This document shows positions 1 to 64,000 of a stretch of DNA of 64,000 nucleotides, in pieces (position 1 is the stretch's first letter; every line of letters begins with the position of its first letter). Position numbers and translations under genes: made by a program. Below the pieces are notes generated by a model, which did no database searches, was not told the DNA's origin, and saw only the letters and a list, made by a program, of their open reading frames with translations. Origin of the DNA: Bryopsis sp. KO-2023. Lineage: Eukaryota; Chlorophyta; Ulvophyceae; Bryopsidales; Bryopsidaceae. Location: positions 248,001 to 312,000 of the forward strand of contig BSYQ01000010.1 of the NCBI GenBank assembly GCA_030272585.1, given 5' to 3'.

Positions 1-258
1 GAGGCGAAGGTTATCGGGAATTGGATGGTGAAGTCGGGGAAGAAGGCATACTCCGTCTGCATGTTGGCTCTCTCTCGCTGGGCAGCTCTGCGCTGTTCCC
101 CGCTCCGTTCAGACATGATCCTTCGCAAGGGGGCCTGCCTGCGCCGAGGGTACCCCTCAGTGTCGTTGATGCAAGGTTGTCCATCAAAGTCCATGGGCCA
201 CCTGTCCATCAATGGAGGTCTGGGGTTTGCCTGCCTCTGACCACCATGACCACCATGA
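1..258 (-). pseudogene. Unrecognised host gene, Gly-rich exon, downstream piece (runs off window start)
   Basis: Read on the minus strand, this is the continuation of the exon that starts at 33,546 and is interrupted by elements C and A. After the TSD of element A the frame reads through Gly/His/Gln repeats (GGHGGQRQANPRP) into a segment containing MDRWPMDFDGQPCINDTEG and then TEYAFFPDFTIQFPI. It stays open to base 1. I do not recognise the family. The frame is continuous across both insertion sites when one TSD copy is counted, so the exon was open before the retroelements arrived. As it stands the gene is split by about 32 kb of transposons and is probably inactive, unless the transposons are spliced out as an intron. 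Confidence 0.6.
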
Positions 259-721
259 TGTAAAGACTGCGCTGTAGACTGCGACTCTGAAGCAGTCTGC
301 CAGCCTGAAACAACAGCCTAGAAGGCTGCAACAAGTTCTGACACGAGAGAACGAGAGAGAGAGAGTGTTCAACCCCAAAATCGAGTTACAAGAATACCCT
401 GAGGTGCTGCCCAAATACCCTAGGCTGCACCTCTGATCCAAACTGATCGTTCAAGGTCCTATCCATCAACATGACCTGACAGTCTGCCTCAGTGTCAGGT
501 CCCCTGTCTGAAACCTTCTGAGCTGCCAGCCCTGCAGAAAAGCGTCTGCTGAGCTGTCAGCCCCCATTCACAGATCTAAGGGTTCCGCCCTGCTGCAGCA
601 AACCGGCTGCAGCATTGCTGGTTCCCTAGAACTGCAGGCCTGTCAGTTCCCCTGAACTGCAGGTCTGCCAGTTCTCTGAACTGAGGATCTGACAGTTCCC
701 CTGAACTGTAGAATCCTTACA
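259..721 (-). repeat. LTR of element A (3' LTR in element orientation)
   Basis: 463 bp, begins TGTAAAG and ends CCTTACA, with a (GA)n stretch near 345-370. The matching copy is at 22,292-22,754. In minus orientation the purine-rich GATGGGGAGGAA (722-733 on plus) directly precedes it and serves as the polypurine tract. Confidence 0.95.
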
Positions 722-733
722 TTCCTCCCCATC
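722..733 (-). other. Polypurine tract of element A
   Basis: Minus strand GATGGGGAGGAA, all purines except one T, directly abutting the LTR. This is the expected plus-strand primer site. Confidence 0.75.
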
Positions 734-1656
734 TAGTTGGCAGTAGTCCCTTACTGCCCCAAGAGATTATAATAACAACCTTTGCCCCTTTTTGGATGTC
801 AACTTTTTTTTTTTTAACTTTTCTTCCACAGAAAATGGGTTTCAAAAGTGATTATGTTAATATAAGGAAGTCAAAACAGTTCTTCAAAAATACTGTGTCA
901 GGAAATTGTCCTAATGCAATAGAAACCCAAAATGCACTGAAAAACCAATTGGTAACACCCTTGCTGGAAAATTACAACCTGAAGTGTTTGTTTCTGCCAC
1001 CATCCTGCACTACCCAGAAAATCCAGAAAACTGCCTTATGAAAAACTCAAGGCAACAAAGAAATCATAACCAGTGTTCTGCCTTCCCTAGAAGATTTTCC
1101 TACAGCCAACAAGGTCAGCTGAGACACCAAAACTTCTTGGCAAACAAAAAAAAACCCCTTTTCCTGCAGAATACCTGAATCACCTGATTACCCAATCTAT
1201 TGCAAACTCTGTACAATAAAAACCCATTTGACTGGACTTCCCTCAAAGGTCACCATGCAATTCTTTACTCCCCCTTTGGCTAATTCAGTAACTCTTATTT
1301 CAGATTGCAGATATGGAATCCTCTAGCAATAACATCTTACCCCTGCTGGACTTGCAATGTATCAACAGGTGAACCATTTTCATAACCAAAACAGGTTGCA
1401 GAAGAACTTCAGAGTTTTCATCTCAACCTGACCAGAAACTGCAAAAAGATCCTTGTCCACCTCCAACACACTGATCACCAGAAACTGGACAGCCCTAAGG
1501 GTTTAACCCTGCCTGAAAAATTCCACTTCCAACACACTGATCACCAGAAACTGGACAGCCCCAAATCACCAACTCTTTCACTGCACCCACTGAGCAAATC
1601 ACATTCAATCCTGCCACATTCAACTCCCATGGTCACACCTCCTGTCGATTCCTGCC
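734..1656 (-). other. Non-coding 3' region of element A between ORF3 and PPT
   Basis: AT-richer sequence with no supportable gene. A short segment near 1,465-1,495 (ccaacacactgatcaccaga, followed by aactggacagccc) is repeated at 1,528-1,560. The small ORFs here have no recognisable domain. Confidence 0.6.
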
Positions 1657-2233
1657 TCAGGTCGCCGGACGTTTCAAGCCCCTCTTTGGCGCAAGCGCGG
1701 GCACACTCCAGCGGACCTCTCGCAGCGGCACGCAATCACGATTGGTTCGTCCCGGGGAGGCTGGTTGCGTCGGCAGGGGTGGACTGACGAGCGCGATTCG
1801 CAAGGACGTCAGCACCAGACCTGGGCCCGACCGGACCGGCAGCGAAAAACCGGTCCGGTCCGGTCCAACCTGTCCATGGACCGGCTGACCTGTCCGGTCC
1901 TGTCCGGTCCAACGAAAAAACGCCGGTCCTTGCAAGACCGGACAGGTTGTGACCTGTCCGGTCCTGTCCACTCCGGTCCAGTCAACCTCGGAAATCTGCA
2001 GAAATTTGGACCGGTTTTCTGACAGATTTTCCGTTTTTAGACAGGTCACACCCACATTTCGCCTTTATTAGACCGGCGATGTGACCTGTCTAAAACCGGA
2101 ACGACCCTGTCTTGACAGGGTTGTTCTCCTGTTTTAGACCGGCTCCAGGTCGGTCTGGACAGGTGGGCTGCCTGTCCAGACCGACCTGGAGCCTGTCTAG
2201 AACAGGTCGCACAATTAAGCACTTTTAACGTGC

Positions 2234-2733
2234 TAATTGTGTATCAATCGATTGGGAACTGATTCAATTGATTAAAGAACAAAGTCTTATTTATTATATG
2301 CATTTTTAATGCATGAATGACGTGAGCCAAGCCCACCAGCCACCGACTAGAGGGAGTCGGTCGACTCAAGGAGGATTCGAACCCGGGTTGGCTAAGCCCG
2401 AGTCGAAGACACTATCACTAGTGGACCCCACCACAGGGACGCTCAAAAGGGGGCCGTTACTTTTAAGTACCCGTTTAATTTTGGAAAATTAAACGGGTAC
2501 TTAAAAGTAACGGCCCCCTTTTGAGCGTCCCTGTGGTGGGGTCCACTAGTGATAGTGTCTTCGACTCGGGCTTAGCCAACCCGGGTTCGAATCCTCCTTG
2601 AGTCGACCGACTCCCTCTAGTCGGTGGCTGGTGGGCTTGGCTCACGTCATTCATGCATTAAAAATGCATATAATAAATAAGACTTTGTTCTTTAATCAAT
2701 TGAATCAGTTCCCAATCGATTAACACATTAAAA
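2234..2733. repeat. Giant near-perfect palindrome at the core of M1
   Basis: The two arms of about 250 nt are reverse complements with only a few differences at the outer ends. They meet at AATTTTGGAAAATT (2,477-2,490). Each arm contains one tRNA-like unit, so the DNA or a transcript could form a hairpin about 250 bp long. Confidence 0.9.
2525..2600 (+). other. tRNA-like pol III unit (plus-arm copy; mirror copy on minus strand at 2,367-2,442)
   Basis: A perfect B-box GGTTCGAATCC lies at 2,584-2,594 (mirror 2,373-2,383), preceded by an A-box-like CCACTAGTGATAGTG at about 2,542-2,556. The putative T-stem (CCGGG/CCTCC) does not pair well, so this is a tRNA-derived sequence rather than a convincing functional tRNA gene. 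Confidence 0.55.
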
Positions 2734-3670
2734 AGTGTTTAATTGTGTGACCTGTTTTAGACAGGTGCCAGGTCGGTCTGGACAGGCGGCCCACCTGTCC
2801 AGACCGACTTGGAGTCGGTCTAAAACAGGTCATATTGGGCGTCACATCGGTCTAAAACAGGGTCACACCGGTCTAAAACAGGTCACACCGGTATGACCGT
2901 ACTAGACAGGCGACAACCTGTCTGGAAAGGTCAAATCCGGTCCAGAAAGGTCAAATCCGGTCTAGAAAAGGTGGCCTTTACTAGACCGGATTTGACCTTT
3001 CTTGGACCGGATTTGACCTTTCCAGACCGGATTTGACCTGTCTAAGAAAGGTCAAATCCGGTCCAGAAAGTGGTTGCCGGTCCTGTCCGGTCCGGTCCAA
3101 CGGGTCGGCGCCCAGGTCTGGTCAGCACCCTCGGCGCCATGGCCGTGTGCACCCGAAGCTGGCACAGCCATACTATGGACGTGATCGGAAATGATCGGCC
3201 GTTCATTTTCGATGTCAGGACAGGTCGTTTCACTGATCTGACCTGACACGATCTCGTTCCACATGATTCTAAAAATGATCGGTTTTTTTTTTTTTTTTTT
3301 TTACCGATCATGATCGATGATCGTGATCGTGATCGGCCGATTAAAACCTGATCGATGATCGTGATCGGCCGATCAAAGCCTGATCGTGATCGGGATCGGG
3401 CTTCCGATTATCGATCTGATCGGCAGCTCCGATCACGACCACGATCACGATCAAGCGTCGCGACCTGTCGGCACGTGATCGGTCGATCAAGATCGGTGAA
3501 ACGCCGATTGATCGGCCGTTGATCCGATCAGCTCCGACCATGATCGGCCATGGATCAATTGATCGGAATTTAATTTAAGATTCCGATCATGATCGGTCCC
3601 ATAATCAATTGATCGGTCAATTGATCGGTCTTACGAAAATGTCCACAAGTCACCACCCGAAGGTGTTTCT

Positions 3671-3762
3671 GGAGGTGTAAGGATTCGAACCTAGGACCTC
3701 ACTGACTAGAATCAAGCAAATCGACGCTTAGACCACTCTGAGCTGCGGTTAGAGTGTGCTCC
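3671..3762 (-). other. tRNA-like unit, minus arm of M2
   Basis: This is the opposed copy of the unit at 3,817-3,908, with about ten scattered differences. On the minus strand it has a perfect B-box GGTTCGAATCC and an A-box-like AGCTCAGAGTGGTCTAAGC, and it ends ACACCTCC. Confidence 0.5.
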
Positions 3763-3816
3763 GTGTCATTATATACCTGATCAGTCAGTCCGACAAACTG
3801 AGGTATATAATAACAC

Positions 3817-3908
3817 GGAGGACCTAGTGATCGTGGTTCAGGGTGGTCCAAGCGTTGATTTGCTTGATTCCAGTCAGTGAGGTCCTAGGTTCGAACCCTT
3901 ACACCTCC
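3817..3908 (+). other. tRNA-like unit, class II (long variable arm) layout; plus arm of M2
   Basis: It starts GGAGGACC and ends ACACCTCC, allowing an acceptor-like GGAGG/CCTCC pairing. The A-box region is TGGTTCAGGGTGGTCCAAGC and the B-box GGTTCGAACCC (3,888-3,898). About 92 nt fits a Ser/Leu-type tRNA with a long variable arm. I cannot assign an anticodon with confidence. Confidence 0.5.
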
Positions 3909-5155
3909 AGAAACACCTTCGGGTGGTGACTTGTGGGCATTTGTGATGGACCGATCAATTGACCGATCAATTGATCATGGGACCGATCATGATCGGAATC
4001 AATTGATCATGATACCGATCTGATCGGCAGCTCCGATCCCGATCACGATCTCGATCAAGCGTCGCACCCTGTCGGTACCTGATCGGCAGTTTTTGATCGA
4101 CCGATCACGATCAGGCCGATCAAAAACTGCCGATCAGGTTGGGCGACCGATCAGATCGGTGATCGGCCGATCGTGATCGATGATCGGCCCTGCCAGACCT
4201 GATCGGCGACCGATCAGATCGGTGATCGGCCGATCACGATCATGATCGGTCTCCCGGTTGATCGGAGACCGATCTGATCGTGATCGGATCCATAGTATGG
4301 GCACAGCCCACACTCTTTCGCTGCATCCACCGAGACCCCCTTTCGCGTTTCGCTGAGTTGTCCGACCACGTCCAAGCTCCCGTCTGGGTTCGTCCTCTCC
4401 ACCATCACATCTGGCGCGTACCAGAGTCTCTGGACACAGAGGTCTCTGCAGCATATCCGGTGCTTCCCACATGGAAGCTCCCGCACTGGTGCCCCAAGAG
4501 ATCGCGCCGTCTTGAAGCAGAGCGAACAGCCGCGCCCCGTTTCTTTCAGCGCCGTCTCCATCTCACTCTTTTGGCCTGCTGCAGGTTTTTCTGGTTCAGG
4601 GAGCCCTGTGTCCAGGAAGCCGAAGGACAACTCCTCTTCGGAATCCAACCGCGTGACCGGCATGCTCCTCGCCCACTCTCGCCAAGCTTTCAGCTCACTC
4701 TCGGCAGCACTCAGAGACCCTTGCAGCTTCAACTTTTCCTGCTCCACCTTTTGACACTTGCTCCTCAGCCTTTCCAACTCCGCAACGTCGACTGCCCTCT
4801 TCCGCAGGACCTGCACAGCCTCCTCAAACGCCACAACCTCATCTGCCCCCTTGATCACGTCGGCTTTCTCCACCGCTGCCGCAGGGATAACCACAGGGGC
4901 AGCCTCTGCTGGCTCACTGCTGCTGGCGGGGGTTGAGACGATAAGGGCGGCCTGGTTTGCTGGTTGCTGATCCATGTTGATTCCTTTTTTTTCTTTTCGA
5001 ACGATAGGCTCCTCTTTCTCTCTTCCTGCTCTGCGCACGTAACTTGCTAGACAGTTTCCGACTCCAGTATACTGCACACCTATTTCTGTTTCTGTCAGGG
5101 GTTGCTTCAGTCTGTCAGAGACATCAACCTGTCACCTCTGCTTGATCTAGTCCTT

Positions 5156-7646
5156 TCAGCTTCTTATCTCAAACTCACGTAACTTGTCCAGTGCGTTTCG
5201 CAAGTTTCTGGCAGGTTCCCAGGTGTCCTCCGATTGATCATAACCCTGCCACCTGACAAGGTACTGCTTCCTGCCCCTGACAGTCCTATCTGCCAGAATC
5301 CTGTCAACCAGGTACTCCTCTTGGCCTGCCACCATTTCAGGCTCAGGGTGCCTCCCTGTCAGGAAAGCTGCCCTCCTGATCTTCGAAAGCAGGTTTCAGC
5401 TTGGACACATGGAAGGTGTTATGAATTTTCCAATGACCTGGCAGCCTCAGCCTGACTGCAACTTCAGATAACCTCTTCAGAACTACAAAAGGTCCACAGT
5501 ATTTTGCAGTCAATTTCCTGCTCAACACCTGTGGTAGGGGTAAGTCCTTCGTGGCGAGAAAAACTTTGTCGCCCGGCTGAAAGCCCCCTCCCCTTCTGTT
5601 TTCGTCCGCCCCCTGGCGTTGACGTGCCTGAGCAGAAGCAATGTTCCTTCTGCAGGTTTGCAATGCAGTCTGCCAAGTAGACCACCAATCATCCACTGCA
5701 GGGCAAGCTGTAGCAGCTACAGCACTTGCAGGAGTTCTGGGTTGTTGTCCATTCATCAAATAGAAAGGAGAAAACCCAGTTGTAGCATTTATGCTGGAAT
5801 TGTATGCAAATTCTGCAGCATCCAAATGCGTATCCCAGTCTGTGCCTGCAGGTTTTACATAACTGCGCAGAATTTCCTGCACTGTTCTGTTAGCTCGCTC
5901 AGTCTGACCATCTGTCTCAGGATGATAACTGCTAGACATTGCTAACCGAGTGCCTGCCTTCTTCCAAAGAGCCCTCCAAAAATTGCTAGTGAAACGACTA
6001 TCCCGATCAGAAACAATTTCTTGAGGCAATCCAAAGAAACGAACCACATGTTGGAAAAACAAATCTGCTACCCCTGCAGCAGTAACTGTCTGCTTTGTTG
6101 GAATGAGTCTGATCATTTTTGTGAATCGATCCACAACCACCAGCAAATAATCTGACCCTTTCTGAGTCCTTGGCAAAGGTCCAACAAAGTCCAATGAGAC
6201 ACTAGTCCACCTGCCATCTGGAATTGGCAAGGGCTGCAGCTTACCCAAAGGCTTCTGAGTAGAGGCCTTGTTTCGTTGGCAGGGAATGCAATTCCTCACA
6301 TACTTCTGCACAGATCCTGAAATGAGTGGCCAGAAGTAATACTGCTGAACCCTGTGCAGGGTCTTCCTCCTGCCCAGATGTCCTGCCAATGCAGACTCAT
6401 GGCAAGCATGCAGTATCTTTTCCCTGAGCCCATCTGCTTCAGGTATCCACCATTTCCAGGAATGACCAACATGCCTCCAAAGTTTCAGACCATCCCATTT
6501 CACATGTGGAGGTCTGGAAGGTGCTCCAATCAGCTGCCAACACAATGGATCCTTGTTGTAAGCTGCCAGCACTGCCTGCTGAAATTCCCGATCTGCTGTC
6601 AACCTTATCCTTGCATTCAGCTAAGGACCATGTTCCTCTGTCTGATGTGTGGCCCTGCTCAACGCATCTGCCACCACATTGTCTCTGCCTGGCCGGTACT
6701 TGATCTCGAACTTGAAGGATTGCAGGGTTTCCATCCATCTTGCCTGCCTCTGTGACAGATGAGGCTGGGTGTGCAAAAATTTTAGAGGTGCATGATCGGT
6801 GTGCACGGTGAACTCCTGAGCATCCAAGTAGTGCCTCCACACTTTCAGAGCATGCACCACAGCCAACAGCTCCTTTTCATGAGTCGCATAGTTGAGCTCT
6901 GCCGGTTGCAGTTTCCTGCTTTCATATGCCACTGGTTGCTGACCCTGCCCCTGGTCCTGTGTTAGGACTGCTCCAATAGCATAGTCTGAGGCATCTGTGA
7001 TCACCTCGAATCTCAGACTTGGGTCCGGCACCAAAAGCACTGGTGCAGACATTAACGCCTCCTTGACATCCTGCATTGCTGCAGCTTCTGCCTCAGTCCA
7101 TTTCCACACTGCCTCCTTTTTCAATAGAGCAGTGAGTGGTTTGGCTCTTGCAGAAAAATCCTTGATGAATCTTCTGTAATAGTTTGCCAATCCCAGAAAT
7201 GACCTGAGATCCTTCACTGAAGTCAAAGGTGGCCAGTCCCTGATGACCTGCACCTTACCCTGCAACACCTGTACTCCTGCAGCACTCAACTCATGCCCCA
7301 GAAACTCAACTTGCTCCTTGCAGATTTCACATTTGGAAGCTGAAGCATATAATTTTTGCTCCCTCAATCTCTGCATAACCTTTTTCAAGTGAACCTTGTG
7401 TTCTGCCCAACTCTTGCTAAAAATCAAGATGTCATCTAAGTAAACGATGCAGAAGGCATCCAGAAAATCATGTAACACATGATTCATTGTGTTCATGAAG
7501 GTGGCAGGAGCATTTGTCAGCCCAAAAGGAAGAACAATGTACTCGTAGAGGCCATACCTGGTGCGGAAGGCCGTTTTCTCACAGTCTGCAGGGTCCAACC
7601 GCACCTGATGGTAGCCTGCGCAGAGATCAATTTTGCTGAAGCAGCG
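5156..7646 (-). pseudogene. Element A pol, downstream part: RT (C-half), RNase H, integrase, chromodomain
   Basis: The frame resumes just after the TSD of element B with [18 protein letters not shown] and continues through the RT catalytic motif [11 protein letters not shown], RNase H ([14 protein letters not shown]) and the primer-grip region. Then come the integrase zinc finger (HESALAGHLG ... CIPCQRNK) and the DD35E core (LDFVGPLP, IVSDRDSRFTS, SYHPETDGQTERANR). A chromodomain (EEYLVDRILADR ... RWQGYDQSEDTWEP) lies at about 5,180-5,330. Lesions are an in-frame TAG at 6,621-6,623 between RNase H and integrase, and a one-base frameshift near 5,345 that puts the chromodomain out of frame with integrase. 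The frame is otherwise open, so decay is recent. Confidence 0.9.
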
Positions 7647-7680
7647 TGATAAGGGGGTCTAGGACCCCGAGACACAAGCA

Positions 7681-7717
<37 letters not shown>

Positions 7718-7821
7718 TCACTGGGAAGATTAATTTTTACAGGAGGGCCCCCTGCCCTATAAACCCTGTCGTACATCCCATTGTACTACACAATACCCCT
7801 AAACCCGAGTTACTACTATCA
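7647..7821 (-). repeat. LTR of element B (3' LTR in element orientation)
   Basis: TGATAAG...CTATCA, with a CA/GA microsatellite. The same sequence is at 18,146-18,320. In minus orientation it is preceded by the polypurine tract GTGGGGGGGGGGGACAAAT. Confidence 0.95.
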
Positions 7822-7857
7822 ATTTGTCCCCCCCCCCACGAGAGGGTGTCCACACCC
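7822..7857 (-). other. Polypurine tract and upstream hairpin of element B
   Basis: Minus strand: a G-run with GACAAAT abuts the LTR. Just upstream, at 7,844-7,857, lies GGGTGTGGACACCC, with stem GGGTGT/ACACCC. The identical 14-mer lies at the same place in element C (23,002-23,015). Confidence 0.75.
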
Positions 7858-8106
7858 GGCACAACCCTGGAAAGAAAGAAAGAAAAAGGTCGAACTAGAA
7901 TAAAAAGAAACCCCAAACAAACCCACAACAAAAACCCCAACTAAAGGTCAGACTAAACCCCAAACAAACCGAGGAAAAATCCCAAACCAAACCCATGCTC
8001 AACCCCACAGAAAAACCCCGTTCTGTCTTGAGGCTTGGTCTCTGGCTTGGACGGTAGCTTTGGTCTCCGGCTTGGTCTGCTTTTCGTTGTCACTCCAGAA
8101 CCCATC

Positions 8107-9855
8107 TCAGCCGCCAGCTGGTTGTTCAGCTGGTTCATCGACTGGCTCTGCCACTAAGTCGATCGGAGGCTCGTCCTCTTCCACATCCAAAGGAGGGAAA
8201 TCCTCATCCAAAGGTGGAGGAAGAGGTCCCAAAGACGAGGGCTCCGAGGATGGACTCCTGCTGGACACGGAAGGACTTTTTCCTTCGTCCTGTTCTGGAT
8301 CCTGTTCTCCTTTTGTTTCTGGTTCGGGTGTTCTCTCTTTTTCCTGCTTCTCATACTCCTCCGCCCACTTTTTCACCAACGGACCCAAGCGCTTCAGGGC
8401 AAGGCCTTTCGGAAAGCCCATGTCCCTTCTCAAGCACTGATAGCACTCGGTGAGAGTCTGGGTCGTGGGTGGAGCCTGAAGGAGTGGCTGGAAGTCTGGC
8501 TCCCGCATGTCCAAATGTAGGTCCTTCAGCTGAACCTGTGGCGGGTCGATTCGCTGCTCCTGCCACACCCCGTATAAGCGCACGAGGATAATCATGAGGT
8601 TCCAGTGGGTTCGGCACACCGTGTGGCTCGTGCATGTGGTGATCACGTAGCTATCCGCCAGCGCCGGCGGCGAATAGCACCACAAGCAGATCGGTGGCTT
8701 TTCCCCACGCCTGTCCTTGAACCTCTTGGACATGTCGGCGAGCGCCTCCTCTTCCTCTCTCTCCTTCCTTTTCTTGGGCGCTGACTTTTCGTCGGTCTTT
8801 CCACCGGTCTGTCCCCCGGTCAGATCGCGGATTCTCCTTGGTTGTGGCTCTGAGATCATATCGTCGGCGACGTCGGGAATTTCAAAGTGCCCCGGTGCAC
8901 GACTTCTGATTCTCTCCAGCGTTCTGTCCACCTGCGTATAGTCATACCCGGCTAGCCGGTGGTTAACCGGAACGTTCCCTTTGCCGTAGTAGACAGGCTC
9001 CTCTCCGTCTCTGATCGCAGCAGCAGCTCCAGCACCCTGCGTGATGATGTCGTCCATCGTCGCCCGACAAAGGTTTTCCACATAGTCCCCAAGGCGTGCG
9101 GGAACGCTGTGGAGCAACCGGCTCATCAACCCGGACGGTGCCTCAGACGAGTACACAGCCGTTTGCCAGGCCGACCTTTCGTCTGTGGACGTCAGGTGCG
9201 GCTGCTGTTTCGTCAACTGCGACTGCAGCTTTTTCTGCGTCTGGTTCGCAGTGTCGAGTTCCTTTTGAAGCTGCCTCAGCTCCTGTTCGGCTGTTCCCCT
9301 CGCTTGTTGAGCGATTTTTAGATCGTGTTCAAGTTGGCTAACTTGATTGCAGAGTCGTTGAGCTGCACCCTCAAACTTTTTCAAGTGCTTCTCTGCCTGA
9401 TCCGCCCGCGCGCGTTGTGCGTCGCGTTCTGCACGGAGTTCCAACACATCGTCTTGTAACCGTTGACACCTAGCTTGGAGAGTAGCTGGGTCGGCGTCCC
9501 GGTCGAGTGTTTTTCCTGTTCTGGAACTAGGTTTTTCCGGCAGTTCTGTCGGTGGACGGATCACGATCTTTGAGGTGCCTTTCAGCAACGATGTTTCGAA
9601 GTTCCGAAGTTTCGAAAGCACCGAAGGAGCTGGGAGAGTTTTCATGAGTTTCGCCTTAGGAGGTGGTGTGATAAGTGGTTTGGGTTCCCCTCTGGGTGGG
9701 CAAGCGTCGGCGAGAGTTCCACTTTTTCCTTTTCCGCCTTTCTCGCCGCCACTGCCTTTCGTTTTTCCGCTGCCACCCAGTTGTTTTCCACTTGACTCCT
9801 TTCCCTCAACCGCCTTATCACCACTGCGCCACATGATCGGGCTGTGCTTTGGCAT
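8107..9855 (-). CDS. ORF3 of element B: charged N-terminus, coiled coil, RING-like Cys/His domain
   Basis: The start is taken at Met 9,855 (MPKHSPIMW). An upstream in-frame Met at 9,951 would add 32 residues including a Lys run. The order is: a Gly/Ser/Lys-rich segment, a long predicted coiled coil (heptad-rich RCQRLQDDVLELRAERDAQR onward, about 100 residues), a middle region, a basic KKRKEREEEE stretch, then a Cys/His cluster (CLWC, 14 residues, CTSHTVCRTHW), about 75 residues, CYQC, and a Glu/Pro/Ser-rich acidic tail. It lies in the env position downstream of pol but shows no signal peptide or membrane segment, so an envelope role is unlikely. The same architecture occurs in A and C. The function is unknown; Gag-like self-assembly, RNA binding or ubiquitin-ligase-like activity are guesses. 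Confidence 0.75.
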   Translation of the reverse strand: MPKHSPIMWRSGDKAVEGKESSGKQLGGSGKTKGSGGEKGGKGKSGTLADACPPRGEPKPLITPPPKAKLMKTLPAPSVLSKLRNFETSLLKGTSKIVIRPPTELPEKPSSRTGKTLDRDADPATLQARCQRLQDDVLELRAERDAQRARADQAEKHLKKFEGAAQRLCNQVSQLEHDLKIAQQARGTAEQELRQLQKELDTANQTQKKLQSQLTKQQPHLTSTDERSAWQTAVYSSEAPSGLMSRLLHSVPARLGDYVENLCRATMDDIITQGAGAAAAIRDGEEPVYYGKGNVPVNHRLAGYDYTQVDRTLERIRSRAPGHFEIPDVADDMISEPQPRRIRDLTGGQTGGKTDEKSAPKKRKEREEEEALADMSKRFKDRRGEKPPICLWCYSPPALADSYVITTCTSHTVCRTHWNLMIILVRLYGVWQEQRIDPPQVQLKDLHLDMREPDFQPLLQAPPTTQTLTECYQCLRRDMGFPKGLALKRLGPLVKKWAEEYEKQEKERTPEPETKGEQDPEQDEGKSPSVSSRSPSSEPSSLGPLPPPLDEDFPPLDVEEDEPPIDLVAEPVDEPAEQPAGG

Positions 9856-9955
9856 TCTCTTTTTTTTTTTTTTTTTTTTTGTGTTGGCTGCGCTTTGTTC
9901 TCCGACTAGTCTCCGACTTTTCTGTATGCGCGCCGAGAATAACCAGGACAAAATG

Positions 9956-10494
9956 ATCGCAAGTCCGCTTTAAGATACGCTAGGCGTATTAGCTAACGTA
10001 CCTCGGTAACGTGACACTCTATGGTGGTCGCCGTCACCACACGGGTTCGTGCCTATTTGATTTTACCCTAACTTGCTTATGTCAACTCAGTTCCACCTGC
10101 GGCGCAATCACGTGACCTCCAGGTCGGACATTAACCCATCACTTGATCCAATGTCCCCATCACCTGTTGTCAGTCGCTATGAGCGTGTGAGTTGTGCGTT
10201 AGGTAAACCTCCCCGGAAAGAAAACTGACCCCTAGCCCGTCCTGCGAACCGTCTACAGTTCTGTCACGGGAAAAGATAGCAACCCGTTCGCCGGAAAAGA
10301 TGGAAACTTTCCCTAGGAAAAGATGGAAACTTTCCCTCGGCTTTTCCGGGAGTTCTACTTGGTGCTCTTTTCCTAAGTCTTTTTGGTATCCCATCTGGAT
10401 AGCATTCCAAATCGACTTTCTCGGCTTAATATTTTTCCCCCAGCTGGAAGGATAGTATTAAGTCGAGCGTGAACAGAGTGGTAATGATCCCTGT
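9956..10494 (-). other. Spacer between pol and ORF3 of element B
   Basis: About 540 bp with no supportable gene. The repeated words GGAAAAGATGGAAACTTTCC occur near 10,290-10,335. If ORF3 is separately expressed, its splice acceptor or promoter should lie here, but none is obvious. Confidence 0.5.
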
Positions 10495-13400
10495 TTAGGT
10501 TCGAGTTCTGCGTTGGGCCCTAGTCTTTTTCTTAGACTGGGTCACTTGTTTATTCTCCGGTTTGTTGGCTAAGTACTCCTTAAGCAAGTCCTGGGCATTG
10601 GCCAGGTGGCTTTCTGGCTCCCAGGTGGATTCCATCAAATCGTAGCCTTTCCAAAGGATCAGGTACTCCTTGCGAGTAGTGCCCCGATCTCTGAGGATGC
10701 GCTCGACCTCGAATTCGATGGTTCCATCCACTAGCTCCCCCTCTGGAGCGTCTATCTCTCGCTGATCGTCATCAAGCCGAGAGTAAGCCTTCAGTTTCGA
10801 CACATGGAAAGTTGGGTGGATTTTCCAGTGGTCGGGAAGGTCAAGACGGTAGGCGACAGCCCCAATTCGGCTAGCCACCCGGAAAGGTCCAACAAATCGT
10901 CGGCGGATTTTCGGTGGGATTTTCTGAAGTGAAGCAAGGGGAATATACTTGCTTTGTACCAGCACTTCATCGCCAACCTGAAACTCCACTTTCCTTCGAC
11001 GTTTGTTTGCTGAGGTGCACATGCGGTTCTGTGCCTCTGCGTATTTCGCCTTAGCGTTTCGCATTTGGTCGTCCATTCGACGTACCATCTCAGCCGCCAT
11101 TTCCGATTCATCGCCCGTCCGAACTCCCTTCCTGGCAACAACTATCTGCCCCATGTTCTGGCCATACAGAAGATGGGCTGGCGCATAGCCTGTGGAGACA
11201 TTCCGTGAATTATTTGCGGCAAATTCCGCGGTCGGCAAATAATCCACCCAACGGTCTGGGTACCGTTCCACATACGGACGCAGGAAATCCTCCAGCACCC
11301 GGATGGTGACTTCCGACTGCCCATCCGTTTGAGGATGGTATGCAGTGCTCATCCGGAGCTGAGTACCTAAAAGTTTGAAAAGGGAGGTCCAGAACAAACT
11401 TGTGAACCTTGGATCCCGATCCGAAACTATGATTTTAGGCAGCCCGTAGTGTTTGTATATGTTCTCCACGAACAGCTTTGCGTATTCTGGCGCCGTGATA
11501 GTTTTGTTACAGGGTACGAACCTCGCATACTTCGTCAATCGGTCTACAAAGACAGCGATTGCTGTGAAGCCATGGGAAGACGGTAGGTCGGTAACCAAGT
11601 CCGTCGTGATCTGTTCCCACTTCTGGTCTGGGATAGGCAACGGCTGCAAAAGACCTTTCTGTCTTTGCAAGTCCGATTTGTTTAGTTGACAAGTTGGGCA
11701 CGTTTTCACGTATGCCTTTACGGCTAACCCAACGCCTTTCCACCAGTAACTGCGGGTAAGTACTTCGGTCATGCGGTCTGCTCCAACATGACCGGCACTG
11801 GGAACGTCGTGATGCTCTTCCAGAATCCGTTTCTGGAAAGAAGCAGGGACCACAAGCAAACTAGGACCTGGGTCTGTCTTGGTATAATACAAGAACCCGT
11901 CGTCCAGCTTGTATTGCGGAGAAACCCCTCGTTCCATCCTTTCAAAGATAGGCTTGAGTTGTTCATCACTTCTCAAAGCCTCTTTCCATGCCTCCTTCTC
12001 TGCCACTTCCCAAGTGGAGAGGTTATTGAGCTGGTCTGGCGGACCAGGAAGGCTCCGGGATAACGCATCAGCCAAGACATTGGCTTTCCCCTGGATATAG
12101 ACGATTTTTGGACCTATGGATTGGAAAAACCCTGAGTTTAACCACCGGGTTTGGGTCCGCGACAACGTGCTCTGGTTCATGAAGTGGGTGATCGGTTTGT
12201 GGTCCGTCAACACCTTCACACCCCCATCGCATCCCTCAAGGTAGTGTCGCCACTGGGCTAAAGCATATGCTATTGCCCCCAGCTCCCGCTCATATGCGGA
12301 GTATCGCGTTTCAGCTGGTTTTAATCGTCTGGAAAGGTATGCAATTGGTTGCAAACCTTTCCCATGATCCTGGGTAAGAACCGCTCCATATGCAGTTCCA
12401 GATGCATCCGTTATTACGGTGTACTCCTTAGCCGGATCAGGAAGGAGTAAGATCGGTGCGCGGCTAATCCGATCCTTAAGTTCGTTGTAGGCATTGCGTT
12501 GGTTCAGCCCCCATTCCCAGACAGTATCCTTCTTGGTTAGATCTGTCAAGGGACTCGCAATCCTAGCGAACTCAGGAATGAACTTACGATAGTAAGATAC
12601 CATTCCCAGGAAACTTCGCACATCAGTGACCGAAGTTAACTCCTTCCATTGTTGAATAGCCTTAACCTTATCCTGCATCGGTTGAAGGCCTTTTTCCGAC
12701 AAATGATACCCCAGGTAGTCCGTCTCTGCTACCCCTACTTCGCACTTACTGGCTTTTGCGTACAACTTATGTTTCCGCAACCGTTCAAAGACCAGTTTTA
12801 GGTGCTCGACGTGCTCTTCCACCGAGTTGGAAAAGACCAGGATGTCGTCGATAAACACCACTACAAACTCGTCAAGGAACTCCCCCAGCAAATCCTGAAC
12901 CATGGTCTGGAACTGGGCTGGGCAGTTGGTCATTCCGAACGGACACACGAGAAATTCGAAATGTCCGTATCTCGTCCGGAATGCCGTCTTGGGAGTATCC
13001 TTGGGTCGAACGGGGAACTGCCAGTAGCCTGAGCGGAGGTCGATCTTCGTATAGATCTTCGCTCTGGCGAGACGGTCCATTAACTCCTCAGGAAGAGGGA
13101 GTGGATACCTATTCTTTACCGTGAATTTGTTTATCCAACGGTAATCCACACACATTCTCAACCCTCCGTCTTTCTTAGGAACAAAGAGTATGGGTGCGCC
13201 CCAGGGACTCTCGGAGGGTCGGATCTTCCTTTGTTCGAGGAGGTAATCCACCTGTGTCCTAACTTCGTCCAGCTCGGCTGGAGAGAGTTTGTACAAGGGA
13301 CGGTGGATTGGGGTCATTTGTTCGTCCTCCAAGTCCACCTTAAATTCGTGGCCTTTTCTGACTGGAGGAACACCGGGTGGTAAGTCTTTCGGGAACACAT

Positions 13401-14613
13401 CCTTGAAACTTGTGAGGACAGCCTTGATCCTTGGGTCGAGACCCGAATGCATTACCTTTTCCACATCCGGCTGGAGATAAGCTGGTGTGGTTCCAGTAGC
13501 GTTCAAACGCTCTTCTGGAATTCCCGGATATGGATACTGCATGAGATGTGCCATATCTTCCGGGGTGGTTGGTCGCACAACCACAAGGTATGCCTGATCA
13601 ACTTCTGGACTGTTCTTCACGAGCGAGAATAACTTCTTCGCTGAGACTGTATCAATAGCCGGTGCTAGGTGCTGTAAGTAATCTGATGGTCGTTCCTTCA
13701 TAGGAACAGTTGTCCATCCAGCACCCACTGGAACTTTGAGCGTGCCTGTTGCAAAGTCCAGTTTGGGATTGGTCTGCATCAACCAAGGAAGCCCTAGTAT
13801 CATGTCATATGAAAGGTTTGGGAAGACGTCTGCGGAAAGGGTTGTGGTATAAGTACCCATCCTGAGCTGCAAGTCTTCGCATCGCCGATCAAGTGAACAT
13901 AGGGTTCCGTCCGCCAAAGTGACTCCCTTTTTGCACTCGGTTGTTTCGAGTTTCAGTCTCGTGACTAGTTTCTTGGTAATGTAGTTCTCCGTTGCACCAC
14001 AATCAACATAGGCGGAGATCGGTACTCCTCCTAATCTGGCTCGGATCTCATATCCCATAAATTTCAAATGGTTAGGACCTCCTAGTGGTAACATACGCTC
14101 AGAAGGTGAATACTGACCTTCATCCACTTTTTGTCCTCTACCTGTTCCCTGAACAGGGGCTGCTGACTCGTCAGTTGGTGGTGAACGAGTGGCAGGCTTA
14201 TTTGATTCCCTTGCGGGTTCCCTTCCTTCCGGACTTCGTTTCGTTCCTTGAGGCGGGAACGATACCGAATTCTCAGTTCCTTCAGGACTACCAAGGTCTC
14301 CATGAACAGAGTCGACAGGTTCCGAACTTGATTCTGAACTTGTCCTAGTAAGCGTGCTGCACTTACTGGATCGCGTTTCCAACTTAGCACTCATAATCGA
14401 TCCCTCTGCACCTTGGGTAGCATTCTTTTCTATTTCCCCTTGTGCTCTTTTATTCACTTCTGCATTTCGAGCTAACCTTTCTTTTCTAAGAAGTTTCTGG
14501 CGCTGCTTATATCTGTGACGGCGTGCCCTTCTGCGTTTCGCCGAACGAGTCTGGGCTCTGTTCATCCGGCTTTTTCGTTTAACCATTTCTTGAACTTTTC
14601 GCCCTCTGGACAC
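10495..14613 (-). CDS. pol: Pol polyprotein of element B (protease, RT, RNase H, integrase, chromodomain)
   Basis: The ORF has 1,372 codons. A basic Arg/Lys-rich N-terminus comes first, then the aspartic protease motif DCGATEN (residues 204-210) and RT from about residue 430 with FIDDILVFS (IDD at 588-590). RNase H has VITDASGTAYGAVL. The integrase zinc finger is HHDVPSAGHVG ... CPTCQLNK, and its catalytic core runs from TDLVTDLP to VSDRDPRFTS and YHPQTDGQSE. The C-terminal chromodomain (VERILRDRG ... LWKGYDLMESTWEPE, about residues 1,300-1,345) marks it as a chromovirus. It overlaps the gag end by 52 bp in the -1 frame. An in-frame ATG with the context AAATGG sits in the overlap and is conserved in element C. 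All key residues are present and no lesion is seen. Confidence 0.95.
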   Translation of the reverse strand: MSRGRKVQEMVKRKSRMNRAQTRSAKRRRARRHRYKQRQKLLRKERLARNAEVNKRAQGEIEKNATQGAEGSIMSAKLETRSSKCSTLTRTSSESSSEPVDSVHGDLGSPEGTENSVSFPPQGTKRSPEGREPARESNKPATRSPPTDESAAPVQGTGRGQKVDEGQYSPSERMLPLGGPNHLKFMGYEIRARLGGVPISAYVDCGATENYITKKLVTRLKLETTECKKGVTLADGTLCSLDRRCEDLQLRMGTYTTTLSADVFPNLSYDMILGLPWLMQTNPKLDFATGTLKVPVGAGWTTVPMKERPSDYLQHLAPAIDTVSAKKLFSLVKNSPEVDQAYLVVVRPTTPEDMAHLMQYPYPGIPEERLNATGTTPAYLQPDVEKVMHSGLDPRIKAVLTSFKDVFPKDLPPGVPPVRKGHEFKVDLEDEQMTPIHRPLYKLSPAELDEVRTQVDYLLEQRKIRPSESPWGAPILFVPKKDGGLRMCVDYRWINKFTVKNRYPLPLPEELMDRLARAKIYTKIDLRSGYWQFPVRPKDTPKTAFRTRYGHFEFLVCPFGMTNCPAQFQTMVQDLLGEFLDEFVVVFIDDILVFSNSVEEHVEHLKLVFERLRKHKLYAKASKCEVGVAETDYLGYHLSEKGLQPMQDKVKAIQQWKELTSVTDVRSFLGMVSYYRKFIPEFARIASPLTDLTKKDTVWEWGLNQRNAYNELKDRISRAPILLLPDPAKEYTVITDASGTAYGAVLTQDHGKGLQPIAYLSRRLKPAETRYSAYERELGAIAYALAQWRHYLEGCDGGVKVLTDHKPITHFMNQSTLSRTQTRWLNSGFFQSIGPKIVYIQGKANVLADALSRSLPGPPDQLNNLSTWEVAEKEAWKEALRSDEQLKPIFERMERGVSPQYKLDDGFLYYTKTDPGPSLLVVPASFQKRILEEHHDVPSAGHVGADRMTEVLTRSYWWKGVGLAVKAYVKTCPTCQLNKSDLQRQKGLLQPLPIPDQKWEQITTDLVTDLPSSHGFTAIAVFVDRLTKYARFVPCNKTITAPEYAKLFVENIYKHYGLPKIIVSDRDPRFTSLFWTSLFKLLGTQLRMSTAYHPQTDGQSEVTIRVLEDFLRPYVERYPDRWVDYLPTAEFAANNSRNVSTGYAPAHLLYGQNMGQIVVARKGVRTGDESEMAAEMVRRMDDQMRNAKAKYAEAQNRMCTSANKRRRKVEFQVGDEVLVQSKYIPLASLQKIPPKIRRRFVGPFRVASRIGAVAYRLDLPDHWKIHPTFHVSKLKAYSRLDDDQREIDAPEGELVDGTIEFEVERILRDRGTTRKEYLILWKGYDLMESTWEPESHLANAQDLLKEYLANKPENKQVTQSKKKTRAQRRTRT

Positions 14614-17459
14614 TTACTTTGAATATGTCCAGTTTTTCCACACATATAGCATTTGGGATTTGCGCCTCCACTTCCACGTCCTTGATTCCTGCCACCACCT
14701 CGTCCGCGACCTCGGCCACCACCCCGTCCCCGACCTCGACCTTGGCCAATGTTTTGAGCCTGGTCTGGCTGAGGTTGCTGTTGGCCACCCATCTGGTTTG
14801 CCTTATCAGTCTGGGGTTGGTTTTGCTTTTTATTTTGGCCTCGGCCTTTACCTCCGCGCCACCGTCCGCGGCCACGAAAGTTTCCTCCTCCGGATGAGGC
14901 AATAGCATCAAGACGAGCCGCCGTCTGGATCGCCAACTCAATGCCGTGCGGCACTTGAGCCACAGTTTGTTGTTTGATATGGAACTTTAACCCGTCCACG
15001 AAGAAGAAGTATTGTTCTTCATCTGTCATGTTGGGAATCCTCAGCACCTGTTCTCGGAAAGCAACAATGTACTGATGCACTGACCCAGTCTGTTTCAGGT
15101 TCCGTAAGGAGCGCCTGGCTACATCAGACATTCTGGTGGGTTCAAATGCTTGGACCAGTTCCTCAACAAACTCAATCCAATTGGTGATTGGATGTCTTTT
15201 TCCTTCCCTTGTACGCAGATCCTGGACGTTTCGCCACTGAGCAGCAGCTCCGGTCAGGTTACTGCGGAAGAGCCTGAACCATACGCTCTCATCGATGTCC
15301 AAAGTCTGGCAATAGACCGTCATTTCTAGTTGCCAATCTCTGATCCATCGCTGACCATCACCTGAGAAGGCCTTTGGGAAAGGAATACGAACGGATGACG
15401 GAATCCGTCCGTGGCGATCTTGCGGAGCAGCAAAGCCTTGGTTAGGGTCTGGAGGACCCCCACCTCCACCTCCGCCACCTCCACCGCCACCTGGGTGGTA
15501 CGGCCATCCACCACCCCCACCTCCACCTGGTCCGGAAAGGAAAGATCCCCCTCCACTTCCAGGTGGTCCTCCTCCGCCTCCGCCTCCACCCCCAGGTCCA
15601 CCTCCGGGTCCCCCTCCACCACCACCAGATCGATTTCCACCCTGTGGCTGGCTTGATGGAGTTGAGGGATAAGAACCCCACCCGTAATACGGGTTACTCG
15701 CGGAAGGTGCTCCGTATTGGTTTACGGATTGTCCCAAACTTGGTTGGGTGCCTGGTTGGTTTCCTGGTTGCATACCAGGTTGGGTGTTAAGAGCCGGGAT
15801 TGGATAGAAGACAGACAGCGGAACTGTCGTCAGTGGTTGTGTTAACATGGATGTCGTTGGTGGTAACACACTCGTTACAGGGGCACTAAGTATGGGTCTG
15901 GCTGTGCCAAGTTGACCCGCTTGGCCGAATGGTGCGCCCATTGCCATAGTTTGTGGCGGCGCAAGACTCCATGCCGTCCGTGTTCTTGGGGATGTAAATA
16001 AACCCCAGGAAGATGGAGAACCTCCACCCACGGAGTCTGCGACAGTTGTCGATGGGCTGCGACCACCCAATCCTCCTAACGTGGTTAGACCAGTAAAAGT
16101 ACTCAGATCCGGAACAGGTGGTACCGGAAATGGGATACTGGTAAGAGGAGTGGATGACACAAAAGGAACGCTTGTGGCTGCAGCTGTCGTGGCCGGCAAA
16201 GTGACCGTGCCAGTTCCTGCTCCCATCATACCCACTACAACTGGGTCCTGAGCCGGGACTCGAACTTTCTCCCGTTTTTTCCACGCACTCAGTGTTTCTT
16301 TGAACTTCGAATCAACATACTTGGAGAGATTACTTTCCAAAGTCTGCTGTTTCTCTGTCGCGTCTGATAGAAATTTCTCCATCAGTTGCATCGACCTGTG
16401 TCCTCCTGCAGTGTCATCAGAACTCACACTGCCTCGTTCCGCTCTTCTTTGTTTGCGTTGTTCTTCGGCTTGGTGTAAGTCCCGCAACACTTTTAGGCTC
16501 TGGCTTACCAAGCCTGAGAGTGTGTCTAGCTGGCCTTGGTGGTCGACTTGCTCGCACCGAGACTCATCAGTAGTCCGAGCTAGGTTATCCAGCGTTGTCT
16601 GCTGTAGGCGCATACCTTCAGCAACTTTTGTCAGAGAGGCTTGCAGAGACAGAATTTGTTTCTCCCTGAGCGCATTGGTCTGATCAACAGCTTCAGCTTG
16701 GGTACGGGCTGATTCCTGCAGTCGATCGAGTCGCTCTTGCAGAATAGCCTCGTTATCGTATTTACCCAACAGATTCCTGTCGATCCGCTCTGTGGACCTT
16801 ATATTCTGTTCCAGCAATTTGTGCTGGTGGTCTAACAATTTCTGTTGTCTTTCTATAGACTCAGTATTTTGATTGACCAGCTTCTGGGCCTCCTTCCTGA
16901 CATAGAGCACGAACTGCTCATATTCCTCTTTCAGGTCGCCTTTTAAGGTCGACTCTGCACGCTGAACCTGCTCGTGAACTTGTCCTTCCAGGTTTTGTGC
17001 GACCTCTTGCACATTCGAGGAGACAGCGGCATACACATGCTCAGCTGTGTCCCTAAGTTGTCCCTCGTCCACACCATGAACGTGCACCTCCTGCTGGTGG
17101 ACGTTTATGTGCTGATGTTCATGGTGAAGGATGTTGGTGACTTCTATTGTCGGGACGTCCTCCATATCCTCATCATACTCCTCGTCCCCGGACTCTTCCG
17201 ACTCTTGTTCCGAGTCTAAGTCTTCGTCCGGTTCCTCAACCTGGTCGGGTACATGTCTGTCCCACTGCAAATCATGTATTTGCTGCGCTGGTGGGTGCAC
17301 CACATCTGGATAAACCACGGGAATTAGTTGGTTATCCACCACCTCTTCCTCCTTAGGAGGTGGAATAGGTGGTAGCTGTGGCGGCGTCTGGCCGGACATG
17401 TTTTTGTTTGAATTTCCTGGAATTTTGACGTAATAGGAGTGTGTCCGGAAAGTTTCCAA
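14562..17459 (-). CDS. gag: Gag of element B
   Basis: The 965-codon ORF begins at METFRTH, with a second plausible start at MSGQTPPQLPP 20 residues later. An acidic N-terminal half carries a His/Val motif (HINVHQQEVHVHG) and a very long coiled coil (about residues 130-400). Then come a Thr/Pro/Ser linker, Gly-rich runs near residues 615-670 (polyG/GGGGPPG), a Gag capsid-like domain (IRDWQLEMTVYCQTLD ... FVEELVQAFEPTRMSDVARR), RG-rich repeats and a zinc knuckle CYMCGKTGHIQSKC. At 965 residues it is much longer than usual Ty3/gypsy Gag proteins, and element C has the same layout. The coiled coil and His motif are conserved between B and C. Confidence 0.9.
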   Translation of the reverse strand: METFRTHSYYVKIPGNSNKNMSGQTPPQLPPIPPPKEEEVVDNQLIPVVYPDVVHPPAQQIHDLQWDRHVPDQVEEPDEDLDSEQESEESGDEEYDEDMEDVPTIEVTNILHHEHQHINVHQQEVHVHGVDEGQLRDTAEHVYAAVSSNVQEVAQNLEGQVHEQVQRAESTLKGDLKEEYEQFVLYVRKEAQKLVNQNTESIERQQKLLDHQHKLLEQNIRSTERIDRNLLGKYDNEAILQERLDRLQESARTQAEAVDQTNALREKQILSLQASLTKVAEGMRLQQTTLDNLARTTDESRCEQVDHQGQLDTLSGLVSQSLKVLRDLHQAEEQRKQRRAERGSVSSDDTAGGHRSMQLMEKFLSDATEKQQTLESNLSKYVDSKFKETLSAWKKREKVRVPAQDPVVVGMMGAGTGTVTLPATTAAATSVPFVSSTPLTSIPFPVPPVPDLSTFTGLTTLGGLGGRSPSTTVADSVGGGSPSSWGLFTSPRTRTAWSLAPPQTMAMGAPFGQAGQLGTARPILSAPVTSVLPPTTSMLTQPLTTVPLSVFYPIPALNTQPGMQPGNQPGTQPSLGQSVNQYGAPSASNPYYGWGSYPSTPSSQPQGGNRSGGGGGGPGGGPGGGGGGGGGPPGSGGGSFLSGPGGGGGGGWPYHPGGGGGGGGGGGGPPDPNQGFAAPQDRHGRIPSSVRIPFPKAFSGDGQRWIRDWQLEMTVYCQTLDIDESVWFRLFRSNLTGAAAQWRNVQDLRTREGKRHPITNWIEFVEELVQAFEPTRMSDVARRSLRNLKQTGSVHQYIVAFREQVLRIPNMTDEEQYFFFVDGLKFHIKQQTVAQVPHGIELAIQTAARLDAIASSGGGNFRGRGRWRGGKGRGQNKKQNQPQTDKANQMGGQQQPQPDQAQNIGQGRGRGRGGGRGRGRGGGRNQGRGSGGANPKCYMCGKTGHIQSKCPEGEKFKKWLNEKAG

Positions 17460-18131
17460 ACTTTCTGGTGCCTTGGATGCGAACTTGTTTCAGTTCTGGT
17501 TGCAATCCTAGTCGCTATCTTTTCTTGAACCTTACTAGGTCAGAAATAGATAGGAGTTTTACACTTGACAACGTCGGGTGTTACTTTCCCGTTCGCGTTC
17601 TGTCAGCCGACTAGGTTAGTACCTTGGCCGGTGATTCAGTCTACGACTAACTGTAGAACCAGTCGTGACTCAGGCGGTGCGGTAACCGATTGCGCGCTGG
17701 AAAGAGTGACAATGAGTCACCTGCCAGAACGACTATTTTTCGTGTTACTGGCAGAAGCGTCAGTCGACGGAAGTTGGTCGTTCCGGACGACGTTCTTTCC
17801 TACGCCGGTTCGCACTTTCAGTTGTTCGCCTGCGCGTTTCGGGTTTACGCCGATCGTTGCTCTCCTTGCACTGTTGTAGTGCTTTCGCCTTGTTTCCCTT
17901 TAGATCTACAGATCTGTAGGTTTCCAGAAATTCGTTCACTGGACTCCGATTCTTTTGCGACTTCGCCTGGCGTTTTCGAACGACGACGCGAGCACGTCGT
18001 TCGAAGGATAGCTCTCCTCGCGACCCCTGGAACACAGAGTTCCAGATCTGTGGGATTTAGTAATCCCTAAGGTCAGATCTTTAGGGGGGGGGTTCGCGAG
18101 TTCTCCTGTGGGGTGCGCCTGGCCTCGCCTT
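17460..18131 (-). other. 5' untranslated leader of element B
   Basis: About 670 bp between PBS and gag with no supportable gene. Small ORFs here are unconvincing. Confidence 0.6.
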
Positions 18132-18143
18132 GCTCCGAAACCA
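18132..18143 (-). other. Primer binding site of element B
   Basis: Minus strand TGGTTTCGGAGC, two bases inside the LTR, complementary to a tRNA 3' end of the form GCTCCGAAACCA. It differs at two of 12 positions from the common plant initiator-Met PBS TGGTATCAGAGC. Confidence 0.8.
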
Positions 18144-18145
18144 AA

Positions 18146-18179
18146 TGATAAGGGGGTCTAGGACCCCGAGACACAAGCA

Positions 18180-18216
<37 letters not shown>

Positions 18217-18320
18217 TCACTGGGAAGATTAATTTTTACAGGAGGGCCCCCTGCCCTATAAACCCTGTCGTACATCCCATTGTACTACACAATACCCCTA
18301 AACCCGAGTTACTACTATCA
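18146..18320 (-). repeat. LTR of element B (5' LTR in element orientation)
   Basis: 175 bp, identical by eye to 7,647-7,821. CAGCG follows at 18,321-18,325. Confidence 0.95.
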
Positions 18321-20378
18321 CAGCGAGCTCCCTGAATCTGATCCAGCAATTCCTCTATCCTTGGGATAGGGTACCTGTTCTTCACCGTTAGTTTGTTAAG
18401 TGCCCGAAAGTCTACGCACATCCTAAGCTTTCCGTTCTTCTTAGGAACAAACAAAATTGGTGAACCCCAGGGTGACTTGCTAGGTCTGATAAAACCCTGC
18501 TTCAGTAACTCTGCCAACTGCTTCTTCAATTCTTCTCTTTCTGCAAAACTGGCTCTATAAAGCCCCTTTTTTACTGGTCCTGCCCCTTCTACCAATTCAA
18601 TCTTGTGGTTCACACCCTTGTCAGGAGGCAATTCCTGCGGCAGTTCCTCTTTAAACAAATCCTGAAACTCCTTTCTGATCTGTTTTTCTAGCTCAACTGC
18701 CTCTTTCTGTTCCTCTGACAAGGTTTCTCGTTCACTGCCTCTCACTGCATCAGTACTTTCCAAACCATTTATTGAACATTCATTATTTACTTCCCGTAAA
18801 TTCAATAGGTACATCGGCAGGCCCTTGCGAGCTGCCTGAGCTACCTCATGTGCAGACATGAGGTCCAAATCTGCTGTACTGCAATCTTCCAATCTGCCTG
18901 TTTGCATTCTAAGTTTAATGACTCTACCCTGAGGCCCCTGCAAAGCCACTATCTTTTCCTGCCAATCTATGGTGGGGTTATGTTTGATCAACCAAGACAT
19001 ACCCAGCACCAGTCATGGGCTGCACAGGACAGGGTTCTGTGCAGGTTCTGTGCACCCTGTGCTGTCCTGTCCTGTGCAGCGGAATTACACAGGCCAGAAC
19101 AGCACAGACTGTCTGTGCTGTGCACAGGGTCAGACCTGTGCTGCACAGGTGAGCAGACCTGCACAGCACAGCACAGATCTGCACAGAATCTGCACAGAAC
19201 TGCACAGAATCTGCACAGATTTGGCACAGAATCTGCACAGAACTGCACAGAAACTGCACAGATGTTGCACAGACCCTGTCTGTGCTGTGCTGTACAGGTC
19301 TGTGCACCTGTGCAGCACAGGTCTGACCCTGTGCACAGCACAGACAGTCTGTTCTGTCCTGTCCTGTGCACAGGGGTCTCAGCCCATGTCTGCCTAGCAC
19401 CAGGTCATATCTGCCCAGTGTTACTGCATACATCTTTTCTTCAAACACAAACCTCCCCATCTTGACACTGGCCTGCAGTTCTTTTTCTACCTTTTCTGAA
19501 GTCCTGCCATCTGCCAACTGAACTTCAGAAACTGCCTCAGAGTGTTGTGTCTGTATGCTGTTTTCCTGCAACCAATCTTTCGAAACAAAATTGTCGGTTG
19601 CACCACTATCTATCAAAATTCTAGCAAAACAATCTGCCACAAACCCTGTGGTCTTCAACATTCCCTGAGTCCCCCCATGGACTCCTCTCAACTTCAAAAG
19701 TGGGGGTTCATCCAAGCTATATCCTTTGAAGCAAACTTCATTAGGTCTGCCCAGCCCAGATTCCTCTCTCACTGAAAACAGGTCTGCGGTGTCTGCCCTC
19801 AGATCACCAGCAGCACCAACATGCACTGAAAAATCATGCAGGTCAGGTGTGGCCCCGCCTGGCCCTGCACCTACTGCCTCTGAGAATTGAGTAGTTGTGG
19901 CTACCGTAGGCACATCAACCCCCTCAATCTCACTCCATGACCCTGCAGGTGTCAGTGCCTCCTGCACTACACCTTCAGAATCCTTCTCTGAAACATCTGC
20001 AGATGCTGCGACTCCGCGCCCAGCATCTACCATTGCACTCTTCAAACAAACTGCAAGCCTCCCCAACTTCGGCAGACCACTTGCAGTACTGCTCACCTTC
20101 TCCCTAAGGCCTCCAGAATTCCATGCACCGGTGTCCCTGCCTGGACCACCACCTGCAGAAATTCCATCCATGAATCTTACACACTTCTCCTCGGTTACGG
20201 CTACACACGGCTCATCAACCTTAGAATGGACTCCACGCCCATAGGCTACCCTCCCCTGAGGTAACACCTTGTGTGGGTGGCTACGCCGACATTCCCACAC
20301 TCCACTTCTGTCCTCCTGCTTCTCTTCTCCACGGCTGGCAGTCTCTCCAGACTCCAGCCTGCTCAGTTTTCCTGACAA
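18321..20378 (-). pseudogene. Element A pol, upstream part: protease and RT N-half, split by M3 and B
   Basis: The frame opens at about 20,378 in the -1 frame relative to gag, overlapping its last codons. The protease motif LIDSGATDNFVS is near 19,600, followed by QLADGRTSEKV. At YDLVLG the frame is broken by M3 (19,012-19,392). It resumes as [15 protein letters not shown] and continues into the RT fingers ([50 protein letters not shown]). There the TSD of element B cuts it at 18,321-18,325. The frame is continuous with 7,646 downward when B is ignored. Confidence 0.88.
19012..19392. mobile_element. M3: foldback DNA element, TGCACAG-saturated, 10-bp TSD (9/10 match)
   Basis: The 381-bp element is flanked by CCCAGCACCA (19,002-19,011) and CCTAGCACCA (19,393-19,402). 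Inverted termini are GTCATGGGCTG on the left and CAGCCCATGTCTG on the right. The body consists almost only of TGCACAG/CTGTGCA words. Its outer thirds pair with each other (for example 19,098-19,150 with 19,298-19,348). It contains no tRNA-like core and no gene; open frames across it are composition artefacts. The terminus CAGACATGGGC closely matches that of M1 (CAGACCTGGGC), although the internal words are different. Confidence 0.85.
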
Positions 20379-21631
20379 TCAACAGCAAAATGGCCCAACT
20401 TGTCGCAGTTGTAGCACCGCACATTTGCTGCAGCGCGACCTGCGTCCATTCTGCTTCTGCCTGCTGACGAACTTTCTCCAGACTTTCGCCTCTGTCTGCG
20501 AGGACTGCCACTGCGTCCCCTGCTCTTGCTGCGACTTGCGTCACGGCGTTTGCCGTCGTCAAAACCCACACGGTTTCGCTGGAGGCCATCAACCTCCATG
20601 CGGTCACCTGATTGGGGAATATAACGCGGTGTCTGCCGATCGTCAAATCTGCCACGGTTGAAACTCTGAGACCTGCCTCTGCTCTGCGAGCGTCCTCTAC
20701 TCTGTAAGCGTCCTCTGCTCTGGGATCGTCCTCTGCTTTGGGACCTGTCCCTGCGTGAACTTTCACGCCTGCCTCTGGGACTGCGGCCTCTGCGTCCTTC
20801 TCTGCGGTATATCTCCAGAGGTCCTTCCCATGTAGCGGCAAGTGCTATTGCACGCTCCAAATCTGCAGGATCTTCCATTTCAACCTTAGTACGCAAACGA
20901 TCGTTCAGACCTTCTATGAAACGAAACAGCTGCTCCCCAGCATTGCTGTCGTTGATCTGCAACATGAGCCTGCGAAAATCGTGCACATATTCTGCGACAG
21001 ACATTCGACCCTGCTTCAGGCGTGACCATTCACGTCCGAAGTCCTTGTTCTCGTTGGTCTTGCCGAACTGCCGTCTGAGATCTGCGACTAGTGCGGTCAG
21101 ATCTGTAGGCAAAGCCCTCTGGCCTGCCATTGCCTCTTCGTAACGACTTCTCCACCATGTACCTGCAGCACCTCTTAAACAGCCTGCAGCCACCAAAACC
21201 TGCTGTTCCCTGTCTCTGGTTGCAGTCAGATCATAATATGTCTGCAACTGAACCTGCCATTCGTTCAGGGGGATATCCTGCGGATCACCATACCAAGAGT
21301 CAGGGCCTTTTGCCCTTGCTTTGCCCAGAGCTGCCGGCGGATGCTGCTCGGCCAACCTGGTCCGTACTGCGTGCCGGACTGCATCGTCCATCTGCGCGTT
21401 GACATTAGCGGCGACCTGCCTCAGGTGCAGGATCTCTTCCTGCATCTCTGCCATGCCCCGCCTCAGACCCTGAAGATCGAACGGATCTGGGGCTGGCGTT
21501 CCCATCTGGGGGTGCTCGTCTGTGCCTGACATTCCTCCTGTTCCGCTCACGTCTTTCCTGCGTTGCCCTCTGCGATCTGTAAATAGGACACTCAGGATCA
21601 AAGCAGTCGTAGTATCTGATAATGTTTCCAC
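20363..21631 (-). CDS. gag: Gag of element A
   Basis: The 422-codon frame (its first Met may not be the real start) has a Gag capsid-like region (LNEWQVQLQTYYDL ... AAGTWWRSRYEEAM ... LVADLRRQFG, SVAEYVHDFRRLM). An Arg/Ser/Gln-rich repeat stretch (RSQSRGR repeats near 20,650-20,750) precedes the zinc knuckle CYNCDKLGHFAVDC. It is half the length of Gag in B and C and lacks their long coiled coil. The upstream ORF 21,405-21,878 (MSFGKPVTVESSG) overlaps in another frame and may be the true N-terminus, joined by a small frameshift. The stop is directly preceded by GGAAAAC, and the protease frame begins here in -1. Confidence 0.85.
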   Translation of the reverse strand: METLSDTTTALILSVLFTDRRGQRRKDVSGTGGMSGTDEHPQMGTPAPDPFDLQGLRRGMAEMQEEILHLRQVAANVNAQMDDAVRHAVRTRLAEQHPPAALGKARAKGPDSWYGDPQDIPLNEWQVQLQTYYDLTATRDREQQVLVAAGCLRGAAGTWWRSRYEEAMAGQRALPTDLTALVADLRRQFGKTNENKDFGREWSRLKQGRMSVAEYVHDFRRLMLQINDSNAGEQLFRFIEGLNDRLRTKVEMEDPADLERAIALAATWEGPLEIYRREGRRGRSPRGRRESSRRDRSQSRGRSQSRGRLQSRGRSQSRGRSQSFNRGRFDDRQTPRYIPQSGDRMEVDGLQRNRVGFDDGKRRDASRSKSRGRSGSPRRQRRKSGESSSAGRSRMDAGRAAANVRCYNCDKLGHFAVDCQEN

Positions 21632-21878
21632 TGCGTTCTGCCTTCCTGTGGCCGTGAGGAGGCGCTCTGAGAGGAGGTGGAGGTACCACTGCCAATGGGT
21701 GTCTCACCGGACCCAAAACCTGCACTGGTCTGGGTAACCTGTAAGGGGCTGAAACCCAGTCCCCTGAGAAAGTAAACAGATCAGGTGGCAGCCCTGCCTC
21801 ACACTGAATAACAGTCTCTACGTCTGATTCTGCTTCACTTCCACTACTCTCCACTGTCACAGGTTTCCCAAAACTCAT
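21405..21878 (-). CDS. Possible N-terminal Gag leader ORF of element A
   Basis: The 157-codon ORF starts MSFGKPVTVESSGSEAESD with an acidic N-terminus and a Pro-rich middle. It overlaps the start of the 422-codon gag frame. It could be the genuine Gag start separated by a frameshift, or an independent leader ORF. No domain is recognised. Confidence 0.35.
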   Translation of the reverse strand: MSFGKPVTVESSGSEAESDVETVIQCEAGLPPDLFTFSGDWVSAPYRLPRPVQVLGPVRHPLAVVPPPPLRAPPHGHRKAERSGNIIRYYDCFDPECPIYRSQRATQERRERNRRNVRHRRAPPDGNASPRSVRSSGSEAGHGRDAGRDPAPEAGRR

Positions 21879-22278
21879 GCAGCAAACTTCTGCAGAAAGC
21901 CACTACAAAACCGGCTAATTCCGACTAACCAAGAAGCCTTGCGCAAAACCTGCGTCTTCTAGATCTGCGCCGCCGCGCCTACTCTGATTAACCTAGAAAA
22001 CTTGCGCAAACCTGCGTCTTCTAGACCCTGCGCCGCTGCGCCTACTCAAACCTGCACTCAGGCAGTACTACGATTTCGACCTTTTCGAAAGCTGCGCCTG
22101 CCTGCGCCAAACCTTTCTGGGATCTCTCTGAAAGCTGCGCCTAACTGCGCTGAACCTTTCTGCGACCTCTCCTTTGAAAGCTGCGCCTGCCTGCGCTACC
22201 TTTCACCAGAACTTCGTTCTCTCCTTTGCTTCCTCCTGAAGCCTTTCAGGAACGCTGCGATCTTGTCGCCAGCCCTGA

Positions 22279-22290
22279 GCTCCGAAACCA
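22279..22290 (-). other. Primer binding site of element A
   Basis: Minus strand TGGTTTCGGAGC, one base inside the LTR. It is the same 12-mer as in B and C. Confidence 0.8.
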
Positions 22291-22291
22291 A

Positions 22292-22754
22292 TGTAAAGAC
22301 TGCGCTGTAGACTGCGACTCTGAAGCAGTCTGCCAGCCTGAAACAACAGCCTAGAAGGCTGCAACAAGTTCTGACACGAGAGAGCGAGAGAGAGAGAGTG
22401 TTCAACCCCAAAATCGAGTTACAAGAATACCCTGAGGTGCTGCCCAAATACCCTAGGCTGCACCTCTGATCCAAACTGATCGTTCAAGGTCCTATCCATC
22501 AACATGACCTGACAGTCTGCCTCAGTGTCAGGTCCCCTGTCTGAAACCTTCTGAGCTGCCAGCCCTGCAGAAAAGCGTCTGCTGAGCTGTCAGCCCCCAT
22601 TCACAGATCTAAGGGTTCCGCCCTGCTGCAGCAAACCGGCTGCAGCATTGCTGGTTCCCTAGAACTGCAGGCCTGTCAGTTCCCCTGAACTGCAGGTCTG
22701 CCAGTTCTCTGAACTGAGGATCTGACAGTTCCCCTGAACTGTAGAATCCTTACA
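22292..22754 (-). repeat. LTR of element A (5' LTR in element orientation)
   Basis: 463 bp, one base different from 259-721. CATGA follows at 22,755-22,759. Confidence 0.95.
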
Positions 22755-22848
22755 CATGACCACCATGACCACCATGACCACCCTGGCCACCCTGACCACC
22801 CTGGCCACCCTGACCACCCTGACCTGCTCTGTTCCTGTTCCTGCCGCC
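22755..22848 (-). pseudogene. Host gene exon fragment trapped between elements A and C
   Basis: This 94-bp stretch encodes, on the minus strand, GGRNRNRAG followed by GQGGQGG and GGHGGH repeats. It is in frame with 33,071 and above (upstream) and with 258 and below (downstream). It carries TSD copies of C (22,844-22,848) and A (22,755-22,759) at its ends. Confidence 0.75.
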
Positions 22849-22977
22849 TGTTAGGTCCCAACAGGTGTTTTTTTACAAGGTGTTCTCTCTGAACTTAACC
22901 CCCTAGAACCCGTACTAACCCGTACTACACACTCGTACTGCAAAATGAGTGCGACAACGTAGTGCGACAACGTATCA
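22849..22977 (-). repeat. Short LTR of element C (3' LTR in element orientation, internal deletion)
   Basis: It matches 32,879-33,065, except that about 58 bp after the first dozen bases are replaced by a short T-rich stretch. The rest, from TTTTACAAGGTGTTC to CGTATCA, is identical by eye. Confidence 0.9.
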
Positions 22978-23015
22978 ACTACTCCCCCCCCCCCCCCCAA
23001 AGGGTGTCCACACCC
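22978..23015 (-). other. Polypurine tract and upstream hairpin of element C
   Basis: Minus strand: a G15 run followed by AGTAGT directly before the LTR. The 14-mer GGGTGTGGACACCC (23,002-23,015) lies just upstream, as in element B. Confidence 0.75.
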
Positions 23016-23122
23016 GTAGAAGAACCCAAAAAGAAAGAAAAAGAAAAGAAAAGAAAAGAAAACCCCCAAGGAAAAACTGTCTCTGTCCGGCTCTGACTCT
23101 CTGGCTCTGGCTCCGCTCTCGC

Positions 23123-25003
23123 TCACTCTGTCTCCGAGTCCAAGCCCTCGAGATCCCACATCGTTCGTAGGATGTATGTCAGCCGGGATCCAAGCTCCTT
23201 GACACCGGTTTTTGAAGGGAAGGCTGCGGATTTGACCCGACACACCTGACATGGTAAGGTGAGCTGATCAGTGGTATCCGGGGATGGAAGCGATGGGAGC
23301 GGAAGAAAATCCTCCGCGCGTTTCCCGAGGCGAAGATGCTCCGCGGTCATATCGAGCGGCCGGATAGTTTTATCCGCGAGCCACCGATTGATGACCCGAT
23401 CCATTACATGATGATGGGGCCAGTGTGTAGGGCAAACGTAGTGTGCCCCACAACTGGTTTTTACCCCGACACCATGTTGCGTTCCCGCGCAGTAATAGCA
23501 CTTCGTTCCCGCGAGTGCTGGATCGTGCGTGCCTTTGATCTTCTTGAGCGCTGCACGCAGCTCTTTCGCGTCCTTCGCGCGTGTGCGTTTCTTCCCCCGC
23601 TTGGTGCTTTTCTCCGCGCCCTTTTTTTCCGCTTCCTTCACTTTTTCCGCATCCGCCTGAGTCGACGGCTCCCCTTTCTTGGTTTCGGCGGTTGTCTTTT
23701 TCTCCGCGTCCGCCTTCTTTTGTTTTCCCGCGTCCGCGTGTGTTTTTCCCGCGTCCGCCTTTTGTTTTTCCGCAGCCGCCTTTTTCTCCGCGTGTGTTTT
23801 CTCCGCGTCCGCTTTTTGTTTTTCCGCGGCCGCCTTTTTCTCCGCGGCTGCTTTCTTTTTCTCCGCATCCGCCTCCGCGAGTGCTTTGAGCATTGCTGCT
23901 TTGACGAGTGCTTTTGTTTGTGTGTCCTCCGCGCTCAGCGGTGGTTTTGAACCTGTCGGTTCTTCCGCTATGACGTCTTCGTTGTCGTCATCGTCAAGGG
24001 AACTCTGGGGTGGTTTCGCCAATTGCTTTGAGATATTCTCCGCTGCCCCGTCTATCCGGCTCAACCAGTCGTTCACTTGGTCCAAATTGTGCGCCTTCGT
24101 AAGGTCCACGTTCGTGATGGTGATCTCCTTGACCTTATGCATATCGACCTGATCTTTTATTCGGCCGTCTCGCACCAACTGCGCCTGCGCCTTCGCGGTA
24201 TCCAGCCGTACTCCCACGAGTCCGTGTGAGAAACTCGCGAGTGACTGCGGGATGTCCATGAGGTTGGCCCGAAGCCGGTTGACCTCAACTTTGGACGCGA
24301 CGAGTTCTGACATCAACACCCGGGCGGTCGTGCTGCTGCAGAAGTCGTCTCCCTTTTCCGCCTTGGCGAGAGCGGCTTTTGTGGCTGCCAACTCTTTTTG
24401 GACCGTGACGAGGTTGCGGTAGCGTTTCTCCGCCTCACTGATGAGCTGCTTATTCTCCTTGTGATACCATTCGGTATCCGCCTGAGCTTTGGTGGCTGTT
24501 TTCCGGGAGAGGGCCAGATCGGTGGTCAGCTGGGTAATTTCCTTGGCTTTCGCGGAAATTTCTTGATTCCGCGCGGAAATTACTTGATCCTTTGCGGAAT
24601 TTTCTTCCTCTTGCGCGGATAACTCTCTTTTGATAGTCTTGAGTTCCGCTTCCGCACCGCGGGCTTTCACTTGAGCATCACTCAACTGCTGTTGAAGAGC
24701 CCGGTATCGATTGGTCCAATCCGCCTCCAGCTTAGTTTTTTCCGCCGCCCTTTCCTCTTTTGCTTCCCGGAGTTCCGCCGCCAGCTCACAGATTTCCGCC
24801 TCCTGCTCATCTCTTTTTGTCACACCCTCCTGAAGCTTCTTGTGTAATTTTTCGTAATCCGCCGCCACATTTGCATGTGATTCCACCGCCTCAGTTCCAG
24901 ATTCTAAGGCTTCCGCGAGCTCCGTTTCCAAGGCCTCTGCCTTTGCTTTCCACTCATCCCTCTGCTGACGGAGTCGCTCCAAATGCTCGGATGTTCCAGA
25001 CAT
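23123..25003 (-). CDS. ORF3 of element C: long coiled coil, Lys/Ala repeats, RING-like Cys/His domain
   Basis: The 626-codon ORF begins MSGTSEHLERLRQQRDEW. Residues from about 5 to 230 are strongly heptad-rich (coiled coil). Around residues 370-470 come Ala/Glu/Lys repeats (variants of AEKKAAAEKQKADAEKTHAEK). A Cys/His cluster follows: CYYC, 12 residues, CGAHYVCPTHW, about 70 residues, CQVC. There is no signal peptide, membrane span, protease or nuclease motif. The order and the Cys/His spacing match ORF3 of element B and the fragment in A, although sequence identity is low. The position between pol and PPT suggests expression from a spliced or separate transcript. I cannot assign a function. 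Confidence 0.75.
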   Translation of the reverse strand: MSGTSEHLERLRQQRDEWKAKAEALETELAEALESGTEAVESHANVAADYEKLHKKLQEGVTKRDEQEAEICELAAELREAKEERAAEKTKLEADWTNRYRALQQQLSDAQVKARGAEAELKTIKRELSAQEEENSAKDQVISARNQEISAKAKEITQLTTDLALSRKTATKAQADTEWYHKENKQLISEAEKRYRNLVTVQKELAATKAALAKAEKGDDFCSSTTARVLMSELVASKVEVNRLRANLMDIPQSLASFSHGLVGVRLDTAKAQAQLVRDGRIKDQVDMHKVKEITITNVDLTKAHNLDQVNDWLSRIDGAAENISKQLAKPPQSSLDDDDNEDVIAEEPTGSKPPLSAEDTQTKALVKAAMLKALAEADAEKKKAAAEKKAAAEKQKADAEKTHAEKKAAAEKQKADAGKTHADAGKQKKADAEKKTTAETKKGEPSTQADAEKVKEAEKKGAEKSTKRGKKRTRAKDAKELRAALKKIKGTHDPALAGTKCYYCAGTQHGVGVKTSCGAHYVCPTHWPHHHVMDRVINRWLADKTIRPLDMTAEHLRLGKRAEDFLPLPSLPSPDTTDQLTLPCQVCRVKSAAFPSKTGVKELGSRLTYILRTMWDLEGLDSETE

Positions 25004-25324
25004 TTTTATGCAAATGCTTTGAATGTGTTGCTCTGGTGGCGGTTGCTTCTGAAGGTTCAGTGCGCTCGGCGTAAACTTTTGACGAAATAGGGCTGGAGGG
25101 TTGCAGCCTAGCTAGTTTATACAAGTGATAGAGTCACTCACTTGTCACTGATGGAAGACTTCCTCTATTGAGTGTCGTCTCATCCAAGGTTCTAGCCCGC
25201 TTTGATATTACCCTCGCTATCTTGACTCAGCTCTCTGTAGCTCGCTCTTAGATGTATTTGATTATGGGTGAACTGATACCAACACATCAACCATCGTTCC
25301 CTTCCCCATATCAACCTGTATCAT
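25004..25324 (-). other. Spacer between pol and ORF3 of element C
   Basis: 321 bp without a supportable gene. It is shorter than the matching spacer in B. Confidence 0.5.
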
Positions 25325-28300
25325 CTAAAGAGGTTGTTTCCGCCGCCTTGTCCGCCTTTCTTCCCGCTTAGAGCGGATTTCCTCTTTGGTCGGCAAGCGC
25401 GTGCGGTTTCTGAGATACTCTGCCAAGATATCGCTGGCATTGGCCAGGTGGGCTTCTGGCTCCCAGGTGGCTTCCATCAAATCATAGCCCTTCCACAGAA
25501 TCAAGTACTCCCGACGGTTGGGTGTGCCTCGATCCCGCAGAATACGCTCGATCTCATATTCAATGGCGCCATCCACCAACTCCCCTTCGGGAGGTTCCAC
25601 CTCCCGCTCATCATCTTCTGACAAGCGGTTGTATGCCTTCAGCTTGGAGACATGGAAGGTAGAATGAATAGTCCAATGGGGTGGTAGTTGCAGGCGATAA
25701 GCGACTGTGGATATCGCTTTGTCCACTTTGAATGGCCCGACAAACCTCCGGCGGATTTTTGGTGGGATCTTTTGCAAGGATTGCAGCGGAATAAATGTAC
25801 TCCGCACCAAAACTTCATCCCCTTCTTTGAAGATTACTTCCCGCCGCCGTTTGTTCGCTTGGACACACATCCGCTCTTGTGCGGTTGCATACTGCTGCTT
25901 TGCCTGCTGCAGTTGCTCGTCCATTCGTTTCACCATTTCGGTTGCCATTTCGGACTCTTCTTTCGCCGTTAACTTTTTCTGCACGGTAATTTGTCCCATA
26001 TGCTGCCCATACAACAAGTGTGCTGGGGCATAGCCGGTTGACACATTGCGGGAGTTGTTGGCAGCAAATTCCGCTGTCGCCAAGAAATCAACCCAGCGGT
26101 CTGGATACCGCTCCACATAAGGCCGCAAAAAGTCTTCCAACACCCGAATAGTAACCTCTGACTGCCCATCTGTTTGTGGGTGGTAGGCTGTGCTCATTCG
26201 GAGTTGGGTTCCCAGAAGTGAAAATAAAGACCGCCAGAAGGAACTTGTGAATCTGGGGTCTCGATCGGAAATTATCACTTTGGGGAGGCCATAGTGTTTG
26301 TATATTTTGTCCACAAATAACTTAGCATATTCCGGGGCGGTTATTTCCTTAGTGCAGGGTGCGAAGCGAACGTACTTGGTTAACCGATCAACAAATACCG
26401 CGATGGCGGTGAACCCACGTGACTTTGGTAAATCAGTCACGAGGTCAGTGGTGATCTGTTCCCACTTTGTTGTCGGTATTGGGAGTGGATGCAGAAGCCC
26501 TTTCTGCTTCGTCGTATCAGCTTTTGTCCGCTGACAGACAGGGCATGTCCGCACGTATGCTTGGACATCCTTTCCAACTCCTTTCCACCAGTAGTATCGC
26601 TGTAGCACATCCAATGTCCGGGCGGCACCTGCGTGACCAGCGCTCGGAACATCATGGAACTCCCCCATAACCTTTTTCCGGTATCCATTTGGAACCACTA
26701 GTACTTTGTCTGAGGTGGGAGTTGCTTGATAGTACAACCAGCCATCCTCGAACGAAAGTTTCGTGGGTTTACCCGCTTGAATTTTCGTGACTTCCGCCTG
26801 CAGTTTTTGATCTGCTGCAATAGCGGTCTTCCATGCATCCGCTTCATCCACCACCCAGGCGGACAAAGCATGAATTTGATCCTGTGAATCAGGAAGGCTT
26901 CGGGATAACGCATCCGCCAGTACATTGGCTTTACCAGGCACATAGACGATTTTTGGATCGATGGAATCGAAATACCCTGACGTATACCATCGGGATTGTG
27001 TCCGCGACATTTTAGCTTGGGTCATGAAGTGGGTTATCGGCTGATGGTCTGTCATAACCGTAACCTCCCCAGGCGCTCCTTCGAGGTAATGCCGCCATTG
27101 GCTGAGCGCATATGCTACAGCCCCCAGCTCCCGCTCATATGCGGAATATCGTGTCTCAGCTGGTTTTAATCGTCTTGAAAGGTAGGCTATTGGCTGTAGC
27201 CCCTTTCCATGGTCCTGACACAGAACTGCTCCATATGCAGTTCCTGATGCGTCCGTTATTACGGTGTACCTAAGAAGCGGATCGGGTAGGAGAAGTATGG
27301 GGGTGCGGGTGATCTTTTGCTTGAGTTTGCTGAAGGCTTCGCGCTGAATAGGCCCCCATGTCCACACATGATTCTTTTTGATCAGATCATGTAAGGGTCC
27401 TGCAATCCGCGCAAACTCTGGTATAAACTTACGATAGTAAGATACCATGCCCAGAAAACTTCGCACATCCCCAACTGAGCTCAACTCCTTCCATTCTTGA
27501 ATAGCCCGCACTTTATCACTCATTGGTTGCAGGCCTTTTCCTGACAAATGATATCCCAGATAATCGGTCTCGCTGACCCCCACTTCACACTTGCTCGCTT
27601 TCGCGTAGAGCTTGTGTTTGTGTAACCGCTCGAATACCTGTTTCAAATGATCGACATGTTCTTCCACTGAATTGGAAAACACCAGAATGTCGTCAATGAA
27701 CACAACCACAAAGTGGTCCAAAAACTCCCCCAACAAATCCTGCACCATAGTTTGAAACTGGGCCGGACAGTTGGACATTCCGAAGGGACAAACGAGGAAC
27801 TCGAAATGCCCGTATCGTGTGCGGAATGCAGTTTTTGGGGTATCCTTTGGCCGGACTGGAAATTGCCAGTAGCCCGAGCGGAGGTCGATCTTGGTGTAGA
27901 TCTTCGCTTTAGCGAGCCGGTCCATTAACTCTTCGGGGAGCGGAAGTGGATAGCGGTTTTTAATGGTGTAGTGGTTGATCCATCTGTAATCAACACACAT
28001 CCGCAGTCCGCCGTCTTTCTTAGGGACAAAGAGTATGGGGGCTCCCCAGGGACTCTCTGACGGCCTAATCTTCCGTTGCTCGAGGAGATAATCCACTTGT
28101 GTCCGAACTTCATCCAATTCAGCCGGAGAAAGTTTGTACAGGGGACGGTGGATTGGGCTCATACTCTCATCCTCAAGGTCGATCTTAAATTCATGACCCT
28201 TGCGGACTGGAGGTATGCCAGGTGGGAGATCTTTTGGAAAAATGTGGCTATATTCCTCCACCACAGAGCGGATATCCGGATGCATCTGATCATGCAGCAA

Positions 28301-29461
28301 CTTCGGTACCTCCGTCTCTTGTGGTGTGTTGGTGCCCGCTGAAGTTTGAAGGCTATCAACGGTTACCCCTTCATACGGATATTGCATCAAGTGATTGCTA
28401 TCCGTGGGGTCAGATTCACGCACCACCACCAAGTAAGCCAAACTATCTGTGGCTTCAGTTTGCTTCTTGATGTAGCGGAATATCTTCTTGTGGGTGATGA
28501 GAGGTGTGGTTTCATTCGCAAGTTGAAGATAATCAGTCGGTCTTTCCTTTACCGGTACTGTTATCCAACCTTGACCTTGGCGAATGTTGATAGTTCCCTG
28601 TGCAAAGTTTATGGACGGGTTATTGGCGATGAGCCACGGTAACCCTAACACGATGTCATATGTGAGATGAGGAAAAACATCCGCAGAAAACTGGGTTTTG
28701 TATCCGCCCAACTGCATATTGATGTTTCCGCATCGTTTGTCCACATTGCAAACAGACCCGTTGGCTAATGAAACGGTCTTATTACACGAGGAGAACTCTA
28801 ACCCCAAACGATCCACAAGTTTCTGCGCTACATAATTTTCCGTAGCTCCACAGTCCAAATAAGCGGAGATTGAAACTCCCCCTATCCGCCCCTTAAGCTC
28901 ATATCCCATGAACTTAAGGTGGTGATTATTTACCAGCGGGTTAAAACTGTCTTGAAGGTAATCCCCACCTTCAACCCCTGGTTGTTTCTTTCTGTCCGAT
29001 GCCCCCCTTGCATCGGCGTCAGACGGAACCCTTGGGCTGGTCCGGTCTAAACTTTTTACACTTCCTTCCGAAGCCTGTTTCTCTCCACAAGGCGGGATAG
29101 ATTCCAGGTTGCTATCTCCGGAGGAACTTCCAGAGTCTTCATGTACTGAACCAACACTTTCCGCCAACTCTCTGCCGGAAGTGCTTAGGATGACCGTACT
29201 TGAATCATCCATCCGCTCTTTGTCACCAAGTTTTGTACTCATCAGCGGATTTTCAGCCCTCTGGGCGGGATTTCTTTTTGACTCTTTCTCGGTCTTTTTA
29301 TTCCCCTCTCGTTCTCTTGCTCGTGACTCCCGGAGCTTCTGACGTCTGCGATGTCTATATCTTCGGCGTCTGGCTCTTTTTCTTCTGGCCGCATGGAGTG
29401 AAGTCTCCTCTATGCGGCGTGATCTTTTAGCCATTTTTGAAAAGTTGGGCCTTTGGGACAT
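25325..29461 (-). CDS. pol: Pol polyprotein of element C
   Basis: The 1,378-codon ORF is collinear with pol of B. It has a basic N-terminus, protease (YLDCGATENYVAQ), RT (FIDDILVFSNS), RNase H (VITDASGTAYGAVL), the integrase zinc finger (HDVPSAGHAG ... CPVCQRTK) and the DD35E core (TDLVTDLPKS, ISDRDPRFTS, YHPQTDGQSEV). A C-terminal chromodomain (IERILRDRG ... LWKGYDLMEATWEPE) follows, with a basic tail. It overlaps gag by 52 bp in the -1 frame. ATGG[CT]TAAA in the overlap gives M(A/V)KR in both elements. No lesion is seen, so pol may still be functional although gag is broken. Confidence 0.95.
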   Translation of the reverse strand: MSQRPNFSKMAKRSRRIEETSLHAARRKRARRRRYRHRRRQKLRESRAREREGNKKTEKESKRNPAQRAENPLMSTKLGDKERMDDSSTVILSTSGRELAESVGSVHEDSGSSSGDSNLESIPPCGEKQASEGSVKSLDRTSPRVPSDADARGASDRKKQPGVEGGDYLQDSFNPLVNNHHLKFMGYELKGRIGGVSISAYLDCGATENYVAQKLVDRLGLEFSSCNKTVSLANGSVCNVDKRCGNINMQLGGYKTQFSADVFPHLTYDIVLGLPWLIANNPSINFAQGTINIRQGQGWITVPVKERPTDYLQLANETTPLITHKKIFRYIKKQTEATDSLAYLVVVRESDPTDSNHLMQYPYEGVTVDSLQTSAGTNTPQETEVPKLLHDQMHPDIRSVVEEYSHIFPKDLPPGIPPVRKGHEFKIDLEDESMSPIHRPLYKLSPAELDEVRTQVDYLLEQRKIRPSESPWGAPILFVPKKDGGLRMCVDYRWINHYTIKNRYPLPLPEELMDRLAKAKIYTKIDLRSGYWQFPVRPKDTPKTAFRTRYGHFEFLVCPFGMSNCPAQFQTMVQDLLGEFLDHFVVVFIDDILVFSNSVEEHVDHLKQVFERLHKHKLYAKASKCEVGVSETDYLGYHLSGKGLQPMSDKVRAIQEWKELSSVGDVRSFLGMVSYYRKFIPEFARIAGPLHDLIKKNHVWTWGPIQREAFSKLKQKITRTPILLLPDPLLRYTVITDASGTAYGAVLCQDHGKGLQPIAYLSRRLKPAETRYSAYERELGAVAYALSQWRHYLEGAPGEVTVMTDHQPITHFMTQAKMSRTQSRWYTSGYFDSIDPKIVYVPGKANVLADALSRSLPDSQDQIHALSAWVVDEADAWKTAIAADQKLQAEVTKIQAGKPTKLSFEDGWLYYQATPTSDKVLVVPNGYRKKVMGEFHDVPSAGHAGAARTLDVLQRYYWWKGVGKDVQAYVRTCPVCQRTKADTTKQKGLLHPLPIPTTKWEQITTDLVTDLPKSRGFTAIAVFVDRLTKYVRFAPCTKEITAPEYAKLFVDKIYKHYGLPKVIISDRDPRFTSSFWRSLFSLLGTQLRMSTAYHPQTDGQSEVTIRVLEDFLRPYVERYPDRWVDFLATAEFAANNSRNVSTGYAPAHLLYGQHMGQITVQKKLTAKEESEMATEMVKRMDEQLQQAKQQYATAQERMCVQANKRRREVIFKEGDEVLVRSTFIPLQSLQKIPPKIRRRFVGPFKVDKAISTVAYRLQLPPHWTIHSTFHVSKLKAYNRLSEDDEREVEPPEGELVDGAIEYEIERILRDRGTPNRREYLILWKGYDLMEATWEPEAHLANASDILAEYLRNRTRLPTKEEIRSKREERRTRRRKQPL

Positions 29462-32376
29462 TTTCCAAAGCCATGACCCACTTCACCGCAGATGTAACAT
29501 GCGCCTCCGCCTCTAGCTCCGCCTTGTTGCTGCCTTCCGCCACCACCTCGATTTCGTCCGCCACCTCGTCTCCCGCCTCTTCCGCGGCCACGGCTGCCTC
29601 CACCTCTGTTGCCTCCTCCCATTTGCTGATTTTGATCTTGGGGTGGAGGTGGTGGTTGCGGTTGCTGACCTTGCATTTGCTGGTTCTGGTCAGCTTTGGG
29701 CTTGTTTTTCCAATTCCAGTTCCATCGCCCTCGTCCGCGACCACGTCCGCGGTTGTTTTGAGATTGGCCTCCCAACGAATCGATTCTTTCGGCAGTGACT
29801 ATCGCCGCTTCCACTCCTTCTGTCACCATTGTAACAACTTGATGTCGGATCTGGGGCCGTAGTCCGTCAACAAACGTCAAGTACTGCTCCTCCTCCGTCA
29901 TATTCGGAATTCTGAGTATGAGATCCCGAAATGCGTTAATGTAGGAACGAACAGTCCCCGTTTGTTGAAGTTTCCGCAGCTTCCTACGCGAAACATCGGA
30001 CATTCTTGTAGGTTCAAAAGCAATAGCTAACTCTTCCACAAGTTGTACCCAGTCCTGGAACATCGGACGAACTCCTTCCCGAATCCGCATCTCTTGCATA
30101 TTCCGCCATGTGGCGGCTGAACCAGAGAGATTTGTGCGGAATACTTTAAGCCAAACAGACTCATCCAAATCATAAACTTTACAGAAGTTGGTGAGTTCTG
30201 CCTGCCAATCCCGAATCCAGCGATCTCCAGCGCCAGTATACGGTTTCGGCATCGGGAATTTGACCGCATTGGGAATGTGAAGCAAACGATTTTCTGGACG
30301 TGCATAGCCCATAAAATCTGGGACCCCACCTGGGGGACCAGGAGGTCCGCCTCCTCCACCACCTCCACCACCACCATCTCCAGGACCGCCTCCTGGGTTC
30401 CTAGATGGTCCTTCTCCTCCTCCACCAATATGTGGTCCAGGTGCAGACCCACGGCCACTTCTGTCCGATGGGCCTCCGCCACTTCCATCACCGGAACCAT
30501 CATCATCTCCACCTCCGCCTCCTCCGCCTCCTCCGCCTGCGCGTTGAGGAATACGCGGATAGGATCCCCATCCAACATAGGGGTTTCCGGATGATGGAGC
30601 TCCGTATACATTCACGGAGTGACCTAAGATAGAAGGCCGAATGTATGATGCTCCCATGGCATAATAGCCGGGTGGTGAAATCATTGATGGATGTGATAAC
30701 ACTGGCTGAGAAACTGGTGGTGGCATGGGTAATGTTCTAGGTGGCTCGGGTGACGTGGTTGTTGGAGTTGTCAGCGGAACAGTTTGGACCACGGGAGAAG
30801 CCTGCGTACGCTGTGGCGGTTGTACTGGCTGTAATACCGCTGGTGGTCTTGTATTTGGTGTTTGTCCAAACACAGCGCTAGGCCTCACGATCGGCCTAGG
30901 TACATTTCCCTGTCCGCTGATTGCACTGCCTCGCCCCACTCCAGGAATAATGACTGGGGGTGATGCAGGTCGGGTAATCGGTCTATTTGCCCGCGGGAAT
31001 ACTGGTGGTATTGGCGGGAAACCTACCGAATCCGGGGCAAAGCCGGATGAGGTTTGGGGCGGTTGACCGAATGGAACTTGTACTTCGGCCAAGCTTGGTG
31101 GTTGTGCCACCGTTCTGGTTCCCGCTCCCGCCATAGCAGCCACAAGAGGTGTTTGTTGAGCAGCGGATGCCATTTGTGTGGCAACTGCTGCAGCATCTTT
31201 CTTCCGCCAAAACTCAAAATTCGACGTGAACTTTGTGTCCGCTACATCCTCAAACACCTTCTTTAGCTCTTGCGCTGTTTCCGGATCTTGTAGCATTTCT
31301 TGTAGCATTTCCCGCGGCTCTCTGCTCCTTGTTGAGCTTCTCGATCTGCTTCTCCTTGAAGACCGACTTTGACTTCTTTTCAACTCCTCCATTTCCGCTT
31401 GTAATCTAGCCGCCGCTTATTTCGCAGCCGCTGCCTCCTTTAACAAATAGGCTACTTCCGCATGATGCTGTATCTGAAAACTTTCCGCTTTTTCTTGCGT
31501 CTCTTTGAGATCATACTTAACACGAGCGATTTCCTTGAACTGTTTATCTTGACCCGCATCCAGTTCTGCCTGGGTCTCTCTCAGTTCTTGTTGAACCGTA
31601 TCCAACCCCCAAAGGGCGTCGTTATATTGCCGGTCATACTCTTCTTCGAGTTTCTTCCTTTTTTCGTCCGTGTCAGCCACTTGTTCAGCCAATATCCGCT
31701 GAGCCTCTTTGGCTTCGTCCACCTCTTTCTGGGCGACATCACGGATATTCGCCAAGCCAGCTTCCATTTGGCTGAGCCTCCCCTTAGCTGCAGCATCCAG
31801 ATCTTGTATCCGCTCATCCAACCTCTCACTGAGCTGTCCTTCGATCTGGTGATGGCGGGACTGTAGAGTAGAGTCCAACACATCATGTACTTGGGAAGCC
31901 ATGCTTGAACAAGCTCCCTCCATCCGACTATCAAGGTGCTCGGCGACCTGGGCTGTCCGCTGGGCAGCCTCCTCGGACAATTGGCTGTATAACCGCTCTT
32001 GCGATTCATGGAGGTCGCGCTCCTGCAGGCCATCGTTGTGCACGTGCAGGGTCTGGTTATGCACGTTTACTTGGCTCTGTTGCAGGTGCTGCGTTTGTTG
32101 ATTGATGAAGACTCCTGGCTCTTCTTCCATCTCCTCATCAAACTCCGGGCCAATGTCCGCTTCCTCATCGCCTGCTTCCTCCACCATGTCCGGGTGCGCG
32201 GGGATACCGTATGCCTGTAATGGCCGGTCCATTTCTGCCTGTATCGGCAGTCCGACAGCAGGTAATTCCTGAGCGACGATCAGCGGATATAGCGGCGGGC
32301 CATCTGGGGCGTCGCGCTCTTGCTGATTGTCTTCGATACCGTATTCCAGGTATAGCTGCTCGTCGTGTCCGCTCAT
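29410..32376 (-). pseudogene. gag: Gag of element C with a single internal stop
   Basis: Two same-frame ORFs (31,417-32,376 and 29,410-31,392) are separated only by TAA at 31,417-31,419 after EAAAAK. The first part has an acidic N-terminus, a His/Val motif (QVNVHNQTLHVHND) and a long coiled coil. The second has an Arg/Ser segment, a Pro/Thr-rich linker, Gly runs, a capsid-like domain (IRDWQAELTNFCKVYD ... LVEELAIAFEPTRMSDVSRR), RG repeats and a zinc knuckle CYICGEVGHGFGKC. Layout and length (about 988 codons) match Gag of B. The stop sits between coiled coil and linker; a short Gag made by termination there cannot be excluded. Confidence 0.9.
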
Positions 32377-32864
32377 GGTGGATGTCTTGATTCGTCGGCG
32401 GTAGAATCACGTGTCCGTTTGGTGGATTCCGTTGGCGGGTAATCCACGTGACTAATTGGTCACTCTTTGTCAGCGGTTTCTGGCAGCGGTTTCTGGCACG
32501 TAATTTCTGGCGGAAACGTATTCGTCCGCAGAAACGTCCGCTGGCAGACTCGTTTTGTCCGCTCTGCGGTAACCGCGTGCAGTGTCGACAACTCTCCGAC
32601 AAACGGAAGTACTACTACGCCGTGCTGTGGTCGTAGCGTCCAAGGATCTATAGATCCTGTGATCTTGAGAGGGATGATCGAGCGCAGCAACGTGCGTTCT
32701 CGTTCGTCCAGCGTTTGGTTGGTGCGCAGCAACACGAAGTAGGTTCCAGACACGAGGGGAAACCTTCTTCGACCTAGCCGACCCTGATCTTTTGCACCTC
32801 GACTGCAAAATCTCCTGTCGATCTCTTCCACTAAGTAGACTCGACTTGCAGGAAGGGTGCTTCG
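32377..32864 (-). other. 5' untranslated leader of element C
   Basis: About 490 bp between PBS and gag. No supportable gene. Confidence 0.6.
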
Positions 32865-32876
32865 GCTCCGAAACCA
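32865..32876 (-). other. Primer binding site of element C
   Basis: Minus strand TGGTTTCGGAGC, two bases inside the LTR. Beyond the 12-mer the three elements diverge. Confidence 0.8.
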
Positions 32877-32878
32877 GT

Positions 32879-33065
32879 TGTTAGGTCCCTGTAGGTTTTA
32901 GTGAGTCGTTGCTGAAGTTGAGACTGGGGTCACACACTTTCACAAACCAGAGAATTAATTTTACAAGGTGTTCTCTCTGAACTTAACCCCCTAGAACCCG
33001 TACTAACCCGTACTACACACTCGTACTGCAAAATGAGTGCGACAACGTAGTGCGACAACGTATCA
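32879..33065 (-). repeat. Full-length LTR of element C (5' LTR in element orientation)
   Basis: 187 bp, TGTTAGG...CGTATCA. CCGCC follows at 33,066-33,070. Confidence 0.93.
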
Positions 33066-34089
33066 CCGCCTCCCCCGAATTCCCATCCACCAACTTTTGG
33101 GGGTGGCCCCCTTCCACCAGCTCCAGCAGCTCTGAACATGTTTGGGGGTGGCCCTCTTCCACCACCTTCAGCAGCTCTGAACACGTTGGGGGGTGGCCCT
33201 CTTCCACCAGCTTCAGCAGCTCTGAACAGATTGGGGGGTGGCCCTCTTCCACCAGGGTGAAGCACAGGTTCAGGTTCATAAACAGACTCCTCCTCCGTCA
33301 TACTCCACGGGTTTTCGGGCAGCTGCTCAGAGGGTCCCTCAGGTTCAGGTTCAGGTTCAGGTTCATCTGCGGTTGGAAGTGTAGCTTCAGGCAAAATCTC
33401 TTGTGCAGGATCAGGTGCTGGAAGACTTGCAGCTTCGATGCTCCAGTCGAACGTTCTGCTCAGATCTAGATCAACCTCGTGCATGGTTGCAACCTCCTCT
33501 CTGAGCAGGTCCAGATGAGGCAATAGCTGGCGATCACGAAGGAGTTCTGCAAAAGACAGAATGTGAATGTGAGGGCAGAGAGAAAAACAACCTAATTTGA
33601 ACCTGATGCTGGACTGCTCACCTGTAGGCACCATGTAGGGGTATTCCATGTCCCCCAGGTTGGTGCTCCCCTTCCTGGTCAGTCCTGGAGGTGTCACCTG
33701 AATGGAATCGAATATCGGGTCGATGCGCCTTTCAGGGGGGCTGCCCGCTCGGTACGCTCGCAAGAAAAGTTCGTCTTCGCTTCCCGCAGCGCTATCCAGG
33801 GCGGATGCAGCTTTCCAGAACAGAGCCTAGGAAGACAAGTAACAGTAACCCTAAGTCAAAACATTCGAAACAGAAACAGTGCAGCAGATAGCAGGCAGCA
33901 TACACTTACATTTTCAAGACCAAAATAGGTGTTCAGCGACGTTAAATGCCGGAAAACCACCTCGGCGGCATCCCGATCAACCACCGTCCCGGGCTGGAAC
34001 AGATCTGTTCGGTTTTGGAGCCGGTTCCGGAGCCTCACCACATACTGCCGTGCTTTCAGTTCCACGTACATCGGGCGCAATCGATCAGC
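33066..34089 (-). pseudogene. Unrecognised host gene, upstream exons; last exon interrupted by C and A
   Basis: Three exons are readable on the minus strand. Exon 34,089-33,910 encodes a basic helical segment (YVELKARQYVVRLRNRLQNR) and ends at GTAAGT. Exon 33,826-33,622 contains RRIDPIFDSIQV and LGDMEYPYMVPTG and ends at GTGAGC. The last exon starts at 33,546 (ELLRDRQLLPHLD) and has Glu-Pro repeats, then four 16-residue repeats of the type GGRGPPPN(L/V/M)FRAAE, then a Gly-rich tract where C is inserted. Phases agree (0, then 1). It continues at 22,848-22,755 and 258-1. I know no homologue; it looks like a soluble, partly disordered protein. The 5' end is not resolved; about 34,089 is the limit of what I can read. 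Confidence 0.6.
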
Positions 34090-34199
34090 ACTGCAGGCGA
34101 AAAAACAACAAGATACCACGATACAAAGGCGCACGGTGCGGTGAAGTCGAACAGGGAGCGAAGTCGATATATTCGGGACAGTACGGCAGAACTGACTAA

Positions 34200-34675
34200 C
34201 TTTGGATTTGATCGGAAGTGATGATCGGTGCAAAAGTCGGTTTTTGATTTCTTGGACCGATCATAATCGGAATTTGAAACCAAATCCCGATCAACCGACC
34301 ATGATCGGAGCTGATCGGATCAGCGATCGATCAATCGGCGTTTCACCGATCATGGTCGGCCGATCACGTGCCGACAGGACGCGGTGCTTGATCGTGATCG
34401 GGATCGTGATCGGAGCAACCGATTAGATCGATAATCGGAAGCCCGATCCCGATCACGATCAGGCTTTGATCGGCCGATCACGATCATCGATCAGGTTTTG
34501 ATCGGCCGATCACGATCACGATCATCGATCATGATCGGTAAAAAAAAAACAAAAAAAAACTGATCATTTTTAGAATCATGTGGAACGAGATCGTGTCAGG
34601 TCAGATCAGTGAAACGACCTGTCCTGACATCGAAACTGGACGGCCGATCATTTCCGATCACGTCCATAGTATGGC
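34200..34675. repeat. M2b: partial GATCGG-saturated element related to M2
   Basis: The right end (ACGTCCATAGTATGG, 34,660-34,674) matches the M2 terminus. The adjacent unique stretch (AGAATCATGTGGAACGAGAT ... GTGAAACGACCTG) is the reverse complement of M2 around 3,205-3,270. The left side fades out near 34,200 with no matching terminus and no TSD found. The tRNA-like core is absent, so this is a half or recombined copy. Confidence 0.8.
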
Positions 34676-34901
34676 GGGATCGCTCCAAGTTCAATGCATC
34701 CTGCACGCAAAAATAGGAATGGTATCTCCGGATATCGATTTTGGACGGATGCTGGTGTTAAATGAATGACGTCACATTTCACACTGGAAAACGTTTGTGT
34801 ACCTGTGATATTTTTCTTTGAAAAATCTACTATAAAAAAAAATCTACTCGAGAAAATCCAGAAAACGAAAATACATCGGTGTGTTGGTGTTTTTTTTGCA
34901 G

Positions 34902-37690
34902 GGGCTGCACAGTTCGATGAAGGTTTGTCTCAAGTTGCCGCCATGTACAGATCAACCACACATTTTGAACCCAAGGTACTCCCCCCGAATGCTTTTTTTT
35001 TCCTCCCCTTGGAATAATGCAAATCTGCCCTTCTCAGCAGTGATTCTGGTGAAAGCACCTGGCTGTAAGCTCCAAGAAACCTACCTGTCCATCGTCCAAA
35101 CCACTCTTTTGATCAAAACAAAAATAAAAAACAACAACAATAATTGTCTGACACAAAAAATCTGTTTTGTCTGACCCGAAATCGTGGAACTGAACGAGGA
35201 GATCAGGGCGCGGGCCTCTGAAAAGAAAGATTTGATCCGCATACAGAAGAAGCTGGAATGCACTCTGGATTCTGTCGAAGCTGCCTCCAACCGAAAGCTC
35301 TTGAGGGAAAAAAAGAGCTGGGAGGCTGATAAGGAGGAGCTGTCGCATGCCCATCTGGAACTGGAACAAGAATTGACCCTGAGGGGCTTCGGCGGAGGAG
35401 GGCTGGAAAAAGGAGGTCAAAATGCTCAAATCTCGTGTTTCAGAGGTACACCCTTAATCCTGCCTAGTGCAGCCATCACTACTTCCATGAACGGCAGAAA
35501 TGTGAGAAAACAGTGTGGGCCACACTATTTCCGAAATCTACGCTTCTTGTTCACGTTTCGGTTTTCCATGAATTAGTGTGCCCTGCACTGCTACTGGGGA
35601 AATTGCCCACTATTAAAAGACCCACACTGGAAACAATTGAGGGTGTGCGTGGCAGTGGTGGGGAAAAAACCAATTTTGGATATATGAATATATGTGATCG
35701 AAAACAATTTTGAGCGGGAGCTGAGGGTGGTTGCTGTTCGCAAGCACAGGTCCAGAAGGAAGGCGATAAACAGAAGGCCAAGTACTCCAAAGAGCTGGCA
35801 AATCTGAGGAAATGTCGATGGCGGCACTGGAGGAGGCGGAGGGTAAAATCCGCGACGCGGAAAAGAAATTGGAAAAGGAGCGAAAAGAACATCAAAATCG
35901 AGTTAACTTACTTGAAGAAGACACCTCTCAGGTTCAGCTGACATTACCATAAGCGAAAGAAGAACTTGTCTAAGCAAACAATCACGATTTATGGGGGGAT
36001 GGGAGGGCTGCTGAAAATATTGCCACCAGATGGTTTGTGTTACAGAGTGAAGTTTCCAGGTGGAAGCGTGTCGAATTTTTTATTGCTCATATGGCAGTAT
36101 GATATTAATGAGTCATCTTTAATAAGACATCAACACTGGTATCCTCGTATTTAGTCATTCTTATTCCTGCGTCGGCGTGGTTCAGCTGTCCCAGCAGCTG
36201 TTTTAAGAAAAAAATGCACTGGATGCGGAGAGGCGAAAATTTGTGATGGCCGAACAAAACTGGAGGCAAGTGAGACAGACCATGGAGCTGGAGTTGGCGG
36301 AAGCCAAGGCCTCTCTTTCAGGGTTTGACACGGACAGCCAAATAGAGTTTTCGGTCGATATCTACAATGGTGCGATGGACCTGACAGACCCGCCACAAAC
36401 TCAGGTGGGCAGTAAGTTTTTGTAACAAAGTGGTGAAAAATATCTGAAAAAAAAAAAGAGCAAGGCACCGTTTTTGAACAACTTCCCTGAGAATATGCCT
36501 GTTTTTTTCATGTGGAATTTTGATGGCTTGGACAAGATCGAAAGTAATTTGGGGAGGAGGGTGTTTTTTTCCTGGACCGTATCTGACATCCACCCTGCTT
36601 GATTTCTGGATGTTATATGAGCATATTCAGGGTTTGCTGCTTTTGGTTTTCTTTTTTATGCACAGAGCGTTTAAAAAAAATCCTGATTTGAATTCAATTC
36701 AATTATGCACAGATGCACCTCTCGGGCGGCGATTTCACTGGATACAGCCTCACACCACGCTCCCATGACGACTCTCTAAGCTCCTTCGAATTTTCAAAGG
36801 GTGAATCCGATGAAATCCAGCTGAGAAGTCGACTCTCTGAGTATAAGGCGAAGGTCAGAAGCTTGCGGGGCAGTTTACGTGGATCCCTTCAAAGTGTAGA
36901 TTTTGCGGAACAAAGCTGCCGGGAAGCTGCAGAGATGCTGCATGCGATGGAAGCAGAACGCAACGAGCTCAAGGGGCAGCTCGTGATAGCTAATGGGCGA
37001 CTGAATAATCTTGACCAGCGCCAGCGGCAGGAGGTGAGACAATTTCAGCAGCCGATTCTCTTCCCTTTTGCTTTATTTATTTTTTTCTTTCTTTTCTTTC
37101 TTGTGCCATCTATATCAGCCTTCCATTTCCTGAATCGAACGCGGGTGCAATTGTTTTTTCCTGCTACTTGCGACATTTGCGACATTTTTGTGTTTTTACA
37201 AGCTCTGGGTTGAAATGGGGTTATATGTTTTTATTGCAGGGAAGTGTTGGGGAGCTGGAGTCTGAAAATCGGCACCACCAGGAAGTTGTTATGTCAGTGG
37301 AGTCTGACCTCGAGGTGCTGAGGGTGGAGTCTGACCGCACGGCCATGGAAAAGATAATTATGGCCCAGCTTTCGGAAACTGACTTTAGTAGAAAGGATGA
37401 GATGGTGAAGAGCATCGACACCCTGCGTCGTGATAACTCCAAATTGGGTAGTCGGCTCTGTGGAATGGAAACCAAGTTGGAGCAAACGCAAGTTAAGCTG
37501 GAAACAACCGTGATTCGTTTGGAGGAAGCCAAAGGGAAGTTGCTTGGGGCCCAAGGAGCACTACGGTGAAAAAATGGAGGAGGCGGTTGCTGAGAGGAAA
37601 AGGATTTCCCAGTGGAACGCGAAGCTGGAGGAGAAGGTGTCGAATTTCCGAGGGGAGCTGAACAAGGAAAAAAAAAAAAAGCTCGAATGC
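34902..37690 (+). pseudogene. Run of coiled-coil exons upstream of the kinesin (same gene or rearranged piece)
   Basis: Readable pieces, all heptad-rich: 34,902-34,975 (GAAQFDEGLSQVAAMYRSTT); about 35,185-35,440 (VELNEEIRARASEKKDLIR ...); about 35,815-35,935 (LEEAEGKIRDAEKKLEKERK); about 36,230-36,410; about 36,713-37,033 (SGGDFTGYSLTPRSHDDSLS ...); about 37,240-37,660. Two frameshifts sit in G-runs: near 35,384 (LEQELTLRG to AEEGWKKEVK) and near 37,548 (EAKGKLLG to KMEEAVAERKR). Several junctions lack clean splice sites. In canonical KCBP the MyTH4 and FERM domains, not coiled coil, precede the FERM F3 lobe that follows here, so the order is abnormal or this is another gene fragment. Confidence 0.5.
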
Positions 37691-38115
37691 AATTTCTGAG
37701 AGTCTTGCGGACTTTGCCGTATGGTACGACTCTCTTCTTTGTCTCAACTTTCTTTCCTGTTGATTTGAAGATAGTATAAAAATATGTAAAAAAATAATAT
37801 ATATTTGCAAAAAATAGATTTTTCTAGAATTTTTTTCTTAAAACATATCGTTCGCTACCTGTGGCTGCCTTAGTTTTATTCCCAGACATGGTTGGTGCAG
37901 GAAATCATCTCTTCATTTTGTCATCCAATCTATCAATGAAATACATGTCATAAGGAATATATGTACTCGAAGGAAACTAACAAGTCGTCAGGGACAGAAA
38001 ACTTGCTGGATTCAGGTTCATGACTATATATACATAATAAAAGATAGTAGAAATATCTGAACTGCTTGAACTTTTTTTCTTTTTTTTCAGGTAATTCTGT
38101 TTTCTTTTCTGTAAA

Positions 38116-41100
38116 GAGGATAGAAGATCCCATTGGTTTGCTGCCAGCGAAACTCATTCTGGGAATCAATAAACGGGGGGTGCACTTCTTCAGGTATCTG
38201 ACACAGGTCTTTCCCTTTCTAAGTTTTTTGTTGTCCAAAGAAGGAAGGCTTGCCTCTGCATCATTTCGTGCAACAGAGTGATAGTGTTTTTTTAGCTTTG
38301 AAAAGACTGTACGAGTTTACATGGATTCTTGTTTGGAGGGGGGGGGATTTGGTCTGTTTGGGGGGGAGTTCTCATGTGTGTGTGCGTGTGTGTTTTGAGT
38401 CGTTTAGGCCGGTGCCCAAGGAGTACCTGCATTCAGCCGAACTGAGAGACATTATGCAATTTGGATCGAGCAGCCAAGCTGTTTTCTTCAAAATGAGGGT
38501 TGCTGGAGTGCTGCACATTTTTCAGTTTGAAACCAGACAGGGTGAAGACATATGCATGGCATTGCAAACCCATATCAACGATATTATGATGAAACGATAT
38601 GCAAAGGTGGGAGTCGAATTAGTAATTTTCTGTGTGGAACTTTCTTTTTCAAAACCGTCCGTGAAATCGATAGCGTCTTTGCCCGAGTTTCCAAATATCA
38701 TTTTGATTTTTTTATCTGCGTTTGGTCGCTCAAGAATGAGATGGGGAGTGCCTCTGACAAGCATATCTTGTGGAATTCCACAAGATTACTTAAAAAACAA
38801 TAAAATGCAAAATAAAACCATTTTTCAACACTTCCATCTCTCCTTTCATCGATTTGTGTGTGGGGGGAGAAATCATTGCGAATGAATAAAGTCCATGAAA
38901 TTCTTGGATGTGTTCAGGCCAAGGCGATGGCTCAAGCTGATTCTCGAACGTCTGTATTGGTGGGTGATAACACACTGGGCGTAGCAAATTTCGGTCCCAA
39001 ATATAAAGAGCATTTGGACGAAATGCAAAAACTGCTGGAGGCTAAAACTAGAAAGGGGGAAGAGCTGATTCAGAGGAACGATGGTTATATCTCCGAGAAG
39101 GAAAGGTAGAGAGCGCTCCTTGACTCCACTAAGCACAGGAAATCCTGTGCAGATCAACCAACGCACTGGTTTTTTTTTTAATGTATATGAGAACAGGGTC
39201 CGTCCATCCATCCGTCGGTATGTTTTTTAAGATTTGATTTTTTTAAATGAAAGGTTTCCACTTGGAGAAGAGCTGGGCCAGGTTCAATGAATGGCAAAGA
39301 CAGATTTTCCAATTATTATTCGTACCTATATTTTTCCTCATGTGCAACTCAGGCTTGAGCAGCAGTTTGAAGAATGCATGACAAGGGTGCTGGAGACAGA
39401 GAAAGTTAAGAGTGAAATTCAGGAGGTGTTTTTCCGGTTGAGGAAGGAGGCTGACAAAATGAGGGCACGACTGGACAAAGCCAGAGCGGCAAGTATCAAA
39501 CAAAAACTGACTCCTCCCCCCCCCAAAAAAAAACACACACACACAATCATCAATTGGCTTTTATCAGTGTGTCGAAAAGAATGTGATCAGTGTTGTTGTT
39601 CCCTGTTCCCAACAATTTTTTTTCCATGAAACGTTTTTTGTGCTGTGCCGCTGCAAATGTACAGTCATAGATGTTTGATGTGATGTGGCTGTTTAGAGGC
39701 TGTTTAGATGTTGGGTGCTGCTGAGGCTGTGAAAATCGATGCGCTGAATCAAGCGAAACAAGTAGGGGTTGAGCACTCAACCCAAGTGCGAGAGCTGGAA
39801 ATTCTGTGTGACCAACAACAAAAGGAGCATGAAGTTCTCAACACAATGTGAGTCGCACATCAATTGTTCAATTGTCCATTCGATTCAATGGCTTGGCACA
39901 TGTGCTATGAAAACCTTGCCGGTATGTGGACAGCTTGGAGAAAAGGGGGGGGGGGACATTGCTTGCTTGTTTTTCCTGGAACTGGAACTCGCACGACGTG
40001 CATCTTTGAAATAATTTGAAAATGTTGGTTGAGCAGTTCATTGACCTGTTTGCAGGCTTGAGAAGATGGAGGATGAATACGAACAGATCTGTAGAGAAAA
40101 ACTTCTTACAGAGAAAAAAATGGCCCGTATCGGAAAAGCTAAAGAGGTGTGTTGCCTCGGGAAGAGTTTCTGTGTCCTACTGGCTTTGTGTCGAAGTTTC
40201 CCTCCATCCTGTGAAGGTTTTTTGTTCCAACAACTTTTGGGCAACAAAAACTTGTGCGTTTTGGTGCAGGGGGACATACAACGGATGAAAGAAGCTTTGA
40301 AAAATGCTGAACATCTTTCAAAAGGGTCGATTCATGAAAAGGACATTCGAGTGAACCAGCTGCAGGAAGAGTTGGCCGATATGACTGCCATGTTCAATGC
40401 CAACAGGTAGGAATTGTTTTTGAATTGGCTAGTCTGAATTTGGCAAGAATCCAACGAAACAGAAACTACAGACGTTTTCATGGACTGGCCTGGCCTCGCT
40501 GTTTTTTTTCTTTCCTTACACGAGTTGACCCTGTTTTCTGAAATCAGGGCTGAGTTGGATGAAATCAAGACCGGTCAGAATGAATTGCAAGCGTTGAGGG
40601 AAATGAAGTCGGACATTCAATCGAGGGAGAAGTCCCAAGCTGACATCATCATGATCCAAAGCAAACGACTGGAAGAGGTGGAGAAAGCATACAAAACAGA
40701 GCAAGTCGGGAGGAAAAAGGACGAATTCTTTTGTTGATACATCACACTGTATTGACCCGGCCATTCCACACACTCATTCACACTTCTGTTTTTACATGAA
40801 ACGAACCATGACTTCCACTTTCATCAACACTACCGTTGTAGGTCCATTAACAGATGCACTGATAGATAATGTTTGACACTTGTTTTTCTCGGTTTCAATG
40901 ATCAGGTATTTCAACACGATGGAGGATTTGAAAGGGAAGATCCGAGTGTATTGTCGAGCGAGGCCGATGCTTCCCATGGAAGAAAAAGCTGGCCAAACTT
41001 TCGCACTCAATCTGCCTGATGAACTCACCATTTCTCATATGTGGCGTGAGGTGGGAATTTTCACTATCTCTGGAAAATACGGTTTCACTGTACTGATGAT

Positions 41101-43245
41101 GAAATATTTTTTTAAGGCCAAGAAAAATATAAAGTGCAACTGTTATGATGGGTTGTAGGCACACCTACACACATGTATTGTTCGCACCGTTTCCTGGGAA
41201 ACGTTGTATGTTTCTTCTGTCGGGTTCCTTAAGTTTGAATTTTGCCTTGTGATGCAGTAGCGCAAGCCAAGGGAATATTCCTTTGATGCTGTTTCCCACC
41301 AGAAGCTTCCCAGGAACAGGTGTTTGCTGACACCAGTCATTTGGTACAGTCGGCAGTGGATGAATACAACATGTGCATTTTTGCCTACGGTCAAACGGGT
41401 TCTGGAAAAACACACACCATTTATGGCTATGAAGACAACCTCGGAATGACTCCTAGAGGGATTAACGAACTTTTCAGGTGAGTATCTCTCGGAGACTGTC
41501 ATGGAATGGCAGAAACTCACAAACAAAGGGAAGAATATCGGACTTGCATCCTCGGTACATGGAAAGCTAAAATCCTCGTGTGTCGTGCAAAAAGATTTTT
41601 TTATATGAATGCTGAGTGTCACAAACAGCAATTTGTGCCTAATCCGACGGAGTGTTTTTTTTTGGTTTTTTTTTGTAAGTTGGTGGAATCAGGGTTTTGA
41701 ACCGAGACAGGGACAAATACAATTTCTGTGTGACGTGCTACATGTTGGAATTGTACCAAGATCATTTGCAAGACTAGTTGCTGAGAAAGGTGAGTGTACC
41801 AAATATACATACATACATATATGCCCGTGTGTGTGTGTGTACGTATTCACCACAGTCTTTGGGAGGCTTCCTTGTTGCATTCTATGGTACTTGATGGTTT
41901 GTTGTTGTTGTTGTTTTTTTGGGGGGATATATATTTCTTCTATCTTGACGCATTCTTTTCAAAAAAATCCTTGGCTGTTTTTGTTTTTTTTTAATTTGTG
42001 AGAGAATGATACTGAAAAAGCCAAGCATGTTTGTGATTGTGCAGACCGAAGAGCAAACGAAGCTGGAAATGGTGTGAAAATTGTTGAAGTCACTTCTGCA
42101 GGTGAGTTTATTCTTACTTTCGAGGAAGGCCAGAAGAGACGGCGTGTTGCGTCCACTAAAATGAACAGCTGTTTTCTTCTTCCGAGTGTGTTGTATGGGA
42201 ACTTTGCACTCTTCTTATATATATATTTATATAACTTTGCACTCTTCTTATCCGTTGTTTGTTTTAAGCATCGTGTAAAGGACACCCCACCCTGTTTCCG
42301 GAAGTCTCTTTCCTGAGTTTTTCGCAGAGAAAGTGGTTTGCTTCCAAGGGGGTGTTTTTTTTCATCCTGATTCAACCTGTTTTGCATTCCCCATTATTTG
42401 ACTGGAAGTGCTTCTTTTTGCCGATTTTTCTTCAGGGCATCTTCTCGATCTCATCTCATCATGAGTATCGTGATCCACAGCACCAATATGCAGACACAGA
42501 CGTATACTCGATGAAAACTAAGTTTTGTGGATCTTGCTGGTTCAGAGAGGTAAAACTCGTTTTGTTTTTGGCCCTGGCAGTGAAATCTGTTTGTCTTTCG
42601 ACATTCCTGCCGATTGTTTTTCTCGTTTTGTTTCTACCGAGATGCACCTAATTAACAGCTGTTTTCTGATGCGGGTGAATACCACACACAAATCATTCTG
42701 ATTTTTTCCTGCACTGTGTGTGCGTTCCCTGTTGCTGCAGAGTAAAAAAATCCAAGTCCACTGGTGAACGATTCAAAGAGGCTCAGGCCATCAACAAATC
42801 CTTGTCGGCTTTGGGTGATGTGATCTCCTGCTTGGCTTCTGGAGCCCCGCACATTCCCTACAGAAACCACAAGCTGACGATGTTGATGAGCGACTCCCTG
42901 GGAGGCAATGCAAAAACTCTTATGTTTGTCAACGTCTCCCCTTCCGATTCAAACATCGACGAGACGCAGAACTCCCTCCAATATGCCATTCTGACATTCT
43001 GACATTGGAACCCTGTTTCTTTTCCTTCTGTGCATGCTTTGTCTCGAGGTTCTTTACCAAACGGTTGCATTTTTGTTTTTGGTGTGTAGGTTCGAACAAT
43101 CAAAAATGACCCCAGCAGGAGTGGATCGAAAGATATGCACAGACTGAAGAAATTGATTGAGTTCTACAAACAGCAAGCCCAGTTGGATCCCTCGGAAAGA
43201 CTCGAATTGGAGGCAAAATTGGAAACGTTGAGTGATTTTGCTTAG
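38116..43245 (+). pseudogene. KCBP-like kinesin (FERM F3, coiled coil, C-terminal motor), damaged
   Basis: The FERM F3 exons are 38,116-38,193 (RIEDPIGLLPAKLILGINKR) and 38,408-38,606 (MQFGSSSQAVFFKMRVAGVL), which I recognise from plant KCBP. Coiled-coil exons follow at about 38,920-39,106, 39,354-39,491, 39,706-39,849, 40,054-40,146, 40,269-40,408 and 40,549-40,730. The motor starts at 40,906 (LKGKIRVYCRARP). The P-loop GQTGSGKT is at 41,389-41,412; SSRSH and FVDLAGSER are near 42,445-42,548; the exon at 42,742-42,987 has [19 protein letters not shown]. The last exon (43,090-43,245) gives the neck/calmodulin-binding-like tail. Lesions: a one-base deletion near 41,290, a frameshift producing TAG at 41,775-41,777, TGA at 42,512-42,514 where Gly is expected, and a lost donor at about 42,987. 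MyTH4 and FERM F1/F2 are not present. Probably a pseudogene; assembly error is the alternative. Confidence 0.75.
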
Positions 43246-45506
43246 AAAAGGAGAGAGAGAAAAAAAACCCACACACACACACACAACTTATTGAACAAAC
43301 CTTAAGTAAATGGGGGCGGCGTTAACGAAGTCGAGGGGGATGATAGTGGAGAAGAAAAACACATAGAAAGGGTTGGAAGGGAAAATACAGAAACAGACAC
43401 ACACACGCACACGTTCGCGAGATAGTGAGAAGTTGCTTTGGAGTTTGTAACGTGTGTGTGTGAGAGAGAAAGGTTGGGTTGGGTTTTTTTTGTTTCATTT
43501 TCTGCCTTGGTTTTTCTTTTATTTCACTCATGGTCGTGAGAGGGGTTTTTTGGTTGGAAGGGGGGGACGAAACGATTGCAGGGTCAGAGGATTTGTAATG
43601 GGTTGGTGTTTTTGGAAAACAAAAAAAGAGATAAGAAATGACATAAGGAAGTGGGAGGGGGGGACGGGAAGGAAATTAATGATTTTTTAGTGTTGTGTAA
43701 CTTTGGATTTGGGAGTTGGAGGGGAATCGGCAGTTTGTGTGAGCAGCAACAAGGAAAAGGGTAGTTGTATGATGTATGTGTTTGCTGAGTTTCTTTCGGT
43801 TATTGGAGGAAAATATATATTAAAAGAAGAGAATGGGGTTGAGGGGTGGGTAGATGGATTTTGAAAAGATTAAGAGAAAAAGAGACAAAGGATAAAGAAA
43901 TAGGTAAGAGTTTGAACAGAAAGGGGGAAAACCAAAAACAAAAAGGTATGTACAGGGGGTTTTAAGGGAAGACCGCTCAATTGTGCATGTGTCTAGTCGA
44001 AAGGGGAGGGGGATTCGGGGAAACAAAAAGAATAATGTATTTACACTTTGCCTTCTCTTCTGTGTGGGGACATAGTCTGGAGTGTTTGGTTCTTTATCTT
44101 TTCAAGGCAGTTGCCAGATTCTGTAGAAAACTGTTGATTCTTCTTCTCTCTCGAGGGAAAAAACAACAAAAGCGATCTTAAAGATGAGTTCAACATTTGG
44201 ATATGAGCAGACAAATCCAGACACAGATGCCTCTTGATCTATTTGACTATTGTTGGGGTAAGCCTTTCCCAACCACAACAGGAACACCCCACAACTCACA
44301 AGCATGCACAACTATTTTCGGCAAACCTGAACAATAGTGGTGGAATTATCTTTCTTCTCCAGAAATTGTCCTTCTTAAAAATACTGACTCGTATACAAGC
44401 ATCTTCCCCCCAATAACAAACAAACAAACAAACAGCAGTCATTCATTTTGAACACGTCGGCCCTAGTCAGTCTTTTCCTCAATCCCACACGAATCGAGGA
44501 AAAAAACTTGCGACCGAAACGAAAAATAGAAAAATAGGTTTCTTCAACTCCAATCAGCCATCCCCAAAATGCTCTGTCGATCAAAAAATAATAAACGCGA
44601 TCGACGATGTTTCAGCAGAAACACCCATCCAGCCTCTAAGAATGGTCAACCCCAAGACGAAGCCACAAGAATACAGAATAACACCCAAAAAAACACAGCT
44701 CGTCTTTCTCTGCCATCCCCTCACCACCAAAAGTGGTTCTGGAAAACAAATTAATAATGCTAATGAGAACAGCTTCACTACGGACTCTTTTTTCTCCAAA
44801 TCCCCCCCCCCCTTTTCCCTCAAATGGAAAAGCATCACCCCAATGGAAACCAAAAAAAAAAAAAGAAATTGGAAGAATTCTGATGTTGCCTGATCATCAC
44901 CTTTTTTTTTTCTTGCTCCCCCTTTTTTTTTTTCGACCAAATAGAAATACACATGAAAACCAAAAGATATATGCCCTGACCCCACTGATTGATTCAAATG
45001 CAATGCTAGACAACCCTACTTGAACACACCACAAACAAATGTATATCTCCTCCCAATCCTCTCATTTCAATTTTTTTTTTTTTTCTTTTTCTTTCCTCCC
45101 TCTCTTTCGCCCCCCAATACGATGAGAAAAAAAAATGAAAAGAGGGAGAAAAAAAAATTCCATATACCCATGATGCTACAACCCCCCCACCCCCCCCCTT
45201 TTTTCCCCATTGAATCTTCTACTAAGTTTTTTTCTTTTTTTTTTGTTTCTTCTCTCTTTCTCTCTCCCCTGAATCAAGACTAATGCTACATGATGCCCGG
45301 TGCCGTTTTCCTTCCCTCCCTCTCGGCCGAAAGAAAATCAACCTCAAAAGGAAAAGGAAACCAACACTGAAGCTCCACAAAAAATATACACACACACACA
45401 CCGCCACCATAGATATTCGGTGTCGTTTCCCTCTCTCTCTCTCTCTCCGTCAAATATACATACACACGATTCACTTTTCCCCAAAACTTCGGCCGCCGAC
45501 ACGATC
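43246..45506. other. Gene-free stretch between the kinesin and ctpA
   Basis: Low-complexity DNA: (CA)n and (TG)n near 43,270 and 43,450, many homopolymer runs of A, T, C and G, and CT-rich tracts near 45,080-45,450. I see no supportable gene. Confidence 0.6.
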
Positions 45507-48384
45507 TCAAATTTCGTGAGCTTGTTGGTAGAGGAATCGTTCAGCCGTGAGGAAGCAATCGTCCATTTCCAAATCGGTTTCAAGGACAGTCTTTCCCTGC
45601 ATCGCGGTGGGTTCGCCTTTGCCAGGTGGAGCTTCTCCAGCCAAGGCGGGGCGACAAGCCATATCTGGCATGATCCCCACCATGTCGATATCATGCTCTT
45701 CAGGAGTCTTATACCTGACCATTCAAAACGCACTCTTTTCAGCAAATGGACGAATTATCGTATCAATTGAAAGAGAATTCAGGATGCATTTCACTCGTGC
45801 GATGGTGCTATGTCCGTTTCATGTTTTTTTCGTGAGGTGTTTTGGGGTTGGGATGTCTGCTACCTTGCCACAGTCACGAACAGAGCGGATCCATCCTGAA
45901 GCTCGTATACTGTTTGAATTTTTCCTTTGCCGTATGTCTTATCCCCAATCAGGCTGGCTCTATGACTGTCTTTCAACGCTCCAGCCAAAATCTCTGAGGC
46001 AGAAGCTGAGCCCTACACACAATCATCAGAAGAGCACAAAGACGTACAATCAGCAAATCTAAACATTGTGGGCACTTTTCAAAAGGGAAAAAAAAAAGTC
46101 TGTGCCCATGAATGATTATTTCCCTGCTTCGTTGGACAGCTAGTTAAACCATTTTTGTTGAGCGTTCCCTTGGCAATAGAAAAAAATAAGTACTTTAAAA
46201 AATACACAATAAAAAATCCAACATGACATAATTCAAGACACAGTACAACCAGGAGCAAACTCACAGCCAGGGTTGCTGTACGACACCCACCTCATTCACA
46301 AGCACGACAAGAGGGAGGTCAGTGAGCGCCTCTCCATCCGACAAAGCAATACCTTGCATTTCATAACTGCCACGTCCAGCGATTTTGAAAATGGTGGGAG
46401 AACCATCCAGCCACAGTCTGTCGAATCGAAAAAAGGCACTCAACACTTCCTCAACAAAAACCGGCCGGTCCAGCCAAATATGCCAGGTGAATAATACAAG
46501 AACGTGAGGGTATATCTTTCCCCACACACTGCGTCCCATTGTGGAATAATTTTGTTTCGAAAAACCACCACACCTGGCAACGTCCATGCCAGCATCGACG
46601 AGGCCCCCTGGATTGTTTCGAAGGTCCAGAATGAAAGCTCGCACCCCTTGCTCCTCCAGGTCCACAACGGCATTCCTCATGTCAGCAGCGGCCTTGCTGC
46701 TGAAGTTAGTAAGCTTGATGTATCCATAGTCCTCCTCAGCTTCCCGGACTTTTCCATAGAACACCGGACTCAACTGCACAACCTCTCTGGAGTGCAAGCA
46801 AAAGATTACACCGAGCAAACTTCAGTGAACACCCCCCCTCTTCACGGCCAACTGATTGGTTCTCATGGTTCAGTGCGTCCTTATTTCCAATGATTTCCAA
46901 ATAAGAAAAGCCCAGTTTCATGCGTAGTAGTTGGCACCGAGAAGTAAGCTTTTTGCTTTTCAACCAAAAATATGGAAATCACCTCCTCAAAGTGAACAAT
47001 TTCGTGGTGGCCTGAGGGAGGGGCTCTGGAGTGCCCGGCACTCCTGGAATTTGATCTGTTCTCCTGGCAAGTTTCACTCTTACTGAGGTGCCATTCTGGC
47101 CTCTGAGGATTTTAGCAGCTCCGGGGCCATTGAGACCTTGAGTGGATTTCCCATCGATGCTCACCAACTACACAATCAATAGAGGAACTGTTGCCAAGCC
47201 CATTCTACCATCCATAATTTCGAAGAATGGCCTTCCCAAAACGATGCATGTGTTTGCAGCACATCAAATAGATATGGAGTTGGTTGGCTCATTTCCTTGC
47301 TTACATTTGTTACTCTTGCGAGAATAATCAACAATATATTTTGAAATTTTTTTGTGATGCAAAACGAACCTCATCACCGGCTATAATCCCGGCTCTATCT
47401 GCTGGACTGCCTTTGATGGACGCCAAAACCATGAGCTTTCCATTGGAGGGATCGGCAGCTATCAAAAGACCTACCCCTTGCAGTTGCCCATCCGAATTCA
47501 CCCGGAATTCCGTGTATTCCCTGGAATCAGCATTCAACCCCCACTCACTCACATCACACTTTCAGGTGTGATTTCCCCAAATCGAAGGTTTGATGATGAC
47601 ATTCAGCTTTTGACAGTTTGGTTTCATTTACGCCCACCCACCCATTCCAACACTTCCAAAGAGAAATCTTTAATATTGATGACAAAAGTAGCTCAAGCTC
47701 TCTAACGACCATGTTCTGAAATGTGTGATATGCTCAGAGAACGTTGAAAATTTCAAAACATTCATGAAAAAAACCTAAGCAACACTACATATCTTTTACA
47801 TGCATGAAGCTTTCAGCACCGACAAAAGTCAAGACAGATTATCGGAAAGTATGAAGTACATGTATGTGGGGGTGGTCAATTTTTTCTCACTCTGGAGGAA
47901 TGATTCTGGTGTAGGGGTCTGGGACATCCTTCAACATTTTTTCGATCGCATGGTATGCTTCTTTCCCGTTCTGAGAACGGTACGCATTCATGAGGGAATC
48001 TCCCAGCTCTTGTTCCCATTCGACGCCCCCGTCCCCATCCACAAAAGTGTCCCGAACAATACTCCAAGCTTCCAGAAGGGTTCTCTGAACTGTGAATACA
48101 TCAGGGTTGCCGGACGCTGGAAAACTGTTCCAGAAAGAAAAATAACTCTGTTAAGAAACCAAAACAGGAGGGAATGGGGATGGGAAAAAAACAAACCAAA
48201 ACCGAATCCCCAAGGGTAAAAGTTCAGAAACAAATTAGAGCGAAAGCATACCTCAATTCTCTTGCTTCGACTGCTGGTGCTCCAGTCAGCAGAGCTCCAG
48301 TCAGACTGAGGGCAACAACTCCTTTGCCCACAGAAGCAAAAACTTCTTTTGCCATCTCGGTGAATCCTTCGACAGCTCCATGCC
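45507..48384 (-). CDS. ctpA: C-terminal processing protease CtpA, plastid/thylakoid lumen type (exon 1 not resolved)
   Basis: CtpA matures the D1 protein of photosystem II. Minus-strand exons: 48,384-48,252, 48,124-47,891, 47,520-47,370, 47,167-46,983, 46,786-46,574, 46,483-46,291, 46,012-45,864 and 45,714-45,507; all phases agree. The first has a lumen-export signal (hydrophobic VVALSLTGALLTGAPAVEA, AxA-like end). Then come an N-terminal helical domain (LLEAWSIVRDTFVDGDGG), a PDZ domain (GVGLLIA ... GSPADRAGIIAGDE ... VSIDG), YIKLTNFS and LDLRNNPGGLVDAG. The catalytic Ser is in GSASASE (codon 46,003-46,001) and the Lys in TYGKGK (45,928-45,926), 25 residues apart as in the family. The protein ends QQAHEI. 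One acceptor (before 46,483) reads TG, not AG. The transit-peptide exon must lie upstream, within about 48,480-48,820; its frame is not clear. Confidence 0.9.
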
Positions 48385-48820
48385 CTGGAGTACATTGAGA
48401 AAACGTTGGGTTACTCTTGAGGCCCTACTCGAGCGCTCCAAGGGTTTCTCCAATGTTCACTGTTTATCGGTCACTGTCAAAAATGACAGAAACATGAACG
48501 AGCCCTGAAGCCCAGTTGAACGGGGGCTCGCCACACTATAATAACACCTTCTCCCATCAACGAAAGCTTAAACGCTTCTTCACAGGCCAGGGGGTATATC
48601 TCGCAACACCACGAACCCGAATTCGCATCGCCATGTCGACTCTCGGCTCGAGGAGGTGTGAAACTCGTCGATGATTTTTTTGCGCGGAGCACCTTCGTCG
48701 TCGCCCTTCCCAAGTGTGCTCTCCTTCTCCCGGATTGAAAACCGGCACGACCGCACAAGACGTCCCCAGATTTTTGCATCTCTGACTCGCGTTGTCCACC
48801 CTTTTTCACTTTTCAACACT

Positions 48821-49119
48821 GCCGAAACGGATGACCTTCTGGCGAGTGTTCAACACTGAAGAGATTGCAAACCTCTGTTAGGGACCAGTTTCCTCCCACG
48901 TTCTTTTCTGGAGATGTTTTTTAACACGAGCGACCACGCGACCAACTCGTGTTCTCAACCACCGTCTGTGGAGGATTTGAGATAAATACGTATGGTTGTA
49001 CGTTGTGGTGGTTGGTCGTACGGCAACATTCCCGTTGATATTGGTTTGGTTTGCCTGCTCTTTGGTTCCGTTCCTCCACAACCCACAGTTGAACTCCTCG
49101 CCCCACTCCAGGAGCAATT
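48821..49119. promoter_or_regulatory. Shared upstream region of divergent ctpA (-) and aldolase (+)
   Basis: About 300 bp separate the likely first exon of ctpA from the aldolase ATG (about 735 bp from the first resolved ctpA exon). No clear TATA box is visible. CCAACTCGTG/CACGAG motifs occur near 48,925-48,955. The divergent layout of two plastid genes suggests a bidirectional promoter; this is inference. Confidence 0.4.
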
Positions 49120-52100
49120 ATGTCGATCAAGATGGCGTCCACCTCTTACACCGCTCCCTCCAAAACCGGCCTGGGTATGCTAGATCTGGTTCACTCAATA
49201 TTGCGGACGAGTAGGGAATATGCTTTCTCTCCACCCATTTTTCCCAAGGGGGGTGATTGAAAGACGCTATCTACAGAGGGTCTTAAAAAAAAAGAGTCGA
49301 TCTCCAACTGTTTAGATCTGTCTTTTTGACCCATGTCTGTGTGGTGAAATTCAGTTGGTCGGAGTTTGAGGACGATGACGCCTCGTCGAGCGGGGGCCTT
49401 TGGGAAGCGAACCACTGTGATGTCGTCGGCGTTCGAAAAGTCGAACCGCTACGCCGAAGAGTTGAAAGATACGGCCAAGTATATCGCCACCCGCGGACGA
49501 GGAATTTTGGCATCCGACGAGTCGAACGCCACCACAGGAAAGAGGCTCGCGACCGTCGGCGTGGAAAACACCGAAGAAAACCGAAGGCGATGGAGGTAGC
49601 CGAACGCGGTTCGACTCGTCCTCTTTTTTTTTGCATGCACTGCCTGAGTCCATTAGAAACCACTCCCCACGCCAGCTCATCAATTCTGAACTGAAAACTG
49701 ATATAACAGAATTAGAAGAAAACTCAAGAACAAACATTTTGACTTGGGTGGGCTTTGTTTTCAAATGTTATATTTGCATACTATTCCGTGACTGCAAACA
49801 GAAAATAATTATAGAGGGGGAATAACAAGGGGAAAAAAAGTTCGAAATCCATAACTGTGCCTGAGAATTTCACTACTGTGGAGTGGTGCACCCAAACTGA
49901 AAATTGCGGAGACGTTTAGAAAGCAAAACCCTTCCTATTTAAGAAAGAGCTGCAGTCTTTTCTTTCTGCGTTAACCCAGCACAGAAGAATGAAAGTCCTT
50001 TTGTTGTTTGGTACTTGGATGCGACAGGGACTGGTGTAGCGACTTTTACAGAGAAAAATGGTCTCCATACAGCTGACCACCCACTTCAAATACTCTTTTG
50101 GGTCAGATCTCCATCTGCCATACAGAAGGACTAATATACCCTTTCTACTTCAGATTCGAGGAAAGTTCCTGTTCTGTTTCAGCTCAATACAACACTTTTT
50201 TAATTTGCTGGTTGATTTCAGGCAAGTTTTGTACACTGCCCCTGGCTTGGGCCAATACATCAGTGGAGCCATCTTGTTCGACGAAACCGTTTACCAAGCG
50301 ACAGACGAGGGAGTTCGTTTCACAGAAGTGCTGGCCATCGAAGGGATCCGCACTGGAATGAAGGTCGATACTGGCTTGCAGCCGCTTCCTGGCGCTGATG
50401 GTAACTTTTTTTTATCTTGAATCTCAGCTTCTGCAGGGATTTCCTTTCGAAAATATAAAAAAAAAATCCTTTTCAATCAAAATTTCTTACAAACCCAGTT
50501 TTTTTGCCTATGAAGCACATTGCTTGCTGTTCCGGAAAAGAAAAAAGAAAAAAATCATCTGGATGTTTTGTTTATTTTTTTACCTTTTTTGTGGAGTGGG
50601 AAAAAAAAATTGAAAAGTGTGAGGGAAAAAGCATGATTTGCTGCAACCCTTGGAATTGACCCTGGTCCTTTTCTCCAACAAACAGAAAGAGAGGGGGTGT
50701 TTTCAAAAGTATCCTTAAAACATGAGCTTGAATTTTGGTGAAGGGGGAGGAGCATTGATTTTTAATATGCCATTGTAATTTCCTTTTGAATGAACGAATA
50801 GAAGAAATATATGCAGTTAAAAAAACAGAGAAAAAAAAGGCCTAGGGTGTGCTGTTGCTGGAATTTGGCTGCACGTGCGCATTGTTTTTGTTTCTTTTAA
50901 CCTTCGCTGAAATTTTTGTATGTAAATTTGTCGAACTAGGTGAAACAGCCACTCAGGGATTGGATGGCCTTGGCGCTCGATGTGCTGAGTACTACAAGCA
51001 AGGTATTTCCACATATTTTTATCTTAAGAAAAAAGATTTTTCCTGCCCTTTTTTTACTTCATATCTTTTCTGTTGAAAGATAGAAAGAGTAAGGGGTTTG
51101 GGTGTTGGAATTTCTCAAGAAGCTTCTGCTTGTGAATTTTTTGGGCTTTCGTTCGTTAATTTTTAATGAGGAATTTGAGGGATTGGGGGGGGGGAGGGTT
51201 TTTTTTTTGGTCAAATATGTCCGTTACATTTTTTTTGCAGCTTTTCGTTTGCATTTAGTGGCCACATTTAGGGGGGGTTTTAGAACTACATGGCCTGTCA
51301 AATTCCGCATTGATGATGATATGATGGGTTAATGATCGATTTCCATTTTTTGTTTTGAGGAACCATTACAGCTCCTCTGCCAATCTCTGTTTGTTTCTTT
51401 TTATGTTGCGAAAACATAACTGCCCGGATCATTAAATATTTTGCCTGTCAAAAAGGTGCCCGCTTCGCTAAGTGGAGGGCTGTGTTGAAGATCCACGAAA
51501 ACGGGGACGGCCCCTCCACCACCTCCATCATGGAGAACGCACACGGTTTGGCGAGATATGCTCAAATCGCGCAAGAAAACGGCCTGGTGCCCATCGTCGA
51601 ACCAGAAGTTACTCTGGGGCCCGGAACGTATTCGATCGAGGAAACCGCCTATTGGTCCGAAAGGGTGTACAGCCACGTCATGCGAATGCTCAATGAGTAT
51701 CATGTGATCACCGAGGGCATGCTGCTGAAACCCAACATGATTTTGCCTGGGCTGGACGCCCCAGTGGCCTCCCCTGAAGATGTTGCGAAATACACCGTTC
51801 GAACCATGATGAGAAGCATCCCTGCCACCGTCCCAGGCAAGTTGATCGATGGCGATTTTTGTATGATATTTCTAGTCTGATGTACAGGGTCTGGCAATCG
51901 CTGTGCAGGCGTTTCGGCCTCCACTTGTGTATGTTGGCAATGAATAGGGTTGGAAGTCCTGTTTCGGCATGAAAGGAAATGTTTTGTGTGCATTTACTGG
52001 TGCCCTCTTTGATATTCTCCCTTTTTTTACTTCCACAGCACTTCATGTGTTTTTTTCTTCTGCAAAACCAAGGATTATCAATGGATATCAATCTGCTGTT

Positions 52101-52615
52101 TGTTTTTTTCTGCCAGTGCAAAAATGTAGACAAGACGTACGCCCTTTGAAAAAGGATTCTACATCTACCCCGAACCAGAAGAAAAGAAAAAAATTGGTCA
52201 AAAAAGTCTATATTTTCAGTTGGATAAATAGTCAATGCTCTCAGCTTTGTAGGTTAAATACGGTCGAAACGCGTTAAGATTTTGTTCTTGGGCCGCTGTT
52301 TTCAAAACAGGAATCCATTTCTTGTCCGGGGGCATGTCTGAAGAAGAGAGCACCTTGAACCTCCAAGCGCTGCAAGACGCCGCTCCCCCCAACGCACCCT
52401 GGTCCCTTACCTTCAGTTACGGAAGGGCCCTTCAGTCGACCACCCTCAAAACCTGGCAAGGAATGGACGAAAACGTCCCCGCTGCTCATGACATTCTCTT
52501 GAAACTGGCAAAAGCTAATTCTGAGGCTCAGTTGGGCCAATACAAGGGACCCCACCCCGTTCCTGGTGGTGGCAGAATCCTTCAGGCGCTTAGATTGGGT
52601 GGAGCCGGAAAGTAA
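49120..52615 (+). CDS. FBA: Class I fructose-bisphosphate aldolase, plastid-type, six exons
   Basis: Aldol cleavage/condensation of fructose-1,6-bisphosphate, most likely in the Calvin cycle. Exons 49,120-49,174, 49,355-49,595, 50,222-50,400, 50,940-51,002, 51,456-51,836 and 52,311-52,615 join in phase to 408 codons including the stop. The start is [18 protein letters not shown]; the Ser/Thr/Arg-rich stretch up to [16 protein letters not shown] looks like a transit peptide. Class I motifs present: [46 protein letters not shown], the Schiff-base Lys in GMLLKPNM (codon 51,728-51,730) and [11 protein letters not shown]. Intron 5 is GC-AG (CAG|GCAAGT). The C-terminus ([20 protein letters not shown]) lacks the Tyr that usually ends class I aldolases. 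No lesion. Confidence 0.92.
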
Positions 52616-54137
52616 AAGGAAAACAGAGAAGTGTGTTGCGCGGTTATGACTGTTTTTTAGGCATAATTCCTTTTTGTTTTTGTTTTAAACCCAAGGTTGA
52701 TGGTGAGTCGTTTTCGGGCTGAGATTGGCATTGGTGGCCGAAATTCTGTTTTTTGGAATTTTTGAGGGGGGAGGAGGGGGGTTGGATTTTTCATCGGAGG
52801 AAATGGGGGAAAATGTTTTTGGTTCTCTGATTGATTGCTTGATTGATTCTTTCTCGTGGAGTGTTTTTGTTTCGTTCGTTTTGTTCCTTTTCTGTTTCTG
52901 TGATATTTTTTCAAAAGAGAAAAAAAAGAAATCAAATTGTGGATGATTGTGAGGTGGTGGCGATTTCCCGCACCACGGGGGCATGTCGAGAAGATGTTTT
53001 AATTTTTTAGACTTCTGGTGAGGGATGTATGCTTGTGGTGTACCCCAGCAGTTCACAGATCTACCTTTTTCAAAAATGCTTTCAAAAACTTTTTCACTTC
53101 GGTTAGTTTATGTTCACAGGAATGGCCAGACACAACCCAAAACCCAAATGAGCTGAGCGTTAATTAGAATAAGCCCCTTCTGCATTATTTGACGAGGGCA
53201 CCAAACACATGTCGCTGCTTCCTGGGGCTGTGCTTGTGCAGAGGTGGTTTACACAAGTCCGTACTTATGTTGCCTTTTTGTTTCGATTTTAAATTGTTGC
53301 AACCACCCGGGATAAAGAACGAATCAACTGCGAATTGTTGCTGTACAGAGGTCAGTGGAGCTTCGGACTGTCATTTTTTCGCATCTTCAGATGCATCTGG
53401 ATAAACTTGCGGAGGTGTAGGTGTTCATTGTTGAAATGAACCATCCAATGCTTTTTTTGCTGTCCAGAGTTTGACCCCAAAATCCCCTCGAAAGGGCTGA
53501 ACATTACTGAAAAGCACCCCTTGCTGCAACAACAGCAACAGGACACACTATACCACCAAATGCAGTACCAACGATCATTACACCAATATCAAAACTAGAA
53601 GTCATAATGCCAAAAAGATAGTCAGAAAAAACTACCACAGTAAAAACCAACTCAGTCAACCTTGACTTGTGTAGGTGGACCAAATTGAACACAGATCCAA
53701 TAACAAAGCTTGGAGTTTTCGCATAAATTTTTCAATCGTCAGAACGTTTTTTTATCCTTAGCATAAAAAATGAGGCTTGGTGCTTTTCTAATTCAACCCA
53801 ACAAAAACTTCAAACTCCATGAAATGGTGATTGCCTTTTGGACCCCCTGCACATATGAAACACAGCATATATGAAAGTCAGACACAGCACATATGAAAGT
53901 CAGATCCCTCCAGCCCCAAAGCAAAACAGCCAGGGGAAAAGCGATTCGACTTCGGTGTTCAATCTTGATAAGACAAACACTTTCTTCCTTCTAAATGATG
54001 GGCGAAATTCCACCCAGCTGATTTTCGAACTTATTTTTAAATCCCTCAGTGAAGCAGACTCCCTCGAGAAAATCTTGCAGAGCGCCTCCCATCAAAAAGT
54101 AGGGTAAACGAAAGTCACGGCGTGGCATAGCACATAC
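52616..54137. other. Gene-free stretch downstream of aldolase
   Basis: 3' flank of the aldolase, then AT/GT-rich DNA. A short repeat cluster (cacatatgaaa/cagcatatatgaaagtcag) lies at about 53,852-53,905. No supported gene; the small ORFs show no domain or codon signal. Confidence 0.5.
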
Positions 54138-54392
54138 CTAGAAGACCTCGGATACGTGAGTTTCGACCGTGACGCTCTCAGGATCGTCGATGCACCAATA
54201 ATTGTAGCTCTTGCACGTTTTGGAATCCACCTCTTTCTTCATACACTGTCTGCACCATTTTCTGCAAAACCAGCCCAGACTCTCACAGTGCTTCTCCGTG
54301 GGCAGTTTGTCGATTGGTTCGAAACTCCCGCACAAAGCGGAGCAGACCATGGCTGCGAGAAGAACAGCGACAAGAGCGTTGGTGCGGGCCAT
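54138..54392 (-). CDS. Small secreted cysteine-rich protein (84 residues)
   Basis: The start is chosen at MARTNALVAV (54,392) because a good splice acceptor (TTTCTTACCCGCAG) lies 22 bp upstream and the context GAAGATGG is favourable. An upstream in-frame Met at 54,431 lies on the intron side. Residues 1-22 form a signal peptide with the hydrophobic core ALVAVLLAAMVCSAL. The mature part has six Cys in the pattern C-x6-C-x3-C-x2-C-x9-C-x6-C, aromatic-rich (SLGWFCRKWC, SYNYWC), with an acidic tail. The stop TAG is followed directly by GTATGT, a donor consensus, so a 3' UTR intron is possible. It is predicted to be extracellular or in the secretory pathway. I do not recognise the family and infer no activity. 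Confidence 0.55.
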   Translation of the reverse strand: MARTNALVAVLLAAMVCSALCGSFEPIDKLPTEKHCESLGWFCRKWCRQCMKKEVDSKTCKSYNYWCIDDPESVTVETHVSEVF

Positions 54393-54413
54393 CTTCTTCG
54401 TCCTGGGAAAGAT

Positions 54414-55100
54414 CCTGCGGGTAAGAAACAAGTGAGACCGTTTGCCGTTCTCATCAGCCCGTCAACGTCAGAAGACGACCTGAAACATCCCAGCCCCTTG
54501 CGCGTAAGCAAGAGAAGGGCCTGTTGGTTTGGCAACTGTGCAATAATGAAGAAAAGAAGCCAACCTTTGTGAGTTCGCTGTTGTTCACCTTCGACACTTG
54601 TCCACGAAACCAAAAGAACACAACGAAGAGTGGTGGTCTCAGCTCAAAGCCCCAAGACAACTATGATAACCCCGTCGACCGTCCAGACGTCAAGTCAAAA
54701 AGATCAGACTGCCGCGTGGTGGTCGTTTCAGATTTTGGATATCTACTGCTCTGTCATGATTACGTAATAGATAGTTTGAAAACAGTCCTCGTAATGGGAC
54801 TGTTACTAATAGAAACTTATTGTGGTCACCAAGCTTTTTGGTTTTTTGGCCCCTTGCCTTTTTGATGCAAAAAGCTTTGGGGGGGTTGTGTCTTTCTTCT
54901 GCTGAGGGTTGTAAATATGTTATCGATTGATTCTCGTCATGATCATGTTTTTTTTGCCCCGAGGGGAGCTCACCACAACTCCTGTCGAACTCAAACCATG
55001 CTCGTTGCAAACAAAGAAACACTAGCCAGTAGGTCATCGATTTTATTGAGGCACCGATCTGAACTGCAGCCACTATCTCAAACTGAACTGGCATTCTACC
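54414..55100. other. Gene-free stretch upstream of the Cys-rich gene
   Basis: It contains the acceptor for a 5' UTR intron of the small minus-strand gene at 54,414-54,420. The 5' UTR exon itself is not identifiable. Nothing else supported. Confidence 0.45.
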
Positions 55101-55124
55101 TGTCTTCACCGTCGGAATGTTTGC

Positions 55125-55400
55125 ACGCTTCCAACGTCGCTTCCATCGTGGTTCCATCTTCCGCTTCCATGGAAATGAGTGTGGCACCGATCGCTTCCGC
55201 GGAAGCGATCGTGGAAGCGTGCGATTGTAACGCCCACAGCTCGCTTCCAAGACTGCTTCCATGGAAGCGGTCGCTACCACACTCACTTCCACGGAAGCGG
55301 AAGATGGAACCACGATGGAAGCGAGAATGGAAGCGATGGATTCCAGTTTCGCTTCCACTGGAAGCGATCGCTTCCAGTTTCGCTTCCATTGGAAGCGAGC
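55125..55400. repeat. M5: GCTTCC/GGAAGC-saturated inverted-repeat island
   Basis: Almost every dozen bases holds CGCTTCC or GGAAGCG, including the palindromes GCTTCCATGGAAG and CGCTTCCGCGGAAGCG. The stretch 55,140-55,187 pairs with 55,273-55,325 in inverted orientation. It has the same style as M1-M4, but I could not find its termini or a target duplication. Confidence 0.6.
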
Positions 55401-55459
55401 CGGAACTGGGCGTGCGGGGGGAAAATTGCAAGAATTTTCTTGCGTCTAATTGCAAGAGG

Positions 55460-55490
55460 GGTTAACGGGCGCCGTAGGCGCCCGTTAACC
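55460..55490. repeat. Perfect 14-bp inverted repeat with 3-nt loop
   Basis: GGTTAACGGGCGCC, GTA, GGCGCCCGTTAACC. A second short palindrome (GCAAGAATTTTCTTGC) lies at 55,427-55,442. This could be an element end; no partner was found. Confidence 0.7.
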
Positions 55491-55639
55491 GCCGGAAAGC
55501 ACGCCTCTCCGCGGGGTCAATACCCGTCGCAGATTGGTTTTGTTGCAGCAGTCGGGTGTTCTGGATACGTGCAACCCGTGTGGCGACTGACTATTCTGGT
55601 TTCGTCCCATCATCTCCATCTATCTATATATATGCCTAC

Positions 55640-56000
55640 ATACGCCTCATCATCGTTAACCAACGAACCTGAACATCCTCCCAAAGTCTGTAGTTCCCGT
55701 ACACACGTCCGTCCGCACGTCTATGCTTGGCGAGTTTGTGATGTTTCGATGTTCTGATGTTCCGTCAGTCCGTTTAGGTGCCGCCTCAGCAAGCCCCCGT
55801 TATCGCTAGAAGACATCATTCAACGGACTGACGGACGGACGGGCATGGAAACTGGCACCAACGCCGGTCGCACGCCAAGGTCCTAGACATGGGAGTTTCG
55901 ATCCCCGTGGATACGTCCGTCCGTCACTCCGTTTAGGTGCAACCAAGGCGCCCGTTGTTCGCCAGAAAAGATTTGCCTCATTACATAGACTCATTCTAGA
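55640..56000. other. CCGTC-rich segment with inverted copies, no gene
   Basis: GTCAGTCCGTTTAGGTGC (about 55,764) recurs as GTCACTCCGTTTAGGTGC (about 55,923) and inverted as CAACGGACTGACGGAC (about 55,823). It looks like decayed foldback DNA; no boundaries were found. Confidence 0.4.
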
Positions 56001-56024
56001 CCTAAATTAGTTCCTATCCCATCC

Positions 56025-57330
56025 CGTGCGAAAACTTGTTGATATCGCCGAGGACACCCACGTCCCCGTTCACCCGTGTGTACGCGTGCCCGCCCTCCAC
56101 CACCCGTACCCGTACCCGTCCCAAACGTGTCCACTCCCTCACTAAACTCGTTGGAAACTCCAGGGAGACTCTCCTCCCCGTCCACCCGTCTGTACGCGTG
56201 CCCCCCTCCTCCCCCACCCGTACCCCAGACCTCTCCACTGCCTCCGTGCGAAAACTTGTTGATATCGCCGAGGACACCCACGTCCCCGTTCACCCGTGTG
56301 CCCGCCCTCCACCACCCGTACCCGTTCCCTTCCCAAATGTGTCCACTCTTTCACTAAACTCGTTGGAAACTCCAGGGAGACTCTCCTCCCCGTTCCCCCG
56401 TCTGTATGCGTGCCCGCCCTCCACCACCCGTACCCGTACCCGCACCCTTCCCAAACGTGTCCACTCCCTCACTAAACTCGTTGGAAAGTCCAGGGAGACT
56501 CTCCTCCCCGTCCACCTGTCTGTACGCGTGCCCCCCTCCTCCACCACCCGTACCCCAGACCTCTCCACTGCCTCCGTGCGAAAACTTGTTGATATCGCCG
56601 AGGACACCCACGTCCCCGTTCACCCGTGTGCCCGCCCTCCACCACCCGTACCCGTACCCTTCCCAAATGTGTCCACTCTTTCACTAAACTCGTTGGAAAC
56701 TCCAGGGAGACTCTCCTCCCCGTTCCCCCGTCTGTATGCGTGCCCGCCCTCCACCACCCGTACCTGTACCCGCACCCTTCCCAAACGTGTCCACTCCCTC
56801 ACTAAACTCGTTGGAAAGTCCAGGGAGACTCTCCTCCCCGTCCACCCGTCTGTACGCGTGCCCCCCTCCTCCACCACCCGTACCCCAGACCTCTCCACTG
56901 CCTCCGTGCGAAAACTTGTTGATATCGCCGAGGACACCCACGTCCCCGTTCACCCGTGTGTACGCGTGCCCGCCCTCCACCACCCGTACCCGTACCCGTC
57001 CCAAACGTGTCCACTCCCTCACTAAACTCGTTGGAAACTCCAGGGAGACTCTCCTCCCCGTCCACCCGTCTGTACGCGTGCCCCCCTCCTCCCCCACCCG
57101 TACCCCAGACCTCTCCACTGCCTCCGTGCGAAAACTTGTTGATATCGCCGAGGACACCCACGTCCCCGTTCACCCGTGTGCCCGCCCTCCACCACCCGTA
57201 CCCATACCCTTCCCAAACGTGTCCACTCCCTCACTAAACTCGTTGAAAACTCCAGGGAGACTCTCCTCCCCGTTCACCCGTCTGTACGCGTGCCCGCCCT
57301 CCACCACCCGTACCCGTGTGCGAACGTGTT
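56025..57330. repeat. Tandem array of about 110-bp monomers with 220/330-bp higher-order units
   Basis: Monomer type X (CGTGCGAAAACTTGTTGATA...) starts at 56,025, 56,245, 56,575, 56,905 and 57,125, spacings 220, 330, 330 and 220. Between X units lie one or two type Y monomers (GTGTCCACTCCCTCACTAAA...). X and Y share their second half (CCCCGT..ACCCGT.TGTACGCGTGCCC). The GC-rich units lack stop codons in several frames on both strands, giving long spurious ORFs. Confidence 0.88.
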
Positions 57331-57412
57331 CACTGGATATCCGTCAAAACTCTGTGATGTCGTCATGGCAGGTCGGCGGCTATGTATACGTATACGCGGT
57401 ACAAACCGCGAG

Positions 57413-57420
57413 TATATAAT
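57413..57420 (+). promoter_or_regulatory. TATA-like box upstream of the DUF3987 ORF
   Basis: TATATAAT, 45 bp before the ATG at 57,465, between the satellite array and the gene. Confidence 0.4.
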
Positions 57421-57485
57421 GTGCGTCTATCACGGCCAGAAAGAAGAACCTATTTTTCTTTTCTATGGACTCTCAAGCTCCCGGG

Positions 57486-57949
57486 CAGAGATAGGACTTT
57501 ACGGTTACGGTCACCGTAACCGGACCGTAACCACCGTAACCGGACCGTAACTGGAGTACAATTTTCGTCAGAAAATCGTACTTTTACGGCCGTAACCGTA
57601 GCACCGTACCACTCCGTACCGCTCCGTACCGGACCGTAACGACCGTAACGGCCGTAACAACCGTAAACCGTAGAAAGTGACCCCCGCAGGGTCCCGCGAT
57701 TCCAAAGGAACCCAGGGGGATTCGAACCCGCGACCCTACTGACTGCAGCCTAACGCTTTAGCACTGAACCACGCTACTTCACGGTGATTTAGGGCCTACC
57801 GTAGTTATACCGTACCTGTTCCGTACCGTAAAAACAACATATTACTCCGGTTACGGTACGGAGTTACGGCCGTAGTACGGTGACCGTAACCCGACCGTAA
57901 CCGGACCGGACCGGAGTCGGACCAAAAATTTGGCCCAAGTCCTATCTCT
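57486..57949. mobile_element. M4: foldback DNA element, CCGTAAC-saturated, 9-bp TSD GCTCCCGGG
   Basis: The 464-bp element has inverted termini CAGAGATAGGACTT (left) and AAGTCCTATCTCT (right). It is flanked by GCTCCCGGG at 57,477-57,485 and 57,950-57,958. The arms consist of CCGTAAC/GTTACGG and CCGTACC words. The core holds one minus-strand tRNA-like unit. It is inserted after codon 7 of the DUF3987-like ORF. Confidence 0.87.
57712..57785 (-). other. tRNA-like pol III unit in M4
   Basis: Minus strand: A-box-like GCGTGGTTCAGTGCT and a perfect B-box GGTTCGAATCC (57,718-57,728), separated by AAGCGTTAGGCTGCAGTCAG. The segments GTGGTTCAG, AAGCGTT and GTCAGT..GGTC are shared with the unit in M2, pointing to a common tRNA-derived ancestor. 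Confidence 0.55.
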
Positions 57950-60637
57950 GCTCCCGGGACTAAAGCGCCCTTCATGGTCGAAAACCCTGTGTTTGAAGGC
58001 TTGGACGAAGACCTGGACGAAGGCCTCCCAGACGAACCAGGGTTATCCGTGCATGTCTCCCATGAAGCACCCGACCAGGACGGACAAGTACCGGACGAGG
58101 AGGTTGTTGTCGAGGAGGAAGAGAGGCAGCCTTCCGACAACGTTTTGAGTATGCCGGCTGAGGAGAGGGACGCACTACTGAAGACTATTTTCCCTGAGTG
58201 CCTTGCAAGCCGCTTAAACCATGACGACGTCATGGGGACCACGGGGGATGTTTTTGGTTTTTCGAATCGTATTCCTTCGTGGAAGCGACTTTCGGAGAAT
58301 TTCAATCTCCGACAGACTCTCGTTATGCGGTTTTTATGCGGAGACTCGGAGGGTCTAGGTGAAGTCGATGCACGCGATGTTCTGGGACCGGTCCTTGGTG
58401 GGTTTCTTGTCCACGTTGCTGAGGATGTTGGATCAAACTGGCCGGCGATGGCGGGAAGTTTCTTCTCCATATCGTCTTTCGCATTAGGGCCTAACTTGAC
58501 CGTCGTCCCATCACGTTCCGGTCCTCTGTCCACGTTTGAACTACCATCCTTGTGGTGGTCGTGGACCTTAGCTCCCTCTGGCAGCAATAAGTCGGGGGTG
58601 CACAAATTCTTCTCTCCTGTCTTGAGGATGCTAGAGGCATGGATGAATTCTGCCGCGTACGGGAAGGCATCAGGGTACCGTGTCGTTAGAGACGAGGAAA
58701 CTACGGGGAAGAAGGCGAGAGTGGATGTGGCTAACGATGCCCGTGAACGCTTCAAGTCCTCCATGAGGATCAGGTGAGTCTCTATTTTGTTTTCGTGTGG
58801 AAATGCTGTCCGTATTCGTGTACACTTGTATTTTTGCGTTTCGTCTGTTTCGTGGACTTTCGTATCCGTTGTACACTAATTATATCCGTTTCGTTCAGGT
58901 GCCTGTCTTCGCATACTACTTGGGAGTCCCTTGGGGAAGAGCTGATCTGTTCGTTCGAACATTCGGTTGTGGTCCACACAACTTGTGGACTACAAGGATG
59001 AGATGTTCCACCGCCTGGAACTCATGCAGCGGGGGACAGAGGTTAGCGGACTCCTTCAGTTGCGTGAGGGTGGGGGACTGGACCGGGGGACCGTCACAAA
59101 TGGTTTATGGCGGGGTCTCGACTCGTCGTATTTCTGTCTCGTGAGTTTCTGCCAGCCCGAGAAGGCGATGGCCTTTTTGCGTGGGGAACTGGATAGCGGG
59201 CTCGGCAACAAGATTTCGGTGACGTGTATGGCTAGAACCAATATATCTGTCAGGTCTCTTGTCGATAGGGCGGCGGCGGCCGTAGTGGATGACGACTCCG
59301 ACAAAAGTCGGTCATATTATTTGGTCGGGAACGGAGAAGACAAGAATGATTCCGTCAACAAGATCGAAGAAACGTACGCGTCCGCATGCGAGTGGAGCGA
59401 ATTTTTGAAGTCTGCTGACTGCGCGACCCATTCCGTTTACGCCAACAAAGAAGGAGGAGGAAAGCGGGAAGTCGTCCACGCCCACACTCTTGGAGTTGTG
59501 GTGAAGGATGATAAAAGGGACGGGTGGGAAAAAAGGGATCCGGGAAACGGGAAGCCATCTCTGACCGCCTCCCAACGGAGGGTACTTCGGATCTTTGCAC
59601 AGATGTGGGGTTATACTCATACCCGTGGGAGCGTTGAAAGCATGAACGTACACCCAAAGCGTTTGTGCCTGTCCCCTGAGGCCTTTCGTTTGTACTGCAA
59701 GAGTTTCGACTGGATTCTTCATGAGGTGGCCGTCGGAATGAACTCTGGGCACGCAACCGAAGTCGGCGAGTTGAGTAAAGGCCAGGGGGCAATTCTTCAA
59801 CTATCGCTTTTGATACACTGCATGGAGCACTGTATATCGAAACCGTGTGACGATACCCCACCCGCAATCGTCTCCGAGGAAACTGTTCGAAAAGCCATAT
59901 CATTCTGGCTCTTTGGGTTGCTCCAAAAACACTTGCTGTTTGGGAACCGAACCCTTCTGGCAAAATTCGGCAAGCATTTGTTTCGGGATGGAGGTGGATC
60001 AAGGGGGACGGCGACGGCTTCGGGGACGGGGATTACAGGACTTTCGGTGCCTGTTTCGTCTCCAAACGAGGTGATGAAAGATCTCATTCTTCCAAACCAT
60101 CTGGATGGCGTGTTCGATGCGTGCAAGTTTGCACAGAAATCGCGATTTGTCCGCGATAATTCAGTTCGTTTCAGGCAATCGACTACGGAAATGACCGTTC
60201 ATTTTGGTACGTTGACGATTGGGGTCTTCATCGAGAGCGTGAAGAAACTTTTCAAGGCCACGACCAACGGTCGTCGTCTGTTTATGATGAAGGACATCCC
60301 AGTTCTTCCATTAAATTCCAAGTTCAAGATCGGGACGAAGTCGATTATAGTCTCTGATAGAAAGCCTGGCCAGTTTAATGTGTCGGACATCGTTTTTTTG
60401 TTGATCGTTTGCTCTGTCGGGCACGTCGGAATTCCGCGCTTGGGGGACCTTAGGGGTTGCGGTGCTGGCAAATTTACCTGGGAGAGTTTGAGGGTCGAGG
60501 ACCAGTCTGATGAATTTTATAATAAGTTACGTATTAACTTGGGAATTACCCCGGGGGAATGGTTGGACGATGAAGGGTTTGCCGACGCATTCAGGGGGGA
60601 AGATAGAGTTGATTTGGGTGCAATAGGTAATTTGTAA

Positions 60638-60791
60638 TCGTGCGGTCTGGGGTGGCAGGCGAGTGAGTCGTGGGTTTCAGTTCGTGAGGGGTGCTGCAGG
60701 ATGGCGTTTCGAATACCCAGGCTGGGGTATATTATGGGGACTGAGTTCGCTGTTGTTTTGTAACGGTTTCTGTTTAATTCGAAGTTTCGAA
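60638..60791 (+). other. 3' flank of the DUF3987 ORF
   Basis: About 150 bp of unique sequence before the tandem array. No gene. Confidence 0.5.
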
Positions 60792-61540
60792 GAGGTTCGG
60801 TTTTGACACACAGTTACAATGAAAGTGCCGCTCTTCTGCCGCTGAGTTTAATTTATGGAGATGCATTAAATTGCTTTATAACGGAAAACCAATCGCGCTT
60901 CACTGGTGGTCGTTGCCTCTTTGTGTGCCGCTGTCTGTGCCGCCAAAAAGAGGCGGCGGCACGGTGAGGTTCGGTTTTGACACTCAGTTGCATTGAAAGT
61001 GCCGCTGTCTGTGCCTCTTTCTGTGCCGCCAAAAAGAGGCAGCGGCACGGTGAGGTTCGGTTTTGACACACAGTTACAATGAAAGTGCCGCTCTTTTGCC
61101 GCTGAGTTTAATTTATGGAGATGAATTAAATTGTTTTATAACGGAAAACCAATCGCGCTTCACTGGTGGTCGTTGCCTCTTTGTGTGCCGCTGTCTGTGC
61201 CTCTTTCTGTGCCGCCAAAAAGAGGCGGCGGCACGGTGAGGTTCGGTTTTGACACACAGTTGGATTGAAAGTGCCGCTCTTTTGCCGCTGAGTTTAAATT
61301 GTATTAAACATTAAATATGCATTAAATTGTTTTATAACGGAAAACCAATCGGGCTTCACTGGTGGTCGTTGCCTCTTTATGTGCCGCTGTCTGTGCCTCT
61401 TTCTGTGCCGCCAAAAAGGGGCGGCGGCACGGTGAGGTTCGGTTTTGACACTCAGTTGCATTGAAAGTGCCGCTCTTTTGCCGCTGAGTTTAATTTATGG
61501 AGATGCATTAAATTGTTTTCAACCGAAAACCAATTTTAAA
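60792..61540. repeat. Tandem array, about 186-bp unit
   Basis: GAGGTTCGGTTTTGACAC starts at 60,792, 60,966, 61,052, 61,238 and 61,434 (spacings 174, 86, 186 and 196). Each full unit holds GAAAGTGCCGCTCT, a TTTAATTTATGGAGATG segment, ATAACGGAAAACCAATCG and a hairpin built on TGCCGCC and GGCGGCGGCA around AAAAAGA. One unit (60,966-61,051) is internally deleted. Confidence 0.85.
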
Positions 61541-61785
61541 CCTTAAACGCCTTTAACGGTGACAGAACATCCCCCGAGTTGTGCAAGGAAATTACTGCAA
61601 AACCCAGCTTCCGCGGCCCTGTACGGTCGGCTTACATGCCGTCCAAGGACCATTAGAATGGGCGGTACGGTACACTTGGTTCATATATATATGTTGTATC
61701 GAAGTACTTGTAAACAGTATCCTTTCAGTCCGTCCAGATCGTTGAGAGTTCCTATGAAAAACAAACAGTAGCCGTTTCAGGAATA

Positions 61786-64000
61786 ATGAGTTCTCGAGAG
61801 CTTGCTGCAAGCGAGCAGCTGACACAATCCCGCAAGTATCTTCGTCTAGCGCTACAAGAGTATTGTGGTGATGGTGCAAATGTCGGACGAACATGGAAGT
61901 ATTGGGAGCAGTATGTTCGTCTTGGGAGGAACGACCCGCATACCATGATAATACTGAAAGAGACCGCCGTGCACATGAACCATGATTGGTCTGTGATTGA
62001 AAGAGGCCTGAAGTGTGTTGCTGCTTTTGTGGACGTCCCGACCCCCAACGAAATGGTATTGGCGTCTACCCCACTTACCAACGGCTACGTGTCCCCAAAG
62101 GTAAACTTGATTCTATTAGTCCCGTTTCTTTACTTGAGTGCACAGGTGCATTAACACCTGGCTGGTACCAACCCCGTGCGTGTAGATATCCAGGTGCGTG
62201 GTGGACGCGTGCGGTGGGACGGTGAAGCCCGTCATTCACAGACGGGACGCGTGGAAGTATTCCCTGTCCGAGTGCAACCGAGTGACCCTGTTCAGGAAGG
62301 AATGTGAAGCATGTGGGACGGTGTATATGCTTCATGGATACTTCAAGGACCACAACAGAAAATCATTTACGCCTTATCGGGGTTTCGATGTGAATGAATT
62401 TTTGCAAACGAGTGTTCGCGGGGAAACGCTTATACACCACGATCTTCTGAAGAGTTTTGAAGGGTTTTTTATGCGGGCAAGGGCTGGAATGGATCCATTC
62501 GTCGATTTTGTGAACTATTCAAGAGGCGCCCTATCGCGTTTCGAAAGCACCGAAGATTACAAGCTCCAGAGAACGAACAGAACGCGACAGTCTCCCGTGG
62601 AAGAACGACGCCGGCGAAGGCACACGGACAGAAACCAGCTGTCTAGACACAGGTTCATCGAGGGCTGGCTGTTATGGAAGGCGTTGGAGATGTTGCGGAA
62701 GGTATTCGGCGAGGAACCTATATGCGTACCCCAAAATGTGGACGAACTAGTTGCAGTGGCGCACCCCCATATTTTCCGTTATCTACTACGGGCTTTACAT
62801 GACCACCCTCTTAGATGCCGAGATTCGAACTGTGGAAAAGCGATTATTATCGACGGAAACGCTAAACTTCATCGAATGAGGTGCTTACACAGAGGAGAAG
62901 ATGCACTCGGGGACCCCAAAGGTTTCCATAGGTAAGCGTGTGCATTTCCTACGATCTAAAGCGTTTCACAGTTTTGAGAACGTTTGAGTTTTCGTCACAC
63001 TTCATCTTGGATTCACCAACACCACTTTCACTAGTTTTTGTTTTGGTCACAGATGTCTTGGTGGGTACTGTTCGTCGTCTCCAGTCGCGGGATGAATGGC
63101 TTCTGTTCGACGCATTTTGGAACGGCGGAGGGTGCACCAGACACGACCGGTATTTGTACTGATGATGAAGGACGTTCGTATGTTTCTTCGGCTGATTCGG
63201 GAATTGAAGAGGAGCAGGAAATGGTTGAGGCGGACATCTCTCAGGCTATCTACCAAAGAACCAGATCGAAGAGTCAGGGACTCGTTGAACTCGAAGACGA
63301 CATGTACGTGGTACAAGAAATCCTTTCAGCGAGGAAGGTTAAATCGAAAGTCTTGGTCACCGTGAAGTGGGCCGGGTACGAAGATCCCACCGAGGAACCA
63401 ATCGAAAACCTGTTCCCTGAGGAGCTCCAGGCAGCTGCCATGACAATACTCGCTTGTGGCGCTATAACGAAGGACACAAAAGCGGTGGTAAACAAGTCTT
63501 CAATCTCACAAAGACAACGAGTCGAAGTGTTGTCGAAGTTTGCGGAGGCAATGAAAATGTTCAGGGAGGCCATGAAGAAAAAAAATGGTGACACAGGGCA
63601 GGTGCATGCTGATATGAATATCGAATTACCAAATGATTTAAGGACAAGGCACGCTGGGTCCCATAAAAAAAGGAACAACGTTGGGCGAGATGGCAAGAAG
63701 AAAACGAAGCGGATTTTGGAGATCGAGAGAACCATACGCGTATTGACGACGTCTGATGTCGGTGATGAAGAGGATAGACGTCGAGTAGAGTCGCTTCCAG
63801 AGCTTTGTTCCATAAGGGACTTTTCGCACGTCGGAAAAGGTCGAACCGCAGGAACATTGTTTGCCTTTCATCACTGCGGTTTCCCCTTCCCACCCATAGA
63901 ACTGATTGGGAGCGAAAGTCTGACGCAAGTTACGCACTACCTGATGACGTTGTTCAAGGCACACCAGCCACGTTATGAAGGAAAGACGGGCGACAAGCTC
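61786..64000 (+). CDS. KDZ-like transposase gene: two Cys clusters, chromodomain; 3' end outside window
   Basis: Exon 1 is 61,786-62,100 (MSSRELAASEQLTQ ... GYVSPK, donor GTAAAC). Exon 2 starts near 62,194 and ends at 62,931 (GTAAGC); its acceptor phase with exon 1 does not fit and needs checking. Exon 3 runs from 63,085 (CCAG|T) to the window end. Exon 2 carries CEACGTVYMLHGYF within a CxC5-like cluster and a second cluster with IIIDGNAKLHRMRCLH, completed over the intron by GMNGFCSTHFG. These resemble the CxC5/CxC6 clusters that precede KDZ transposase cores. A chromodomain follows (MYVVQEILSARK ... VTVKWAGYEDPTEEP, about 63,301-63,405), then a basic region and FHHCGFPFPPIELIGSESLT near the edge, which may begin the catalytic core. 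Family assignment is from motif memory only. Confidence 0.45.

Follow-up and report, generated by a model that had tools for sequence, protein, structure and literature searches.

The analysed window, a stretch of 64,000 nt from contig BSYQ01000010.1 of Bryopsis sp. KO-2023, harbors four islands (M1 to M4) that each combine a family-specific short word with inverted termini and target duplications (Table 1). M1, M2 and M3 reside in an LTR retroelement that also contains a second, nested LTR element, and a truncated M2-type copy is present elsewhere in the window. The GATCGG-rich tail of this copy runs on leftwards, and the search for its left end near 34.2-34.675 kb retrieved none. A GCTTCC palindrome is located at 55.13-55.40 kb; the search for terminal inverted repeats and target duplications yielded none with CA..TG ends at this site.

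Table 1. Mobile elements and associated features in the window (positions relative to its first nucleotide)
Feature	Position	Strand	Details
LTR retroelement hosting M1, M2 and M3	258..22754		464-bp LTRs, 99.8% identical
M1 left target duplication	1808..1815		GTCAGCAC
M1, non-autonomous hAT element	1816..3120	+	1305 bp, TIR CAGACCTGGGC, word CCGGTC (plus CCTGTC)
M1 foldback palindrome	2128..2829		arms 94.7% complementary
M1 B box	2584..2594	+	GGTTCGAATCC; mirrored copy 2373-2383 on -
M1 right target duplication	3121..3128		GTCAGCAC
M2 left target duplication	3161..3168		GGCACAGC
M2, non-autonomous hAT element	3169..4299	+	1131 bp, TIR CATACTATGGA, word GATCGG
M2 foldback palindrome	3579..4000		arms 87.1%
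M2 right target duplication	4300..4307		GGCACAGC
Second LTR element, nested in the host of M1-M3	7647-18320		175-bp LTRs, 100%
M3 left target duplication	19002..19009		CCCAGCAC; 7/8 match to right duplication
M3, non-autonomous, hAT-type ends	19010..19392	+	383 bp, termini CAGTCATGGGCTG / CAGACATGGGCTG, word TGCACAG
M3 right target duplication	19393..19400		CCTAGCAC
Truncated M2-type copy	34295..34675	-	94.5% identity to window 3167-3547
M4 left target duplication	57478..57485		CTCCCGGG
M4, non-autonomous hAT element	57486..57950	+	465 bp, TIR CAGAGATAGGACTT, word CCGTAAC
M4 B box	57718..57728	-	GGTTCGAATCC
M4 right target duplication	57951..57958		CTCCCGGG

All four islands start with 5'-CA (CAT in M2; CAG in M1, M3 and M4) and end with TG-3'. 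Their inverted termini of 11-14 bp confirm this part of the original prediction; the islands themselves also stand, with ends that shift by 1-2 bases. The best parse with CA..TG ends results in a target duplication of 8 bp at each of them, which replaces the 9-10 bp assumed before. Throughout the genome, 66 of the 67 distinct insertions examined (27 M1, 15 M2, 12 M3, 12 M4 and one larger element) exhibit a perfect 8-mer duplication, the exception being the M3 copy of the window. Perfect 8-bp duplications were likewise found at all full-query loci of M1 (27/27) and M2 (16/16) and in the nine M3 end pairs fetched (9/9). The genome contains 270 M1-type, 502 M2-type, 461 M3-type (pattern CAG[TA]CATGGGCTG) and 790 M4-type termini vs. 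only 0-2 matches for the reversed-pattern controls, and termini and duplications thus recur genome-wide, as had been anticipated. The termini of hAT elements are short inverted repeats starting with CA, often CAG, and their target preference is nTnnnnAn. In the 62 tabulated insertions position 2 is T and position 7 is A in 65% each (symmetrised; 81 of 124 positions), and 25 of 62 have both; the preference is hence loose, yet it matches this consensus.

Mobility is documented by the host retroelement, all 40 scored copies of which are uninterrupted through both the M1 and the M2 site. Immobile islands of ordinary satellite or simple repeat DNA, the counter-case named in the original prediction, would account for the repeated short words and some tandem arrays, but they are at odds with these uninterrupted sites, the precise ends, the 8-bp duplications and the hundreds of dispersed ends, and we regard them as virtually inconceivable.

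The word of each island is strongly over-represented in comparison with 200 dinucleotide shuffles: M1 contains 25 CCGGTC (shuffle mean 1.24, maximum 6), M2 47 GATCGG (3.86, maximum 10), M3 22 TGCACAG (1.41, maximum 4) and M4 13 CCGTAAC (0.57, maximum 3). CCTGTC is present as a second word in M1. Exact words cover 11%, 25%, 37% and 20% of the bases of M1 to M4, respectively, and 31%, 41%, 57% and 35% if one mismatch is allowed. The predicted word excess and the use of a different word by each family are accordingly retained, whereas bodies made almost wholly of one word, and families nearly pure in it, are not compatible with an exact coverage of 11-37%.

The foldback class is defined by long inverted arms that take up much of the element. 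Such arms are present in M1, M2 and M3 (94.7%, 87.1% and 80.7%; the arms of M3 span 19088-19368, folding z = -16.1) and lacking in M4, for which the self-complementarity scan (E 1e-8, at least 60 bp) reported no arms. The hairpin plan proposed for all islands hence applies to three of them. M4 contains a 60-bp self-complementary stretch at 83% and is more stably folded than 100 shuffled versions (z = -7.1). The elements are short, non-coding and present in many uniform copies, as is characteristic of MITEs, with M1 and M2 being long for this class at 1.1-1.3 kb. One example of this uniformity is M4 with 40 scored copies, since the 39 others are all 465 bp long and share one common score just under that of the window copy.

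Three of the four families (M1, M2 and M4) share their ends with larger elements that encode predicted hAT transposases, an assignment of the fold that is based on sequence comparison (Dimer_Tnp_hAT, E 3e-18; Hermes in PDB, E 2.8e-9). Convergent M2-type ends bracket all eight genes of a 788-aa transposase among the matches listed for C1-C2, and each of the eight pairs carries the unequal end pair CG/TC of M2; the spacing is 6.1-6.3 kb in seven pairs and 15.3 kb in the remaining one. The right end of M2 (862-1131, 270 bp) shares 93.7% identity with the 5' end of the 788-aa hAT element. Bracketing M2-type ends are missing from 15 of the 26 hAT matches typed for C1-C2, as expected if these represent other hAT families. 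The M4-type larger element at C5:208340-213329 (4990 bp) has CAGAGATAGGACTT at both termini and GTCCTGGA as both duplications, and M4 matches it with its last 105 bp (97%) and first 47 bp (94%). The last 184 bp of M1 show an 83% match to the end of a hAT element (L095), and in six of six places of one hAT family the M1-type end starts at a distance of 0.6-0.8 kb beyond the dimerisation domain. This link relates to one hAT element end read as sequence (L095), which has 11 full-length matches, only six of them adjoining a listed hAT match; the other M1-type terminus, at C1:9347146, is 14 kb off.

The terminus of M3 equals that of M1 at 10 of 11 bases. Among the matches listed, i.e. the first 100 of 461 ends, M3 end pairs are mostly 0.2-0.5 kb apart and no transposase-bearing partner was found. 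In the C1-C2 stretch, comparison by eye placed none of the listed PF05699 matches between the more widely spaced pairs of listed M3 ends. One long M3-ended element was sampled (5067 bp, C1:9717581), and the 441 bases read revealed, as judged by eye, a gag-like retroelement frame and no transposase; apparently, a retroelement lies within an M3 copy here.

We conclude with high confidence that M1, M2 and M4 each belong to a different hAT family in the nuclear genome of Bryopsis, as non-autonomous Ds/MITE-like members, and that M3 follows the same plan. The islands are real and mobile; they are hAT passengers, in the case of M3 probably so, and not the Mutator-like (MULE) foldback elements of the original prediction. 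MULEs generate duplications of 9-11 bp, and the foldback shape as well as a 9-bp duplication reading by eye had pointed to them. This assignment is rendered extremely improbable by the 8-bp best parse at all four islands, the 66 of 67 insertions with perfect 8-mers, the CA..TG ends and the predicted hAT transposases that these termini enclose or adjoin. There is a slim chance that the islands belong to a different superfamily that generates 8-bp duplications and has CA ends. One example are P elements, which have both properties and a GTCANNAC-like target; all three are seen here, but a hAT dimerisation domain and a match to Hermes characterise the genes that lie within the shared termini or next to them. 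For M3, it is only the shared plan and the 10/11-base terminus match to M1 that argue for hAT.

The words of M1, M2 and M4 are subterminal repeats of the larger elements, where their density is equal or higher. GATCGG reaches 6.0 copies per 100 bp in the larger element end vs. 4.16 in M2, CCGTAA 4.5 and 4.86 in the larger element ends vs. 3.66 in M4, and CCGGTC 3.9 vs. 1.92 in M1. In the larger elements, GATCGG and CCGTAA are mainly located in the ~300 bp next to each terminus; in the part of one 788-aa element that was read, 21 of 28 GATCGG lie within the first 300 bp. Further CCGTAA copies lie within the M4-type transposase gene (array L066 2882-3028), and the words are therefore not strictly terminal. 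Word identity goes with the transposase family, and the words fit putative transposase-binding subterminal repeats, in agreement with the function originally proposed for them. It had further been suggested that gene conversion or insertion of an element into itself multiplied these repeats; in the version considered here, this would have happened within the small elements with no involvement of the autonomous ones. Local tandem copies in M2 and M3 and the inverted arms would be consistent with such a process, but the ends of the larger elements are as word-dense as the passengers or denser, so that a separate amplification is needless for M1, M2 and M4; we consider it unlikely.

The exact B box GGTTCGAATCC is present in M1 (one copy on each strand), M2 (one copy and an additional variant) and M4 (one copy), and nowhere else in the window. 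It is found on both strands in all 22 distinct full copies of M1. Of the tRNA-like core that had been ascribed to three of the islands, this Pol III B box alone is firm. ARAGORN at default settings finds no tRNA, Rfam reports none at gathering score, and no RF00005 row appears at lax Rfam thresholds. The lax search yielded tmRNA matches in M2 (17.6 bits) and M4 (6 bits), both below the gathering score of 47. The strongest Rfam rows of M1 and M2 are microRNA hairpin models, also below gathering score, which probably reflect the long hairpins. A tRNA gene in the core was rejected as a candidate, because relaxed ARAGORN matches were also obtained in 145-217 of 500 shuffles per core. The cores of M2 and M4 (score 27 vs. 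maximum 24 in 500 shuffles) and of M1 and M4 (29 vs. 26) align better than shuffles, and those of M1 and M2 do not (19 vs. 25; 500 shuffles). The B boxes of three families and the two core alignments above the shuffles might be taken as traces of SINEs, i.e. tRNA-derived retroposons that gained inverted ends. This origin is very improbable in view of the fixed 8-bp duplications, the inverted termini, the ends common to hAT elements, the lack of a tRNA at the ARAGORN and Rfam thresholds and the M1-M2 cores that align no better than shuffles.

In the proposed hAT mechanism, the transposase of a large element would bind a short word that recurs across the outermost few hundred bases on either side. 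It would pair and cut the ends and then reinsert the element via a staggered 8-bp cut, thereby creating the duplication. Passengers may have arisen by loss of the interior coding DNA and joining of the word-rich ends, whose partial duplication in inverted orientation would have produced the foldback arms; a short core, which in M1, M2 and M4 includes a Pol III B box, would complete them. Differences in the word between families would reflect a binding word specific to each transposase lineage.

A more far-reaching scenario is speculative and, in our view, rather doubtful. Several coexisting hAT lineages would have co-diverged transposases and words, i.e. a natural transposase-word code, and three passenger families with almost no other shared sequence would have taken up a Pol III B box in a core that aids their amplification. 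The third, terminus-less word array within the transposase gene of the M4-type autonomous element might then act as a self-regulatory sink. An independent uptake of the B box by the passengers is weakened by a B-box match inside the 839-aa hAT element (L071 5632). In this genome, hAT transposases would occur together with the words that they presumably bind, as matched pairs, so that the coupling between transposase and ends during divergence becomes testable by swapping words and enzymes. The elements, hosted by a siphonous green alga, are apparently young and may be active.

A search of the open-access literature naming Bryopsis gave no paper on hAT elements of this alga among the entries listed. 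Elements with partial resemblance are described from other organisms. The CMITEs of corals combine a shared internal region with differing termini, but they are TTAA elements (piggyBac-type) of ~100 bp, and the relevant passages of the source describe them without word repeats (PMC2872659). MER6 is a MITE that captured a SINE domain and spread it; in contrast to the Bryopsis elements it is mariner-derived and has a conserved V domain instead of a B box (PMC6887750). The Foldback-like Galileo of the P superfamily has long inverted ends and internal repeats with several transposase binding sites, but it differs in its THAP-domain P-type transposase and in long direct-repeat units in place of a dense 6-7 bp word (PMC3688188). 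The subterminal motif CG/AATTCAT of the hAT element Herves is critical and sufficient for transposase binding (PMC3143072); it is short like the words reported here, and its binding is experimental, whereas that of the Bryopsis words is inferred from position and density. Maize Ac/Ds has 11-bp termini, 8-bp duplications and the subterminal hexamer AAACGG, which gives specificity, and the 903 elements in B73 include many short Ds that share little beyond their ends with Ac and carry unrelated filler (PMC3260210). The Bryopsis elements correspond to this system in their short termini, 8-bp duplications, subterminal repeated word and short passengers. They differ from Ac/Ds in that the words are spread over much of each small element, foldback hairpins are seen in three of the four, three cores contain a B box, and a single 91-Mb genome accommodates several families, each with a word of its own.

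The window corresponds to C10:248001-312000 of a genome that comprises 28 contigs and 91.09 Mb in all. The structural setting of the four word-rich islands M1 to M4 and of the related elements is summarised in the table. The inner LTR element, whose pol bears a chromodomain, is nested in the outer one, and from the identities of their LTRs both insertions look recent. The DUF3987-like frame, with a profile score slightly below the Pfam cut-off, has a single match, BSKO_12188 of Bryopsis sp. KO-2023 (Ulvophyceae; 86% identity, 91% coverage), which identifies the host as Bryopsis or a close relative; two tandem repeats are located near the frame.

Features of the window and of related loci on the genome contigs (C1, C2 ...); ends of M1 to M4 according to the end parse
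Feature	Position	Properties
Outer LTR retroelement	window 258-22754	LTRs 464 bp, 99.8% identical; contains M1, M2, M3
M1	window 1816-3120	8-bp duplication GTCAGCAC
M2	window 3169-4299	8-bp duplication GGCACAGC
Inner LTR element	window 7647-18320	LTRs 175 bp, 100% identical
M3	window 19010-19392	8-bp duplication CCCAGCAC/CCTAGCAC, 7/8 matching
Truncated M2-type copy	window 34184-34675, reverse strand	M2-type terminus at right; left part GATCGG-rich
Palindromic island	window 55126-55400	filled with GCTTCC/GGAAGC; inverted repeat 81% over 214 bp
Tandem repeat	window 56024-57317	330-bp period
M4	window 57486-57950	8-bp duplication CTCCCGGG
DUF3987-like frame	window 58967-60637	
Tandem repeat	window 60792-61534	86-bp period with TGTGCCGCTGTC
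M4-type larger element	C5:208340-213329 (read apart from 211217-211499)	4990 bp; CAGAGATAGGACTT at both termini, GTCCTGGA on either side
CCGTAA array	L066 2882-3028 (C5, about 210855-211001)	15 copies, one orientation, mean spacing about 10 bp
hAT family linked to L095	C1:9360071, C5:6030316, C7:1236238, C7:1851366, C10:1262021, C11:2040262	six matches
Longer M3-type copy	C1:5081590-5082001	412 bp
Uniform group, C1 and C2	e.g. C1:964386-965410	about 1025 bp; CATACTATGGATC at both ends
Shorter group, C1-C3	e.g. C1:18898-19580	about 640-700 bp; M1-type end pairs CCC/CGC

All four islands start with CA and end with TG. An exhaustive parse around the originally predicted ends gives target duplications (TSDs) of 8 bp rather than the 9-10 bp first proposed, in which a shared terminal base had been counted. 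Perfect 8-mers were found at 27/27 M1 and 16/16 M2 loci with the whole element aligned (43 loci including both window copies, 42 distinct by flank); 17 further loci, whose best match does not span the element, lie outside this tally. The set was extended by one larger M4-type element and by 12 sites each of M3 and M4, namely nine picked from match listings (perfect in 9/9 for either family), two in other loci and the window copy. Overall, 66 of 67 insertions have a perfect TSD, the sole exception being M3 in the window; a lone M3 end in locus L018 has no partner end inside that locus. The symmetrised targets of 62 insertions (23 M1, 14 M2, 12 M3, 12 M4, one larger element) have T at position 2 and A at position 7 in 65% each, and both together in 25.

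The predicted recurrence of termini and TSDs across the genome is borne out by hundreds of dispersed ends: 136 forward and 134 reverse for M1 (reversed-pattern control 1 and 0), 253 and 249 for M2 (1 and 1), 230 and 231 for M3 (0 and 0), and 393 and 397 for M4 (0 and 0). The genome was searched with each island and the best 40 candidates were scored. Besides the window copy, M1 has 22 full-query copies at 98-99% and eight more at 92-96% (best 40 of 291); the M2 search returned 366 candidates. Most scored M3 copies (best 40 of 325) align only from base 7-13 onward, since the more frequent M3-type copies extend a little further there, and the window M3 is thus a short variant. For M4 (best 40 of 555), 39 copies share one bit score just under that of the window copy; they seem nearly identical to one another, which suggests a recent burst. 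The joined flanks of M1 and M2, supplemented by a second part with the M3 flanks, served as empty-site query. All of the best 40 of 177 matches run uninterrupted through the M1 and M2 sites at 93-97% (39 covering query positions 1-640, one 7-640), so M1 and M2 are absent from the host retroelement's scored relatives; none of these 40 matches the M3-flank part. The searches also revealed a uniform group with the end pair of the 839-aa hAT element and a shorter group with M1-type ends, and for the truncated M2-type copy in the window no left end was found.

The original prediction, which had likened the islands to MULEs, was right about their existence, but the class is hAT, and larger elements with hAT genes share ends with M1, M2 and M4. 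A genome search with PF05699 (hAT dimerisation) yielded at least 150 matches of several families (best 150 of 185 candidates, all above the cut-off). The M2-type ends among the matches listed (100 of 502) span C1 and C2 up to 8.10 Mb. In this stretch all eight 788-aa transposase genes lie between convergent M2-type ends with the unequal pair CG/TC as in M2, both 839-aa frames and one 281-aa frame are flanked by TC/TC ends, and the remaining 15 of 26 typed hAT matches have no bracketing M2-type ends; a ninth 788-aa match (C2, 8104486) lies beyond the stretch and is excluded. M2 862-1131 aligns with the 5' end of one 788-aa element at 93.7% identity, and M4 361-465 and 1-47 match the two ends of the larger M4-type element at 97% and 94%. 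The last 184 bases of M1 are 83% identical to locus L095, which has 11 full-length genome matches (98-100%). Six of them start 0.6-0.8 kb downstream of all six matches of one hAT family; the other five have no hAT match nearby among the matches listed. At the C1 locus 14 kb separate this end from the opposite M1-type terminus, with two M4-type pairs between, making nested insertions likely. No transposase-bearing partner of M3 was found among the matches listed; its terminus CAGACATGGGC is identical to CAGACCTGGGC of M1 in 10/11 positions.

The 788-aa family has PF05699 as its sole Pfam domain (E 3e-18) and matches the Hermes transposase in PDB (E 2.8e-9, residues 688-769). It shares 64.7% identity with the 839-aa protein over 759 columns and 39% with a third relative over 96%. 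Invariant in the three-way alignment are ADGWS, TDHE, C..H, TRWNS and SA..ER.FS, which we take to be hAT catalytic landmarks. To these proteins the M4-type transposase is only a distant relative (39.7% identity over 78 residues).

Bodies made almost wholly of one word had been claimed; the words are indeed enriched in M1 to M4 beyond all 200 shuffles, but no more than 11-37% of the bases belong to exact words. Where the larger elements were read, the words are concentrated at the ends: the initial 300 bp hold 21/28 GATCGG in a 788-aa element and 12/17 in an 839-aa element, and 17 CCGTAA each lie in the last 300 and first 350 bp of the M4-type element. The passengers M1 (1.92 words per 100 bp), M2 (4.16) and M4 (3.66) do not surpass the larger elements (3.9, 6.0, and 4.5 and 4.86, respectively). 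One additional CCGTAA cluster, an array between coding frames of the M4-type transposase gene, occupies what looks like an intron and adjoins a segment similar to the subterminal sequence of the element itself, but without the terminus; the same array recurs in other M4-type elements (18 copies in L067, 14 in L068). A 784-aa hAT family is also GATCGG-rich, with the terminus-like CATACTAGGGA upstream, and a 774-aa family has a word mixture including CCGAC. The word thus tracks the transposase family. The palindromic island of the window, with no recognisable termini and no duplication, may be a degenerate representative of a further word-family.

Blastn at E 0.01 found no sequence in common among M1 to M4 except for two stretches shared by M1 and M4, one of 15 bp and one of 17 bp, the second overlying the Pol III B box. 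The proposed tRNA-like core holds insofar as the exact B box GGTTCGAATCC occurs in the window in M1, M2 and M4 only, but no tRNA was detected at the set thresholds. Both strands retain a B box in 22/22 distinct M1 copies, and one or both strands do so in 14/14 M2 copies, three of which have lost one. Core alignments exceed the shuffle maximum for M2-M4 (27 versus 24, 500 shuffles) and M1-M4 (29 versus 26), whereas M1-M2 is within chance (19 versus 25). We interpret the core as a degenerate segment, either tRNA-derived or Pol III-like. No B-box match is present in the pieces read of the 788-aa, M4-type and M1-type larger elements; GGTTCGATCCC matches in the 839-aa element outside the transposase frame (L071 5632; C1, about 3384131), and locus L063 has a further match, so an autonomous relative may have been the source of the B box.

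The observation of M1 to M4 is real, and it is unusual in how many word-families a single genome holds, in the foldback shape that three islands have and in the recurrent B box. By analogy, the transposase would bind the word of its family, comparable to AAACGG of Ac (PMC3260210) and, as a second analogue, the motif of Herves (PMC3143072).
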